A stretch of 52,660 bases of DNA from an uncultured Clostridia bacterium (GTDB lineage Bacteria > Bacillota > Clostridia > Oscillospirales > Acutalibacteraceae), in contig CALWVB010000103.1 in the NCBI GenBank assembly GCA_944384895.1, positions 1 through 52,660 on the forward strand. The letters run 5' to 3'. Numbering within the stretch: position 1 is the first letter of the stretch; every line of letters starts with the position of its first letter. This document shows positions 1 to 52,660 of the stretch, piece by piece. A model generated the notes under the pieces. It worked only from the letters and a program-made list of their open reading frames with translations. It was not told where the DNA came from and ran no database searches. A program made the translations under genes and the position numbers.

Positions 1-422
1 ACTAATATATTTCTTTCACTGTAATATCTATTTTTTACACTCATTTTTATCATTAAAAATATTATTATTAATTTATAATTATATCACATTTATTCTTATA
101 TATCAAGTTTCCTTATCTAAAGCATTCATTATATATTAATAAAAATATAAATAAAAATTATGGGCAATATAATCATATAAAAAGAGAATTATTCTATATA
201 ATTTCTATTTTTATCTATCTGTTCCTTATATGTTATATTCGATCTTTTGTAATAAATTAACTTTACTTAATCATTATAATAAATTGGCATATTATCAGAT
301 ATATTAAATGTAAGACAAATCCTTAAGAAGTTATTATGTTTTTAGTAAGATATATATCATTTATGTTTAAATAAATCAGGCGATGTTATAGCTTGCTTTA
401 GATAAAAAATGCAGGTGGTTTT
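1..422. other. AT-rich intergenic leader, no gene seen
   Basis: This stretch is very AT-rich with stop codons in all frames and no ORF of convincing length. It presumably carries the promoter of the gene at 423, but several TATAAT-like strings occur and I cannot single out a -35/-10 pair. No repeat, RNA gene or palindrome stands out. Confidence 0.5.
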
Positions 423-1019
423 ATGATAGAGCTTCGTAAAGGCAGTAAAGTTCCTTTTCCTGAAAAATTATTTGAAGGATATAATAAATATGATAATATC
501 TTATATGCAAATGTAAATGCCGGAAAGATAAAAATGATTCTATCTCATTTTATAGATATGCATGCAGAAAATTTATTTTTTATCCTTGAATTTCCGACTA
601 ATCGTAAAGACGAAATGAAAATAAATGAAGGTGCAATAAAAAGATTACATAAAGACATATATTATATAGATGGTTGTACTCAGAAAAAAGCATTGGATAT
701 TTTAGATGAAATCGGACAATTGCTTATAAATGATGGTTTATGTTCTTTTGGGTTTGGTTGCCATTTAACAAATGATGAAATTATGGTTGAAAAATATAAT
801 GTAGTGACTATTTTTAGTGAAGATTTAGATCGATTTGATGGATTCTTTGAACAATATGATATATATATGAAAGAACCATTTATTACAGCATGGGATACTT
901 TTTCTCAAGAACATACAGGAAAATCTGAAAGCATTATAACAGATGGAAAAAGTATATATGATATTCCAATACTATTGGCTGATTGGGGAATATATTTTGC
1001 TGAGAGAGTTGAAGAATAA
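423..1019 (+). CDS. Hypothetical protein, 198 aa
   Basis: I do not recognise the family. The protein is soluble-looking and acidic, with no signal peptide and no membrane segment. Its C-terminal half is rich in Asp, Phe and Tyr and contains a GKS string that is not in a proper P-loop context. The start is supported by an AGGTGG ribosome site about 6 bases upstream. It lies 49 bp before the LacI-type regulator on the same strand, so the two may share a transcript. The acidic, aromatic composition is reminiscent of small immunity-type or DUF proteins, but that is only an impression and no function is assigned. Confidence 0.7.
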   Translation: MIELRKGSKVPFPEKLFEGYNKYDNILYANVNAGKIKMILSHFIDMHAENLFFILEFPTNRKDEMKINEGAIKRLHKDIYYIDGCTQKKALDILDEIGQLLINDGLCSFGFGCHLTNDEIMVEKYNVVTIFSEDLDRFDGFFEQYDIYMKEPFITAWDTFSQEHTGKSESIITDGKSIYDIPILLADWGIYFAERVEE

Positions 1020-1068
1020 TTTTTATTTATTTTACCTTTAAGATTAATAAAATAAGTAGGGAATTATT

Positions 1069-2097
1069 ATGGTAACAATTAAAGAAATAGCCCGCTTGTC
1101 TGGGGTATCACGCGGAACGGTTGATCGTGTGCTTAATAATCGTGGATCTGTTAAACCGGAAACAGCTGAAAAGGTAATGCAAGTTATAAAAGATGTCAAC
1201 TATTCACCCAGCAGAGCAGGTAAAACATTAGCTATTAAAAAAAAGCAATTAAAATTTGGTTTTATATTATTCAGCAGTACATCCAGTAATCCATTCTTTT
1301 TAGATGTGGTACGAGGTATCCAAGCGCGTGCTGATTTTATGAAAGAATATGGCGTAACTGTTGAGACACGTTATGCTACATTGGATAATCCTCAATTGCA
1401 GGTGCAATTAATTGATGAATTGATTAATCAAGGTATTAATGGATTAGCTATTACGCCTATTAATCATCCAATAGTAGCGGAGAAGCTTAAAGAAATAGCT
1501 AAAAATGGTATCCCAGTTGTTACATCCAACAGCGATATACCTAATTGCGGCCGTATTGCTTATGTAGGCAGTGATTATTATAAAAGCGGGGAAACTGCTG
1601 CTGGACTTATGAATTTAATTTGCGGACAAGATACAAAGGTTGGTATTATTACAGGTTCACATTGGATATTATGCCATTCTGAACGTATAGCAGGTTTTAC
1701 TGATAATATTAATAAAAATTATCCGAATATACAAATTATAGATACAGCAATAAATAATGATGATGATGCAGAGAGTTTTATTGTAACTCGTAAAATGCTT
1801 ACAGAGCATCCGGAAATTAATGCGCTATATTTAGTTGCCGCTGGTATACAAGGCGCTTGCCGTGCAGTGGATGATTTAGGATTGCGCGGTAAAATTAAAA
1901 TTATCAGCTATGATACTACAGAACCTACATGTAAGCTTGTAAGAGAAAATGTAATAATAGCGACTATTGCACAGCAAGCTTTTACTCAAGGAGCTAAACC
2001 GCTTGATATTTTGCTTGATTATGTAGGGTTAAATATTAAACCGGAAAAGGAATATTTTTATACTAAGATAGAAATTAAAATTAAAGAAAATTTATAA
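1069..2097 (+). CDS. LacI-family transcriptional regulator
   Basis: This is a DNA-binding repressor or activator that senses a sugar. Residues 1-50 are a LacI-type helix-turn-helix (VTIKEIARLSGVSRGTVDRV, then LNNRGSVKPETAEKV). Residues of about 60-330 form a periplasmic-binding-protein-like sensor domain (FILFSSTSSNPFFLDVVRGI). The length of 342 aa is normal for the family. An AGGGA ribosome site precedes the ATG. The gene converges on the secreted arabinofuranosidase at 2173-6510, and a CpG-centred palindrome lies just downstream of that gene's promoter. Control of the glycosidase is therefore the natural inference; the ligand is unknown but may be an arabinose-containing sugar. Confidence 0.9.
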   Translation: MVTIKEIARLSGVSRGTVDRVLNNRGSVKPETAEKVMQVIKDVNYSPSRAGKTLAIKKKQLKFGFILFSSTSSNPFFLDVVRGIQARADFMKEYGVTVETRYATLDNPQLQVQLIDELINQGINGLAITPINHPIVAEKLKEIAKNGIPVVTSNSDIPNCGRIAYVGSDYYKSGETAAGLMNLICGQDTKVGIITGSHWILCHSERIAGFTDNINKNYPNIQIIDTAINNDDDAESFIVTRKMLTEHPEINALYLVAAGIQGACRAVDDLGLRGKIKIISYDTTEPTCKLVRENVIIATIAQQAFTQGAKPLDILLDYVGLNIKPEKEYFYTKIEIKIKENL

Positions 2098-2102
2098 ATA
2101 AA

Positions 2103-2147
2103 AATAATAAGAGCCGGCTGAGATTTCCTTAGCCGGCTCTTATTATT
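2103..2147. terminator. Bidirectional rho-independent terminator
   Basis: A perfect 17-bp stem (2103-2119 with 2131-2147, core AAGAGCCGGCT) has an 11-base loop and is followed by T-rich sequence on the right and, read on the other strand, on the left. It separates the convergent LacI-type regulator and GH51 genes, so it can end both transcripts. Confidence 0.9.
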
Positions 2148-2172
2148 TTTCTTATTATTTAGGAAGGAAGTA

Positions 2173-5100
2173 TTATTTAACAACTGTTATCTTGATATTT
2201 GCTGTTTTATCTAAATAATTACCATCAGCATCTGCTGATTTAACGGTAACAGTACGTAATCCTTTTGAACCAATATTCATTGAATAAACCCATTCAATTG
2301 TATCACCTTTTACTTCTTTTGAAACAAGTGTTTTTCCTAAATCTGCGCCGTATTCATTTTCAAAAGCTATATTAGAGCAGCCTTTACCGGTTACTACTGT
2401 AATATTAAAGTTTTGTCCGGCTAATACAATTATTGAATCAGATTTAGCGGAAATAATATCAGCTGATGAATCTGGATCAACTGCTGAACTACCTGAATTG
2501 ATGGTTACATTAAATGTACCAATGCTTTCACCATTACCTAAAACAGTAATTGTACGTTGGCCTTTGCTTGCTATTTGAGTGATAAATGTCCATGTAGCAG
2601 TACCATTATCATTTGAAATATAATCAACTAAAGATTTACCCATATCAAGGCCATATTCGTTTGCAAAGCTGATATCATTGATATCTTCTGGAGCTGTTAT
2701 AGTAACTGTGATAGGGCTATTTTGAGCATAGGACTGTTTATCGGTTGTTATTGAAATGTCTGGAGCTGGAGTATCTCCATTGCCTAAAGGTATAATCAAT
2801 TCATTTGTGCTTACAATCTGCTTTTTATAGCTAACCTGTGCCCAAACTTTTAAGGAATCAGCATCGCCAATATCAGAAGCAATTGTAAGTTTACCTGTAT
2901 TATCAATAATACCAAGATTTGTATCGCCGCTGAAATAGCTTATTTCAGCTCCTTCAAGTTTAGTATCTCCGCCAACAGTAGAGACTGATAAATTAATCTG
3001 TTCAGTATCGCCGGCTTCAAGTGAATCTTCACTTGATCTGATGATTTCAGCTTTATCTATCTCAATATTATTAAGATAAGGTTTATCTTCAGTCGGGATG
3101 ACAAGAACTGTAACAGAATTCCTCATGAAAGTATAATTAAAGTCATCGCTTACATTAGTAACTGGTATTGTTACAGGAGCAACATTTTCGCCGCTATTAA
3201 ATGAATTTTCATCTAATATGCTTTGTGAAGTAAGAATAGTTGCTGTAGCTTCAGAAGCTACGCCGTTAGCGCCGTTAAGTTTAATATTTGTATTGTAATC
3301 AGAATCAGATGTATTGACAACTTTAAGAATAACATCGCCTGTCATATTATCTCTCTGTGAAACATAATAGAGAGGGCAGTCAATTTCTTCATAATCGGTA
3401 TAATCAAACATTAAATCGCCGTCAATATAACATTTAATATTATTGCCGTTTACAACGACTTTAATATTATAATCGCGGTTAGCTTCAAATCCGCCTGGAA
3501 TAGATTGAGCAACTTCATATTTAACACCGTTTTTAGTCTTTTCTATATTGCTTCTTTCGTTATTCCAGCCGCCAAGATTAATCCAATAGAAATTATCGGA
3601 ATCCTGTTGTCCTACCATGATAAGGAAACCTTCGCTGCCGCTATTCTTTCTTGCTGTAAATTCATATGTATAATTTGACCAGTTAGGATCGCCTGTCCAA
3701 ATACGGCAATCACCAAGGATGGCTGTCTGCTGAAGTTTTCCATCTGATACAGACCATGCTCCCGTACCGGTTGTCCATGCGCTCAGGTCATCAAAATCAT
3801 CCTCAAATAAAACAGTTCCGTCAATATTTGATGTTAATTTAACATTGCTGTAGGTAATATTTGTATTCCATGCTCCCAATCCGATTCGGCCTTTGATATC
3901 GGTATCAACGATATTAGAACTATCTGTAAATGTTGTTGGAAGGACTACATCGCCAACATGTTCACCAAATATTACCTGGTTATAATAAGATGGTGTGCCG
4001 TAAATTCTAGAGCTGTCAAAGAATGCTGCATTAGCATTCCAGTTTTGATGATTAAGATTTGCAAAAAGTTCTGAATAAGAAGTCATTGTAACGATATCAG
4101 AATTGCGTTCCATACCGGTCATAAATACCGCTTCATCAAGCGCTGCTTTAAGATTTTGCAGGCCATGGTCGGTATTTGTTCCATATTCGCCTACATATAC
4201 TTCATATTTATCAGAATATGAATCATATTTATATGCGTTGTCTACAAATAGATTAGGATTGCCATAGCTGTAATAATGTTCATCTACTATTTCAATATCG
4301 CGTCCTTCGATATCCATATTAGCAATAATATTCATATAAGGATATTTTTCTTTTATTGCATCATAAAAATCCTGATAACGTTCGATATATAACGGAGCCT
4401 GGAAGTTTGCTTCATTACCAACTTCAACATATTTCATATTAAAAGGTTCCGGATGACCCATTTGCGCGCGAACTGCACCCCATTCAGTTGTAACATCGCC
4501 GTTAGCAAATTCAATAGCGTCTAAAACATCCTGAATCCAATACTGCCAGTCTTCATTATCGCCATGAGCTATACCTACGCCGCATACATAAAGCGGTTCG
4601 CAATCAAGAAGCTCGGAAAGCTGTAAAAATTCATAATAACCAAGGTTATCTGTTACCCTATAATTCCAAAGGCTTGCATGGCCGGCTCTGTCTTCTTTAT
4701 CGCCGAGAGTATTTTTCCAACGGAATGCATCGGCCATTGTAGCGCCTTCAACATAACAGCCGCCTGGGAAACGTAAGAAGGTTGGATTCATATCCTTAAG
4801 CATATCAACCATATCTACTCTGAATTTGCCTTCATATGCATTATCCGGAATAAGAGATACGACATCAAGATATACTGAACCGGTACCGCCTGTGCAATAA
4901 AGAATAAATTCGCCTTGCGCTGCATCCTGATCGGCATAAAGTGTTAATTCATATTTCTGCCAATCAGAAGAGAAGTTTTCTACTTTTACAGGCTGGGATA
5001 TAACTTCGCCTGTAGGGGTGATAAGAGCTGCATTTACAGCGCCGGTAAAATCATCGGTACGGGCAAAGAAGGAAAGGTTATATGCATCACCCTGTATAAA

Positions 5101-6510
5101 TTCCATACCATTATAGCCGGCGTTATGAATACCGACATAACCATTCTCGCCAAGGCTTAATATATCAAGCTTAAGATGCTGGAATTGTGCATCATTAAGA
5201 TTATTAGTTTTGTTAAGGCTCATATTACCAGATGAACCATCCGATTGAATGAGATCCCAATATGGGATAGAATTCATATCGTCATGGAAACAGGTATTAC
5301 GAAGCAGTTCTGCATAAAGGCCGCCGTCGCCGGCATTAGATAAATCTTCAAAGAAAAGTCCATACATAGTGGAACTCATTTCGTTGCTTGGATTATCTGC
5401 ATCGACATTCATTGTATATACCGGATCGTTTTCACCTTTAGGCTGTACGGTTACAGTATATGTTTTATCTTCAGAATATTCTCCATAAGTAAATGTACCT
5501 GTAATATTTACTGTTACAGCTTCGCTGCCAGCCTCAGGGCGATTAACAACGCCTACCCTTTTATTAGCCTCAATTGCTGGATTATCTGAAGCCCATGTAA
5601 CATCGACTTTATCATTTACTATATCAGGTAAATAAAGGTTTTCATCTGTTGTTTCAGGTAATTCAACTAAGTCTATAGCATATTTTACCTGGAGCTCATC
5701 AGAATAATCGCCTTCTAACATTAATTGATTTATTTCATTTATTGAAAGCGCACGGTTATAAATTCTAAAATCTCTCATATTCATATTTGGATATGGATCA
5801 GCAGCCCATAAAGATTTACCAATATAGAATTTATAATCGTCAGATGTTCTTGGATTGTTTGATGTATAGTCTCTGCTTGCCCACCTTATACCGTCAACCC
5901 ATAATGTTGTTGTATTACCTTTACGGGTGATAGTTGCATATTGCCATCTTGGAGCAGAATAACCTTCCGGCCAAAGTACGCTTAGAGGACAGCCAACCAT
6001 AAAGGCTGGTACAGTACCGTTTCTAGGCGGTTCTATTGCTTTTGCATCATCATTATCCATTTTAAAGTAATAGCTGTTTGCAGTCCACAGCATAACATTA
6101 GACGTACTTGTGCCATAATCTATGATACGGGACCATACGCCTGCTGAATTTACTTTAATCCAAGTGGTAATAGTAAAATCACCAGGGACGCCTGCCATAA
6201 CATCGGTCGGTACGTCTACATATTTTGCATCGCCCTGACCATTTTCAAGATTTAATCCAACGCCTTGTCCATCAACTTGATCCCAGCCGGCGCCTCCCAT
6301 AAGAGTGCCGTCAAAACCATTGCCGGATGAATCTTTTGCAACCGTGCCGCTGGTTTCATCAAATTTATACCATACTTGTAATCCATCAGTAATTGTGCCT
6401 TCGGCTTGTGCTATTTGCATAAAGCCGCTTGATACTGATATCGAGAGTACAAGAAGGAAAGTCATAACTAAAGAAATAATTCTTTTTGATAATGTTTTTG
6501 ATGTTAACAT
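2173..6510 (-). CDS. Secreted multidomain GH51 alpha-L-arabinofuranosidase
   Basis: A 1445-aa secreted enzyme predicted to remove arabinofuranosyl groups from arabinan or arabinoxylan. Signal peptide 1-36 (cleavage near AQA). LamG/concanavalin-like carbohydrate-binding domain about 45-265. Bacterial Ig-like domain about 275-357. GH51 catalytic region from about 365, starting with a carbohydrate-binding-like part (MYGLFFEDLSNAGDGGLYAE). The acid/base is the Glu of VGNEANF (E700) and the likely nucleophile is the Glu of VGEYGTN (E775). A DUF1080-like concanavalin module (about 870-1040) appears inserted into the C-terminal GH51 beta-domain, which resumes near 1045. Two copies of an EYGxDxGK repeat module end the protein (near 1282 and 1384) and recur in the GH43 protein at 39105. 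No LPXTG or dockerin is visible. AGGAG ribosome site. Confidence 0.9.
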   Translation of the reverse strand: MLTSKTLSKRIISLVMTFLLVLSISVSSGFMQIAQAEGTITDGLQVWYKFDETSGTVAKDSSGNGFDGTLMGGAGWDQVDGQGVGLNLENGQGDAKYVDVPTDVMAGVPGDFTITTWIKVNSAGVWSRIIDYGTSTSNVMLWTANSYYFKMDNDDAKAIEPPRNGTVPAFMVGCPLSVLWPEGYSAPRWQYATITRKGNTTTLWVDGIRWASRDYTSNNPRTSDDYKFYIGKSLWAADPYPNMNMRDFRIYNRALSINEINQLMLEGDYSDELQVKYAIDLVELPETTDENLYLPDIVNDKVDVTWASDNPAIEANKRVGVVNRPEAGSEAVTVNITGTFTYGEYSEDKTYTVTVQPKGENDPVYTMNVDADNPSNEMSSTMYGLFFEDLSNAGDGGLYAELLRNTCFHDDMNSIPYWDLIQSDGSSGNMSLNKTNNLNDAQFQHLKLDILSLGENGYVGIHNAGYNGMEFIQGDAYNLSFFARTDDFTGAVNAALITPTGEVISQPVKVENFSSDWQKYELTLYADQDAAQGEFILYCTGGTGSVYLDVVSLIPDNAYEGKFRVDMVDMLKDMNPTFLRFPGGCYVEGATMADAFRWKNTLGDKEDRAGHASLWNYRVTDNLGYYEFLQLSELLDCEPLYVCGVGIAHGDNEDWQYWIQDVLDAIEFANGDVTTEWGAVRAQMGHPEPFNMKYVEVGNEANFQAPLYIERYQDFYDAIKEKYPYMNIIANMDIEGRDIEIVDEHYYSYGNPNLFVDNAYKYDSYSDKYEVYVGEYGTNTDHGLQNLKAALDEAVFMTGMERNSDIVTMTSYSELFANLNHQNWNANAAFFDSSRIYGTPSYYNQVIFGEHVGDVVLPTTFTDSSNIVDTDIKGRIGLGAWNTNITYSNVKLTSNIDGTVLFEDDFDDLSAWTTGTGAWSVSDGKLQQTAILGDCRIWTGDPNWSNYTYEFTARKNSGSEGFLIMVGQQDSDNFYWINLGGWNNERSNIEKTKNGVKYEVAQSIPGGFEANRDYNIKVVVNGNNIKCYIDGDLMFDYTDYEEIDCPLYYVSQRDNMTGDVILKVVNTSDSDYNTNIKLNGANGVASEATATILTSQSILDENSFNSGENVAPVTIPVTNVSDDFNYTFMRNSVTVLVIPTEDKPYLNNIEIDKAEIIRSSEDSLEAGDTEQINLSVSTVGGDTKLEGAEISYFSGDTNLGIIDNTGKLTIASDIGDADSLKVWAQVSYKKQIVSTNELIIPLGNGDTPAPDISITTDKQSYAQNSPITVTITAPEDINDISFANEYGLDMGKSLVDYISNDNGTATWTFITQIASKGQRTITVLGNGESIGTFNVTINSGSSAVDPDSSADIISAKSDSIIVLAGQNFNITVVTGKGCSNIAFENEYGADLGKTLVSKEVKGDTIEWVYSMNIGSKGLRTVTVKSADADGNYLDKTANIKITVVK

Positions 6511-6759
6511 TTTAATACTCCTTTTCTCAATATTGATTAAATTGCCGACAAACTATATGATTACAGTATCTACCTCCTTCAAAGAGTTCGATTGATTTAT
6601 AAAATCGACTAGTTTGATTAATTAAATAATTATTAATACATTTCAAACTAAACGATTAATACCATGATAAAAAATGATGAATATTATGTGATAGTATTCA
6701 GAAATACCATTAGAATATATAAATATGTATAATAAGAAGATTTATATATAAATTGCACA

Positions 6760-6773
6760 CGTGATCGAGCACG
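6760..6773. promoter_or_regulatory. Candidate LacI-type operator (CpG-centred palindrome)
   Basis: CGTGATCGAGCACG is a 14-bp palindrome matching its reverse complement at 12 of 14 positions and centred on CG, as LacI-family operators usually are. It is conspicuously GC-rich in an AT-rich region. It lies about 20-30 bases downstream of the predicted start of the GH51 transcript, a classical position for repression. Assignment to the regulator at 1069 is inference. Confidence 0.55.
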
Positions 6774-6796
6774 GTGAAAAATAAAAAATAATTCTA

Positions 6797-6830
6797 TATT
6801 TATGTTATACTAAATAAATACAATTGTCAA
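6797..6830 (-). promoter_or_regulatory. Predicted sigma-A promoter of the GH51 gene
   Basis: On the minus strand, TTGACA (6825-6830) is followed at 15-17 bp by overlapping -10 candidates TATAAC/TAACAT (6802-6809 region). This gives a leader of about 280 nt before the GH51 start codon and puts the CpG-centred palindrome at 6760 just inside the transcript. The perfect -35 is the strongest element; the -10 spacing is imperfect. Confidence 0.5.
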
Positions 6831-7100
6831 GAAAAAATTAGCATTTTATACCTAGTTAATTAAACGATATTAAAGCGAGTATTAATCTTAAAAATTAATT
6901 TATAATTTACTGATGCTATTATGTTTTTTAGATTTATAAAAACATATATAATTTAAAACTTTAATATATATCTATGATTGCTTCATAAAAAATAGTTTTG
7001 TTTAATATTATCACTCTTGAAATAATTATTATTAATGACAAAGGGAAATATAATTAAAAGAGATTTAAGCGAAAATAAAACTATTTTTAGAGGTGGTTAT

Positions 7101-7934
7101 ATGGAATTAGAACAAAGTATAATAAATAGATTTAAAAGCTATTTAATAGAAAATGAAAAGACAAGCACAACAATTGAAAAATATATAAGGGAGGTAAAAA
7201 GACTGCTTATTTTTCTAAATAATAGAGAGCCGACAAAATCTTTATTACTTGAATACCGTGAAATATTAAAACAGCAGCATAAAGCGCAGACAGTAAACAG
7301 TAAGCTTTCAGCAATCAACAGTTTTTTATATTTTAGCGGATTTAATGACAGAAAAATAAGATTTTTAAAAGTACAAAGAAAAGCATTTATTGAGGCAAAC
7401 CGTGAATTAACCGAGAGAGAATACCGGAATTTATTAATGCAGGCACAACGGCAGGGTAATGACCGGCTTTATTATATTATGATGACAATATGCAGTACAG
7501 GAATTCGTATAAGCGAATTAAAATATATTACTGTAAATGCAATAAAATGCGGACAAACAGAAATATCTTTAAAAGGTAAAAACCGTACTATAATTCTTCC
7601 AAAAGAGTTAAGACAAAAACTTTTAATTTATTGTAAATCTAAAAATATACAAGATGGATATGTATTTCAAACAAAAAACGGTCTTGCATTAGATCGGTCT
7701 AATATTTGGCATGAAATGAAAAAATTATGCAAAACTACAAATATAGATCCAAACAAAGTATTTCCTCATAATTTAAGGCATTTATTTGCACGTGCATTTT
7801 ATGCTGTTGAAAAAAATCTTGCTCATCTTGCAGATATTTTAGGACATTCATCAATTGAGACAACCAGGATTTATGTTGGTACAAGTATTTCTGAATATGA
7901 AAAAACATTGCGTAAAATGAAACTTATTATATAA
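7101..7934 (+). CDS. Tyrosine recombinase, likely invertase for the adjacent switch
   Basis: A XerC/XerD-like site-specific recombinase of 277 aa. The N-terminal SAM-like core-binding domain spans about 1-95 and the catalytic domain about 105-277. The full active-site set is visible: R136 (TGIRISEL), K158 or K160 (LKGKNR), H223 and R226 (HNLRH), H249 (LGHSS) and nucleophile Y258 (TRIYV). I start at the ATG at 7101, which has an AGAGGTGG ribosome site. An in-frame ATG at 7035 lacks one, and a TATAAT at 7049 would place the transcript start between them. The stop is 10 bp from a 27-bp inverted repeat whose partner lies about 300 bp downstream, so it most likely inverts the segment between them. 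A XerCD role is less likely in this context. Confidence 0.9.
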   Translation: MELEQSIINRFKSYLIENEKTSTTIEKYIREVKRLLIFLNNREPTKSLLLEYREILKQQHKAQTVNSKLSAINSFLYFSGFNDRKIRFLKVQRKAFIEANRELTEREYRNLLMQAQRQGNDRLYYIMMTICSTGIRISELKYITVNAIKCGQTEISLKGKNRTIILPKELRQKLLIYCKSKNIQDGYVFQTKNGLALDRSNIWHEMKKLCKTTNIDPNKVFPHNLRHLFARAFYAVEKNLAHLADILGHSSIETTRIYVGTSISEYEKTLRKMKLII

Positions 7935-7944
7935 AAAATAAAAA

Positions 7945-7971
7945 ACCACAGAATCTACATTCTGTAGTTCA
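7945..7971 (+). repeat. Left inverted repeat (recombination site) of invertible segment
   Basis: This site matches the reverse complement of 8250-8276 at 24 of 27 positions, with 18 consecutive identities (GAATCTACATTCTGTAGT, 7951-7968). It contains an internal dyad CTACA-TTC-TGTAG, the arrangement expected for paired recombinase arms around a short crossover core. It begins 10 bp after the recombinase gene. Confidence 0.85.
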
Positions 7972-8252
7972 TAGCTGATATAAATACATACTAGATCAGA
8001 TATCTAAAGCTAGAAAAAACGACTTTTATAAGCTATTTTGAAATATTTACATGATATTTTGTAGAATTTATAGCTGTAAAAAGATATTTTTATATGAATA
8101 TTGCACAGGATTTTGATGGCGTTTTAATGTGAAGTGCAATTTAAAATGTTGAACGGTATAAATTGTCGTATATGGGTCGTTTTTAATGCCGACGCATTTT
8201 GTTGACTTTAAATTTACTTGTGTATATAATTTCATATATAGAATATATTTGT
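7969..8252. promoter_or_regulatory. Invertible promoter segment (phase-variation switch), ON orientation
   Basis: This 284-bp stretch lies between the two inverted repeats and contains no ORF. Its outward promoter sits next to the right repeat and points at the peptide-modification operon. After inversion the same promoter would face the 3-prime end of the recombinase gene, leaving the operon without it. The segment also holds a 7-bp inverted repeat ATTGCAC/GTGCAAT (8100-8106 and 8134-8140) that could bind a regulator. That the promoter is beside an outer repeat and that a recombinase is adjacent follow known invertible-promoter designs; inversion itself is inferred. Confidence 0.8.
8202..8230 (+). 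promoter_or_regulatory. Consensus sigma-A promoter inside the invertible segment
   Basis: TTGACT (8202-8207), exactly 17 bp, then a perfect TATAAT (8225-8230). Predicted start of transcription is near 8237, leaving a leader of about 75 nt that includes the right inverted repeat before the PqqD-like gene. It is the best promoter match in the first 15 kb. Confidence 0.85.
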
Positions 8253-8276
8253 ACTACAGAATGTAGATTCCGTTGT
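8250..8276 (-). repeat. Right inverted repeat (recombination site) of invertible segment
   Basis: Partner of 7945-7971; the 18-bp identical core is 8253-8270. It lies between the invertible promoter and the first gene of the operon, so it is transcribed as part of the leader in the ON state. Confidence 0.85.
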
Positions 8277-8311
8277 ATATAAAGTTGTCTATATGAGTAT
8301 GGAGAAAAAGT

Positions 8312-8587
8312 ATGAAAATCAAAGATGGATTTACTATAAGAAAGATTGCAAATTCATATATGGCTATTCCTATCGGTACAAGGACTAAAGATGTAAAAGG
8401 CATTGTAGCTTTAAGTGAAACTGGTGCCTTTATATGGAAACTTCTTGAAAATGATATATCCGAGGAACAGTTATCACAAAAATTAATGGAAGAATATGAT
8501 GTATCTAAAGAAAGAGCAAGTGCAGATGTAGCATCTTTTCTGGAATGGTTAAAAGAACAGGAGTGGATAGATGAAACAACTGTCTGA
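8312..8587 (+). CDS. PqqD-like peptide-recognition protein
   Basis: A 91-aa PqqD-family protein, which in RiPP pathways binds the leader of a precursor peptide and presents it to the radical SAM enzyme. The typical pattern is visible: an N-terminal strand region, then GIVALSETGAFIWKLLE at about 30-46 and a helical C-terminal half (EEQLSQKLMEEYDVSKE). Length is normal for a stand-alone member. GGAGAAAAAG precedes the ATG. Its end overlaps the radical SAM gene by 17 bp, indicating translational coupling. It is the first gene after the invertible promoter. Confidence 0.85.
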   Translation: MKIKDGFTIRKIANSYMAIPIGTRTKDVKGIVALSETGAFIWKLLENDISEEQLSQKLMEEYDVSKERASADVASFLEWLKEQEWIDETTV

Positions 8588-9626
8588 AACAAGATGGATT
8601 GATTTTTCAGAACAGATGAAACGCGACTGTATGGAACAACATATTCCACAAGGTGCAACATTTGAATTAACTCCTTTATGTAATTTCAATTGTAAAATGT
8701 GTTACGTTCGCCTTACGCCGCAACAGATGAGTTGTAAGGGGAATCTAAAAACAGCTCAGGAATGGTTATCGCTCGGACGTCAAGCAATAAAAGCAGGAAC
8801 TTTGTTTTTATTGTTGACAGGAGGGGAGCCCTTTTCTAGAAAAGATTTTTGTGAAATATATAAGGGTTTATGTGAAATGGGCTTTCTTATTACAATCTAT
8901 TCTAATGGATATCTTATAACAGATGAAATAATAGAATGGCTAAAAGAAAGACCTCCTATTAAACTTAGAATAACGCTTTATGGTATGTCTGATGAAACAT
9001 ATAAAAATGTATGTGGAGTCAGTGATGGCTTTACAGTTGTACGCAGCAATATTCAGAAATTGTGTCGAGCGGGCATTTCAGTTTCTTTAGTTATGACAGT
9101 TATTAAAGATAATGCTCATGATTTAGATGCTGCCAGAGCTTGGGCAAAAGAAATGGATATTGCATTTAGATATACGAGAGAGATTGTAAAACCAGTTCGC
9201 GGCGCTGAAAGCGATGCTGAGCAAGTACGTTTTATAATGGGCAGTCTTTCAGAAAAACCTGATAAAGATATTCAAAGGGTAAAAGCTCTTTATCCACATG
9301 CATCTAATAATGCGATGGATATATGCGGAAGTAAGAATAGGTGCTTTTGGGTTAGTTGGAATGGTCATATGAGCATGTGCTCACTGATAGGTTCTATTTA
9401 TGAGCAGCCTTTTAAAGATGGGTTTATTTCTGCATGGAATAAGCTGTGTGAACGCATGAGTAAATTAAAAAAGCCGGAAAAATGTATAGATTGTAAATAT
9501 CAGAAATTTTGTACAGTATGTCCGGGCATATTAGAAGCGGAAACAGGAGATCCGGAACTATTGGACGAAACTATTTGCGCTAAAGCAAAAGCCCGGTATC
9601 ATATATATTCTATAGATGAGACATGA
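8571..9626 (+). CDS. Radical SAM/SPASM peptide-modifying enzyme
   Basis: A 351-aa radical SAM enzyme. Its CxxxCxxC motif at C37, C41, C44 (CNFNCKMC) binds the catalytic 4Fe-4S cluster, followed by a GGEP motif (LLTGGEPFSR). A SPASM-like C-terminus has Cys in CGSKNRC, a lone MCS, and CIDCKYQKFCTVC, enough for auxiliary clusters. Together with the overlapping PqqD-like partner and the small Cys-containing peptide encoded 14 bp downstream, the role is post-translational modification of that peptide. The chemistry (thioether, C-C or other crosslink) cannot be read from sequence. Anaerobic sulfatase maturase is a weaker alternative because no sulfatase is nearby. Confidence 0.9.
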   Translation: MKQLSETRWIDFSEQMKRDCMEQHIPQGATFELTPLCNFNCKMCYVRLTPQQMSCKGNLKTAQEWLSLGRQAIKAGTLFLLLTGGEPFSRKDFCEIYKGLCEMGFLITIYSNGYLITDEIIEWLKERPPIKLRITLYGMSDETYKNVCGVSDGFTVVRSNIQKLCRAGISVSLVMTVIKDNAHDLDAARAWAKEMDIAFRYTREIVKPVRGAESDAEQVRFIMGSLSEKPDKDIQRVKALYPHASNNAMDICGSKNRCFWVSWNGHMSMCSLIGSIYEQPFKDGFISAWNKLCERMSKLKKPEKCIDCKYQKFCTVCPGILEAETGDPELLDETICAKAKARYHIYSIDET

Positions 9627-9640
9627 AAGGAAGATAAACA

Positions 9641-9820
9641 ATGAAAAAAACTTATATAAAGCCAACAGCTAAACTTTTTGATATTAGCCTTGAAGAAAAA
9701 ATCGCAGCAGGCTGTTATGGCGGAGTTATATATGATTTTGCTGAAGCGGGATGTACAGAACAGGTGCGCGGCTATGATGGTTCTTGTACAGCAATTGGTG
9801 AATTAGAACAGGGCAGCTAA
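9641..9820 (+). CDS. Probable RiPP precursor peptide, 59 aa
   Basis: A small gene with an AGGAAG ribosome site 8 bases before its ATG. The product begins MKKTYIKPTAKLF and has a charged leader ending EEKIAAGC. A core follows with Cys at 25, 38 and 49, many Gly and aromatic residues, and a terminal QGS. The KP near the N-terminus and the xIAxxC transition are common in small clostridial peptides encoded beside radical SAM enzymes. It sits exactly between the radical SAM and HprK-like genes, where the substrate of such clusters is often encoded. A leader break near residues 23-25 is plausible but unproven. It has no transmembrane or Sec signal segment, so the ABC exporter is the likely route out. 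Confidence 0.8.
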   Translation: MKKTYIKPTAKLFDISLEEKIAAGCYGGVIYDFAEAGCTEQVRGYDGSCTAIGELEQGS

Positions 9821-9828
9821 TTAATATT

Positions 9829-10665
9829 ATGTTGTCTATATGCGATTTTCCAATTGAAATATCTGGGGCGGACAATGAAGTTATATCAAATTATGATAAA
9901 TTGTTCGCCTTATTTAAATCTAGTATTTTGCCTGAAAATACAAAATATTTGCTCAAAATTGAAGTTGAGAAAAAAGATGAGATAAAAATACCTGATTGTG
10001 ATTATGAACTCTTGCCGTTTTGCTTTTGTCAAGCTGATGAAGAATTAAAGGTTTGGAATCGTTATTCTACAACCGGTTATGTACAATTAATAAAACCCTG
10101 GAATAAAGCAAAAATTTTTGAAACGTCTCAAACAACAGATATTTTACGCTTAAATTTGTTTCAAATGGCTTTTTCATCATTTTTATACCTTAATAAAGGT
10201 GTATTTATGCATGGAGCAGTAGTTTCTTATAAAGATTACGGTATTATATTTACTGCATCTCCAGGAGGAGGAAAATCAACTCAGGCTCAGCTTTGGGGAA
10301 AATTATACCAGGCTCAAATATTAAACGGAGATAAAGCTATGATCCGTTTAAAAGACGGCTGTTGTATGGTATATGGATCTCCTTGGTCTGGATCATCAAA
10401 ATATAAACAAAATAAAGGCGTGCCATTAAAGGCTATTATATCCCTTCAAAAAGGAGATAATAATGAAATTTTCCGTGTTGCAAATCATCAAATATTACAG
10501 GAAATTGGCACGCATATTTATTATCCCTATTGGGATAAAGAATTGCTAAATATAAGCATGGATACGCTGAATGAAATATTACAGAATGTACCAGTTTATA
10601 TATTAAAATGCACGCCGGATGAAAGAGCGGTAAATTTAACTAAATATACAATATTTAAAGAGTGA
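9829..10665 (+). CDS. HPr kinase-like P-loop protein of the peptide cluster
   Basis: A 278-aa protein whose C-terminal half resembles the HPr serine kinase catalytic domain. A Walker A motif SPGGGKST lies at 144-151 (K149), preceded by FMHGAVVSYKDYG, as in HprK. The N-terminal half is unrelated to the HprK regulatory domain. Such kinases occur in lasso and other peptide clusters, where some phosphorylate the C-terminal Ser of the precursor; here the precursor also ends in Ser. The gene begins 8 bp after the precursor stop without a clear ribosome site, suggesting coupled translation. Its stop overlaps the next start (TGATG). A true catabolite-repression HprK is unlikely given length and context. 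Confidence 0.75.
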   Translation: MLSICDFPIEISGADNEVISNYDKLFALFKSSILPENTKYLLKIEVEKKDEIKIPDCDYELLPFCFCQADEELKVWNRYSTTGYVQLIKPWNKAKIFETSQTTDILRLNLFQMAFSSFLYLNKGVFMHGAVVSYKDYGIIFTASPGGGKSTQAQLWGKLYQAQILNGDKAMIRLKDGCCMVYGSPWSGSSKYKQNKGVPLKAIISLQKGDNNEIFRVANHQILQEIGTHIYYPYWDKELLNISMDTLNEILQNVPVYILKCTPDERAVNLTKYTIFKE

Positions 10666-11165
10666 TGGGAATAAGTATGGGTAATGATTTAAAGAATATG
10701 AGTAAAAATGCCTTTGATGAATTTTGGTCACAGGTGGCTATAGATGAGGAATATGCCATATTGGTAACAGGAAATAGTATGTATCCTTTTCTATACCATA
10801 ATAAATCTATTGTATATGTAGTGAAGAAACTGCACTATAATTTAAAAAAAGGCGACATTATTCTATTTCAAAGGAATGATGGCGCTTTTGTTTTACATAG
10901 AGTTATAAAAATATGTTCACAAAAATTCCTATATGTTAACGGTGATGCTCAAAGCTGGAAAGAAGAAATAAATACAGATCAGATACGTGCACAGGTGATA
11001 AAGATCCGCCGGACAAATAACATATTTTCAGTAAATAACTTAAGATATCGTATATGTGTAAAATTTTGGATGATATTATTTCCAATCCGGCCGTTTCTTT
11101 TTAAATGCAGGGCAAAATATATCAGAGAAAGGGAGCGCCTATGGGGCGAAAAGTTAAAAGAATAA
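10665..11165 (+). CDS. S24/S26-type signal peptidase-like protein
   Basis: A 166-aa protein with the S26 fold. The nucleophile is in TGNSMYPFL (S38), then KKGDIILFQR, then VLHRV with H78 where Lys-type bacterial signal peptidases have Lys. This makes it a SipW/ER-type Ser-His enzyme. Near the C-terminus a hydrophobic stretch (VKFWMILFPIRPFLF) may touch the membrane; no N-terminal anchor is seen. I use the ATG at 10665, which overlaps the previous stop; a GTG at 10662 and an ATG at 10677 are alternatives. In this cluster it probably processes the modified peptide. The next gene starts 25 bp before its stop. Confidence 0.75.
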   Translation: MGISMGNDLKNMSKNAFDEFWSQVAIDEEYAILVTGNSMYPFLYHNKSIVYVVKKLHYNLKKGDIILFQRNDGAFVLHRVIKICSQKFLYVNGDAQSWKEEINTDQIRAQVIKIRRTNNIFSVNNLRYRICVKFWMILFPIRPFLFKCRAKYIRERERLWGEKLKE

Positions 11166-12832
11166 TAAAAAATTATAATATAAATTGGCATAATATACAT
11201 TGGATGTATCAAATATCCGCTCCATATAGAAAATCAATATTAGGACTTATCTTATTAAAATGTATAATGGTTGCTATTGGTATAGCCATGGCAGCGGTTA
11301 ATAAATATATAGTTGATTTAGCCAGTTCTTCCCTTGATATGACAGGAAATATCATACTAGCGGTATTTTTAACAGCGCTATCTTTAATCGGAGGTATTTT
11401 GCTTGGCGTATGGTCGGTTAAGCTTACCGAACAATATTCCTATCATATACGAAATCAAATGTATCAGCATATTTTGCGCAGCACATGGAAAGCGCGAGTT
11501 ACTCAGCATAGTGAAGAGATGTTATCCCGTTTGACAAGCGATGTCAATATGGTAACCAGCGGGATTGTAAATGTATCAATTGCTATAGTGTCCACCATTG
11601 TTCAGCTTATTATGGCCTTTTTCTTATTATGGCATTATGATTGGACATTAGCTTTATTTGCACTGATTACAGGCCCAGTTGCAGCAATAGTCAGTATATA
11701 TTTTGGACGTAAGCTAAAAAAGGTACAGAAAAATCTGCAGCAGACAGAAGCTGATTACCGGGTTTATTTACAAGAACAAATTAGCAATGCTGATGTAATA
11801 AAAGCATTTGAAAAAGAAGCTGAAAGTATAACTAAATTAGATGAGCTTCAAAAAAAGCGTATGTATTGGGTTGAGCAAAAAAATAAATGGAAAGTACTTA
11901 TGGGTACAGGTATCAGTTTTGTATTTTCCGGTACATATTTATTTGCCTTTATAACTGCTGCATTAAAAATAGCAGCAGGTGTTATTACATATGGCACAAT
12001 GACAGCATTTTTATCATTAGTAAATCAAATACAAACGCCTATATACACATTATCTAGCTTATTGCCGCAAATAGTAGGGGTATTAGCGTCTGCCGGGCGT
12101 ATAATGGAAATTTCTGATATGCCTATAGAAGAAGATTTAAAATCAGAAAATCAATATGAAAGCATGGCTGAAAAAGCAGGTATACAGGCAAAAGATATCA
12201 GTTTTTCATATGATGGAAAACGTGAAATATTATCAAAATTATCATTTAATATAACTCCAGGCCAGATAGCGGTTATCACGGGGCCTTCAGGAATTGGAAA
12301 GACTACTTTAATTAGAATATTACTAGGATTTTTACATTGTGATAGCGGAGAACTTGTATATATTAATGAAAATGAAGAAAAAATTATATGTTCAGCTAAC
12401 ACAAGAAAATATATAAGCTATGTACCGCAGGGCAATACATTATTTAGCGGAACGATAGCTGATAATTTAAAAATGGGTTATTCAAAGGCAACGTTAGAAC
12501 AAATGCAGCAGGCATTAAAAATTGCATGCGCATGGGAATTTGTAGAAAAACTGCCGTCAGGTATAAATACAGTTATAGGAGAAAAAGCAAATGGATTATC
12601 GGAAGGACAAGCTCAAAGGATAGCAATAGCAAGAGCTGTTATACGTCCGGCGCCGATATTAATTTTAGATGAAGCTACATCAGCTTTAGATGAAAATACA
12701 GAAAGAAATATATTAGATAACTTACATAATATAAAAAATGGACAAACATGTTTTGTTGTAAGCCATCGAAATATGATTAAGGAATATGCTGATCAGGTGA
12801 TTGATCTTAAGCAGGAGGATGGTAATTTGTGA
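11141..12832 (+). CDS. ABC exporter (fused membrane and ATPase domains)
   Basis: A 563-aa half-transporter of the ABC peptide/drug exporter type. The six-helix membrane domain spans about 25-320. The nucleotide-binding domain has Walker A GPSGIGKTT from 381, signature LSEGQ at 486-490, Walker B ILILDEATSALD and a switch His (VSHR). No N-terminal C39 peptidase domain is present, fitting separate processing by the S26-like protein. I start at the ATG at 11141, which has an AAGGGAG ribosome site; an upstream in-frame start at 11105 lacks one. The stop overlaps the GTG start of the dehydratase gene, tying the peptide cluster to the glycan locus. Confidence 0.88.
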   Translation: MGRKVKRIIKNYNINWHNIHWMYQISAPYRKSILGLILLKCIMVAIGIAMAAVNKYIVDLASSSLDMTGNIILAVFLTALSLIGGILLGVWSVKLTEQYSYHIRNQMYQHILRSTWKARVTQHSEEMLSRLTSDVNMVTSGIVNVSIAIVSTIVQLIMAFFLLWHYDWTLALFALITGPVAAIVSIYFGRKLKKVQKNLQQTEADYRVYLQEQISNADVIKAFEKEAESITKLDELQKKRMYWVEQKNKWKVLMGTGISFVFSGTYLFAFITAALKIAAGVITYGTMTAFLSLVNQIQTPIYTLSSLLPQIVGVLASAGRIMEISDMPIEEDLKSENQYESMAEKAGIQAKDISFSYDGKREILSKLSFNITPGQIAVITGPSGIGKTTLIRILLGFLHCDSGELVYINENEEKIICSANTRKYISYVPQGNTLFSGTIADNLKMGYSKATLEQMQQALKIACAWEFVEKLPSGINTVIGEKANGLSEGQAQRIAIARAVIRPAPILILDEATSALDENTERNILDNLHNIKNGQTCFVVSHRNMIKEYADQVIDLKQEDGNL

Positions 12833-14781
12833 AAGAGTATTTAAAGCAGCTACCTTCTAAATTAAAAAAATATAAAAGTAATGGATTCTTTTTATTTTCT
12901 GATATTTTAGTGCAGTATATATGTGGAATTATTATGTTTGCTGTTATGCAGTATCAATTTTCTGATATAGCTAATATATTCAATATACAGCATATGTTTA
13001 TTTGTTTATCAGTATTGGCATTGTGTACGATATTTTTCTATATATTATTTCGTATGTACGGAAAATTATGGAGATATGCAAAAGGAAAAGAATATTTATT
13101 ATTATTTTTACAATCTGCATGCAGCTATACAATGTATTTTTTAATCGGTACATTTTTTAAATGGTTACGTATACCTGTTGTACTTTTGTTAGGAATAAGT
13201 TCACTATCTATAGTTTTTATGCTGTTAATAAGATTTTCAATGGAAATATGCTATAAACGGACTGTTCATCAAAGCAAACAGGATAAAACATATGTAGCGA
13301 TAGTTGGAGCAGGAGACGGCGGTAATACATTATTGGATGAAATACAAAGGAATCCTGAAAGCCCATATATACCATATTGCTTTTTTGATGATGATCCGGA
13401 TAAAATAGGTAAATTTATCAGAAATGTTGAAGTGAAGGGAAGTATAAATCAGCTCCCTAAAATATTATCAGGTACGCCTGTTGGAGAAGTTATTATTGCT
13501 ATACCATCACTTAATAATAAACGTAGAAAAGAAATCGTGGATATATGTATGACAGCGCATATGCGGGTAAAATTATTGCCTAGTATGCTCAATTTGATTG
13601 AAGACGGTAATCTTAGCCGACAAATGAGGGAAGTACAAATTGAGGATTTATTGGGACGCGAACCAATTAAACTAAATAATAGCTGTGTAAATAATATGTT
13701 AAAAGGACAAGTTGTAATGGTAACAGGCGGAGGAGGTTCTATTGGATCTGAATTATCCCGCCAAATTGCTGCATGTAATCCCAAACAACTGATAATTTTA
13801 GATATTTATGAAAATAATGCTTATTATTTACAACAAGAACTAAAACAAAAATATGGCAGGAAATTAAATTTAAAAATAGAAATAGCATCTGTAAGGGATG
13901 CTCAGCGCATGAATGAGCTTATTAGATTTTACCGTCCGGATTATATTTATCATGCAGCAGCACATAAGCATGTGCCGTTAATGGAAGATTGTCCTGGCGA
14001 AGCAATTAAAAATAACGTATTTGGTACATATAATACAGCTATAGCAGCACGACGTTGGGGAGTCAAAAAATTTGTATTAATTTCAACCGATAAAGCAGTC
14101 AATCCAACAAATGTTATGGGTGCGACTAAAAGATTATGCGAACTTATTGTACAAAGTCTTAATAAACCTGGGAGTACAGAATTTTGTGCCGTACGTTTTG
14201 GCAATGTATTAGGTTCAAACGGCTCGGTTATACCTCATTTTCAGCATCAAATATCAATAGGTGGACCGGTAACAATAACAGATAAACGGATAATACGTTA
14301 TTTTATGAGTATACCAGAAGCAGCACAGCTTGTACTTCAAGCAGGAGCTATAGCAAAAACAGGAGAAGTATTTGTGCTTGATATGGGAGAACCGGTAAAA
14401 ATCCTGAGTTTAGCTGAAAAACTTATTTGTTTATCAGGTTTTGAGCCTTATATTGATATCCCAATTGTGGAAATAGGATTGCGGCCAGGTGAAAAATTAT
14501 ATGAAGAATTACTTGTCCAAAAAGATATAATGACAAAAACAGAAAACAGCAAAATATTTATAGATTATCAACCGCATATTTCAGAATCATACATAGTGGA
14601 AATATTAGAATCTTTATCTAATGCTTTAAAGACAGGCCAAGATGAAGATATAATTGCATCTTTGCGAAAAGCTGTACCGACATTCCGGGAAGCTAATGAA
14701 GTTAATAAGAAACATTTTGAACATAAAAATACTGATAATGAGAATAAACGACATAAGATATCGCTTCAGTCAGCTATATAA
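12829..14781 (+). CDS. Membrane UDP-sugar 4,6-dehydratase (PglF/CapD type)
   Basis: A 650-aa protein of the FlaA1/PglF/CapD family, expected to convert UDP-GlcNAc to the 4-keto-6-deoxy sugar. About four N-terminal membrane helices (roughly 20-145) are followed by a CoA-binding-like Rossmann fold (VAIVGAGDGG, about 155-270) and the SDR catalytic domain (VMVTGGGGSIGSE near 296). The active-site stretch STDKAVNPTNVMGATKR has Met in place of the usual Tyr of YxxxK, as is normal in this family. It starts with GTG overlapping the ABC exporter stop by 4 bp. With the aminotransferase, acetyltransferase and phosphoglycosyl transferase downstream it makes up a bacillosamine-type pathway. Confidence 0.9.
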   Translation: MKEYLKQLPSKLKKYKSNGFFLFSDILVQYICGIIMFAVMQYQFSDIANIFNIQHMFICLSVLALCTIFFYILFRMYGKLWRYAKGKEYLLLFLQSACSYTMYFLIGTFFKWLRIPVVLLLGISSLSIVFMLLIRFSMEICYKRTVHQSKQDKTYVAIVGAGDGGNTLLDEIQRNPESPYIPYCFFDDDPDKIGKFIRNVEVKGSINQLPKILSGTPVGEVIIAIPSLNNKRRKEIVDICMTAHMRVKLLPSMLNLIEDGNLSRQMREVQIEDLLGREPIKLNNSCVNNMLKGQVVMVTGGGGSIGSELSRQIAACNPKQLIILDIYENNAYYLQQELKQKYGRKLNLKIEIASVRDAQRMNELIRFYRPDYIYHAAAHKHVPLMEDCPGEAIKNNVFGTYNTAIAARRWGVKKFVLISTDKAVNPTNVMGATKRLCELIVQSLNKPGSTEFCAVRFGNVLGSNGSVIPHFQHQISIGGPVTITDKRIIRYFMSIPEAAQLVLQAGAIAKTGEVFVLDMGEPVKILSLAEKLICLSGFEPYIDIPIVEIGLRPGEKLYEELLVQKDIMTKTENSKIFIDYQPHISESYIVEILESLSNALKTGQDEDIIASLRKAVPTFREANEVNKKHFEHKNTDNENKRHKISLQSAI

Positions 14782-14903
14782 AGCTTATACATATTTATAT
14801 TAAATTACATATACAAAATAGGTTTAGATATTACAGATCAAAAAATCGTATTATAAAACTAATCTATATAAAACAACTGGAAATATAAAAGTACCGTTTA
14901 AGT

Positions 14904-15074
14904 GGGGCGCCTGCGCAGCGCATCTTTTAGATGCGCTAAAAAGCAAAATAATTTAAAAATACGCATACCTGAGTTGATAAAAGGAAACAGAGTTTTTTTA
15001 ATAAGCAGTACTTAATATGGAAAATTATTTTGCATTGCACCGCCATATTTTATATGGCGGTACGCAGGCGCCCC
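14904..15074 (-). repeat. Cloverleaf repeat, copy A
   Basis: A 171-bp GC-rich unit in the 435-bp gap between the dehydratase and aminotransferase genes, inverted relative to copy B. Outer stem GGGGCGCCTGCG (14904-14915) pairs with 15063-15074. The first arm is AGCGCATCT-TTT-AGATGCGCT (14917-14937). The inner stem GCAAAATAATTT (14943-14954) pairs exactly with 15022-15033. The second arm is CCGCCATAT-TTT-ATATGGCGG (15040-15060). The flank GTACCGTTTA before it matches the outer box of other copies. It does not code. The rest of the gap is AT-rich without other features. Confidence 0.92.
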
Positions 15075-15216
15075 CTTTTCAAGGGAACGTGACCGTACAT
15101 GATTAAATAAAGTATGTTTAAATTTATTACTTATTTATGTGGGTTATGAGACGTTGGATTAATAATAGTTTTTATTATTAATAAAATAAAGATTACAAAA
15201 AAAGAGGATATTTATA

Positions 15217-16386
15217 ATGAAAATATATTTATCTCCTCCTAATATGGGAGGAACAGAAATAAAATATATAAATAGAGCGTTTGATACAAATTGGATAGCG
15301 CCCAATGGACCTGAGCTTAATGCTTTTGAAAAAGCTGTTTGTGAATATATTAATATGGATAATGCATTAGCGGTATCGTCAGGTACAGCTGCCATTCATT
15401 TAGCATTAAGATGGTTGGGAATAAAACAAGGCGATTATGTATTTTGTTCTGATTTTACATTTATAGGTTCCTGTGACGCTGTCTTATATGAAAAAGCTAC
15501 CCCTATTTTTATAGACAGCGAACCGGATACATGGAATATGTCGCCGGTTTCATTAGAAAAAGCTTTTATTTGGGCGAAAAAAGAAAATAAACTGCCAAAA
15601 GCGGTTATTATTGTTGATCTTTATGGAGAAAGCGCTGATTGGGATGCACTAATACCAATTTGTAAAAAATACGGCGTACCTATATTAGAAGATGCAGCCG
15701 AAGCAATAGGCGCTACATATAAAGGGAAAAAATGTGGATCATTTGGCGATATTTCTATTTTTAGCTTTAATGGAAATAAACTTATAACGACTTCCGGCGG
15801 CGGGATGGTTTTATCAAATAATAAAGCGGCAATTGATAAAATGCGTTTTTGGTCAACTCAGGCTAGAGAAAACTTTATACATTATGAACATTGCGAATAC
15901 GGATATAATTATAGGCTGTCCAATATCTGTGCGGCAATAGGTTTAGGTCAAATGGAATTCTTGCAAACAAAACTTGATATACGCCGTAAAATACATGAAA
16001 GATATATAAAAGGCTGTGAAGATTTGCCGGTAAATATAAAAGAAGCTTCAGAAAAAGGCAAGTCAAATTATTGGTTAAATCTGCTTATGCTTAATGAAAA
16101 AATAATCACTCCGGAACAGCTTGTTACATATCTGCAACAAAAGGGAATAGAAGCTAGGCCCGTATGGAAACCTATGCATATGCAGCCTTTATTTAAAGAT
16201 GCAATATCATTTTCACATTATGATAAAGAATTTTTGGATGAAATATTATTTAACAAGGCTGTATGTTTGCCAAGCGGAGATGGTATGAGCAATGAGCAGC
16301 AACAGGAAGTTATTAATGAAATAAAAAAAGCTATTAAAATTTATACTGATAATAAAAATGAGGTGAATAAAACATATGCTGTATAA
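15217..16386 (+). CDS. DegT/DnrJ/EryC1 sugar aminotransferase (PglE-like)
   Basis: A 389-aa PLP-dependent aminotransferase predicted to put an amino group at C4 of the 4-keto-6-deoxy sugar made by the dehydratase. It begins KIYLSPPNMGGTE, has the substrate-site SSGTAAIHLAL near 52-62 and an EDAAEAIGA cofactor strand, and carries the PLP lysine at K188 (SFNGNKLITT). Length is typical. An AGAGGA ribosome site lies 8-9 bases before the ATG. The 3-prime end overlaps the phosphoglycosyl transferase gene by 11 bp, so these two are translationally linked. Confidence 0.9.
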   Translation: MKIYLSPPNMGGTEIKYINRAFDTNWIAPNGPELNAFEKAVCEYINMDNALAVSSGTAAIHLALRWLGIKQGDYVFCSDFTFIGSCDAVLYEKATPIFIDSEPDTWNMSPVSLEKAFIWAKKENKLPKAVIIVDLYGESADWDALIPICKKYGVPILEDAAEAIGATYKGKKCGSFGDISIFSFNGNKLITTSGGGMVLSNNKAAIDKMRFWSTQARENFIHYEHCEYGYNYRLSNICAAIGLGQMEFLQTKLDIRRKIHERYIKGCEDLPVNIKEASEKGKSNYWLNLLMLNEKIITPEQLVTYLQQKGIEARPVWKPMHMQPLFKDAISFSHYDKEFLDEILFNKAVCLPSGDGMSNEQQQEVINEIKKAIKIYTDNKNEVNKTYAV

Positions 16387-17035
16387 ACGGTATATAAAAC
16401 GCTTATTAGATATTTTTTTATCAGTTATAGCTTTAATTGTGCTTTCAATACCAATGTTAATAGTCGCACTGCTTGTCAGGATAAAAATAGGTTCTCCTGT
16501 TTTATTCCGGCAAAAAAGGATTGGAAAAGATGAAAAAGAATTTATGCTTTTAAAATTCCGGACAATGCTTGAATTACGGGATGAAAATGGAGTTTATCTT
16601 CCTGATACAGAACGCATAACAAAATTTGGACGTTTTTTACGTACTACTTCAATTGATGAATTACCCAGTTTAATTAATATTATAAAAGGCGATATGAGTA
16701 TAATTGGACCGCGTCCTTTACCTGCAAGATATTTAAACCGTTATAATGAACGGCAGCATCGCAGGCATGAGGTACGGCCAGGATTATCCAGCCCATCTGT
16801 AGTACAGGGACGAAATTTATTAAGCTGGGAAGACCAATTTGAACAAGATGTTCAATATGTGGAAGGTATAAGCTTTTGGATGGATTTAAAAAGTATATTT
16901 AAAACTGTAAGTATTGTTTTTTCCGGCAAAGGAGCAACTTCTGATGATGGAGATGCACGTTGTGAATTTATTGGTATAGCAGATATAAATGATCTAAAAG
17001 ATCCGGAAAATAATTATATGAAATTACATAAATAG
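16376..17035 (+). CDS. Monotopic phosphoglycosyl transferase (PglC-like)
   Basis: A 219-aa bacterial sugar transferase that would move a phospho-sugar from UDP to undecaprenyl phosphate, the first membrane step of glycan assembly. One N-terminal reentrant membrane helix (DIFLSVIALIVLSIPMLIVA) is followed by FRQKRIGKDEKEFMLLKFRT, then the catalytic Asp-Glu pair D94-E95 (SIDELPSL) and KGDMSIIGPRPL. Size is that of the minimal PglC type rather than the long WbaP type. It overlaps the aminotransferase gene and precedes the acetyltransferase. Confidence 0.92.
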   Translation: MLYKRYIKRLLDIFLSVIALIVLSIPMLIVALLVRIKIGSPVLFRQKRIGKDEKEFMLLKFRTMLELRDENGVYLPDTERITKFGRFLRTTSIDELPSLINIIKGDMSIIGPRPLPARYLNRYNERQHRRHEVRPGLSSPSVVQGRNLLSWEDQFEQDVQYVEGISFWMDLKSIFKTVSIVFSGKGATSDDGDARCEFIGIADINDLKDPENNYMKLHK

Positions 17036-17137
17036 TTAAAATATAACGAAAAAATTACTAAGAAAGGCGCGATACTATTGCATAAATAAAGCTGTTTTTA
17101 GCTAATTTGTGTGGATATTTTGTATCGAACAATTAAT

Positions 17138-17770
17138 ATGAAAAAGATAATAATTATTGGCGCCGGTGGATTTGGACGCGAATTATTACAATGGATAAAG
17201 GATATAAATGCAGTCAAGCCAACATGGGAAATCGCTGGATTTATTGATGATAATCTTAATGCGCTTGATAAAATTGAATGTGATTATAAAATTATTGGAA
17301 CAATATCAGATTGGCAGCCAAAAGAAGATGAAGAATTTGCTTTAGCATTAGGTGCGCCTGAAATAAAAGAAAAAATATCAAAAATGATGAAACAACGCGG
17401 AGCAAGATTTCCAGCTATTATACATCCAACCGCTATTATTACTCCATTTAGTACATATGGAGAAGGGCTTGTAATGTTTCCTTATTCAAAATTATCTGTA
17501 AATTCCTGCGTTGGAGATTTTGTAACAATATTATCATCCGGAGTAGGACATGATGTACAGATTGGCGATTATACGACAATAAGCGGAATGTGCAGCGTAT
17601 TGAGAAATGTAACTATTGGCAAACGGGTATTTCTTGCCGCGGGCGTATCATTAGCTCAGGATGTTATTATAGGTGACGATGTATATATAGGTTTAGGAAG
17701 CGTTGTATTAAAAGATATAAAACAAAACGCACGTGTATTTGGTAATCCAGCACGGGTTATGCCAAAGTAA
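17138..17770 (+). CDS. Left-handed beta-helix sugar acetyltransferase (PglD-like)
   Basis: A 210-aa NeuD/PglD-family acetyltransferase. The N-terminal UDP-sugar-binding Rossmann-like part (IIIIGAGGFGRELLQW) spans to about 75. A hexapeptide-repeat helix follows, with GHDVQIGDYTTISGMCSVLRN providing the catalytic His region, and it ends GNPARVMPK. It would acetylate the C4 amine, completing a diacetyl-bacillosamine-type sugar. The ATG at 17138 gives the normal family N-terminus; a GTG at 17111 adds nine unconserved residues. Neither has a strong ribosome site. The gap before it (about 100 bp) is unremarkable. Confidence 0.88.
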   Translation: MKKIIIIGAGGFGRELLQWIKDINAVKPTWEIAGFIDDNLNALDKIECDYKIIGTISDWQPKEDEEFALALGAPEIKEKISKMMKQRGARFPAIIHPTAIITPFSTYGEGLVMFPYSKLSVNSCVGDFVTILSSGVGHDVQIGDYTTISGMCSVLRNVTIGKRVFLAAGVSLAQDVIIGDDVYIGLGSVVLKDIKQNARVFGNPARVMPK

Positions 17771-17896
17771 AAAAATTTTAGCAGGATTATTTAGACAAAG
17801 CTATATTATCCTAAATCAAACAATATATAAAAATGAAAGTAAAAATATGCAATATTTGTTATGTGTAATATCCCTAGTTACGATACCGTAAAAAAG

Positions 17897-18068
17897 GGGG
17901 CGCCTGCGTGCAACCATATGAAATATGGTTGCCGAATGCAAAATAATTTGCTAAATAAAGATGATGGGTATTTAGAATAATGCTAGTTTCTCTTATTAAC
18001 TCAGCCTGAATATTTAAGAAATTATTTTGCGTAAAGCGCATCCAAAGGATGCGCTGCGCAGGCGCCCC
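17897..18068 (+). repeat. Cloverleaf repeat, copy B (longer unit about 17797-18160)
   Basis: The 172-bp core lies in the 431-bp gap between the acetyltransferase and acyl-AMP ligase genes. Outer stem GGGGCGCCTGCG (17897-17908) pairs with 18057-18068. Arm 1 is GCAACCATAT-GAA-ATATGGTTGC (17910-17932). The inner stem is 17938-17949 with 18019-18030. Arm 2 is AGCGCATCC-AAA-GGATGCGCT (18035-18055). Similarity to copies C and G continues about 100 bp to each side, from AAAGCTATATTATCC to TTTAAATTATCTTAGA. TTAGACAAA occurs at both ends (17791-17799, 18154-18162), a possible target duplication. Confidence 0.93.
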
Positions 18069-18201
18069 CTATAAACGGTACTTTTACATTATATTTTGTT
18101 TTTTTATTTTAGTTTTATTATTTATTCTTTTGTTTTAAATGCTTTAAATTATCTTAGACAAATTTATAAAAGATTATTTTTTTGAAAGGAAATATATAAA
18201 C

Positions 18202-19731
18202 ATGCCTCGGTTGACAGATTTATTTTATAATAGTGCGAACAAATATCCGGGAAAACAAGCTATTTGGTGCGATGGGAATAGTATGACTTATGATCAATTG
18301 TCAACTTCAGTCAGCCAATGTGCTAATTTTCTTTCACAAAATGGCATTAAATATAAAGATCATATCGGAATACCAATGAATAATAGTATAGAATCTGTTG
18401 TTTTAATTTTAGCTGCAGCTGAGATTGGTGCAGGTTTAGTTCCTATTAATCCTACTATACCTTATCCTGCAATTGAAGCTGCATTTAATACTGGAAATGT
18501 AAAACATATTATTGCACGCAAATCATTTTATAAACAGGTAGAAAAAGTAAACGGAAATTTACCAAACGGTTTAAAGCTATGCCTTGATGGAGACTTAGAA
18601 AATATATTGCCTTTTTCTGATATCAATACAGCGCCGGTAAACCGTATGCAAGACAAACGTATTACGGGAGACGAGACTTTATTTTTAACTATGACGTCAG
18701 GTTCTACGGGAAAACCAAAACCTATAAATCTAACGCAAAATAATAAATATGAACGTGCGATGGCACATATAAAATTATACGATATTACAGAAAACGACCG
18801 TATTTTAGCGGCAACACCGTTATATCATTCGCTTGCAGAGCGATTGGTATTGCTTCCATTATTAATAGGCGCAACATCCATATTACTTCCAAGATTTACT
18901 CCTTCCATATGGCTTAACTGCGTATATGAACAAAAGGTCACATTTACTATTGCTGTTACCGCTCAATTAAGCCAGATAGCCCAGCTTTTATCCAGCCCGT
19001 TTATACCGGATATCAGTAGCCTTAGGAGTATAGTGTCTTCATCAGCGCTGTTGGAACCGCATGTTAGAACTGAACTTATTGATAAACTAAAGTGTGATTT
19101 TCATGAAATGTATGGAACATCAGAGACATCTACAGCAACAAGTATAAATTTCAGAGAATCGATTAATAAACAAAAATCAGTTGGACGGGCTATACCTCAA
19201 GCAGATATACGAATAATCCGAGAGGATGAAAGTATAGCCAAAACAAATGAAATTGGTGAAATTGTATGCAAAACAAAGCTAATGTTTGATGGGTATTATA
19301 ATATGCCAAAATTAACTCAATCAGCTTTTACAGACGGATATTTTAAAACAGGCGATTTAGGCCGTTTAGATGAAGACGGGTATTTATATTTCTGCGGGAG
19401 GAAAAAAGAGCTTATTATAACAGGCGGTATAAATGTTTATCCTCAGGATGTAGAACAATGCGTACAGCAAATACCGGATATTGATGAGTGTGCAGCGTTT
19501 TCTTATCCAGACGACCGCCTTGGGGAAGTTGTAGCTTTAGCGGTAGTACTTTCACAAGGGGCGGATACTACAAAACGTATGATACAAACTCATTGCGCTA
19601 GAAATCTAGCGGATTTTCAGCAGCCTCATCACATTTTTATATTGCAATCGCTTCCTAAAAATGCAATGGGGAAACTTATGAAATCAAAAATTATTGAACA
19701 AGTAAGAATAGATGAAATAACGAATAAATAA
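18202..19731 (+). CDS. Acyl-AMP ligase (AMP-binding adenylating enzyme)
   Basis: A 509-aa ANL-superfamily adenylating enzyme. The P-loop-like TMTSGSTGKPKP, the EMYGTSETS motif, TGDLGRLDEDGYLYFCGR, the hinge to the C-terminal domain (KKELIITGGINVYPQD) and a near-terminal catalytic Lys region (PKNAMGKLMKSK) are all present. It should activate a carboxylic acid as acyl-AMP. The acyl carrier protein encoded 16 bp downstream is the likely acceptor, in place of CoA. The acid is unknown; the DAHP synthase downstream hints at an aromatic or shikimate-derived acid, but a fatty or hydroxy acid for N-acylating a sugar is equally possible. AAAGGA ribosome site. Confidence 0.88.
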   Translation: MPRLTDLFYNSANKYPGKQAIWCDGNSMTYDQLSTSVSQCANFLSQNGIKYKDHIGIPMNNSIESVVLILAAAEIGAGLVPINPTIPYPAIEAAFNTGNVKHIIARKSFYKQVEKVNGNLPNGLKLCLDGDLENILPFSDINTAPVNRMQDKRITGDETLFLTMTSGSTGKPKPINLTQNNKYERAMAHIKLYDITENDRILAATPLYHSLAERLVLLPLLIGATSILLPRFTPSIWLNCVYEQKVTFTIAVTAQLSQIAQLLSSPFIPDISSLRSIVSSSALLEPHVRTELIDKLKCDFHEMYGTSETSTATSINFRESINKQKSVGRAIPQADIRIIREDESIAKTNEIGEIVCKTKLMFDGYYNMPKLTQSAFTDGYFKTGDLGRLDEDGYLYFCGRKKELIITGGINVYPQDVEQCVQQIPDIDECAAFSYPDDRLGEVVALAVVLSQGADTTKRMIQTHCARNLADFQQPHHIFILQSLPKNAMGKLMKSKIIEQVRIDEITNK

Positions 19732-19747
19732 AGGAGAAAAAATTAAA

Positions 19748-19993
19748 ATGAATATTGAAGAATTTATTGTTGATTATCTGCAAAGAGAATATACAATACC
19801 TCAAGATGTAGATATATATAATCTTAACTTTGTAGATGAAGCTTATATTGATTCTCTTGGTATGATTAATTTTATTGTAGAACTTGAGGATAATTTTGAT
19901 ATTACATTTACAGATGAAGAAATTGCAAGCGATGAATTTAAAGTTGTTGGAACATTAACAGAACTTATCGAAAAGAAATTGGAGAATAAATAA
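19748..19993 (+). CDS. Acyl carrier protein
   Basis: An 81-aa acidic carrier protein. S36 in YIDSLGMINF is the phosphopantetheine attachment serine. Helix pattern and charge (many Asp and Glu) are typical. AAGGAG precedes the ATG. It follows the acyl-AMP ligase by 16 bp, and its stop overlaps the DAHP synthase start by one base, so ligase, carrier and synthase are almost certainly co-translated. It is probably dedicated to this pathway and separate from housekeeping fatty acid synthesis, judging by location. Confidence 0.9.
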   Translation: MNIEEFIVDYLQREYTIPQDVDIYNLNFVDEAYIDSLGMINFIVELEDNFDITFTDEEIASDEFKVVGTLTELIEKKLENK

Positions 19994-20829
19994 TGAAAAT
20001 TCCCAAATTAACTGGTACGCTGTCAAACAAAATAAAAACGCAGATAAAAATAAATGATATTACTATTGGCAGGGATTTTTTAGTAATAGCCGGGCCATGC
20101 AGCGTAGAATCAGAAGAACAGATTTTATCTGCTGCAAAAGCGGTTAAGGCAGCGGGAGCTAATATGCTTCGCGGAGGTGCGTACAAGCCAAGATCTTCAC
20201 CATATTCATTTCAGGGACTTGGAAGATATGGTTTAGAATATTTAAAAAAAGCCGGACAAGCTGTTGATTTGCCTATTATTACTGAAGTTATTGATACAAG
20301 AGATGTGTATTTAGTCAGCGAATATGCTGATGTATTACAAATCGGCGCGCGTAATATGCAAAATTTTTCTCTTTTAGTTGAAGTAGGAAAGACTAAAAAA
20401 CCAGTTTTATTAAAAAGAGGATTATATGCAACAATTGAAGAATGGCTTAATTGTGCGGAATATATTTTAAAAGAAGGCAATCCAAATGTTATCCTTTGTG
20501 AGAGGGGTATACGTACAATTGAGACATATACGCGCAATACATTAGATTTAAGTGCAGTAGCAGCAGTAAAACGTATGACCCATTTACCTGTTATAGTAGA
20601 TCCTTCACATGCAACAGGACGGGTAGAATTAATTGGGGATATGAGCCTATCCTCTATTATGGCAGGATGCGATGGATTGGAAATTGAAGTACATCCGTGT
20701 CCGGGCAAAGCGTTAAGCGACGCAGAGCAGCAATTAGATCCAGAACAATTTAAAAAATTAATGCGTCGTATTAATCTTACACGTGAATTACGTAACTTGT
20801 TAGAGGATAATGAAATATGCCCAGAATAA
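19993..20829 (+). CDS. aroF: 3-deoxy-7-phosphoheptulonate synthase-like enzyme (type I-beta)
   Basis: A 278-aa DAHP synthase-family TIM barrel. Family motifs are clear: IAGPCSVESEEQI, GGAYKPRSSPYSFQG, QIGARNMQNF, KPVLLKRG, and near the end VDPSHATGR and GLEIEVHPCP. It would condense phosphoenolpyruvate with erythrose 4-phosphate. No ACT or chorismate mutase regulatory domain is attached and no other shikimate gene is in the window. Its coupling to an acyl ligase and a carrier protein inside a glycan locus is unusual and suggests local supply of a precursor. It could also act on another aldose phosphate. Confidence 0.88.
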   Translation: MKIPKLTGTLSNKIKTQIKINDITIGRDFLVIAGPCSVESEEQILSAAKAVKAAGANMLRGGAYKPRSSPYSFQGLGRYGLEYLKKAGQAVDLPIITEVIDTRDVYLVSEYADVLQIGARNMQNFSLLVEVGKTKKPVLLKRGLYATIEEWLNCAEYILKEGNPNVILCERGIRTIETYTRNTLDLSAVAAVKRMTHLPVIVDPSHATGRVELIGDMSLSSIMAGCDGLEIEVHPCPGKALSDAEQQLDPEQFKKLMRRINLTRELRNLLEDNEICPE

Positions 20830-20847
20830 AATAAGGAGACTTTTTTT

Positions 20848-21954
20848 ATGAGAATTCTTGTATATGGTTGTGCAGGGCATCTCTATGGCGGAATTGAAAG
20901 CTTTCTTTTAAATATGAATGAGCATATGAGTAAGGATTGTATATTCGATTATATTATTATAGGGGATATATGTTTACATAAAGAAAGGATACAAAAAAGG
21001 GGCGGGAATATTTTTCATATCCCAAGCCCTAAGAAAAATCCATTTAAGCATATATCTATGCTGTGGAAAATATTAAAAAATCAAAGAAAACAAACTGATA
21101 TACTATATTTTAACCTTTATTCAGACGCATATATTTTACCTATTTGGATGGCAAAATTATGCGGTTATAAAGTTATTTTGCATGCGCATAACAACGGATT
21201 GCAAAGCAAAGGAAGAATATATTCGCTGCTGCATAATATTGGAAAAAATTTATTAAAATTAGGGAAATATATCAGATGGACTAATTCGATTATATCTGCA
21301 AAATATATGTTTGGGGAAAAGATTAAGGCTGAAATTATTTATAATGCCATTGTGCCGGAAAAATTTCGATTTAATCCGGTTATTCGTGAAAAAGTTAGAA
21401 AAGAACTTAATGCGGATAATGGATATATAATTGGATTTGTAGGGAGATTAGAAAGCCAGAAAAATCCTTTGTTTTTGTTGAACATATTCAATGAAGTATT
21501 GAAAAAGCGTTCTGATGCTATACTCTGGATAGCAGGAGAAGGAAGCCTGAAAAAAAGTATGGATGAAAAAATAAAAACGCTTAACATAGAAAATAAAGTA
21601 AAATTTTTAGGGCATCGCAATGATATCAACCAGCTTATGCAGGGAATGGATGTATTTATTCTTCCGTCATTATTTGAAGGTTTAGGAATTGTTTTGATTG
21701 AGGCACAAGCTGCTGGCCTTAATTGTATAGCGTCCAATACGGTTGCTATGGAAACCAAGATTACGGAAAATATAGAATATATTTCTTTAAATGAAAGCGC
21801 TAAAGCTTGGGCAGGACATTGTATAAAGCCAGAAATAGGCACGGAGAAACGATTAAAGGCAAATGATAAAATACAAAAATCTGCTTTTAATATAAAAAAT
21901 GAAGCTGCAAGAATGGAACAGCTTTTTTATCTTATAAATAAAGAACAGGAGTAA
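20848..21954 (+). CDS. GT4-family glycosyltransferase
   Basis: A 368-aa retaining glycosyltransferase of the GT-B fold. The N-terminal acceptor domain starts ILVYGCAGHLYGGIESF. In the C-terminal nucleotide-sugar domain are IGFVGRLESQKNP, VKFLGHRNDI and the EX7E-type stretch SLFEGLGIVLIEAQAAGL. It is cytoplasmic or membrane-associated and should extend the undecaprenyl-linked oligosaccharide. It is the only ordinary glycosyltransferase in the locus, which suggests a short repeat unit or additional transferases elsewhere. AAGGAG ribosome site; 6 bp to the polymerase gene. Confidence 0.9.
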   Translation: MRILVYGCAGHLYGGIESFLLNMNEHMSKDCIFDYIIIGDICLHKERIQKRGGNIFHIPSPKKNPFKHISMLWKILKNQRKQTDILYFNLYSDAYILPIWMAKLCGYKVILHAHNNGLQSKGRIYSLLHNIGKNLLKLGKYIRWTNSIISAKYMFGEKIKAEIIYNAIVPEKFRFNPVIREKVRKELNADNGYIIGFVGRLESQKNPLFLLNIFNEVLKKRSDAILWIAGEGSLKKSMDEKIKTLNIENKVKFLGHRNDINQLMQGMDVFILPSLFEGLGIVLIEAQAAGLNCIASNTVAMETKITENIEYISLNESAKAWAGHCIKPEIGTEKRLKANDKIQKSAFNIKNEAARMEQLFYLINKEQE

Positions 21955-21960
21955 ATCCTA

Positions 21961-23202
21961 TTGAAACAATATGTACTTAAACAACCATATAGTCTTTATA
22001 TAACGTTAAAGGATGTATATTCTGTTATTATAGCTTTATTGCCGGTTATTATGATATATAATGTACCGATTGTTAATAAAGGCTTATCTACTATACTTCT
22101 GGGAATATTTTTGCCATATGCGCTTTATTGCATAATAAAACCGCCGTTAGCAAAGCTTTGGATATTAATACCGTTTATTGTTTTTATGATTTATATAATA
22201 TTCCGAAGCAGGGGTGATTTAACCAATATTTTCTTAATGTCTGTTGTATGTATACATGCATTAGGAGCAGCTAATAACTCAATTAATATATCTTTATTAA
22301 GAAAAACAATTGAAATTGCAGCAATAATAGCATCGGCATTAGTTATTATACAAACAATTTTATATTATTTATTTGGAGCAGAAGTTGAATTTATAATAAA
22401 ACCGTTGGTATTACAGGATATGCAGTATTATTTTTATAAAGAAAGCGGGACGCTTTACAGGCCATGCGCATTTTTTATGGAACCATCACATTTTGTACAA
22501 TTTTCAGCAGTTGCTTTAATATCAACGCTTTTTCCGGAAAATCAAGGAGCAAAAATAAAATTAATAAAGGCTGCATTTATTGTTTTAGGTAGTATGCTTA
22601 CTACATCAGGTATGGGAATCATGATGTGTTTAGGTATATTATTATGGTATTTTTTAAATAGTGCATTAAAGAATTTACGTAAGAATTTTGCAATAGGAAT
22701 GACTGTATTATTAGGCGGAATAATCTTTTTAGCAGTAGTATTTATATTTTTAATGCAGTTTGATTTCTTTAATTTAGCTATACAGAGGATATTTGGAGAA
22801 GTAGATGGTTATAACGCTATATGGGGAAGAACATTATTTTGGGATAGTACAATAGGCCAGATGCCTGGTGCAGACCGTATAATGGGTTATGGTTCAGTAT
22901 CATTGCCGGATAATTATATGACAGGATTAATGGAACTAATTTATTGTTATGGATATGTAGGCTGTGTATTATTAGTTTTAGCTTTTATGGCGTTATTTTT
23001 TAGCGCGCATAAAAAATGGTATCCTAAAATTCTTTGTTTAATATATTTAGGTTTATTATTAATTGCAAATCTATTTTCTTTTATTATATTGTCATTTTGG
23101 TTTAGCAATATTATCGCTTCAGTTTATGATAAAGCTTCAGATATTACTATGAAAAAAGAACATAAAATAAAAAAGGTGAAAAAATGGAAGTTAATCAGAT
23201 AA
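21961..23202 (+). CDS. Wzy-like polysaccharide polymerase (O-antigen ligase family)
   Basis: A 413-aa integral membrane protein with about ten to twelve hydrophobic helices and a larger outer loop in the second half (about residues 280-330, containing IWGRTLFWDSTIGQMPG). This is the topology of Wzy/O-antigen polymerases. It starts with TTG, supported by an AGGAG ribosome site 9 bases upstream. Family assignment rests on topology and locus position, since Wzy sequences are poorly conserved. Its 3-prime end overlaps the following pyruvyl transferase gene by 19 bp. Confidence 0.75.
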   Translation: MKQYVLKQPYSLYITLKDVYSVIIALLPVIMIYNVPIVNKGLSTILLGIFLPYALYCIIKPPLAKLWILIPFIVFMIYIIFRSRGDLTNIFLMSVVCIHALGAANNSINISLLRKTIEIAAIIASALVIIQTILYYLFGAEVEFIIKPLVLQDMQYYFYKESGTLYRPCAFFMEPSHFVQFSAVALISTLFPENQGAKIKLIKAAFIVLGSMLTTSGMGIMMCLGILLWYFLNSALKNLRKNFAIGMTVLLGGIIFLAVVFIFLMQFDFFNLAIQRIFGEVDGYNAIWGRTLFWDSTIGQMPGADRIMGYGSVSLPDNYMTGLMELIYCYGYVGCVLLVLAFMALFFSAHKKWYPKILCLIYLGLLLIANLFSFIILSFWFSNIIASVYDKASDITMKKEHKIKKVKKWKLIR

Positions 23203-24299
23203 ATAAAAATACCGATGGTAAAAAAATCGGCATTTTTACATTTTATCGTTATAATTACGGAGCTTTTTTACAAGCTTATGCATTAAGGCAATATCTCGAA
23301 AATTTAGGTTATAACGCTCAACTGGTATATTTTGATTATTCAATATGCGGCATTCCATCAATAAATACACATAATCTGTATTCTTTTGCAAAAACTTTTG
23401 TAATTGCCATGTTAAGATACCATAAACGAAAAGAAAAATATAAATGTTTTGCCAATAGCGCTCAAAGGGTATTAAAAGAATCACAACGTTATAAAAGTAT
23501 TAAAAAACTAAGTAAAAATCTTAATTATGATATTCTTTTGACCGGAAGCGATCAGGTATTTAATCCTAATTTAGCTCCGAAAGGATATTATGTACGAATG
23601 TTAGATTTTCCTGCATCAAAAGGTATTAAAAAAGTATCCTATGCTGCCAGTATAGGATTGGATAAATATCCGGCAAAATATGAAGAAGATTTTCGCCGGT
23701 GTTTATCAACATTTGATGCAGTATCAGTTAGGGAAATACAGGCTGAACAAATTATTAAGCAATATACTGATAAAAAGATTTTACAGCATATTGATCCGAC
23801 ATTTTTATTAAATAAAGAACAATGGGAAACATTTTCTCAGGATTTGCCGGAAAATATAAATGAACCGTTTATTTTTATACATATATTAAAACGCCAACCG
23901 GAATTAATAAAATTTGCAGAACATCTTTCAGTTAAACTGGGCTGTAAAATATTAATGTCTGATCAAAGAGATGTATTTAAAAATGCAATAAAGCTTGATA
24001 AGCCTCTTTCACCGGAACAGTTTATACGCGCTATTATGTCTGCTCAATATGTAGTGACAAATTCTTTTCATGGGATGGTTTTATCTATTAATTTACAACA
24101 AAGAGCGCGTATTTTTATACCAGAAACCGCACCGGCTAGAATTACGGATATATTAGATAATTTCAAATTAAATCGTCTTTGTCAGGATGAACTTCTTTCT
24201 TTAGAAGAAATAAAATCTTTATATTCTTATGCAGATAAAAAAATAAATGAAGGAAGGTTATCTGCGAGAAAGTATTTGCTTTCTCTGAGTGAATTATGA
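23184..24299 (+). CDS. Polysaccharide pyruvyl transferase family protein
   Basis: A 371-aa protein of the CsaB/WcaK-type pyruvyl transferase family, which adds pyruvate ketals from PEP to sugars. Visible features are the N-terminal KIGIFTFYRYNYGAFLQAYA, the donor-site motif LLTGSDQVFNPN, YAASIG, HIDPTFLL and the C-terminal NSFHGMVLS. A second member is encoded at 26768. Overlaps at both ends (19 bp with the polymerase, 4 bp with the flippase) place it firmly in the operon. Confidence 0.85.
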   Translation: MEVNQINKNTDGKKIGIFTFYRYNYGAFLQAYALRQYLENLGYNAQLVYFDYSICGIPSINTHNLYSFAKTFVIAMLRYHKRKEKYKCFANSAQRVLKESQRYKSIKKLSKNLNYDILLTGSDQVFNPNLAPKGYYVRMLDFPASKGIKKVSYAASIGLDKYPAKYEEDFRRCLSTFDAVSVREIQAEQIIKQYTDKKILQHIDPTFLLNKEQWETFSQDLPENINEPFIFIHILKRQPELIKFAEHLSVKLGCKILMSDQRDVFKNAIKLDKPLSPEQFIRAIMSAQYVVTNSFHGMVLSINLQQRARIFIPETAPARITDILDNFKLNRLCQDELLSLEEIKSLYSYADKKINEGRLSARKYLLSLSEL

Positions 24300-25822
24300 T
24301 AAAAAATCAATCTAAATTAACTGCTATGTTTATTTCATATGCAGCCACAGGTATGACTATGGTTGCAAATATTATTTTAAAGCCTTTTTATATCGCACAT
24401 TTCGGCTTGGATGGTTATGGACTGTATACTTATATTTATGCTATTGCTCAATATGCAATTGTTATGGATTTGGGTATTAGTACAGTTATGACTAAATATA
24501 TTACAGAATATAGAAGCAAAAAGGATAAAATAGGTGAAAAGAATTTTGCATTTCATTGTTTATTAATTGTAATAGGCGCTGTAACTATACTCTCGGTTAT
24601 GGGGGTAATTATATATAATTTAATGCCGGGAATTTTATCTAATCGTCCGGCTGAAAGCATTGTATTAGGTATGAAAATGGTTCGCTGGATGTTTTTACAG
24701 ATAGCTGTTGTATTATTCCAGCATTATTTTGACGGTATAATGCTTGCTTATGAAAGATTTAAAGTGGTAAAAGGAATAGCTCTTTTGCGTACTGTTTTAC
24801 GATTTGGGTTAACTTTAGGCCTGATTTTAGGCGGCAATGATGTTGTATCAATAGCTATCGGCGATGCAATAGCTACTATTATATGTGTAATTGTAAGTGT
24901 TATATATGTATTTTTTAATATTAAATTCCGTATGCGGTGGTATCGCTGGGAATTTAAAGTTATGCGTCAAGCTGGAATATTAATGACGGCATTGTTATTG
25001 CAATCGGTTACAACCTATTTTAATAATTCTGTAGGCAAAATACTATTAGGTGCAATGGTAAATGACAGTGCAGTAGCGATATTTGATATTGCTATGACAT
25101 TTATTATGGTTTTAACCGAACTGCCTGTTATTACTAACAGTGTATTTTTACCATCAGTAACTAAATTGGTAGTTAATAATGCTGATGGACATAGATTAAC
25201 TGATGAAGTAATTAAAGTTGGGCGCTATCAGATGCTTATTTGTTCATTAATATTTGGGGGCTTTTTATTATTTGGACAGCATTTCCTTAAATTATGGACA
25301 GGCGAAAATACATTAGTAGCATGGTTTGTTGCATTAATTATGATGATTCCAACAGCTATACCGCTTATTCAGCAAATATGTTTATCTATTTTAACAGCTA
25401 AGGATAAAAGAATATTCCGATCGTTAATATTAATAGGCTGTACAGGCTTGAATTTTGGAATATCAATTGTTTTAATACCTTATTTAGGGATATTCGGTGT
25501 AGCGATTGGTACAGCATTATCATTAATTATTGGAAATATTATCATTATGAATATATATTATAAAAAGAAAATTAAAATAGAAATTGGCCGTATGTTTTGT
25601 GAAATTATGAAGGGGATACTTCCGTGTTTTATAATTACAACGATAGTATGTTCACTTTTATTATTAATCCCGCTGCAAGGATATGTTTGGTTATTTACTG
25701 AAGCTATAATATTTTGTATTGTATTTGCTGTATTATTATATTTTTTCGGTTTAAAATCATATGAAAAAGCACGTGTAGATCATATATTAAAAAGGAGAAA
25801 TATAAGCGGATATAATTCATAA
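24296..25822 (+). CDS. Wzx-type oligosaccharide flippase
   Basis: A 508-aa membrane protein with about 12-14 helices, beginning TAMFISYAATGMTMVANII and with the MOP/PST flippase hallmark FGLDGYGLYTYIYAIAQYA. It would move the lipid-linked repeat across the membrane for the Wzy-like polymerase. The ATG overlaps the stop of the pyruvyl transferase gene. The next 400 bp hold cloverleaf copy C and its flanks. Confidence 0.88.
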   Translation: MIKNQSKLTAMFISYAATGMTMVANIILKPFYIAHFGLDGYGLYTYIYAIAQYAIVMDLGISTVMTKYITEYRSKKDKIGEKNFAFHCLLIVIGAVTILSVMGVIIYNLMPGILSNRPAESIVLGMKMVRWMFLQIAVVLFQHYFDGIMLAYERFKVVKGIALLRTVLRFGLTLGLILGGNDVVSIAIGDAIATIICVIVSVIYVFFNIKFRMRWYRWEFKVMRQAGILMTALLLQSVTTYFNNSVGKILLGAMVNDSAVAIFDIAMTFIMVLTELPVITNSVFLPSVTKLVVNNADGHRLTDEVIKVGRYQMLICSLIFGGFLLFGQHFLKLWTGENTLVAWFVALIMMIPTAIPLIQQICLSILTAKDKRIFRSLILIGCTGLNFGISIVLIPYLGIFGVAIGTALSLIIGNIIIMNIYYKKKIKIEIGRMFCEIMKGILPCFIITTIVCSLLLLIPLQGYVWLFTEAIIFCIVFAVLLYFFGLKSYEKARVDHILKRRNISGYNS

Positions 25823-25960
25823 TAAATATTGTGGATGTGAATGATGTGCCCAATTGTTTTCTAATAATGCATAAAGCTATATTATCCTAAATTAAACAAT
25901 ATATAAAAATATGCATTAAAATATTAAAGAAAACATTTAAAGTTACGATACCGTAAAAAG

Positions 25961-26131
25961 GGGGCGCCTGCGTGCAACCATATGAAATATGGTTGCCAAA
26001 TGCAAAATAATTTGCTCAATAAAGATGATGAGTATTTAAGATAATACTAGTTTCTTTTATTAACTCAGCCTGAGTATTAAAAAATTATTTTGCGTAAAGC
26101 GCATCCAAAGGATGCGCTGCGCAGGCGCCCC
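25961..26131 (+). repeat. Cloverleaf repeat, copy C (longer unit about 25872-26221)
   Basis: The 171-bp core is nearly identical to copy B. Outer stem 25961-25972 pairs with 26120-26131. Arm 1 is GCAACCATAT-GAA-ATATGGTTGC (25974-25996). The inner stem is 26002-26013 with 26082-26093. Arm 2 is AGCGCATCC-AAA-GGATGCGCT (26098-26118). The flanks GTTACGATACCGT (left) and ATAAACGGTACTTTT (right) match copy B. AATGCA appears at both outer ends (25866-25871, 26222-26227). The copy abuts the decayed gene that starts near 26223. Confidence 0.93.
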
Positions 26132-26222
26132 CATAAACGGTACTTTTACATTATCTGTTGCTTTTTATACTAGATTTATTATTTATAATTTTAGTTTTGA
26201 GTGATTTAAATTATCTTAGAAA

Positions 26223-26752
26223 ATGCAATTAAAATGCATGAAGATAACCATGGCTTTTATATATCCATATATTATGAAGAACATTTGCAAGGGATGTAAA
26301 CGCTGTTTAATAGAGAACTGGCAGTTTAAAGCAATTATTAAAAAAAGTGAATATTCAAATGTATATGCAGCTAAACATATTTCAAATACGTTAAGAAAAA
26401 ACAACGCATCAGGCGGAGCGTTTACAGCATTGTCGGATACAATATTATAATCAGACGGCATAATTTATGGAGCGGCATATGATAATAATTTTAATTTAAG
26501 ACATATAAGAGCGGGTAATATAGAAAAAAGAAATCAATGCCGTGATAGTAAATATCATCAAAGTAATATATTAGATTCTTTTATAATGATTGAGAATGAT
26601 TTGAAAAAATAGAAAGTATGTTTTTGTTTGGTTGTACCCCATGTCAATGCGATACGCCAGGGAAAATGAAAGCATTATTTTTAAGATTTCATAAATCTAT
26701 TTATAAAAATTCGTTGTTAATAAGATTATATTTAAAACATAGAAAACATTAG
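26223..26752 (+). pseudogene. Decayed F420-hydrogenase-beta-like gene
   Basis: Remnant related to the intact gene at 27960. The first part reads VYAAKHISNTLRKNNASGGA, matching VYAAINKDKEKLLKSSSGG there, after a degraded Cys cluster ICKGCKRC. A TAA at 26448-26450 interrupts the frame, which then continues SDGIIYGAAYDNN to a second stop near 26612. A third piece in another frame (26618-26752) keeps FGCTPCQ, the counterpart of FTGTPCQ. At least one stop, a frameshift and a large internal deletion make it non-functional. It lies immediately after cloverleaf copy C. Confidence 0.75.
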
Positions 26753-26767
26753 AAAGGATGTGAAAAG

Positions 26768-27970
26768 ATGCAGAAAAAACAAAAAATCGGACAGGTAACC
26801 TTATGGAATTATAATTATGGTTCAGTATTGCAGTGTTATGCAACTCAACAACTTGTTCGAAAACTAGGCTATGATTGCCAGCTGATTTATAGAAATGAGA
26901 CTGGGATTAATAAGTATCTTTTCATTTTATCTGATCGATTTAAAGGATATATTAAATATATACGTTATCCAAAATATATTAAGAGATTTAATAAGCTGCG
27001 TGCGTCTACCAGAAGAAAAAGCTTAAATATGTTGTCAAAAGACAATTTAAACGCATTACAAAATTTTATAAATAAAGAAATAAATTCTTGCGGAAAAACC
27101 TATTCTAAATTAAAAAAAGATGCAAAAACAGATCAATTTGCCGCATATATAAGCGGAAGCGACCAAGTATGGAACGCAAGCTGGTTTGTACCTAATCCGG
27201 TATATTTTTTACGGTTTGCGCCAAAAGAAAAACGTATTGCATGGGCTCCCAGTTTTGGCGTTGATAAGGTAGCTAAATATAATTACATAAAATTCAAAAA
27301 ATATATCGCACAATTTGCATATTTATCGTCAAGAGAACAACAGGGAATTTCTATAATAAAGCAATTGACCGGCCGGGATGCAGTATTGACAATTGATCCG
27401 GTATTAGCTTTTGATGCAGAGTTTTGGAAAAAGAAGATAAATAAAAATAATACAGATATTATCAAAAAGCAGCCGTATATTCTTACTTTCTTTTTAAATG
27501 AACCAAACAAAACAGCAATTAACGCTTTGGAAAAAATAAAAGCTCAAACTAATATGAATCATATATCGTTTGCATACCATTATAAATCATTAAATCAAAA
27601 TGATAGCATGAATATTGACGGCTCTCCATGGGATTTTTTAAATAATATTGCCAATGCTCAATTTATATTAACCGATTCTTTTCATGCGCTTACATTTGCA
27701 ATGCAATTTAAAATACCTTTTTATGTGTTTGACAGACAATATACACATGATGAAAATCAAAATAGCCGTATAAAATCAATTTTAGATTTATGCAATGTTT
27801 CAAATAGAATGATTTTTAATATTGATGATATTGATATTCAAGATTTAATTGATTTTGAAGGTATACATACAATATTAAAAAAAGAAAGAAATAAGACAGT
27901 TAACTATTTAAAAAATGCATTATATGCAGTAGCTGGAAAACCGGAAGGCGAGGTATACAATGATAATTAA
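26768..27970 (+). CDS. Polysaccharide pyruvyl transferase family protein (second copy)
   Basis: A 400-aa member of the same family as 23184. It has KIGQVTLWNYNYGSVLQCYA at the N-terminus, AAYISGSDQVWNASW, IAWAPSFGVD, LTIDPVLAFD and TDSFHALTFAMQF. The two proteins are clearly diverged, so this is not a recent duplication. Proteins of this family are often encoded beside F420-hydrogenase-beta-like proteins, as here, where the next gene overlaps by 11 bp. The reaction of such pairs is not established. AAAGGATG ribosome site. Confidence 0.85.
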   Translation: MQKKQKIGQVTLWNYNYGSVLQCYATQQLVRKLGYDCQLIYRNETGINKYLFILSDRFKGYIKYIRYPKYIKRFNKLRASTRRKSLNMLSKDNLNALQNFINKEINSCGKTYSKLKKDAKTDQFAAYISGSDQVWNASWFVPNPVYFLRFAPKEKRIAWAPSFGVDKVAKYNYIKFKKYIAQFAYLSSREQQGISIIKQLTGRDAVLTIDPVLAFDAEFWKKKINKNNTDIIKKQPYILTFFLNEPNKTAINALEKIKAQTNMNHISFAYHYKSLNQNDSMNIDGSPWDFLNNIANAQFILTDSFHALTFAMQFKIPFYVFDRQYTHDENQNSRIKSILDLCNVSNRMIFNIDDIDIQDLIDFEGIHTILKKERNKTVNYLKNALYAVAGKPEGEVYNDN

Positions 27971-29153
27971 ATTAAAAGATAAAATTCATTGTACAGGCTG
28001 TTCTGCTTGCTGCGATATATGTCCGGTTAATGCAATAACAATGCAAAGCAATAATGAAGGTTTTTTATATCCCAATATAAATGAAGATATTTGTATAAAA
28101 TGCGGCAAATGCATGAAAATATGCAATAAAACAAACGATAAAGAAATATTTGCAAAGCCTGTTAAAGTATATGCAGCTATTAATAAAGATAAAGAAAAAT
28201 TACTTAAAAGCTCATCAGGCGGATTATTTTCCGTTATAGCGGATTATATTTTATCACAAAACGGTATGATAGCCGGCTGTATATTTGATGAAAATCTTAT
28301 AGCACGGCATATTGTTACCGATAAACCGGATCTTATAAATAAAATGCGCGGATCTAAATATGTACAGAGTGATACAACACATGTATACCAGAGAATAGCA
28401 TCATTGCTAAGAGAAGGAAAGAAAATACTTTTTACAGGTACGCCGTGCCAGGTAGCGGGATTAAAAGCATATTTAGGACACATACCGGAAAACTTGATAA
28501 CAATTGATTTAGTATGCCATGGTGTGCCAAGCCCCGGGTTATTAGAAAAACATATAAAATGGAGACAGTCAAAATTAAAAGGAAAAATAATAGGTTTATC
28601 GTTTAGAAATAAATCCCGTATAAATAAAGGTACATATTATTTAATGAAACTTAGTTGTGAAAATAAAACCCAATATATATATTCATGGCAGGATCCATAT
28701 TTTCAGGCTTTTTTACAGGGTCAGGATTTACGTGAAAGCTGTTATACATGCCCGTATGCAAAAACAGAGCGTGTGGGAGATATTACATTAGCCGATTATT
28801 GGACAGCATCTGATTTGCATCCTTCATTAAATTGCAAAAACGGCGTATCTTTATTGCTGATAAATACTATTAATGGACAAAAAATATTATCCTGTGTTAA
28901 AAATAAACTGGATATAATACCAACGTTTATTGATGAGGCAGTAAAAAGCCAGGGAAATCTTATACATCCATGCAGCCGGCCGCAAATACGGGATAGTATA
29001 TTTCAGAATATTGATAACATTGGTTATGATAAATGGGCAAACAGTTATTTTTATTCTTCAGGATATATAAAATCTAAAATATTATGTTCAATAGGAAGCT
29101 GTATTACGCCGGAATTTAGAAAAAAACTAAAACGGATTATATCCTCAAAATAA
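27960..29153 (+). CDS. F420-hydrogenase/dehydrogenase beta-subunit-like Fe-S protein
   Basis: A 397-aa protein. Two N-terminal 4Fe-4S motifs (CTGCSACCDIC and CIKCGKCMKIC, residues 11-57) are followed by the FrhB-type domains (SSSGGLFSVIADYI; FTGTPCQVAGLKAYL; DLVCHGVPSPG) and a late Cys pair CYTCPYA. In polysaccharide loci these proteins are encoded next to pyruvyl transferase-like proteins and probably carry out a redox step on a sugar or lipid carrier, using reduced flavin or ferredoxin; this is not proven. Overlaps the pyruvyl transferase gene by 11 bp. Confidence 0.85.
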   Translation: MIIKLKDKIHCTGCSACCDICPVNAITMQSNNEGFLYPNINEDICIKCGKCMKICNKTNDKEIFAKPVKVYAAINKDKEKLLKSSSGGLFSVIADYILSQNGMIAGCIFDENLIARHIVTDKPDLINKMRGSKYVQSDTTHVYQRIASLLREGKKILFTGTPCQVAGLKAYLGHIPENLITIDLVCHGVPSPGLLEKHIKWRQSKLKGKIIGLSFRNKSRINKGTYYLMKLSCENKTQYIYSWQDPYFQAFLQGQDLRESCYTCPYAKTERVGDITLADYWTASDLHPSLNCKNGVSLLLINTINGQKILSCVKNKLDIIPTFIDEAVKSQGNLIHPCSRPQIRDSIFQNIDNIGYDKWANSYFYSSGYIKSKILCSIGSCITPEFRKKLKRIISSK

Positions 29154-29219
29154 TGATTAAAAGATTTTATTAGAAAATATAAAATAAATAAGCCAGATAA
29201 AAAATAAAGGAATGGTAAA

Positions 29220-30401
29220 ATGAATAAAGAAGTATGTATTGGAATGGTTGGCGCAGGCAGAGCTACTGAATTACATATGCAGGCATACCGGCGCGTACAT
29301 GATATACCAATAAGATTAAAACATATTGTGGCTAGAAGACAGGAACAATTATCATATGCAAAAGATAAATATGGTTTTGAAAAGATGTCTTTTAGGTTTG
29401 AAGATCTTTTAGAAGATCCTGAAATTGATGTTATTGATATATGTACTCCGCCATATGTTCATTTGGATATGGCGGAAGCTGCACTTAAAGCAGGAAAACA
29501 TGTAATATGTGAAAAACCATTGACTGGTTATTTTGGTCGCAAGGAAGATATACAGCCCATTGGCGATAGTGTTTCTAAAAAAATAATGTATATTCATTTA
29601 TTGGAATCAATGGAAGAACTGCGCAAAATAGTGGCCGATTCAGATAAACAGTTTATGTATGCGGAAAATTTTATATATGCACCGGCTATTGTAAAAGCTG
29701 CAGAAATTATAAAAGCCAAAAAAAGCCGTATTTTATTTATGAAAGGTGAAGAAAGCCTTAAAGGTTCCAGTTCTCATGTAGCAGGGGAATGGAATAAAAC
29801 CGGAGGCGGTACGTTTATCCGTACAGGTTCCCATCCTTTATCTGCAATTTTATGGTTAAAACAAAAAGAAGCCCAGGCGCGAAATATTAATATATATGTA
29901 AAAAGCGTAATAGCAGATATGGCAAGAATTACACCCACTTTAAATGAATATGAACACAGACATATTGCAGCAAGGCCGCATGATGTAGAAGATATTGGTA
30001 CAGTAATATTAACATTTTCAGATAATTCCCGTGCCGTTGTAATAGCAACCGATACATTATTAGGCGGAAGCAAAAATTATGTAGAATTATATTGTAATGA
30101 TGCGGCAATAAATTGTAAACTTACATTAGCCAATCTTATGAATACCTATTTTTTGGATGAAGACGGTTTGGATGATGTATATATCTCAGAAATGCTGCCG
30201 CATAAAACCGGATGGAATAACCCGTTTATATCAGATGAAATTATAAGAGGTTATACAGCAGAAATACAAAATTTTATGCAGGCAGTTGTAGGAGAACAAA
30301 AACCAGAATCAGATTTTAAATTGGCATATGATACAATAAAAGTGATATATGCAGCCTATTTATCTGCTGAGATAGGTAAAAAGGTTGAATTGGAGAGATA
30401 A
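29220..30401 (+). CDS. Gfo/Idh/MocA-family sugar oxidoreductase
   Basis: A 393-aa NAD(P)-dependent oxidoreductase. The N-terminal Rossmann fold has CIGMVGAGRATELHMQAY and DVIDICTPPYVHLDMAEAAL, then the family signature KHVICEKPLTGYFG with the conserved Lys. The C-terminal half has the alpha/beta sheet domain (GGGTFIRTGSHPL, HDVEDIGTVIL). It probably oxidises or reduces a nucleotide sugar or cyclitol for the glycan. The end overlaps the next open frame, but the likely start of that gene is one base beyond its stop. Confidence 0.88.
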   Translation: MNKEVCIGMVGAGRATELHMQAYRRVHDIPIRLKHIVARRQEQLSYAKDKYGFEKMSFRFEDLLEDPEIDVIDICTPPYVHLDMAEAALKAGKHVICEKPLTGYFGRKEDIQPIGDSVSKKIMYIHLLESMEELRKIVADSDKQFMYAENFIYAPAIVKAAEIIKAKKSRILFMKGEESLKGSSSHVAGEWNKTGGGTFIRTGSHPLSAILWLKQKEAQARNINIYVKSVIADMARITPTLNEYEHRHIAARPHDVEDIGTVILTFSDNSRAVVIATDTLLGGSKNYVELYCNDAAINCKLTLANLMNTYFLDEDGLDDVYISEMLPHKTGWNNPFISDEIIRGYTAEIQNFMQAVVGEQKPESDFKLAYDTIKVIYAAYLSAEIGKKVELER

Positions 30402-30402
30402 C

Positions 30403-31641
30403 ATGACTCAGGATTTTCTATATACAATTCATTTGGCAGGCTGCGGTACATTTGGCTTAATACCTAAAGATCCGCCCAAAGATATAAATTGGCGGGAAAT
30501 ATTTCGTTTAGGAAAGGATCATTCTGTTATACCGCTGATATTTTGTGCAATGCAAAAACGTACAGATTTAAACTGTCCAAAGGAAATTAAATCAGAATTT
30601 GAAAAGTTTTCATGGGTCCCAATGATTCAAAATCAAATGAGAAATGAAGAAATAATAAAATTATTAAATAAAGCAAAAGGAGAAAAAATTTGTTCGGTTG
30701 TATTAAAAGGTGCAGCAATAGGACAAAGTTATGATGCACCTGAAGCGCGTACAGCTTTAGATACAGATATTTATGTTAATTCTGATGATGAAGAAAAAAT
30801 GCTTCTATTTTTAAAACAACAAGGTTTTCATATCCGTCCAAGACAATCAAACTTTTATCATACAACATGTGTTCATCCTAAATTTGGCGTTATTGAATTA
30901 CATATAGATTTATTCAGTGAAAATGCAAAAAATATATGGTTTGAAAATATAGATCTATTAGATTATATCAGCTTAAAACCATATATAATTAAAACAGAAT
31001 ATGGTGAAATTTATTCTATTGACCCTACAAGCCATTTGATTTTTATATGCCTGCATTTTTTAAATCATTTTATTAATTCAGGTACTAGTTTAAAAATGTG
31101 TTTTGATATAGCGGCTTTTTATAATAAAAATAAAGAGCAAATTGATGAAGACAGGGTATATAAAGCAATAGAAAGATGCAATGGACAAAAAGTATTAAAA
31201 GCAATGTTTAGTATGCTTTATATGGCAGATATTATAATAAAAACAGGTTTATTTAATAATATATCAGATAATCAAGGTGCAATGGAATTATTTATAGATG
31301 ATCTTGAACAGGGCGGAGAATTAGGCCGCAAAAATTTATTAAGCCGTCAAACAGAACGAAATCATAATGTAAGAAAAAGAATTATTTCCAATAAAGGCAA
31401 TATAGGTTATTTTATATATTGTATTAAACGTTGGATGATGCGCATACGGTTATATTTTTTACCTACCAAATCGGAATTATTATTTGAATATCCACATTTA
31501 AAATATATAAAAGCTTATTTTAAACATATACAAAAGAAAATGTATGACCATTTAACAAGAAAGAAAAATATCCGTAAGACAAGTAAAACATGGAATGAAA
31601 ACAGAGAAAAGCTTTTAACAATTATGGATATTTTAGAATAG
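30403..31641 (+). CDS. Nucleotidyltransferase-like protein (NTP_transf_5 type)
   Basis: A 412-aa protein of the putative nucleotidyltransferase family found in peptide and polysaccharide clusters. The core motif is VVLKGAAIGQSYDAPEARTA, then LDTDIYV, where the two Asp would bind metal, and GVIELHIDLF supplies a further acidic site. The ATG at 30403 has a GGAGAG ribosome site; a TTG at 30385 is less likely. The same family occurs with HprK-like kinases in lasso-peptide loci, so a link to the peptide cluster upstream is conceivable, though position suggests a glycan role. Substrate unknown. Confidence 0.75.
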   Translation: MTQDFLYTIHLAGCGTFGLIPKDPPKDINWREIFRLGKDHSVIPLIFCAMQKRTDLNCPKEIKSEFEKFSWVPMIQNQMRNEEIIKLLNKAKGEKICSVVLKGAAIGQSYDAPEARTALDTDIYVNSDDEEKMLLFLKQQGFHIRPRQSNFYHTTCVHPKFGVIELHIDLFSENAKNIWFENIDLLDYISLKPYIIKTEYGEIYSIDPTSHLIFICLHFLNHFINSGTSLKMCFDIAAFYNKNKEQIDEDRVYKAIERCNGQKVLKAMFSMLYMADIIIKTGLFNNISDNQGAMELFIDDLEQGGELGRKNLLSRQTERNHNVRKRIISNKGNIGYFIYCIKRWMMRIRLYFLPTKSELLFEYPHLKYIKAYFKHIQKKMYDHLTRKKNIRKTSKTWNENREKLLTIMDILE

Positions 31642-31669
31642 CTGAATATAAAAATATCAGGGGGAAAAT

Positions 31670-32389
31670 ATGGTTACAAAATCAGAACTATTTGGAGTTA
31701 ATTTAATACAATTGTTAAAGGCTTTGCTTAGGAAAATATGGATAATTATCCTATCAGCGCTTATATTAGCCGGCGTTGGATATGCTTATACATATTATAC
31801 GTTTATTCCTACTTATCAGGCTTCCATTATGTTATATGTTAATAATAGTTCAACAACTGAAAATTCATCAAAAACTATATCACAGGCTGATTTAAATGCA
31901 GCACAGAGCTTGGTTGATAGTTATATGGTTATTTTACGTACACGTACAACATTACAGCAGGTTATAGACCGGGCAGGAGTTGAGATGTCTTATCAAAAAT
32001 TAAATGGTATGATAACAGCGGGTTCGGTTAGCGCTACAGAATTTTTTAGGGTTACCGTAACAAGTACTGATCCTAATGAAGCTGAAAAGCTTGCTAATAC
32101 AATAGGAGATGTTTTACCGGAACGTATACCTGATATAGTAGAAGGAAGCAGTGTTAAAGTTGTTGATCCGGCTACTTTACCGACAAGCAGTTTAGCTCCG
32201 GATTATGTACAAAATACATTAATAGGAGCATTGATTGGTATTTTTATAAGCGCGGCAATTATTATTATAAAAGAACTTTCAAATAAACTTGTAACATCAG
32301 AAGAATATTTGCGCCAAACTTATACTATACCGGTTTTAGCTGCAATACCGGATATGTCTATAATAATTAGAGAAGAACATAATGCTTAA
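31670..32389 (+). CDS. Wzz/CpsC-type chain-length and kinase-activator protein
   Basis: A 239-aa membrane adaptor of the YveK/CapA/CpsC family. Two transmembrane segments (about 22-42, IWIILSALILAGVGYA, and about 180-200, LIGALIGIFISAAIIII) bracket an extracytoplasmic Wzz domain. Its cytoplasmic tail activates the tyrosine kinase encoded next. An AGGGGG ribosome site precedes the ATG. With the kinase and phosphatase genes it forms the standard Gram-positive control module for polysaccharide length. Confidence 0.92.
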   Translation: MVTKSELFGVNLIQLLKALLRKIWIIILSALILAGVGYAYTYYTFIPTYQASIMLYVNNSSTTENSSKTISQADLNAAQSLVDSYMVILRTRTTLQQVIDRAGVEMSYQKLNGMITAGSVSATEFFRVTVTSTDPNEAEKLANTIGDVLPERIPDIVEGSSVKVVDPATLPTSSLAPDYVQNTLIGALIGIFISAAIIIIKELSNKLVTSEEYLRQTYTIPVLAAIPDMSIIIREEHNA

Positions 32390-32410
32390 ATTAAATGGGG
32401 GTGATAAAAA

Positions 32411-33175
32411 ATGGGTCAGTTAAAAAATAAACAAAAGCCTTATAATAACGCTGTATTGCAGCTTCATGCAGAACAAATGCATATGCTTGGGGAAAGTATG
32501 AGTTTTGAAGCTGCAGAAGCATATAATCTTCTGCGTACAAATATAATGCTGTCATTCCCTGATGAAGAACAATGTAGAGTTATTGGTATTACAAGTGCTT
32601 TTCGTGAAGAAGGTAAAAGTATCAGCAGTATTAATATTGCCTGGTCATTTGCTAATATGGGTAAATCTGTACTTTTATTAGAATGTGATTTAAGATTACC
32701 GACAATTGCTAAACGATTAGCGTTAAAACCTGAACCTGGTTTATCTAATGTATTAACTGGACAATGTAAAATTGATGAGGCTATTCAAACAGGACCTTTA
32801 AAAAATATGCATTATATATCAGCTGGGAATATTCCGCCTAATCCATCGGAATTATTAGGATCAAATAGAATGAAAGAATTAATAAACCAGTTAAAAAAAT
32901 ATTATGAATATATTTTCTTTGATTTACCGCCTGTTAATATAGTAGCTGATGCATTAGTTGTATCAAAGCTGCTTGATGGTATGCTGATAGTTGTACGTGA
33001 AAATTATTCTGAACGTGGAGCATTAATGAAAATGGTACGACAATTTGAATTTGCTGATGTAAGAGTATTAGGATTTATATATAACTGTATAACAGATTCT
33101 GTATCAAAATATGGTAGGAAATATGAAAAAGAATATAGAAAAAAATACAAATATTATAAAAAGCAACAACCTTGA
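32411..33175 (+). CDS. CpsD/YwqD-type bacterial tyrosine kinase
   Basis: A 254-aa cytoplasmic BY-kinase. The Walker A-type site is ITSAFREEGKSISSINIA, Walker A-prime is LLLECDLRLPTIAKR and Walker B is YIFFDLPPVNIVADA. The C-terminus is a tyrosine cluster (YGRKYEKEYRKKYKYYKK) that is autophosphorylated in this family. The kinase works with the Wzz-like protein encoded just upstream and is reset by the phosphatase encoded downstream, whose gene begins inside the tyrosine-tail codons. Confidence 0.93.
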   Translation: MGQLKNKQKPYNNAVLQLHAEQMHMLGESMSFEAAEAYNLLRTNIMLSFPDEEQCRVIGITSAFREEGKSISSINIAWSFANMGKSVLLLECDLRLPTIAKRLALKPEPGLSNVLTGQCKIDEAIQTGPLKNMHYISAGNIPPNPSELLGSNRMKELINQLKKYYEYIFFDLPPVNIVADALVVSKLLDGMLIVVRENYSERGALMKMVRQFEFADVRVLGFIYNCITDSVSKYGRKYEKEYRKKYKYYKKQQP

Positions 33176-33896
33176 TATATTTCATATAATTGATTTTCAT
33201 ACGCATATACTTTCTGGAATAGATGACGGAAGCAAATGTGTAGAAGAATCTATTAATATATTAAAAGAACAATGGGATCAACATATAGATATAGTTGTTG
33301 CAACACCTCATTTTTTAGCATCACAAAATACACCTGAAGCATTTTTTCTTAATCGTAAAAATGCTGCGGATAATTTATTAAAAGCGATATCGCAATTGGA
33401 TAATAGGCCTAAAATAGCTCAAGGAGCAGAAATTAGATATTTTCGTGGGATTAGCCAATGTGATAAGCTTGATTTGCTTAAAATTATGGGGACTAATCTG
33501 TTATTAATAGAAATGCCGTTTTTTCCATGGTCAAAGGATATTTTAAAAGAATTATATGATTTATATACAGTTCGTGAATTTAAAGTGATTATAGCGCATA
33601 TTGAAAGATATTTGACAATACAGAAAAAAAGTATAATAAATGAGCTTTTTAATATGGATGTATTTATTCAGGCAAATGCTGAATTCTTTTTAAATTGGTA
33701 TACAAGAAGAAAGGCTTTAAATATGCTTGAAAAAGATCAGATACATTTATTAGGTTCCGACTGCCATAACCTTAATACACGTCCGCCTAATATTAGACAA
33801 GCTATAGATATTATATATAAATATTTTGGAGAATATAAAGTTAAACAATTATATAAATTATCGCAAGATCTTTTAATAAATGCTGTATTGTCCTAA
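33123..33896 (+). CDS. CpsB/YwqE-type PHP tyrosine phosphatase
   Basis: A PHP-domain metallophosphatase that dephosphorylates the CpsD-type kinase. Metal ligands are visible in DFHTHILSGIDDGSK, VVATPHFL, EIRYF, IAHIERY and GSDCHN. The start is uncertain: ATGs at 33111 and 33123 both lie within the kinase gene, and the second has a weak GGTAGGAA upstream. Either way about 50-65 bp overlap the kinase gene, so translation is coupled. About 20 N-terminal residues before the first metal motif are unusual and lysine/asparagine rich. It ends the polysaccharide locus. Confidence 0.88.
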   Translation: MKKNIEKNTNIIKSNNLDIFHIIDFHTHILSGIDDGSKCVEESINILKEQWDQHIDIVVATPHFLASQNTPEAFFLNRKNAADNLLKAISQLDNRPKIAQGAEIRYFRGISQCDKLDLLKIMGTNLLLIEMPFFPWSKDILKELYDLYTVREFKVIIAHIERYLTIQKKSIINELFNMDVFIQANAEFFLNWYTRRKALNMLEKDQIHLLGSDCHNLNTRPPNIRQAIDIIYKYFGEYKVKQLYKLSQDLLINAVLS

Positions 33897-34006
33897 TCAT
33901 ATATCTTTACAACTTATAAATATAAAGGATAAATTTTTAATATACTTATTATATTAATTTATAAAAATGTAAACACATACTGGTTACGTAACTTGGACAG
34001 AAGAGG

Positions 34007-34172
34007 GGGGCGCCCGCGCAGCCAACCATATAATTATATGGTTGGCTTATGCAAAATAATTTGCTGAAAAAAGATACTGTTAATAAGGAAATACCGGTTC
34101 CTTTATTATATAGTTTTTATAAGACGGTTATTTTGCACCCAGCGCATCTTTGATGCGCTACGCGGGCGCCCC
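34007..34172 (+). repeat. Cloverleaf repeat, copy D
   Basis: A diverged 166-bp copy in the 513-bp gap between the phosphatase gene and rnz. Outer stem GGGGCGCCCGCG (34007-34018) pairs perfectly with CGCGGGCGCCCC (34161-34172): one base pair changed on both sides relative to other copies. Arm 1 is a perfect 28-base palindrome (34020-34047). The inner stem GCAAAATAATTT (34051-34062) pairs with a partly decayed GGTTATTTTGC. Arm 2 is AGCGCATC-TTT-GATGCGCT (34141-34159). The loop contains a hairpin AAGGAA/TTCCTT (34085-34103). Remaining gap sequence is AT-rich and featureless. Confidence 0.92.
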
Positions 34173-34409
34173 CCTATTTAGCATAGTTTATTCATTGGTG
34201 TTATGTAATTTTGTCTTAATTTGTTTTTTAATTAGATTGAATTTATAATAATCGCTCATGCAATTTTGATTGTAGTTTTATATTATTAGAATTATTATAT
34301 ATGATGCATATTTTATAATGTACTTGTGAATTAATATTAAATCTGTTATAATACTACCTTAAATAAGCTTATTGGATAATAAGGTACAATAAAATTTATT
34401 TTTAAAAGG

Positions 34410-35351
34410 ATGGTGTTAAATATACTCGACATATGTTTATTAGGATGCGGTGGAATGATGCCGCTTGAAGAAAGATATTTAACATCGCTTATGGTAAGAT
34501 ATAATGGACATTGTTTATTAATAGACTGCGGTGAAGGCACACAATTAGCTATACGTAAATGCGGATGGGGATTTAAAGCAATTGATGCTATATTATTTAC
34601 TCATTTTCATGCTGACCATATTGCAGGCCTTCCAGGATTATTATTAACAATAGGTAATTCTGATAGAATAAAACCTTTATTTATATATGGACCGCCGGGA
34701 ATCAGAAGTATAGTGCAAGGATTATGTATGATTTGCGGTGGCTTACCATATGAAGTATATGTATGTGAACTTAATATAAAGGATAATAATGGGCAAATAT
34801 TTAATATAGAAAATATACCGGATCTTGAAATATCAGCACTTAAAGTGGATCATAGGATATGCTGTTATGCTTATTCTATAAATTTAAAAAGAGCTGGTAA
34901 ATTTGATGCCAATAGAGCTAAATTAAAAAATATTCCTATTAAATATTGGAGTAGGCTGCAAAAGGGTGAAATTATTAAAGATAGCGGAAATATATGGCAG
35001 CCTGAGGATGTATTGGGAAAACCTCGTAAAGGTATAAAAGTAACATATTGTACTGATACAAGGCCAATACCTGATATAGCTCAGTTTGCTCAAAGCAGCG
35101 ATCTATTCATATGTGAAGGTATGTATGGGGATGATGAAAAACTTCAATCAGCTATAGAAAAAAAACACATGTTATTTTCAGAAGCAGCTAAATTAGCAAA
35201 AAATGCTCAAGTTAAAGAACTGTGGCTTACACATTATAGCCCGTCAGTTGATGATCCGCAGGAGTATATTCCTAAAATAAAGAATATTTTCCCCAATATT
35301 ATTGCGGGCGATAATGGGATGAAAAAAGAAATAAATTTTATAGATGAATAA
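34410..35351 (+). CDS. rnz: Ribonuclease Z-type metallo-beta-lactamase-fold nuclease
   Basis: A 313-aa RNase Z/ElaC-family protein that would process tRNA 3-prime ends. The zinc motif is H65-x-H67-x-D69-H70 (THFHADHIAGLPGLLL). The N-terminus LLGCGGMMPLEERYLTS is typical, and GTQLAIRKCGWGF, TYCTDTRP and a late LTHYSP complete the family pattern. The start is ambiguous: AAAAGG sits immediately before the ATG at 34410, so the GTG at 34413 could also be used. The gene stands alone and converges on lgt through a shared terminator. Confidence 0.88.
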   Translation: MVLNILDICLLGCGGMMPLEERYLTSLMVRYNGHCLLIDCGEGTQLAIRKCGWGFKAIDAILFTHFHADHIAGLPGLLLTIGNSDRIKPLFIYGPPGIRSIVQGLCMICGGLPYEVYVCELNIKDNNGQIFNIENIPDLEISALKVDHRICCYAYSINLKRAGKFDANRAKLKNIPIKYWSRLQKGEIIKDSGNIWQPEDVLGKPRKGIKVTYCTDTRPIPDIAQFAQSSDLFICEGMYGDDEKLQSAIEKKHMLFSEAAKLAKNAQVKELWLTHYSPSVDDPQEYIPKIKNIFPNIIAGDNGMKKEINFIDE

Positions 35352-35357
35352 AAATAC

Positions 35358-35387
35358 AGCCATACGGAAAATTTATACCGTATGGCT
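35358..35387. terminator. Bidirectional terminator between rnz and lgt
   Basis: AGCCATACGG (35358-35367) pairs with CCGTATGGCT (35378-35387); the right side is followed by ATTTTAATTT and the left, read in reverse, by TATTTTTATTC. It sits exactly between the convergent genes. Confidence 0.85.
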
Positions 35388-35407
35388 ATTTTAATTTATA
35401 TTAATTT

Positions 35408-36202
35408 TTATTGAGTTTCTTTAGGCATACTGCGTTTTTTATTAAATATACCAATAAAAAATAAAATACCAATAGGAATAAGTATTATACTTATCCATTG
35501 TGAAGTAGATAAACCAAAGAATATTCCACGGATAGAATCATAACGGAAAAATTCCAAAACAAAACGTTCTATACCATAACCAATAAGATACATGCCAATA
35601 ATTTTCCCAGGTTTACGTTCATGGCGAGAATAAGTGAAAATTATAATAAAAAGTATAAGATTCAAAAAAGCTTCGCATAATTGTATTGGGAAAAATGATT
35701 GTCCTAAAGGAGCTACAGAATCCGGTTTAAAATATACACCGATTGGGGGTGGATATGGCATACCATAACAACATCCGGCACAAAAGCAGCCAATACGACC
35801 TATAGCATGAGCTAATGGAACTCCTGGGATCATATTTTCAATTAAATCAAGAAAATTTATTTTGAATTGTTTTGAATATATAAATACCCCAAGTATTCCG
35901 CCGATTGCTCCGCCATAAAATACAAATCCGCCAGTTAAAAGATTAAAAAAATCGCTGGTTGTAAATGAACCAGAGCTTATTTGATCAATTAAGCTGGGTA
36001 AAACAGTAATTATATATAAAAGCTTTGCTCCTACTACAGCTGTTATACCCACATAACAGCAGCAATAACCTATATCAGAGCGGGAAATTGATTTTTTATA
36101 ACGAAATTTTGTTATGATAAATATAGCAAGTGCACAGCCTAGTACAATTAATAAGCCGTACATTGGAATTTTTATACCAAATATATTTAAATATGGAAGC
36201 AT
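35408..36202 (-). CDS. lgt: Prolipoprotein diacylglyceryl transferase
   Basis: An integral membrane enzyme that attaches diacylglycerol to the lipobox Cys of prolipoproteins. About seven helices are predicted and the Lgt signature HAIGRIGCFCAGCCYGMPY is present, with the family C-terminal GIERFVLEFFR. I place the start at the ATG at 36202 (MLPYLNIFGIKIPMYG), preceded by AAAGGA; this gives 264 aa, the usual size. An upstream in-frame start at 36250 adds 16 residues that lack family resemblance. Confidence 0.92.
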   Translation of the reverse strand: MLPYLNIFGIKIPMYGLLIVLGCALAIFIITKFRYKKSISRSDIGYCCCYVGITAVVGAKLLYIITVLPSLIDQISSGSFTTSDFFNLLTGGFVFYGGAIGGILGVFIYSKQFKINFLDLIENMIPGVPLAHAIGRIGCFCAGCCYGMPYPPPIGVYFKPDSVAPLGQSFFPIQLCEAFLNLILFIIIFTYSRHERKPGKIIGMYLIGYGIERFVLEFFRYDSIRGIFFGLSTSQWISIILIPIGILFFIGIFNKKRSMPKETQ

Positions 36203-36241
36203 AGAAAAATAAATCCTTTTTGTGATTATTATAACAATAAA

Positions 36242-36271
36242 GGCGGACACGGCTTAACAGCACGATCCGCC
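36242..36271 (-). terminator. Terminator of the DUF4190-like gene
   Basis: GGCGGA (36242-36247) pairs with TCCGCC (36266-36271), with a further GTG/CAC pairing inside. On the minus strand the stem is followed by TTTATTGTT. It lies 27 bp after the stop of the minus-strand gene at 36298-36696. Confidence 0.6.
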
Positions 36272-36297
36272 CAAAAATTAAAGTGATAAGTAAAAAA

Positions 36298-36696
36298 TTA
36301 ATAAAGACTAGAAAGACCGCCAGCAACGCTGCTTACACATGCGATACATGCAATTGTGAATATAGCGCAAAGTGCTGTTGCGATTATGCTGAGAACAAGA
36401 CCTGCAGTAGCTATGCCGCTTGTGTTGCCTTGCTTTTTAGCCATAACGCCAAGGATAATACCAACGATACCACAAACTACACCAATAATGCCGAGAACAA
36501 CTGTTGCGCTTAACCACCAGAATACTACAGCAATAATACCAAGAACGAGGGAAGCGATAGCTAAACCTTTACCTGGTTGAGGAGCCTGTGGGCCTTGTGG
36601 GTATTGAGGATATTGTGGGCCTTGAGGGCCTTGCGGATACTGAGGGCCTTGTGGTCCTTGTGGTGGAACTTGATTGTTGAAATTAGGATCTTGCAT
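36298..36696 (-). CDS. DUF4190-like small membrane protein with Pro-Gln repeat
   Basis: A 132-aa protein. The N-terminal 40 residues are a low-complexity tract of QGPQ/QYPQGPQ units. Two or three transmembrane helices follow, with the DUF4190-type pattern GKGLAIASLVLGIIAVV and IGVVCGIVGIILGVMAKKQG. The final helix is rich in Ala, Ile and Cys. Similar small proteins are common in Bacillota and of unknown function. GGAGG ribosome site. The gene is upstream of lgt on the same strand but separated by a terminator. Confidence 0.85.
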   Translation of the reverse strand: MQDPNFNNQVPPQGPQGPQYPQGPQGPQYPQYPQGPQAPQPGKGLAIASLVLGIIAVVFWWLSATVVLGIIGVVCGIVGIILGVMAKKQGNTSGIATAGLVLSIIATALCAIFTIACIACVSSVAGGLSSLY

Positions 36697-37043
36697 TATA
36701 ATTTCCTCCTTACAATAAGTAACAAAAATAGAATTCTATTAATCATATGAGTAAGGACAATCATTCTATGATTAATATTAAAGACATTTTACACTATCGT
36801 TCATTATTTGTCAATATAATTTTAATATTTACGGCATATTTCTGCATAATAATGCATGAAAAATGTTTATTTATAAATATAAAATTTAAATTGACAGTGG
36901 AAAATCAGAATTTTTTGGTATATAATAAAAATAATATTATCTTTTTTGTAAAAAACAATTTATTATTGTTAAATATATAATACATTATATGATTATATTA
37001 AACGCAATAAATTACAAAAATAATATTTAATAGGAGGTCTAAT
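36697..37043. other. Divergent intergenic region, promoters expected
   Basis: This 347-bp AT-rich gap separates the minus-strand DUF4190-like gene from the plus-strand phosphofructokinase gene and must hold promoters for both. TTGACA occurs at 36891-36896 and TATAAT at 36921-36926, but the 24-bp spacing is too long for a normal pair. A 77-codon frame inside is Asn/Ile/Phe-rich noise. No repeat or structured RNA is evident. Confidence 0.4.
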
Positions 37044-38120
37044 ATGAAACGTAGAATCGGTATATTAACAAGCGGTGGAGACTGTCCAGGTTTAAATGCG
37101 GCTATAAGGGGAGTTGCCCGTGCGTCCTATGAAATGTTTGATGCAGAATTTATTGGTATTTCAGATGGTTATAGAGGCCTTATACAAGGTGAATACAGAG
37201 AAATGCATAAAGAAGATTTTTCCGGTATATTAACCCTTGGCGGCACAATATTAGGAACTTCACGCCAACCTTATAGAAATATGAGGGTTATTGAAGCTGA
37301 TAATATTGATAAAGTTGCAGCTATGAAAGAAAATTATAAAAAAATGAAACTGGATTGCCTTGTAACATTAGGCGGTAATGGTACTCATAAAACAGCTAAT
37401 CTGCTTGCAGAAGAAGGATTAAACGTAATAGGTCTTCCTAAGACTATTGATAATGATATATGGGCGACAGACGTAACGTTTGGCTTTCATACTGCTGTTG
37501 ATATTGCTACAGAAGTTATAGATAGAATTCATACAACAGCTAACAGCCATGGCAGGGTTATGGTTATAGAAATAATGGGTAATAAAGCCGGCTGGCTTAC
37601 ATTGTATTCAGGTATAGCAGGCGGAGCAGATGTAATATTATTGCCGGAAATCCCATATAGTCTTGATAAAGTAGTATCAGCGGTAGAAAAACGAGCTAAG
37701 AAAAAGAAACGTTCATTTGCTATTATAGCAGTAGCTGAAGGATCTATGACAAAAGAAGAATCTAATATGAAAGGCAAAGAACGTGCAGCACTTAGAGCAA
37801 AAGATAAATATCAGTCTATATCATACCGGCTTGCAGATCAAATACAAAATGAAACAGGATTTGAATCAAGAGTTGTTGTCCCGGGACATTTCCAAAGAGG
37901 CGGCAGCCCATCGCCATATGATCGTGTGCTTGCTACCAGATTTGGGGTTTATGCAGCAAGGCTTATAAAAAATGAACAATATGGAACAACTGTAGCTATG
38001 AAAGGCGATACAGTAACTCATAATCCTCTTTCAGAAGTTGCAGGTAAAACAAAATTTGTACCAAAAGATTGTCAGATGGTTGAAGATGCAAAAGATATAG
38101 GCATAGCATTCGGCAATTAA
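37044..38120 (+). CDS. pfkA: 6-phosphofructokinase (donor uncertain)
   Basis: A 358-aa phosphofructokinase of glycolysis. It begins RIGILTSGGDCPGLNAAIRG; the catalytic region PKTIDNDIWATDVTFGFHTA, IEIMGNKAGWLTLYSG and PGHFQRGGSPSPYDR are all present. In the donor site the usual GGDG is GGNG (LVTLGGNGTHKTANLL), and Lys precedes TIDND where classical ATP enzymes have Gly. This resembles the group III enzymes, in which both ATP and pyrophosphate users exist, so the phosphoryl donor cannot be assigned. AGGAGG ribosome site. Confidence 0.92.
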   Translation: MKRRIGILTSGGDCPGLNAAIRGVARASYEMFDAEFIGISDGYRGLIQGEYREMHKEDFSGILTLGGTILGTSRQPYRNMRVIEADNIDKVAAMKENYKKMKLDCLVTLGGNGTHKTANLLAEEGLNVIGLPKTIDNDIWATDVTFGFHTAVDIATEVIDRIHTTANSHGRVMVIEIMGNKAGWLTLYSGIAGGADVILLPEIPYSLDKVVSAVEKRAKKKKRSFAIIAVAEGSMTKEESNMKGKERAALRAKDKYQSISYRLADQIQNETGFESRVVVPGHFQRGGSPSPYDRVLATRFGVYAARLIKNEQYGTTVAMKGDTVTHNPLSEVAGKTKFVPKDCQMVEDAKDIGIAFGN

Positions 38121-38171
38121 ATAAATTTATTATAATACTAATGCTTATATTTGGAAGGCGTGTTGTGTAAA

Positions 38172-38954
38172 ATGGCATTATATGAACCGATAATAAAAAG
38201 ATGTTCGGTAAGATCATATTCAGATAAAATACCAAGTAATGTAGTAATAGATGCAATAAGAGAAAAAATAGGTAGGCTTAAACCTCTTGATAATACTATA
38301 CGGATAAAATTAGCCGTTGTAAATGCAGCTGAAATGGCTGAATTGACAGGCACTAAGAAAATATCACAAGCTCCGTATTATATAGTAGCTTATTCAGAAA
38401 ATAAAGGTATGGCATATCAGAATATAGGATTCTTGCTTGAACAATTGGTATTAAATATGTCAGCTATGGGATTAGGGGTATGTTATCTTGGAGGGTTATC
38501 TGTTAAAAATACCCCTCCAGGATTTATATATATAATAACTCTTGCATTTGGTATACCTAAAGGATCATTAAGACAAGGTATATCAGAATTTAAAAGACGT
38601 CCGTTAGAATCTCTATGCAGAGGGGAACAGCCGGATGAGACAGTTTCTCAAATAATTATGGCGGCAAGGCTTGCTCCGTCAGCTATGAATCTTCAGCCAT
38701 GCAGATACCAGATTGAAGGACATAAAATACATATATTTAGAGGAAGTCCGCCGTTGGCAATAAAAAAATTTGTAAAACTTCAGCAAATAGATTGCGGTAT
38801 TGCTATGGCGCATATTATGGAACAGGCAAAATTTATGGGCATACACGGTAAATTCTGCAAAATGGATAATATAAAAACTGGCGGAACATATGAAATGAGC
38901 GTAATATTAGATTCAGAAAATAATGAAGATAAATCTGAGAATGTAGAATTTTAA
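38172..38954 (+). CDS. Nitroreductase-family protein (TM1586-like)
   Basis: A protein of about 260 aa with two nitroreductase-like halves: MALYEPIIKRCSVRSYSDK at the N-terminus for FMN contact, FLLEQLVLNMSAMGLGVCYLGG in the middle, then a second AARLAPSAMNLQPCRYQ segment as in the putative TM nitroreductase family. Likely FMN-dependent, substrate unknown. The start is uncertain: ATG at 38172 fits homologous N-termini, while GGAAGG at 38152 would better serve TTG at 38163. It follows pfkA by about 50 bp and may share its transcript. Confidence 0.8.
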   Translation: MALYEPIIKRCSVRSYSDKIPSNVVIDAIREKIGRLKPLDNTIRIKLAVVNAAEMAELTGTKKISQAPYYIVAYSENKGMAYQNIGFLLEQLVLNMSAMGLGVCYLGGLSVKNTPPGFIYIITLAFGIPKGSLRQGISEFKRRPLESLCRGEQPDETVSQIIMAARLAPSAMNLQPCRYQIEGHKIHIFRGSPPLAIKKFVKLQQIDCGIAMAHIMEQAKFMGIHGKFCKMDNIKTGGTYEMSVILDSENNEDKSENVEF

Positions 38955-39015
38955 TATTTTATATAAAAATTATTTTATAAACCAAAATATAATTATTTAT
39001 TTCTCTCAGTTTCTA

Positions 39016-39044
39016 TTGTAAAATGAATTTATTATTGTTATAAT
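39016..39044 (+). promoter_or_regulatory. Predicted promoter of the GH43 gene
   Basis: TTGTAA (39016-39021), 17 bp, TATAAT (39039-39044). The transcript would begin near 39051, giving a leader of about 54 nt. Confidence 0.55.
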
Positions 39045-39058
39045 TTGCTATATCATAA

Positions 39059-39080
39059 GTAAATTATAATAATAATTTAC
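39059..39080. promoter_or_regulatory. Palindromic operator candidate upstream of the GH43 gene
   Basis: GTAAATTAT-AATA-ATAATTTAC is a perfect 9-bp inverted repeat with a 4-base centre. It lies about 10 bases after the predicted transcription start and 24 bases before the GH43 start codon. It is a good position for a repressor site or a leader hairpin, but AT-rich palindromes are common in this genome. It does not resemble the CpG-centred palindrome at 6760. Confidence 0.4.
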
Positions 39081-39104
39081 AATAAAGAAAGGGAGGAATA
39101 TAAA

Positions 39105-42100
39105 ATGAGATTGACCAAAAAGCTAATGGCGATAATGTTATCCATTGCAATGATTTTGTCAGTATGCATTATACCAGCAGCCGCACAAAATGATGAAGGG
39201 CTTTTAATCTTCTATAATTTTGCGGATGGGGCTGAAGATGCTTCAGGCAATGGAAACGATGGTACGTTAAGCGATGTCACCATAACAGACGATGAGATAT
39301 TTGGCAAAGCAGGCGAATTTAATGGTTCAAGCAGAGTGGTAATGCCGGTTGAACCGTTTACAGCTTTAAATGATTATTCATTTGAAGCATGGATTAATCC
39401 ATCAACGCTTGAAACATGGTCAACCCTTTGGTCATTAGCAAGTGATCAAAAAAATTATATGAATTATACTATTACGTCAAACGCCTCTGGAGTAAAGGGC
39501 GGCGTATCATATAGTATGGAAATTAATGATAGTGAAAATAGAATAAGCGCTAAAAACGGCGTATCGCCAACTGTAAATACATGGAATCATATAGCGTTTA
39601 CTCAAGAGGGCAATATTGGGCGCTTATATTTAAATGGACAGCTTGTTGCTGAATCTAATAATGATATAAGCTTACATAAAGCTGAATTAGTAAATAAAAT
39701 GGCTACGCTTGCATCACTTGATGGAACAAATGCATATCTTGGAACGGGTACAGTATGGGGAGATCCAGGATTTAAAGGCAGGATAGCTGAATTTAAAGTT
39801 TATAATAAAACATTATCCAGTGATGATATCGCTGCTGAATATGCATCAATTCAGGACCAGATACAGCTTGTTGCAGATAAAGAAGCTGTTGCAGATGCAA
39901 AAGATAAGCTTACAATAACAGATTTTACTAACCAGGATATTGATTTGCCTAGTGAAATAGGTGAAAATGTTTCTATATCATGGGAAAGCAATAATACAGA
40001 TATTATTACAAATGACGGTAAAGTAACACGTCCTGTTGGAGCTGATACAGAGGTTACTTTAACAGCTACTCTTACAAAAGGCAATGCAAGCGATACAAAA
40101 GAATTTATAGTAACTGTACAGCGTGCAGCTGTAACTGATGAAGATATCGTTGCATTGGATAAACAAGCCCTTGATTTAGGAGATATTTCTAAAATTAGAG
40201 GGGATATTGAGCTTCCAGCTTTAGGTTATGAAGGTTCAACAATAACATGGGTTTCATCCCGTCCGGACGTTATATCAGCATATGGCATTTATACTGAAAT
40301 AGAAGACCAAGCGGAAGATATAACTGTTATTCTTACAGCAACCATTACAAAAGGCTCTGTTAGCGATACAAAAGAATTTACAGCTATAGTTCCAGCATTT
40401 TCAAACGAACCATATGCATATCTTATGGCACATTTCCCAAATGTAAGCCCATTCCCGACATCCTTCTCAGTTTCATTGGATGGACAAACATTTACTAAAA
40501 TTAATCCAAGCGAACCGCAGCTTGAATCAACTGTTGGCAATGGTATGACCCGCGACCCGTTTATATTCAGGGGACAGGACGGCGTATTCCATATTATAGC
40601 TACAGACGGTTGGACATCAAGGGATATATTTGTAGCTGATTCTACAGATTTAGTAAATTGGACAAATCATAGAATACTCAATGTAAATGGTGATTTAGCT
40701 GAAAGAGGAGTTGATCTTGGCGGACATGCATGGGCTCCTGAATGCAGTTATGATCCAGAAGTAGGAAAATATCTTATTTATTGGTCAGCATCAACAAATG
40801 AATCTCTTGATCCTGACGGACCGGGACAAAAAGGCCAGGGACAATATCATAAGACATATGCTGTATATACAGAAGATTTTGTAACATTTGAAAAACCGTT
40901 TATTTTAATAGATCCTGGATTTGATATCATCGATCCGACTATGGTACAGTATGAAGGAAGATGGTATACAGTATTAAAAGATGAACGAAATAATTCTTCA
41001 TCAGTACCAACAGGTAAAAAGCTTATCTGGGGTGAAGCTGATCATCTTTCAGGACCATGGACTATTCATACTGAATTAGCTATTTCTGAGGACAGCAGAA
41101 ATAAAGAAGGCCCGACAATTTATAAAGATATTCACAGCGACGGATATTTCCTTGCATGGGACTATTTTTCCAATAGCGCTATGGGTGTTGCATATTCTAA
41201 AACGCCTAATATAGGTACATCATGGAAAATAGTTGATTCCAGCATAGCAAATGATGTACGCCATCCTTCAGTAATCACTATTACAGAAGAAGAATATTAC
41301 AGAGTACTTGATGCATTTGGTGCGGATTCAGGTGAAATAGAAATACCGGATACAATTGAAGAGCCTAAAGCTGAACCAATTTTGCATTATTCTTTTGAAA
41401 AAGATACAATTGAAGGAAATATTGTTAAAGATATATCCGGAAATGGTAATGATGGAACGCTTTATGGTTCTCCGTCATTTGAAGAAGACCCATTAAATCC
41501 AGACGGACAATCAATAAGACTGAATAATGATAATATTACATCCCAGTCAGGCAATGGGCAATATGTATCAATGCCGTCTCAATTGCTTGCAAATATTAAT
41601 GATGTAACAATTTCAGGATGGATTTATTGTATAGCAGGTTCTGCTACAGGCAATACAAACCAGGGACGATTCTTTGATTTTGGTACTGGTCCAAGCAGTT
41701 CTGGCAAATATTATTTCTATTATTCAACTCAATATGACAGCAGTTCTCCAAGAGTTGGTATTACTATGAACAGTAATGCCGGTGAAACTACTGTTATGGC
41801 TCCAAACCGTGATGTAGGAAATTGGCATCATATCGCAGTTGTACTTGACGGAACTGATATGATACTTTATTATGACGGCGTTGAATACAGAAGAAATAGT
41901 AACTTAGCAACAAAACCGTTTATGCTGGAATATACAGCTGCATTCCTGGGACGTTCTATGTGGGGACCTGATAAACTGTATAATGGACGTATTGACGATT
42001 TCAGAGTATATAACAGAGCGGTTTCAGCTGAGGAAATATCAAATATATATCAAGGTAAAACTGATGATGAGCTTGCAAAATTAAATACAGATTTAGCTTT

Positions 42101-42947
42101 ACTTGATTTAGGAGATCTTTCAGCAGTTACAGATGATATTTCTCTTCCAACAACTTTAAAATATGGCTCAACTATCGAATGGTTATCAGATAAACCTGAA
42201 TATATCGATAATACAGGTAAGGTAACCCGTCCGGCATATGAAACAGGTAAAGTTCCTGTAACCCTTACGGCTATAGTTACAAATGGCGATAGCAGCCAGA
42301 CAATAACATTCAATGCTATTGTATTGCCGAGAGATAAGATGGTTGAAGGTATAAATATAGAAGCGCCTGAAAAAGCCGGACAAAATAATTTGTTTGAAAT
42401 TAAAGTAACTACAACATCTTTTGATGTCGATGATATCCGTGTTACAAGCGAATATGGATTGGATATTGGCAGACAGATTATAGATACTCAAATAAATATG
42501 GATAATACTGTTACATGGACAATTGGCCTTAGTATTGGTACAAAGGGTAATCGTGAATTAACAGTAACAACATTTGCATCAGGCCAGGTTAAAGATAAAG
42601 CAACATTTAATATTGCTATAGTTAATCCATGGGAAGTTAATCCTCCAGAGGTTGAACCGGAAGTTTATGAAGCAGGTATAGTTGAAAATCTTGCAGCTGT
42701 AAATCAGCCGTTTACTGTGGTTATTAAAACAAGCCTTAGCGTACAGGATATTCAGTTATATAATGAGTATGGTGATACAATAGGCCAGCTTAGCAAAGAA
42801 TATTCCGATCAAGATGGAGTACGTACATGGACAATAAAAGCTGCCTTTGGTACAAAAGGTAACCGTACTTTAAGATTTAAAGCTATGTGTGATGGAGGAA
42901 CTATACTTGACGCGGGCTCTGATAGAATTACAATTATAAAAATGTGA
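39105..42947 (+). CDS. Secreted multidomain GH43 glycosidase
   Basis: A 1280-aa secreted enzyme. Signal peptide about 1-27 (cleavage near AAA-Q). LamG domain about 35-255. Two Ig-like domains about 260-440, with ISWESNNTDIITNDGKV and ITWVSSRPDVISAYG. The GH43 five-bladed propeller spans about 445-750. The catalytic base is D484 (MTRDPFIF) and the acid is E668 (KEGPTIYK); GGHAWAPECSYDP and DIIDPTMVQYEGRWY are also typical. A second LamG domain (about 770-1040), another Ig-like domain (about 1045-1120) and two EYGxxIG repeat modules (near 1116 and 1221) follow. Arabinan or arabinoxylan is the likely substrate given the GH51 protein elsewhere in the window. GGGAGG ribosome site. Confidence 0.9.
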   Translation: MRLTKKLMAIMLSIAMILSVCIIPAAAQNDEGLLIFYNFADGAEDASGNGNDGTLSDVTITDDEIFGKAGEFNGSSRVVMPVEPFTALNDYSFEAWINPSTLETWSTLWSLASDQKNYMNYTITSNASGVKGGVSYSMEINDSENRISAKNGVSPTVNTWNHIAFTQEGNIGRLYLNGQLVAESNNDISLHKAELVNKMATLASLDGTNAYLGTGTVWGDPGFKGRIAEFKVYNKTLSSDDIAAEYASIQDQIQLVADKEAVADAKDKLTITDFTNQDIDLPSEIGENVSISWESNNTDIITNDGKVTRPVGADTEVTLTATLTKGNASDTKEFIVTVQRAAVTDEDIVALDKQALDLGDISKIRGDIELPALGYEGSTITWVSSRPDVISAYGIYTEIEDQAEDITVILTATITKGSVSDTKEFTAIVPAFSNEPYAYLMAHFPNVSPFPTSFSVSLDGQTFTKINPSEPQLESTVGNGMTRDPFIFRGQDGVFHIIATDGWTSRDIFVADSTDLVNWTNHRILNVNGDLAERGVDLGGHAWAPECSYDPEVGKYLIYWSASTNESLDPDGPGQKGQGQYHKTYAVYTEDFVTFEKPFILIDPGFDIIDPTMVQYEGRWYTVLKDERNNSSSVPTGKKLIWGEADHLSGPWTIHTELAISEDSRNKEGPTIYKDIHSDGYFLAWDYFSNSAMGVAYSKTPNIGTSWKIVDSSIANDVRHPSVITITEEEYYRVLDAFGADSGEIEIPDTIEEPKAEPILHYSFEKDTIEGNIVKDISGNGNDGTLYGSPSFEEDPLNPDGQSIRLNNDNITSQSGNGQYVSMPSQLLANINDVTISGWIYCIAGSATGNTNQGRFFDFGTGPSSSGKYYFYYSTQYDSSSPRVGITMNSNAGETTVMAPNRDVGNWHHIAVVLDGTDMILYYDGVEYRRNSNLATKPFMLEYTAAFLGRSMWGPDKLYNGRIDDFRVYNRAVSAEEISNIYQGKTDDELAKLNTDLALLDLGDLSAVTDDISLPTTLKYGSTIEWLSDKPEYIDNTGKVTRPAYETGKVPVTLTAIVTNGDSSQTITFNAIVLPRDKMVEGINIEAPEKAGQNNLFEIKVTTTSFDVDDIRVTSEYGLDIGRQIIDTQINMDNTVTWTIGLSIGTKGNRELTVTTFASGQVKDKATFNIAIVNPWEVNPPEVEPEVYEAGIVENLAAVNQPFTVVIKTSLSVQDIQLYNEYGDTIGQLSKEYSDQDGVRTWTIKAAFGTKGNRTLRFKAMCDGGTILDAGSDRITIIKM

Positions 42948-43020
42948 TAAACATTTGAAAATATTTTAATTTATTTTTGCTTTTTAAAATATTTTAAAAA
43001 ATATTATAATTTGACAAAAA

Positions 43021-43060
43021 AATACCGTATAGGAAATAATTTTCCTATACGGTATTTTTT
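43021..43060 (+). terminator. Terminator of the GH43 gene
   Basis: A 16-bp perfect stem AATACCGTATAGGAAA (43021-43036) pairs with 43041-43056 over a 4-base loop and is followed by a T run. It lies about 75 bp after the GH43 stop. Confidence 0.9.
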
Positions 43061-43220
43061 GTTGGACATGTTTATGTTATAATATCTTTTATATGCGGGG
43101 AAAATTATCTTATAAGTTTGATTTTTTATATTGATAAATAGTTGAATATTATAAATTATACTCTCTATTATCAAAGAATAACATAATTATTCGATTTTAT
43201 CAAAGAGAGGTATTGTATTA

Positions 43221-43967
43221 ATGACCTGGTCTCATGAAAGTACACATTCGAATGATAATGAAAAAACTAAACGATGGAAAAAAATAGTTGGAATAATAAT
43301 AGTTCTGGCATTTATCGCATTTACTGTTGTAATATTTTTTTGTATAGGTAAGCCGTTAATGCAATTTGTATCAGAACCATCAAAATTTCGGTTATGGGTA
43401 GATCAGCATGGCATATGGAGCAGATTAGCGTTTATAGGCATGATCGCCTTTCAAATTATTATAGCAATAATACCAGGAGAACCGTTTGAAATAGGAGCCG
43501 GTTATGCATTCGGCATATGGGAAGGCACGCTTTTATGCTTAGTGGGTTCTGTTATAGGAAGCGCTATTGTATATTTATTTGTACGTTATTGCGGTATAAA
43601 AGCTATAGAATTATTCTTTCCAAGAGAAAAAATAATGTCATTAAAATTTCTTCAAAATACAAAAAAATTAAATTTAATAGCTTTTATTATATTTTTGATA
43701 CCAGGTACTCCAAAAGATATTTTAACTTATTTTATTGGGCTTACGCCTATGAAATTATCAGTATGGCTGCTTATAACGGCAACTGCACGTATTCCTTCTG
43801 TTATAACTTCAACTATCGGCGGGGACGCTTTAGGGATGGAAAATTATAAATTTGCTATTATTGTGTTTATAATTACAGCCGTTATTAGTATTGCAGGTAT
43901 ATTAATATATAGATATATACAAAAAAGGCTTGATAAAAAGCATAGTGAAACCAATAATATTGAATAA
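43221..43967 (+). CDS. TVP38/TMEM64 (VTT-domain) membrane protein
   Basis: A 248-aa membrane protein with five to six helices and the VTT/DedA-like core. IAFQIIIAIIPGEPFEIGAGYAFG is split over helices 2-3; SVIGSAIVYLFVRYCG and FLIPGTPKDILTYFIGLTP are the conserved reentrant motifs. Relatives are linked to lipid scrambling or export, function not settled. AGAGAGG ribosome site. A terminator follows directly. Confidence 0.88.
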   Translation: MTWSHESTHSNDNEKTKRWKKIVGIIIVLAFIAFTVVIFFCIGKPLMQFVSEPSKFRLWVDQHGIWSRLAFIGMIAFQIIIAIIPGEPFEIGAGYAFGIWEGTLLCLVGSVIGSAIVYLFVRYCGIKAIELFFPREKIMSLKFLQNTKKLNLIAFIIFLIPGTPKDILTYFIGLTPMKLSVWLLITATARIPSVITSTIGGDALGMENYKFAIIVFIITAVISIAGILIYRYIQKRLDKKHSETNNIE

Positions 43968-43975
43968 AAAAATAA

Positions 43976-44015
43976 AACCACTGTTGATTATAATAAAATA
44001 TAATCAGCAGTGGTT
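43976..44015. terminator. Bidirectional terminator after the VTT-domain gene
   Basis: AACCACTG extended by TTGATTATA pairs with TATAATCAG-CAGTGGTT with one wobble pair, followed by ATTTCTTT. On the minus strand the stem is followed by TTATTTTTTTATT, so it also serves the convergent YbjQ-like gene. Confidence 0.85.
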
Positions 44016-44037
44016 ATTTCTTTAAAAATATACAGAT

Positions 44038-44358
44038 TTATTCATATCTAACAGCAGTGCCGCATGCGGTAACCATTAACATGCCATTATTTGAACCTAA
44101 AACTTCATAATCAACATCAACGCCCACTATAGCGTTAGCTCCCATTTGATATGCGCGTTGTTCCATTTCTGAAAGTGCGCTTTGTCTTGCTTTTATTAAT
44201 TCATCTTCATATGTATTGGAACGGCCGCCAAAGAAATTGGATAAACCAGCAGAAAAATCTTTGACAAAATTTACGCCTGATATAGTTTCACCAAAAACTA
44301 CACCAAAATATTCTACAATTTTTCTGCCTTCAATAGATGGAGTGGTTGTTATTATCAT
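44038..44358 (-). CDS. YbjQ/UPF0145-family protein
   Basis: A 106-aa member of the YbjQ (UPF0145) family: [24 protein letters not shown] at the N-terminus, [29 protein letters not shown] and a C-terminal [11 protein letters not shown]. The family forms pentamers and is sometimes called heavy-metal-binding, without firm function. It follows the DtxR-type gene by about 25 bp on the same strand, so it may be iron-regulated together with it. Confidence 0.9.
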
Positions 44359-44383
44359 ATAAAATACCTCGCTTAAATATTAA

Positions 44384-44755
44384 TCATAATAATTTGTCAT
44401 GAGCATATTGTTTTATTTTTTCAAATGACTGTGCGCTTATAACGTGTTCAATTCTACAAGCGTCATTAGTTGCGGTATCTTCATCAACACCTAATGCAAT
44501 AAGACATTTTGTTAATAGTTTATGCCTTTCATACATACGTGATGCAATTTCCTGACCTTTTTCAGTAAGTATTATATAACCTTTACCGTCAATATCAATA
44601 TAATTTTCTTTTTTTAATAAATTTACAGCCCTGCTTATACTGGGTTTTGAATATCCAAGTTCATTTACAATATCTATTGAACGGACTTGTGTATTACGCT
44701 GGCTTAAAACTAATATAGTTTCAAGATACATTTCGCCAGATTCCTGCATTCTCAT
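44384..44755 (-). CDS. DtxR/MntR-family metal-dependent repressor
   Basis: A 123-aa metalloregulator. The N-terminal winged helix (ETILVLSQRNTQVRSIDIVNELGYSKPSISRAVNLL) is followed by a dimerisation domain with metal-ligand candidates (ERHKLLTKCLIALGVDEDTATNDACRIEHVIS). No SH3-like third domain, so it is the short MntR-like type. The ATG at 44755 has a GGGAGG ribosome site; an upstream in-frame start at 44788 does not. It is divergent from the feo operon, whose promoter region carries four dyads with the core of the DtxR box, so Fe(II)-dependent repression of feo is the likely role. Confidence 0.9.
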   Translation of the reverse strand: MRMQESGEMYLETILVLSQRNTQVRSIDIVNELGYSKPSISRAVNLLKKENYIDIDGKGYIILTEKGQEIASRMYERHKLLTKCLIALGVDEDTATNDACRIEHVISAQSFEKIKQYAHDKLL

Positions 44756-44878
44756 AAAAATAAGCCTCCCAAAAGAAATAAAAGCCATATTTAATAGTAA
44801 TTATATTGTACCATATGCTTTTATACTATGCAAGTTTTGTACATATCATACGATAAAATTAAAATAGTAAAAATAGGC

Positions 44879-44907
44879 TTGACATTTTTAGTTAGCAGGT
44901 GTAAACT
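44879..44907 (+). promoter_or_regulatory. Predicted feo operon promoter
   Basis: TTGACA (44879-44884), 17 bp, TAAACT (44902-44907). The first GTTAG-N6-TAAAC dyad (44891-44906) overlaps the spacer and the -10, an ideal site for repression. Confidence 0.65.
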
Positions 44908-44975
44908 ATTACCTAGATAAGGGGTTAGTTAATGCTAATCCCTAATATAAGTCCTGTTGGTTAGTGTCAGCTAAC
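44891..44975. promoter_or_regulatory. Three tandem DtxR-type operator dyads before feoA
   Basis: Three copies of the same dyad: GTTAG-CAGGTG-TAAAC (44891-44906), GTTAG-TTAATG-CTAAT (44924-44939) and GTTAG-TGTCAG-CTAAC (44960-44975). The TTAG-N6-CTAA core matches the family consensus for DtxR/IdeR boxes, and a DtxR-type gene lies immediately upstream. Spacing between successive centres is 33 and 36 bp, about three helical turns, so repressors could align on one face. Confidence 0.75.
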
Positions 44976-44996
44976 AAATATTAAGGAGTGAACTTT

Positions 44997-45296
44997 ATGT
45001 CAATGAAATATACAGCGGCTATTAATAGCCCACACGGCAAAAATATAGATGTTCATTCTTCTGATAATCGTTCAATTTCATTAATACCGCTTTCAATGGT
45101 AAATCCAGGACAGGAAGTGGTAGTTAAATCCATACGTGGAAGAGACGATGCAAAACGATTCCTTGAAAATCTTGGTTTTGTAGAAAATACTACAATTTCT
45201 ATAGTAAGTGAATTGGGCGGAAATGTAATAGTAAATGTAAAAGGTACACGTGTTGCTATTAGTAAAGCAATGGCTTCGCGTATAATAACAGCCTGA
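44997..45296 (+). CDS. feoA: FeoA-domain protein, first copy
   Basis: A 99-aa protein with an SH3-like FeoA domain in the last 75 residues (LSMVNPGQEVVVKSIRG, FLENLGFVENTTISIVSE, GGNVIVNVKGTRVAIS). It has an N-terminal extension of about 30 residues. FeoA proteins modulate the FeoB ferrous iron channel. The ATG at 44997 has AAGGAG 10 bases upstream; the GTG at 44988 overlaps the ribosome site and is rejected. It is followed by a 408-bp gap holding cloverleaf copy E. Confidence 0.9.
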   Translation: MSMKYTAAINSPHGKNIDVHSSDNRSISLIPLSMVNPGQEVVVKSIRGRDDAKRFLENLGFVENTTISIVSELGGNVIVNVKGTRVAISKAMASRIITA

Positions 45297-45404
45297 TTTA
45301 TAATATTATATATTATATAATGAAAATTTTGTTAACACAAAACAAAAAATAAGTAAATAGCTAATGACATATAGAATATAATACAGGAAAGTACCGGGGA
45401 TTAT

Positions 45405-45575
45405 GGGGCGCCTGTGCAGCGCATCAAAGATGCGCTAAATGCAAAATAATATAATCTTTCACAGCAGGCTGTACTAAAATAAGCAACAGGTATTTTCTTA
45501 TCAATATCAGCTTAAATAGGGTATATTATTTTGCGATAAGCAGCCATATGAAATATGGCTGCACACAGGCGCCCC
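45405..45575 (-). repeat. Cloverleaf repeat, copy E
   Basis: A 171-bp copy inside the feo operon, between the two feoA genes, inverted relative to copy B. Outer stem GGGGCGCCTGTG (45405-45416) pairs with CACAGGCGCCCC (45564-45575). First arm AGCGCATC-AAA-GATGCGCT (45418-45436). The inner stem GCAAAATAATAT (45441-45452) pairs with ATATTATTTTGC (45523-45534). Second arm GCAGCCATAT-GAA-ATATGGCTGC (45540-45562). In both the outer and the inner stem a base pair differs from other copies, with both partners changed. The rest of the gap is AT-rich. Confidence 0.93.
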
Positions 45576-45704
45576 TTTTTAACGTAGCTCAACCAGTAAT
45601 CTTTTGGTTATAAATATATTTGTTTTAGTTTAGTTACTTTATTATTAGTTGTTATATAATTTAATTTTATATATTATGTATCTTTTGATATGGGAGGGAT
45701 AAGT

Positions 45705-45926
45705 TTGAAAACCTTAAACCAGGTAAAGTGTGGCCAAACCGCTACGGTACAAAAGCTTATCGGTACGGGTGCTCTTAAAAGGCGTATTATGGATATGGGC
45801 ATAACAAAAGGAACCGAAATATATGTGCGTAAGGTAGCGCCATTAGGCGACCCAATGGAAGTAAAAGTTCGTGGATATGAACTGTCCATACGCAAAAATG
45901 AAGCGGAAAATATCGCTGTGGAATAA
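45705..45926 (+). CDS. feoA: FeoA-domain protein, second copy
   Basis: A 73-aa minimal FeoA: LNQVKCGQTATVQKLIG, KRRIMDMGITKGTEIYV, GDPMEVKVRGYELSIRK. I choose the TTG at 45705 because GGGAGG lies 7 bases before it; the in-frame ATG at 45690 overlaps that ribosome site. A pair of feoA genes before feoB is common in Clostridia. A hairpin that resembles a terminator overlaps its stop codon. Confidence 0.9.
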   Translation: MKTLNQVKCGQTATVQKLIGTGALKRRIMDMGITKGTEIYVRKVAPLGDPMEVKVRGYELSIRKNEAENIAVE

Positions 45927-45946
45927 TTGCTGTAGCGATATTTTTT
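45909..45946 (+). terminator. Terminator-like hairpin between feoA and feoB
   Basis: AATATCGCT (45909-45917) pairs with AGCGATATT (45934-45942), followed by a T run. It includes the feoA stop and precedes the fourth DtxR-type dyad, so feoB may be partly uncoupled from the upstream transcript. Confidence 0.6.
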
Positions 45947-45956
45947 ATCATCACAG

Positions 45957-45972
45957 GTTAGTGTAGACTAAC
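45957..45972. promoter_or_regulatory. Fourth DtxR-type operator dyad, before feoB
   Basis: GTTAG-TGTAGA-CTAAC is a perfect dyad with the same spacing as the three before feoA, placed 32 bp before the feoB start. It suggests a second metal-controlled entry point, although no convincing promoter is seen with it. Confidence 0.65.
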
Positions 45973-46003
45973 TAAATGCATTATAATTAAGGAGGACGCC
46001 CTG

Positions 46004-48295
46004 ATGAGCATAAAAATTGCCCTTGCCGGCAATCCTAACTGCGGCAAAACTACTATGTTTAATAACCTTACCGGTTCCAGTCAATATGTTGGTAACTGGC
46101 CAGGCGTTACAGTAGAAAAAAAGGAAGGAAAGCTGCATGGAGAAAAAGAGGTTATAATTACTGACCTCCCGGGAATATATTCCCTTTCACCTTATACATT
46201 AGAAGAAGTTGTAAGCCGTAATTATTTATTAAATGAAAATCCTGATGCAATAATAAATCTTGTTGACGGTACAAACTTAGAACGTAACTTATATCTTACA
46301 ACTCAATTGCTTGAATTAGGTATACCAACTGTTATAGCATTGAATATGGTTGACTTAGTTCGTAAAAACGGCGATAAAATTGATATAAAGAAATTAAGTA
46401 AAGAGCTTGGCTGCGATATTATAGAAACATCCGCATTAAAAGGTATTGGTTCAAAAGAGGCTGCAAAAAAAGCTATTGATTTAGCAAGAAGCGGATCTAA
46501 GGCACCAGATTATCATAAATTTAGTAAAACGGTTGAAGATGCTTTACAATCAATAATCAGTCTTATTGCAGATAAAGTCAATCCACAGCATGAACGTTGG
46601 TATGCTATCAAATTATTTGAACGCGATGAAAAAGCTATAGAACAATTAAAACTTACTGCTGATATCACAGCATCAATTGAGAATATTATTAAAGAAGTAG
46701 AAAATAAACTTGATGATGACAGTGAAAGCATTATAACAAACGAACGTTATGAATATATCGGAAAAATAATGTCCGATTGTGTACATAAAAAGAATAGAGC
46801 TTTAACAACAACAGATAAAATAGATAAGGTTGTTACAAACCGTTGGCTTGCATTACCGATATTCGCTGTTGTTATGTTTATTGTATATTATTTATCGATA
46901 TCTACAGTCGGTACATTGGCTACTGACTGGGTTAATGATGGAGTATTCGGTGATGGATGGCATTTATTCGGAATAGGTTCCGGAGAATACTCAGAACAGG
47001 TAGAATTATTTGAAGCTGAGGCTGAAGCAGCTCAGGCAGCAGGAACTGAACTTACTATGGAAGAACCGGATCCAGCTAATTATGGCGTATGGGTACCAAG
47101 TATACCAGCGCTTATAGAAAGCGGTCTTGATGCTGCAAATACGCCTGATTGGTTAAATAGTTTAGTATTGGATGGTATCGTAGCAGGTGTTGGTGCTGTA
47201 TTAGGCTTCGTTCCACAGATGTTAGTATTATTCTTACTGTTATCAATATTGGAAGACTGTGGATATATGGCTCGTGTAGCCTTTATTATGGACAGGATAT
47301 TCCGTAAATTTGGATTATCAGGTAAATCATTTATTCCAATGCTTATTGCATCCGGTTGTGGTGTACCAGGCATAATGGCATCAAAGACTATAGAAAATGA
47401 AAAAGACCGCCGTATGACGGTTATGACTACTACATTTATACCATGTTCTGCAAAATTACCGGTTATCGCTTTGATAGGCGGTGCATTATTCCCAGATATG
47501 TGGTGGTTAGCGCCAGCTATGTACTTCTTAGGTATTTTAGCAGTTATTGTATCTGGTATAATATTAAAGAAAACAAGAATGTTTGCAGGCGATCCAGCTC
47601 CATTCGTTATGGAATTACCTCAATATCACGTACCAGCAGCTAAAGGTGTTCTTATTCATATGTGGGAACGTGGAAAATCCTTTATTATCAAAGCCGGTAC
47701 CGTTATCTTCTTAGCTTGTGCAGCTATTTGGTTCTTATCAAGTTTCGGCTTCACAGATGGAAAATTCGGTATGGTTGAACAATCAGCAAGTATGTTAGCT
47801 GTAATAGGTGGAGTAATTGCTCCGATATTTGCTCCATTAGGCTTTGGTACTTGGCAGGCAGCAGTTGCTACATTTACAGGACTTGTTGCAAAAGAAAATG
47901 TTGTTGGTACATTCGGTGTATTGTTTGGATTAGGCGCTGATGTTACTGAAGCAGATCCAGGATTATTAGCTGAAATATCAAATATGTTCCCATATGGCGC
48001 AGCAGCATTATCATTCCTTGTATTTAACCTGTTATGTGCACCATGCTTTGCAGCTATAGGCGCTATTAAGAGAGAAATGTCAAGTGCAAAATGGACTTGG
48101 TTTGCTATAGGTTATCAAACAGTTTTAGCTTATGCTAGCGCATTTATGATTAACCAAATAGGCGGTTTGATATTTGGCGGAGTAAGCTTTGGTGTATCAA
48201 CTGTTATAGCATTTATTGTATTAGCACTTTTCTTATTCCTTCTCTTCCGTCCAAATCCACAGAATAAATTACAGCGTAGAAAAGTTACTGCTTAA
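46004..48295 (+). CDS. feoB: Ferrous iron transporter FeoB
   Basis: A 763-aa GTP-gated Fe(II) transporter. The N-terminal G domain has G1 GNPNCGKT at 9-16, YVGNWPGVTVEKKEG, G3 DLPGIYSL, G4 NMVD and a G5-like SALKG. The helical GDI domain follows, then about eight membrane helices with the Gate motifs containing Cys (LIASGCGVPGIMASK; FIPCSAKLPVIALI). An acidic insertion (about residues 330-360, rich in Glu and Ala) lies in an outer loop. GGAGG ribosome site. The full-length gene is intact. Confidence 0.96.
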   Translation: MSIKIALAGNPNCGKTTMFNNLTGSSQYVGNWPGVTVEKKEGKLHGEKEVIITDLPGIYSLSPYTLEEVVSRNYLLNENPDAIINLVDGTNLERNLYLTTQLLELGIPTVIALNMVDLVRKNGDKIDIKKLSKELGCDIIETSALKGIGSKEAAKKAIDLARSGSKAPDYHKFSKTVEDALQSIISLIADKVNPQHERWYAIKLFERDEKAIEQLKLTADITASIENIIKEVENKLDDDSESIITNERYEYIGKIMSDCVHKKNRALTTTDKIDKVVTNRWLALPIFAVVMFIVYYLSISTVGTLATDWVNDGVFGDGWHLFGIGSGEYSEQVELFEAEAEAAQAAGTELTMEEPDPANYGVWVPSIPALIESGLDAANTPDWLNSLVLDGIVAGVGAVLGFVPQMLVLFLLLSILEDCGYMARVAFIMDRIFRKFGLSGKSFIPMLIASGCGVPGIMASKTIENEKDRRMTVMTTTFIPCSAKLPVIALIGGALFPDMWWLAPAMYFLGILAVIVSGIILKKTRMFAGDPAPFVMELPQYHVPAAKGVLIHMWERGKSFIIKAGTVIFLACAAIWFLSSFGFTDGKFGMVEQSASMLAVIGGVIAPIFAPLGFGTWQAAVATFTGLVAKENVVGTFGVLFGLGADVTEADPGLLAEISNMFPYGAAALSFLVFNLLCAPCFAAIGAIKREMSSAKWTWFAIGYQTVLAYASAFMINQIGGLIFGGVSFGVSTVIAFIVLALFLFLLFRPNPQNKLQRRKVTA

Positions 48296-48338
48296 TTTTT
48301 GATATATAAAAATATCCATAGAAAAGAGGAGTTGTGTT

Positions 48339-48551
48339 ATGCTTCAATGGATATTAAATAATATAGCTACAATTATTATATGCGCTATTATTCTATTGCT
48401 CGGAATATTAGCAGCCAGATATCTTTATAAATCACATAAAGCTGGTAAATGCGCAGGATGTCCAGGTTGTTCAAGCTGCGATGGCAGTTGTTGCAATTGT
48501 TCTCATAGCAGCCAGCCGGTTCCTGCCGAAAATGAGCAGAAAAAACATTAA
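48339..48551 (+). CDS. FeoB-associated Cys-rich membrane protein
   Basis: A 70-aa protein: one N-terminal transmembrane helix (IATIIICAIILLLGILAARYL), then a short tail with seven Cys (CAGCPGCSSCDGSCCNC). This is the typical FeoB-associated Cys-rich protein encoded after feoB in Bacillota. The tail may bind iron or an Fe-S cluster in the cytoplasm. AGAGGAG ribosome site. It ends the feo operon. Confidence 0.92.
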   Translation: MLQWILNNIATIIICAIILLLGILAARYLYKSHKAGKCAGCPGCSSCDGSCCNCSHSSQPVPAENEQKKH

Positions 48552-48596
48552 TTTAGAGTAATACTACACCTCCCCAAAAGCATGTAGATAAATCTT

Positions 48597-48668
48597 AAAA
48601 ATGAGCCTATAAAATGATCTTGCCATACTTACTCCTTATGGTATTTAGATTATAGGCTCATTTTTGCT
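48597..48668 (+). terminator. Terminator of the feo operon with nested hairpin
   Basis: AAAATGAGCCTATAA (48597-48611) pairs perfectly with TTATAGGCTCATTTT (48650-48664), followed by a short T-rich end. The 38-base loop contains a second hairpin CCATA/TATGG. Confidence 0.8.
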
Positions 48669-48793
48669 ATACTTTTTTCTTATTTTGTTATACTATAGGT
48701 AATTTTGTTCATAATTGTACTTAAAGTTTTTAAATTGTCGCATTATTTTAATTCAAATTAAAAAATATTACTTTTTTAATATAATAAAAATAA

Positions 48794-48840
48794 TAGACGC
48801 ATAACTGATTTTGTTTTATATTAAATCATTTATGCGTCTA
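48794..48840 (-). terminator. Hairpin, probable terminator for the minus-strand gene
   Basis: TAGACGCATAA (48794-48804) pairs with TTATGCGTCTA (48830-48840), with further GATT/AATC pairing inside. On the minus strand it is followed by TTATTTTTATTAT, so it would stop transcripts coming from 49243 that pass through cloverleaf copy F. Confidence 0.6.
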
Positions 48841-48942
48841 TATTCATCTAAATCATTAATTTATCTAAAAAGCATTATAACATCAAAAATTAAATATATA
48901 GTATTATAATTATAAAACAGTTTCCGGAAACGTTAACTTCAA

Positions 48943-49122
48943 GGGGGGCGCCTGCGTGCCGCCATATTTTATATGGCGGCACAATGCAAAATAATTTTTT
49001 ATATATAAAGATATAAGCTGAACTTAAAAATATATGTTTTACTTTTTTGGTTTAGCTTATTATATACTTAAATTATTTTGCCCACAGCGCATCTAAAAGA
49101 TGCGCTGGACAGGCGCCCCCCC
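48943..49122 (+). repeat. Cloverleaf repeat, copy F
   Basis: A copy in the 690-bp convergent gap between the feo operon and the AI-2E-type permease gene. Outer stem GGGGCGCCTG (48945-48954) pairs with CAGGCGCCCC (49110-49119); the innermost two pairs are lost, and outer G and C runs can extend it. Arm 1 is TGCCGCCATAT-TTT-ATATGGCGGCA (48957-48981). The inner stem is 48986-48997 with 49070-49081. Arm 2 is AGCGCATCT-AAA-AGATGCGCT (49086-49106). The GGTACTTTT box follows on the right at the usual distance. Confidence 0.92.
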
Positions 49123-49242
49123 AAAAAGTCATAGGTACTTTTCCGTATCCCATTTTTATTAATATTATTTTTAATTCGTTTATAATTTGTGATATATAAA
49201 ATAACTTTTATATATAGGTTAATATATTTAATATAATCTTAT

Positions 49243-50457
49243 TTAATTATCTGAAGGAGGATCATTAACAGATTCTTTTACAATATCATTCTTATCCATT
49301 TCACGTTTAAGCCGTTCATCACGTCTGTTCATAATAAGATTATACAGCATTCTTATTACAGCAATAACTGGAACGCCTATAAGCATACCCACAAAGCCGA
49401 ATAACCCGCCTCCAATAGTAACGGCAAATATAACCCAGAATGGACTGATATCCAATGCGCCGCCTAATATTTTCGGCCCAATAAAATTAGTGTCGATTTG
49501 TTGAAATGCAAGTAAAAATATTGTAACGCCTAATGTAAAAATAAAGTTCTTGGAAGTTACAAATGTTATTAATACAACAAAAACACCGCCAATGATAGGG
49601 CCAAAGTATGGGATTATATTAAACATACCAAATATAAATCCTAATACAACCGCATTATCAACTCCAAATAATAATAAACCAATGGTAGCGCCTATGCTTA
49701 CAATTAAACAATCGCCAAATTGACCTACGAAATAGCGATATATAATTCTATCAGCCTTTTGATAAAGTGTGGACATAAAACTCATTTGATCTTTATTTAA
49801 TATAACAGCAGCCATACGCTTAAATTGAGTCAATAATTTATCCTTTTCAAGTATCATATAAATTGATACAATAAGCCCGACAAAAAAGTTCATTAGTACT
49901 TTTGCAAATGAAGTAGTTGCATTAATTACATCTGGAGCAATAGATGTTACGTCTGAATTAATATTAAAGAAAGAATAAATAGTATCTATATTAAAGCTGT
50001 CAACAAAATTATTAATTTGAGTATTAAACATATGCAGTATCTCACCAGGTTCAGCAAGTGATCTTAAAAATACGCCTATACTGTCTATATATCCGGGAGC
50101 ATCTCGCAAAAAGTCTGAGATATTTTGAATTAACATAGGTATAAGGCTGCCTATTATAATAGCTAATATTGCTATGAAAGATAGATAAACAATAGCACAG
50201 CTGAAACCAACAGCGCATTTTGATAATATTTTAAATTTTGATCTTTTAAATTTTCTTAACAGCAATATATATGGTTTATATAGAAAATATGCTATAACAA
50301 GGCCGACAATAAACGGAGTCAGCACAGAAAATACCTTGCCAAGGCCTGATAACATACCGGTTAAATTATCAAATGTTTTATATATTGCAATAACTGCTGT
50401 TGCAAATAATAGCCCTTTAATCCATATAGACCATTTACTCCAAATTCTTTTCAGCAT
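49243..50457 (-). CDS. AI-2E-family permease
   Basis: A 404-aa membrane protein of the AI-2E transporter family (PF01594 type). Two helices are followed by a long soluble-looking middle domain (about 110-200) and then a block of five to six helices including FVGQFGDCLIVSIGATIGLLL, GFIFGMFNIIPYFGPIIGG and GGLFGFVGMLIGVPVIAVIRM. Members are variously sodium/proton antiporters or exporters, so the substrate is open. An AAGGAGC ribosome site precedes the ATG. Stand-alone gene. Confidence 0.88.
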   Translation of the reverse strand: MLKRIWSKWSIWIKGLLFATAVIAIYKTFDNLTGMLSGLGKVFSVLTPFIVGLVIAYFLYKPYILLLRKFKRSKFKILSKCAVGFSCAIVYLSFIAILAIIIGSLIPMLIQNISDFLRDAPGYIDSIGVFLRSLAEPGEILHMFNTQINNFVDSFNIDTIYSFFNINSDVTSIAPDVINATTSFAKVLMNFFVGLIVSIYMILEKDKLLTQFKRMAAVILNKDQMSFMSTLYQKADRIIYRYFVGQFGDCLIVSIGATIGLLLFGVDNAVVLGFIFGMFNIIPYFGPIIGGVFVVLITFVTSKNFIFTLGVTIFLLAFQQIDTNFIGPKILGGALDISPFWVIFAVTIGGGLFGFVGMLIGVPVIAVIRMLYNLIMNRRDERLKREMDKNDIVKESVNDPPSDN

Positions 50458-50754
50458 AATCTTGCTCCTTTAATGCTTTATGAGCATGGGTTATTTATAT
50501 TATGGTGCGGCTTATCATAATCCATTCGAAATTATGTGATTACCTGTTTAATTTTATAAGATAATAATCAATTTTTTATAAAAATAATAGGAATAAGTAT
50601 TGCACATAAAATATTTAAAAATCAATACATTTAAAAGCATGAATAAATTTTTATATATAATAGATAAAGCTATATTACCCTAAATCAAATAATATATAGA
50701 AATAAAAGTAAAAATATGTAATATAAACATCTCTGGTTACGTTATCGTAAAAAG

Positions 50755-50928
50755 GGGGCGCCTGCGTGCAACCATATGAAATATGGTTGCCAAATGCAAA
50801 ATAATTTGTTATATTAAAGATGATGTATATTTAAGGAAATACTAGTTTCTCTTTATTACTTAGCCTGAATATTTTAAAAATTATTTTGCCTAAAGCGCAT
50901 CTAAAAGATGCGCTGCGCAGGCGCCTCC
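50755..50928 (+). repeat. Cloverleaf repeat, copy G (longer unit about 50663-51019)
   Basis: Close relative of copies B and C in the gap between two minus-strand genes. Outer stem GGGGCGCCTGCG (50755-50766) pairs with CGCAGGCGCCTC (50916-50927), with one mismatch. Arm 1 is GCAACCATAT-GAA-ATATGGTTGC (50768-50790). The inner stem is 50796-50807 with 50878-50889. Arm 2 is AGCGCATCT-AAA-AGATGCGCT (50894-50914). Flanks match B and C for about 90-110 bp on each side. ATATAATA occurs at 50655-50662 and 51020-51027, a possible target duplication, though weak in AT-rich DNA. Confidence 0.93.
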
Positions 50929-51095
50929 ATAAGCAGTACTTTTTACGTTATCTTTTGCTTTTTTATTTAAGTTTTATTGTTTATTATTTTGTTTTGAGTG
51001 ATTTAAATTATATCAGCAAATATAATAATGGATAAAAATGTATTTATATAAATTATAACATAATAAAAATATATAGACAATAAAAGGTGAAAATA

Positions 51096-51127
51096 AGCCC
51101 TCCTAAATTTATTATTTTAGGAGGGCT
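51096..51127. terminator. Terminator of the DUF975-type gene
   Basis: AGCCCTCCTAAA (51096-51107) pairs perfectly with TTTAGGAGGGCT (51116-51127) over an 8-base loop. T-rich sequence follows on both strands; it lies 18 bp beyond the stop of the minus-strand gene. Confidence 0.85.
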
Positions 51128-51145
51128 AAATATTTTTTATAAACT

Positions 51146-52324
51146 TTATGCTTGAGGATTATTATCCTGATTTGTACTATCCTGAGATTCATTGGGCATA
51201 TTATTTTGCTGTTGTTGTGAAGCCTGTGAAGAATCTGAACTTTGTATAGGATTATTATCTATAGGAGCTTGTTGATTATAATTCTGTGGGTTTTGCGTAG
51301 GGGACTGATTATAATATTGATTCTGATTATAGTTTTGATCCATATTATTTTGATAAGGATTGCCTTGCTGCTGATATGGCTGGTAATAATTTGTATTATT
51401 ATAAGGCGGCTGATTTGGTTGATAATAATTTTGTTGATTATAATTATTATAATACCATTGATATTGAGGATATACACGTCTTGAATAATACGGATTTCTA
51501 ATATAAGGATTATTTAGATCGAGCGGTGTTGCATAAGGATCATTTGGATCGCCGTTTGGATTAATACCAAATTCCTGAGGCATACATATACCGCGTGATA
51601 TTGCAACCTTTTTTGATACATCATATAATTCAGCATATGTTGCATAAAAATATGCATATGCCCAATATATACCGATAAATAATGCGAATTCACCTAATAT
51701 CATCCAGCCCAAAAAGGATAGGATAAGTACAAATATTGCTCCTTTTTGACCATCTGTCATATATATGCTCATTTTTAAAGCGCGTTTATAATCAATTTGA
51801 GGATTTTCTGCTAATATAAATGGTACCATACTGTATGAAATACCTTTAATAATAACCATAACAAATCCGGCGATAGGTATAATAAACCATAAAAAGAGAA
51901 AAAGCATCATCCATGCATATGCAGCAACTACTTTTAAATATTGTCCTTTTCTGAATACACTGAATAATAATGATATTGATGGGGCTTCAGGATCATATGG
52001 ATCCCGGTTTGCAAGAAAATATCTTATCATACCCACAAATAGAGGGCCCCATAAAAATATATAAACAGCGACCATTAAAACTACTAAAATGAGATCTGCC
52101 GGAATCAATGCAAGAAATATTTTAACAATATCTTGAGTTGCAGCAGCCATGATCAAGCCTGGGAAAGATGTCATAAAACTTATAAATACTGAGAAAAAAC
52201 TTAATAAAGATAAAATAACATAAGCGATAAATACTGATACAGTAGCCATTAACCATTTTTGACTAAAAATATTTCTCGAAAGAGTGTTTTTAGCCCTCCA
52301 TTTTAAATCTTGCCGTGTCCACAT
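51146..52324 (-). CDS. DUF975-type membrane protein with Gln/Asn/Tyr-rich tail
   Basis: A 392-aa protein. The N-terminal 250 residues carry the DUF975 pattern: TRQDLKWRAKNTLSRN, about six membrane helices, and PLFVGMIRYFLANRD, then SLLFSVFRKGQYLKV. The last 130 residues are a low-complexity cytoplasmic tail of Asn, Gln, Tyr and Pro (for example NNYNQQNYYQPNQPPYNN). DUF975 proteins are common in Bacillota and of unknown role. The tail looks disordered and prion-like in composition. GGGAGG ribosome site. Confidence 0.85.
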   Translation of the reverse strand: MWTRQDLKWRAKNTLSRNIFSQKWLMATVSVFIAYVILSLLSFFSVFISFMTSFPGLIMAAATQDIVKIFLALIPADLILVVLMVAVYIFLWGPLFVGMIRYFLANRDPYDPEAPSISLLFSVFRKGQYLKVVAAYAWMMLFLFLWFIIPIAGFVMVIIKGISYSMVPFILAENPQIDYKRALKMSIYMTDGQKGAIFVLILSFLGWMILGEFALFIGIYWAYAYFYATYAELYDVSKKVAISRGICMPQEFGINPNGDPNDPYATPLDLNNPYIRNPYYSRRVYPQYQWYYNNYNQQNYYQPNQPPYNNTNYYQPYQQQGNPYQNNMDQNYNQNQYYNQSPTQNPQNYNQQAPIDNNPIQSSDSSQASQQQQNNMPNESQDSTNQDNNPQA

Positions 52325-52468
52325 ACCATAAACCTCCCTTAAATACTAAGTTGTTTTTATATTATATCATACATTTAATAGTATTAATAGTATAGTATTA
52401 CATTACTGTGTAATTATACCAACAAATAATCATATACTTTATACATATTTTCAGATATAGGCGTATGC

Positions 52469-52496
52469 TTGACAAATTATTTATTTAAGTTATAAT
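52469..52496 (+). promoter_or_regulatory. Promoter of tRNA-Ala
   Basis: TTGACA (52469-52474), 16 bp, TATAAT (52491-52496): both hexamers are perfect. Transcription would begin about 30 bases before the mature tRNA. Confidence 0.85.
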
Positions 52497-52535
52497 TTAA
52501 TGTACTGTAAATATAAGGATTCGTGAGTCTTATAT

Positions 52536-52611
52536 GGGCCCGTAGCTCAGCTGGGAGAGCGTACGGTTCGCATCCGTAAGGCCGAGGGTTCGATCCCCTT
52601 CGGGTCCACCA
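52536..52611 (+). tRNA. tRNA-Ala (anticodon CGC)
   Basis: A full cloverleaf of 76 bases with encoded CCA. The acceptor GGGCCCG/CGGGTCC includes the G3-U70 wobble that identifies alanine tRNA. D arm GCTC/GAGC, anticodon stem TACGG/CCGTA with loop TTCGCAT (anticodon CGC, reads GCG), T arm with GGTTCGATCC. Confidence 0.95.
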
Positions 52612-52647
52612 CGTCGGAGCAAAGTCCGCTTTGCTCCGACGTCTTTT
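52611..52647 (+). terminator. Terminator of tRNA-Ala
   Basis: ACGTCGGAGCAAAG (52611-52624) pairs perfectly with 52629-52642 over a 4-base loop, followed by a T run. The stem begins at the final A of the encoded CCA, so termination and 3-prime processing are adjacent. Confidence 0.9.
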
Positions 52648-52660
52648 TATGCCCATGGCA

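Follow-up and report, generated by a model that had tools for sequence, protein, structure and literature searches.

The seven cloverleaf-shaped repeats in the window, i.e., the whole 52,660-nucleotide stretch of uncultured Clostridia bacterium DNA that was analysed (contig CALWVB010000103.1), are probably instances of a single non-autonomous mobile element, about 350 bp long, that has a folded core, is moved in trans and has a preferred site in the transposase gene tnpA. Under this model, the GC-rich four-helix cloverleaf at the centre would act as folded DNA, either as a cruciform or as a folded single strand, and the two AT-rich ends would be the cut-and-join points. The enzyme that moves the element in trans, encoded by the host or a transposon, would act on hairpins and leave the target unduplicated; most insertions would fall in AT-rich intergenic sites like ATAGnnAAA.gCaAT, with a further favoured and exactly defined position close to the beginning of IS200-type tnpA. 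The element is putatively mobile, as judged from the sequence of one genome rather than from a comparison of strains, and it has the appearance of a novel, stripped-down type of mobile DNA. If this is true, a short DNA element has colonised one species, its shape being what is conserved, and hundreds of natural variants with paired changes are at hand for asking which enzyme reads hairpin DNA in cells.

Cloverleaf cores in the window and in the genome

The initial annotation had placed core starts at 14904, 17897, 25961, 34007, 45405, 48945 and 50755, and all seven were recovered, as were the core length of 166-175 bp, the presence of copies on both strands (five + and two -) and the four-helix plan of an outer stem, a CCATAT arm with a triloop, an inner stem closing a loop of about 70 bases and a GCGCATC arm. 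The cores were also richer in GC than their surroundings (0.36-0.43, versus 0.17-0.24 in the adjoining 150 + 150 bases) and intergenic, with 7 of 7 lying between listed open reading frames of at least 80 aa. Upon folding, the seven cores gave z scores of -8.4 to -13.5 against dinucleotide shuffles (0/100 shuffles as low for each core), and a second folding tool gave a z of -10.1 for 17892-18073. Many of the 40 scored matches of the reference copy elsewhere in the genome start and stop near its ends (query 43-54 and 407-434). The features are as follows.

17797..18161, +: full-length reference copy: cloverleaf core, an AT-rich flank on either side of it and the left and right ends beyond the flanks (from genome matches and end location)
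17797..17816, +: left end AAAGCTATATTATCCTAAAT, adjoining ATAGnn of the target consensus
17897..18068, +: cloverleaf core of the reference copy (outer stem 12/12; z -10.1)
17910..17932, +: arm 1, a 10-bp hairpin GCAACCATAT/ATATGGTTGC with triloop GAA (in other copies also TTC, TTT or AAA; from fold and loop counts)
17936..18032, +: inner stem TGCAAAATAATTT/AAATTATTTTGCG, closing the variable loop of about 70 bases (from fold and alignment)
18035..18055, +: arm 2, a hairpin AGCGCATCC/GGATGCGCT with triloop AAA or TTT (from fold and loop counts)
18140..18161, +: right end, consensus TGATTTAAATTATCTTAGAAAA; the reference copy has TGCTTTAAATTATCTTAGACAA
25873..26223, +: full-length copy, core 25961-26131
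50666..51020, +: full-length copy, core 50755-50927 with one outer-stem mismatch
14904..15074, -: cloverleaf core, no recognisable ends
34007..34172, +: cloverleaf core with a C-G variant of the outer stem (GGGGCGCCCGCG/CGCGGGCGCCCC) and a possible, diverged left end beginning near 33879 (6/21 mismatches)
45405..45575, -: cloverleaf core with a T-A variant of the outer stem (GGGGCGCCTGTG/CACAGGCGCCCC), no recognisable ends
48945..49119, +: cloverleaf core with two outer-stem mismatches, no recognisable ends

The possibility considered in the initial annotation that no further copies exist outside the window did not hold, as the genome contains hundreds. The exact outer-stem 12-mer occurred 426 times (207 + 219) in the whole 2.17-Mb draft genome, compared to 0 for the control. 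In a core survey of 1,229,751 bases, or 57% of the genome, 192 cores were detected (98 - and 94 +); therefore, about 290 are expected genome-wide, at an estimated density of about one copy per 7.4 kb. A covariance-model search detected the repeat family in 0 of 397 other genomes sampled from the taxonomic family and 0 of 393 sampled from the order. That the repeat matches no named family was borne out in Rfam, phage records and plasmid records; at the gathering score, the Rfam scan of the window returned tRNA only, and the best hit within 17780-18180 (E value of 0.16) scored far below the cut-offs. The element is not known to belong to ERIC, BOX, RUP, Correia or bcr.

Within the first sample, 107 of 132 cores were located in gaps between called genes in random orientation, and 16 of 132 overlapped a mechanically called open reading frame of at least 70 aa by more than 20 nt. 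The 107 placed copies were distributed over 72 tandem, 18 divergent and 17 convergent gaps, in proportion to all gaps of >200 (133 tandem, 43 divergent and 34 convergent), and within the 72 tandem gaps 37 had the same and 35 the opposite orientation to the genes. Spacing between cores was somewhat even (coefficient of variation, 0.64 over 119 gaps, cut by stretch ends), with a median gap of 3.1 kb and both orientations present. Copies showed no replication-strand bias (54 versus 64; P value = 0.41; 69 weak-skew copies left out). A single-strand mechanism at replication forks would often leave such a bias, and its lack therefore counts against the proposed explanation.

Ends, target and conservation of the fold

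The element that surrounds the core measured 323-382 bp in 49 aligned copies. Both ends were kept in these 49 of the 192 copies and one end in 36 more; both ends in inverted order were seen in 0. When up to 3 mismatches were allowed, 141 end motifs were detected, 121 of which adjoin a core or core fragment; the remaining 20 comprise 19 with 2-3 mismatches and one exact motif at a contig end. The flank motifs GTTACGTTACC and CGGTACTTT were present in 108/183 and 133/183, respectively, compared to 5-8/183 for controls, and the pairing of left flank with right flank was not conserved across copies. No target site duplication was detected in the 49 copies, since no offset from 0 to 9 matched beyond chance (best z 2.7, for one base). 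The two ends pair weakly with each other, at 11/17 positions (shuffles P value = 0.019). Target sites are mostly AT-rich intergenic sequences like ATAGnnAAA.gCaAT, conserved on both sides of the insertion point; their left motif, tATaGnnAAA, resembles the right end of the element, CTTAGAAAA. A transposase with matching ends, which the initial annotation had proposed to look for, was not found in the 57% of the genome that was searched.

The fold itself was conserved. Nearly all cores (130/132) parsed to three branches, 98.3% of 2008 pair cells were standard, and 15 of 41 pairs had changed on both sides (0/500 shuffles as high); among distant copies, there were 81 two-sided stem changes versus 11 one-sided. 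Stems departed from the consensus in 2-6% of cells, versus 10-17% for the inner loop and flanks, and changes seen in one copy only affected 0.4-1.0% of stem cells versus 1.3-1.4% of cells in loops and flanks. In addition, loops occurred in both orientations as reverse complements (GAA/TTC and AAA/TTT), with arm-1 triloops (n = 142) counted as GAA 45, TTC 32, TTT 33 and AAA 17; reversed inner loops were found in 2/126. These two-orientation loops would document that hairpins have inverted within a bacterial chromosome. Together, the two-sided changes, the loops in both orientations and the random orientation to genes point to a fold that is kept in the DNA, as a cruciform or a folded single strand. 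The fold is very stable on either strand. Wobble pairs, counted against their mirror class, numbered 7/3 in the outer stem, 19/10 in arm 1, 0/2 in arm 2 and 61/1 in the inner stem (52 of the 61 being T-G), and this inner-stem excess leaves room for an RNA role.

Insertion in IS200-type tnpA

At 9 of 12 assessable loci, the element splits an IS200-type tnpA at the same codon position and in the same orientation. The sample contained 15 TnpA loci, of which eight had a core just upstream in the same orientation and one more had a core at a contig end; three were without the element and three were not assessable. The 5' piece of tnpA was found on the other side of the element at five loci, and the shared insertion site is a conserved stretch near the start of the gene. 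No intact tnpA was found in the draft genome, as each listed locus carried stops, was fragmentary or was split by the element, and stops were present in 5 of 8 embedded tnpA 3' pieces. Y1-type transposase gave 15 matches at 12 loci in the genome.

The element-bearing tnpA genes were not monophyletic (8 copies with 6 label changes, versus a mean of 7.9 and a minimum of 7 in shuffles). Moreover, similarity was higher in the left part of the element than in the tnpA 3' piece for 23/28 pairs, or for 20/21 pairs without C114, which has a flank of the other type. From this one draft genome, and from gapped identities of AT-rich DNA, the insertions apparently represent several separate arrivals; gene conversion could be an alternative source of the likeness among the embedded elements. 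By the general target profile, the four scored occupied tnpA sites ranked in only the best 6-18% of positions; one recognition rule is therefore insufficient for both kinds of site. How palindromic repeats relate to IS200-like transposases, a question that the REPIN paper calls unresolved (PMC3116915), becomes directly testable through these recurrent hits on a single codon position.

Candidate enzymes and known systems

The initial annotation had left three readings side by side and was supported in part. Its non-autonomous mobile element agrees with the defined ends, the scattered copies in two orientations and the precise interruption of a transposase gene; its protein-binding cruciform is an apt description of the DNA itself, the binding protein being hypothetical; its structured RNA is disfavoured, as detailed below. 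No enzyme could be linked to the element ends. We infer that, narrowly, IS200-type TnpA would be the first candidate and an Xer-like tyrosine recombinase the second. The preferred explanation overlaps with the REPIN-like and Xer-type alternatives, which name its candidate enzymes.

In the first, REPIN-like alternative, the element is an elaborate palindromic repeat whose mobility would depend on a REP-associated tyrosine transposase present in single copy or on the genome's own IS200-type TnpA proteins. REPINs and BIMEs with their RAYT are likewise palindromic, intergenic and of high copy number, have stems kept by paired change and are tied to an IS200-like tyrosine transposase. The many Y1-type loci, the element in 9/12 assessable sample loci, the lack of duplication and the likeness of the left target motif to the right end all favour this reading, a target motif resembling the end of the element being expected of the Y1 enzyme class. 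Against it, the IS200 end hairpins differ, the target is conserved on both sides, and no intact tnpA was found in the draft genome; because of this last result, we rated the reading lower, as possible but rather unlikely. In excerpts of published work, REPINs are proposed as parasites of an IS200-like ancestor (PMC3116915), and a REP or REPIN is defined by a GTAG/GTGG head followed by a short palindrome, with two inverted units (PMC2817692, PMC3116915). Rather than two short REPs, the element has a four-helix core (166-175 bp in the window) that begins GGGGCGCC without a GTAG/GTGG head, and, unlike in REPINs, its AT-rich ends are distinct from the fold and lie about 90 bp beyond it. Whereas a RAYT gene is flanked by inverted REPINs on both sides, the element is one-sided and lies inside the tnpA coding sequence.

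The second alternative, a doubtful one, is that an Xer- or integron-type tyrosine recombinase acts on dif-like ends; its substrate may be a folded single strand, as it is for CTX phage or integron cassettes. We read the profiles as showing a dyad, formed by ends and target, that is interrupted by a short spacer and lacks duplication; the left end matches 13/17 bases of a dif half-site (shuffles P value = 0.001). The genome has six Phage_integrase-domain loci, two of them XerC- and XerD-like by reading of the translations; since such enzymes are host encoded, they would explain the missing partner element. However, the right end matches the half-site at 11/17 bases, which is not significant (P value = 0.10), the two ends pair weakly, and a search of the draft genome yielded no recognisable dif site (38 matches versus 27 for the control). 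In an excerpt on CTX phage, integration proceeds via a folded structure of about 150 bases (PMC5357621). Like attC and CTX-type Xer elements, the repeats keep a single fold while the sequence varies, their substrate would be folded DNA, and the enzyme would come from the host or act in trans; unlike them, they form no single-orientation arrays and are not confined to dif or attI. Integron attC arrays were rejected on the two orientations and the 3.1-kb median gap.

A bolder version of the preferred explanation is a homing, protein-free element living off transposase genes, itself without any gene and recognised by its folded cloverleaf, with arms that flip, repeated re-entry into one tnpA codon position, spread to about 290 places either from that position or independently of it, and an enzyme encoded elsewhere, in a class distinct from MITEs, REPINs and introns; we consider this speculative and, on balance, unlikely.

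It is improbable that the repeats arose by duplication of a structured regulatory RNA or of a transcription terminator. The very stable fold on either strand, the intergenic position and the inner-stem wobble excess would suit such a reading, but stem changes are almost never one-sided, loops occur as reverse complements, gene orientation is random with gap types in proportion, Rfam gave no match, and the defined ends lie far outside the fold. A chromosome-organising site, i.e., a protein-binding cruciform held by selection at each place, would agree with the higher conservation of stems relative to loops and flanks, which extends to single-copy changes, and with the somewhat even spacing; we rate it equally improbable, with a family found in one genome only and with tnpA insertion and defined ends that would be unexpected. 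A self-splicing or homing intron with tnpA as home site would match the single position and orientation at a conserved transposase stretch but is very improbable, as one embedded copy (L045:5000-6200) gave no group I/II match and one weak unrelated Rfam hit at E ≤1, most first-sample cores lie in gene gaps in random orientation, and stops occur in embedded 3' pieces.

REPINs, MITEs, IS200 derivatives, attC arrays and introns all have defining traits that the element does not show. IS200/IS605 elements make no duplication and have asymmetric ends, an orientation-specific target and hairpins. These features are shared by the element with them and with their internally deleted derivatives; however, the IS200 end hairpins of this genome (ACCACCCG...CGGG) differ by eye from the element ends, and its IS200s carry no cloverleaf as an end. 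An IS110/bridge-RNA element was rejected because the 88%-complete draft gave no match to the IS110-type recombinase PF01548 (controls matched in 4/14). Prokaryotic MITEs, as excerpted for Correia, ERIC, Chunjie and QMITE (PMC10969869), are likewise short, intergenic and numerous, with AT-rich flanks, and their weak terminal inverted similarity may have a counterpart in the weak pairing of the element ends; the element is indeed short, dispersed and abundant (323-382 bp; 192 cores in 1.23 Mb). A MITE was rejected because no target duplication was detected and the 57% of the genome that was searched yielded no insertion sequence whose ends match; unlike MITEs, the element also has a conserved cloverleaf with two-orientation loops.

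Copies and fold of the cloverleaf core

The seven cores reported in the initial annotation were recovered in the window at the positions given there, with lengths of 166 to 175 bp. The four-way junction proposed for them was borne out by folding free energies (z = -8.4 to -13.5 versus dinucleotide shuffles), and for each of the seven window cores, 0 of 100 shuffles was as low in free energy as the real core. Also as described, the cores were richer in GC than the adjoining DNA (0.36 to 0.43 versus 0.17 to 0.24), and all seven lay between ORFs of 80 aa or more. Further copies were present outside the window. In the draft genome (2,166,773 bases), the 12-base outer stem had 207 exact matches on one strand and 219 on the opposite strand; a reversed control pattern of the same 12-mer gave none. 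A sample consisting of the window and additional genome stretches (1,229,751 bases, or 57% of the genome) contained 192 cores, 171 of them with a perfect 12-bp outer stem. The stretches were selected partly for containing copies, a bias that the 12-mer ratio corrects; since the sample, with its 192 cores, held 281 of the 426 exact 12-mers, the whole genome should contain about 290 copies.

A three-branch junction was common to 130 of the 132 cores parsed in the first sample. Three copies (L040:3166-3412, L040:11967-12211, and L124:390-631, in stretches read from the genome) carried about 75 nt extra at the tip of arm 1; by eye, the added sequence was related in two of the three, and it may be a longer apex of ancestral origin or the result of insertion in the triloop. 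A shorter subtype with a core of 119 to 135 bp was seen at L037:7717-7850, L040:4961-5079, L044:19032-19166, and L051:11643-11774, where, by eye, GGCGGC-type stems replaced arm 1 and the inner stem differed while the topology was the same.

Probable preservation of the fold at the DNA level

In an alignment of 49 copies, standard pairs occupied 98.3% of 2008 cells and changes on both sides were found in 15 of 41 pairs, values unmatched by 500 shuffles; when the structure was slid along the alignment, pairing fell to 30 to 54%. Two-sided stem changes outnumbered one-sided changes by 81 to 11. RNA families usually evolve via G-U wobble intermediates. The ratios of wobbles to mirror mismatches in 130 copies were 7:3 in the outer stem, 19:10 in arm 1, 0:2 in arm 2, and 61:1 in the inner stem. 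T-G accounted for 52 of the 61 inner-stem wobbles; judging from the consensus, these probably reflect, for the most part, a single inherited position at the helix foot in the most common subfamily. The arm 1 triloops (n = 142) fell into two reverse-complement pairs, GAA (45) with TTC (32) and TTT (33) with AAA (17), with few intermediates. All four combinations of arm orientation were present in the best-defined subfamily (9, 4, 4, and 3 copies), and the inner loop was reversed in 2 of 126. In chloroplast genomes, small hairpin-loop inversions are a topic of the literature.

Placement relative to genes was similar to that of intergenic gaps in general. Copies lying between two called genes (107 of 132) were distributed over 72 tandem, 18 divergent, and 17 convergent pairs, compared to 133, 43, and 34, respectively, for all gaps of >200 nt; relative to tandem genes, the two orientations were found 37 and 35 times. 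The remaining copies were at edges (9) or overlapped mechanically called ORFs of 70 aa or more (16). Single-copy changes within a subfamily affected 0.4 to 1.0% of stem positions versus 1.3 to 1.4% of loop and flank positions, in copies that were chosen by their outer stem. It was concluded that the fold is preserved at the DNA level, via selection or via hairpin-mediated copying between arms, and the structured RNA considered in the initial annotation was judged unlikely.

Ends and target of the full element and its insertion in tnpA

Homology extended past the core into the flanks. The two ends could be aligned in 49 copies, giving an element of 323 to 382 bp with AAAGCTATATTATCCTAAATC at the left and TGATTTAAATTATCTTAGAAAA at the right. 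Among the 192 copies, 49 retained both ends, 36 retained one, and 102 had neither in recognizable form; in 5, a right-end-like motif stood reversed on the left side, and none had both ends in inverted order. The left-flank motif GTTACGTTACC was found near the core in 108 of 183 copies and the right-flank motif CGGTACTTT in 133 of 183, compared to 5 to 8 of 183 in controls. Conserved pairing between the left and right flanks was not supported. Comparison of offsets of 0 to 9 revealed no convincing target duplication. The rejoined flanks of 67 copies gave the target consensus tATaGnnAAA.gCaAT. This consensus is similar to the junction of the element's two ends joined to each other, CTTAGAAAA.GCTATAT. 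In a leave-one-out test of the target profile, the median target ranked within the top 0.8% of positions, with 57% of targets in the top 1%.

A family search of the draft genome yielded 15 Y1 transposase matches at 12 loci, many of them 60 to 110 bases from a core. The element was found inside IS200-type tnpA genes, with a 5' piece containing YHIVF or similar and a 3' piece containing APKYRRK or similar on opposite sides. Of 15 TnpA loci in the 57% sample, 8 carried the element at the same position and in the same orientation, including L167, a weak TnpA match. A ninth occupied locus, L160, lay at a contig end and showed an element end together with half of a core. There (L160:5480-5579), right-flank sequence stood beside a left-type end next to tnpA, as if the interior of the element were inverted between its ends. 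Three loci (L043, L159, and L162) were uninterrupted at that position and all contained stops, and three (L142, L166, and L171) could not be judged; none of the tnpA genes seen was intact. Five of the nine occupied loci yielded the 5' piece, and a further copy (L109:5973) had a weak match to it. Among 187 left and 191 right flanks, there was no other clear TnpA neighbor; the best of the weak matches had an E value of 9e-5 at 22% identity.

The embedded elements were scattered over the tree, with 6 label changes for 8 copies, compared to at least 7 in shuffles. In 23 of 28 pairs, the left part of the element showed greater similarity than did the 3' piece of tnpA (gapped identities in AT-rich DNA, taken without a baseline). 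We read these two results as suggesting several separate arrivals at one tnpA site; gene conversion may also have made the embedded elements alike. The four occupied tnpA sites that were scored ranked among the best 6 to 18% of positions by the general target profile. They are thus fair rather than good matches to it, and tnpA seems to be a site of a special kind for the element.

Candidate enzymes, known relatives, and distribution

An IS200-type TnpA was ranked narrowly first as the candidate mover on the strength of the tnpA link and of the missing target duplication; confidence in it is low, and was reduced by the fact that no intact copy was seen. The end hairpins of the genome's IS200s were, by eye, unlike the element's ends. 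Tyrosine recombinases were considered as well. The left end matched a dif half-site at 13 of 17 positions (P = 0.001), and the match of the right end to a half-site was not significant. A host dif site was sought in the draft genome and not found, and the copies showed no replication-strand bias. Six loci in the genome encoded a Phage_integrase domain, two of which appeared XerC- and XerD-like from their translations. None of the six genes bore element ends; the loci on contigs C64 and C12 had a core nearby, with element ends absent. The initial annotation had proposed to look for a transposase with matching ends; no same-ended element carrying a gene was found in the 57% sample. Lone end motifs there were chance-like except for one at a contig end, and in a separate pass, lone ends with few mismatches adjoined damaged cores. 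An IS110 bridge-RNA system was dismissed, since no IS110 recombinase was found in the draft genome.

Among known elements, those closest to the cloverleaf element are REPINs, with their RAYTs, and MITEs. The literature describes REPINs as hairpin-forming doublets of REPs, associated with IS200-related transposases (PMC3116915), and RAYT genes as having in every case a pair of inverted REPs, with GT(A/G)G heads, on their two sides (PMC2817692); the cloverleaf element lacks both of the features that define the system in these accounts. MITEs are characterized by inverted repeats at their termini together with direct repeats, and insertion sequences are their main source (PMC10969869); neither direct repeats nor a source element was found here. 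The likeness to CTX-type phages, whose integration is described as involving a single strand that folds and is recognized by Xer recombinases (PMC5357621), is an analogy only. A literature search, judged from its search results, revealed no description of such a repeat or of elements in tnpA.

The initial annotation had suggested a covariance model of the seven copies; one built from 49 diverse copies matched this genome and gave no match in 397 other genomes drawn from the family or in 393 drawn from the order, two draws that overlap. Seven candidates were scored per genome, so weak or few copies may escape the search. The element was likewise not found in a DNA search among 59 relatives, and phage and plasmid records gave no match. 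The host's ribosome-binding sites and gene content, judged by eye, point to a Clostridia-like Firmicute. A loose pattern scan of viral contigs gave five matches, none with the true 3' stem and two with a loose, unrelated match. The same type of scan of genome contigs gave at least 48; among the 48 matches listed, the right half was loosely matched in 6, each from a GC-rich genome. Because the pattern is too loose, little about the element's distribution can be learned from the contig scan. Empty sites were sought in the nearest relative compared, the other genome of the genus, where two stretches of 20 kb had about 50% GC; one syntenic gap without the element was too diverged for defining ends. 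At L141 (about 102703-102897 of contig C27 of that genome), the syntenic gap contained another, unlike repeat that looks structured and has AGAGTTAAG and CTTAACTCT at its borders.

Further features were noted in the window.

Additional features of the window
7035-7934, tyrosine recombinase gene (299 aa, Phage_integrase domain)
7928-7986 and 8235-8293, inverted repeats of 59 nt each, 248 nt apart, directly beside the recombinase gene
39105-42947, ORF of 1280 aa containing internal repeats (48 and 67 nt)

The recombinase gene and its inverted repeats (7035-8293) look like an invertible DNA switch, and a protein similar to the recombinase is encoded at position 6344 of contig C107 of the draft genome. 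The 1280-aa product is possibly a repeat-rich surface protein. Elsewhere in the sample, overlapping 16-mers with 5 to 7 occurrences each, which combine to approximately GTTCTCTTATACAGAGAACATGGGTTGAAAT, resemble a CRISPR repeat.
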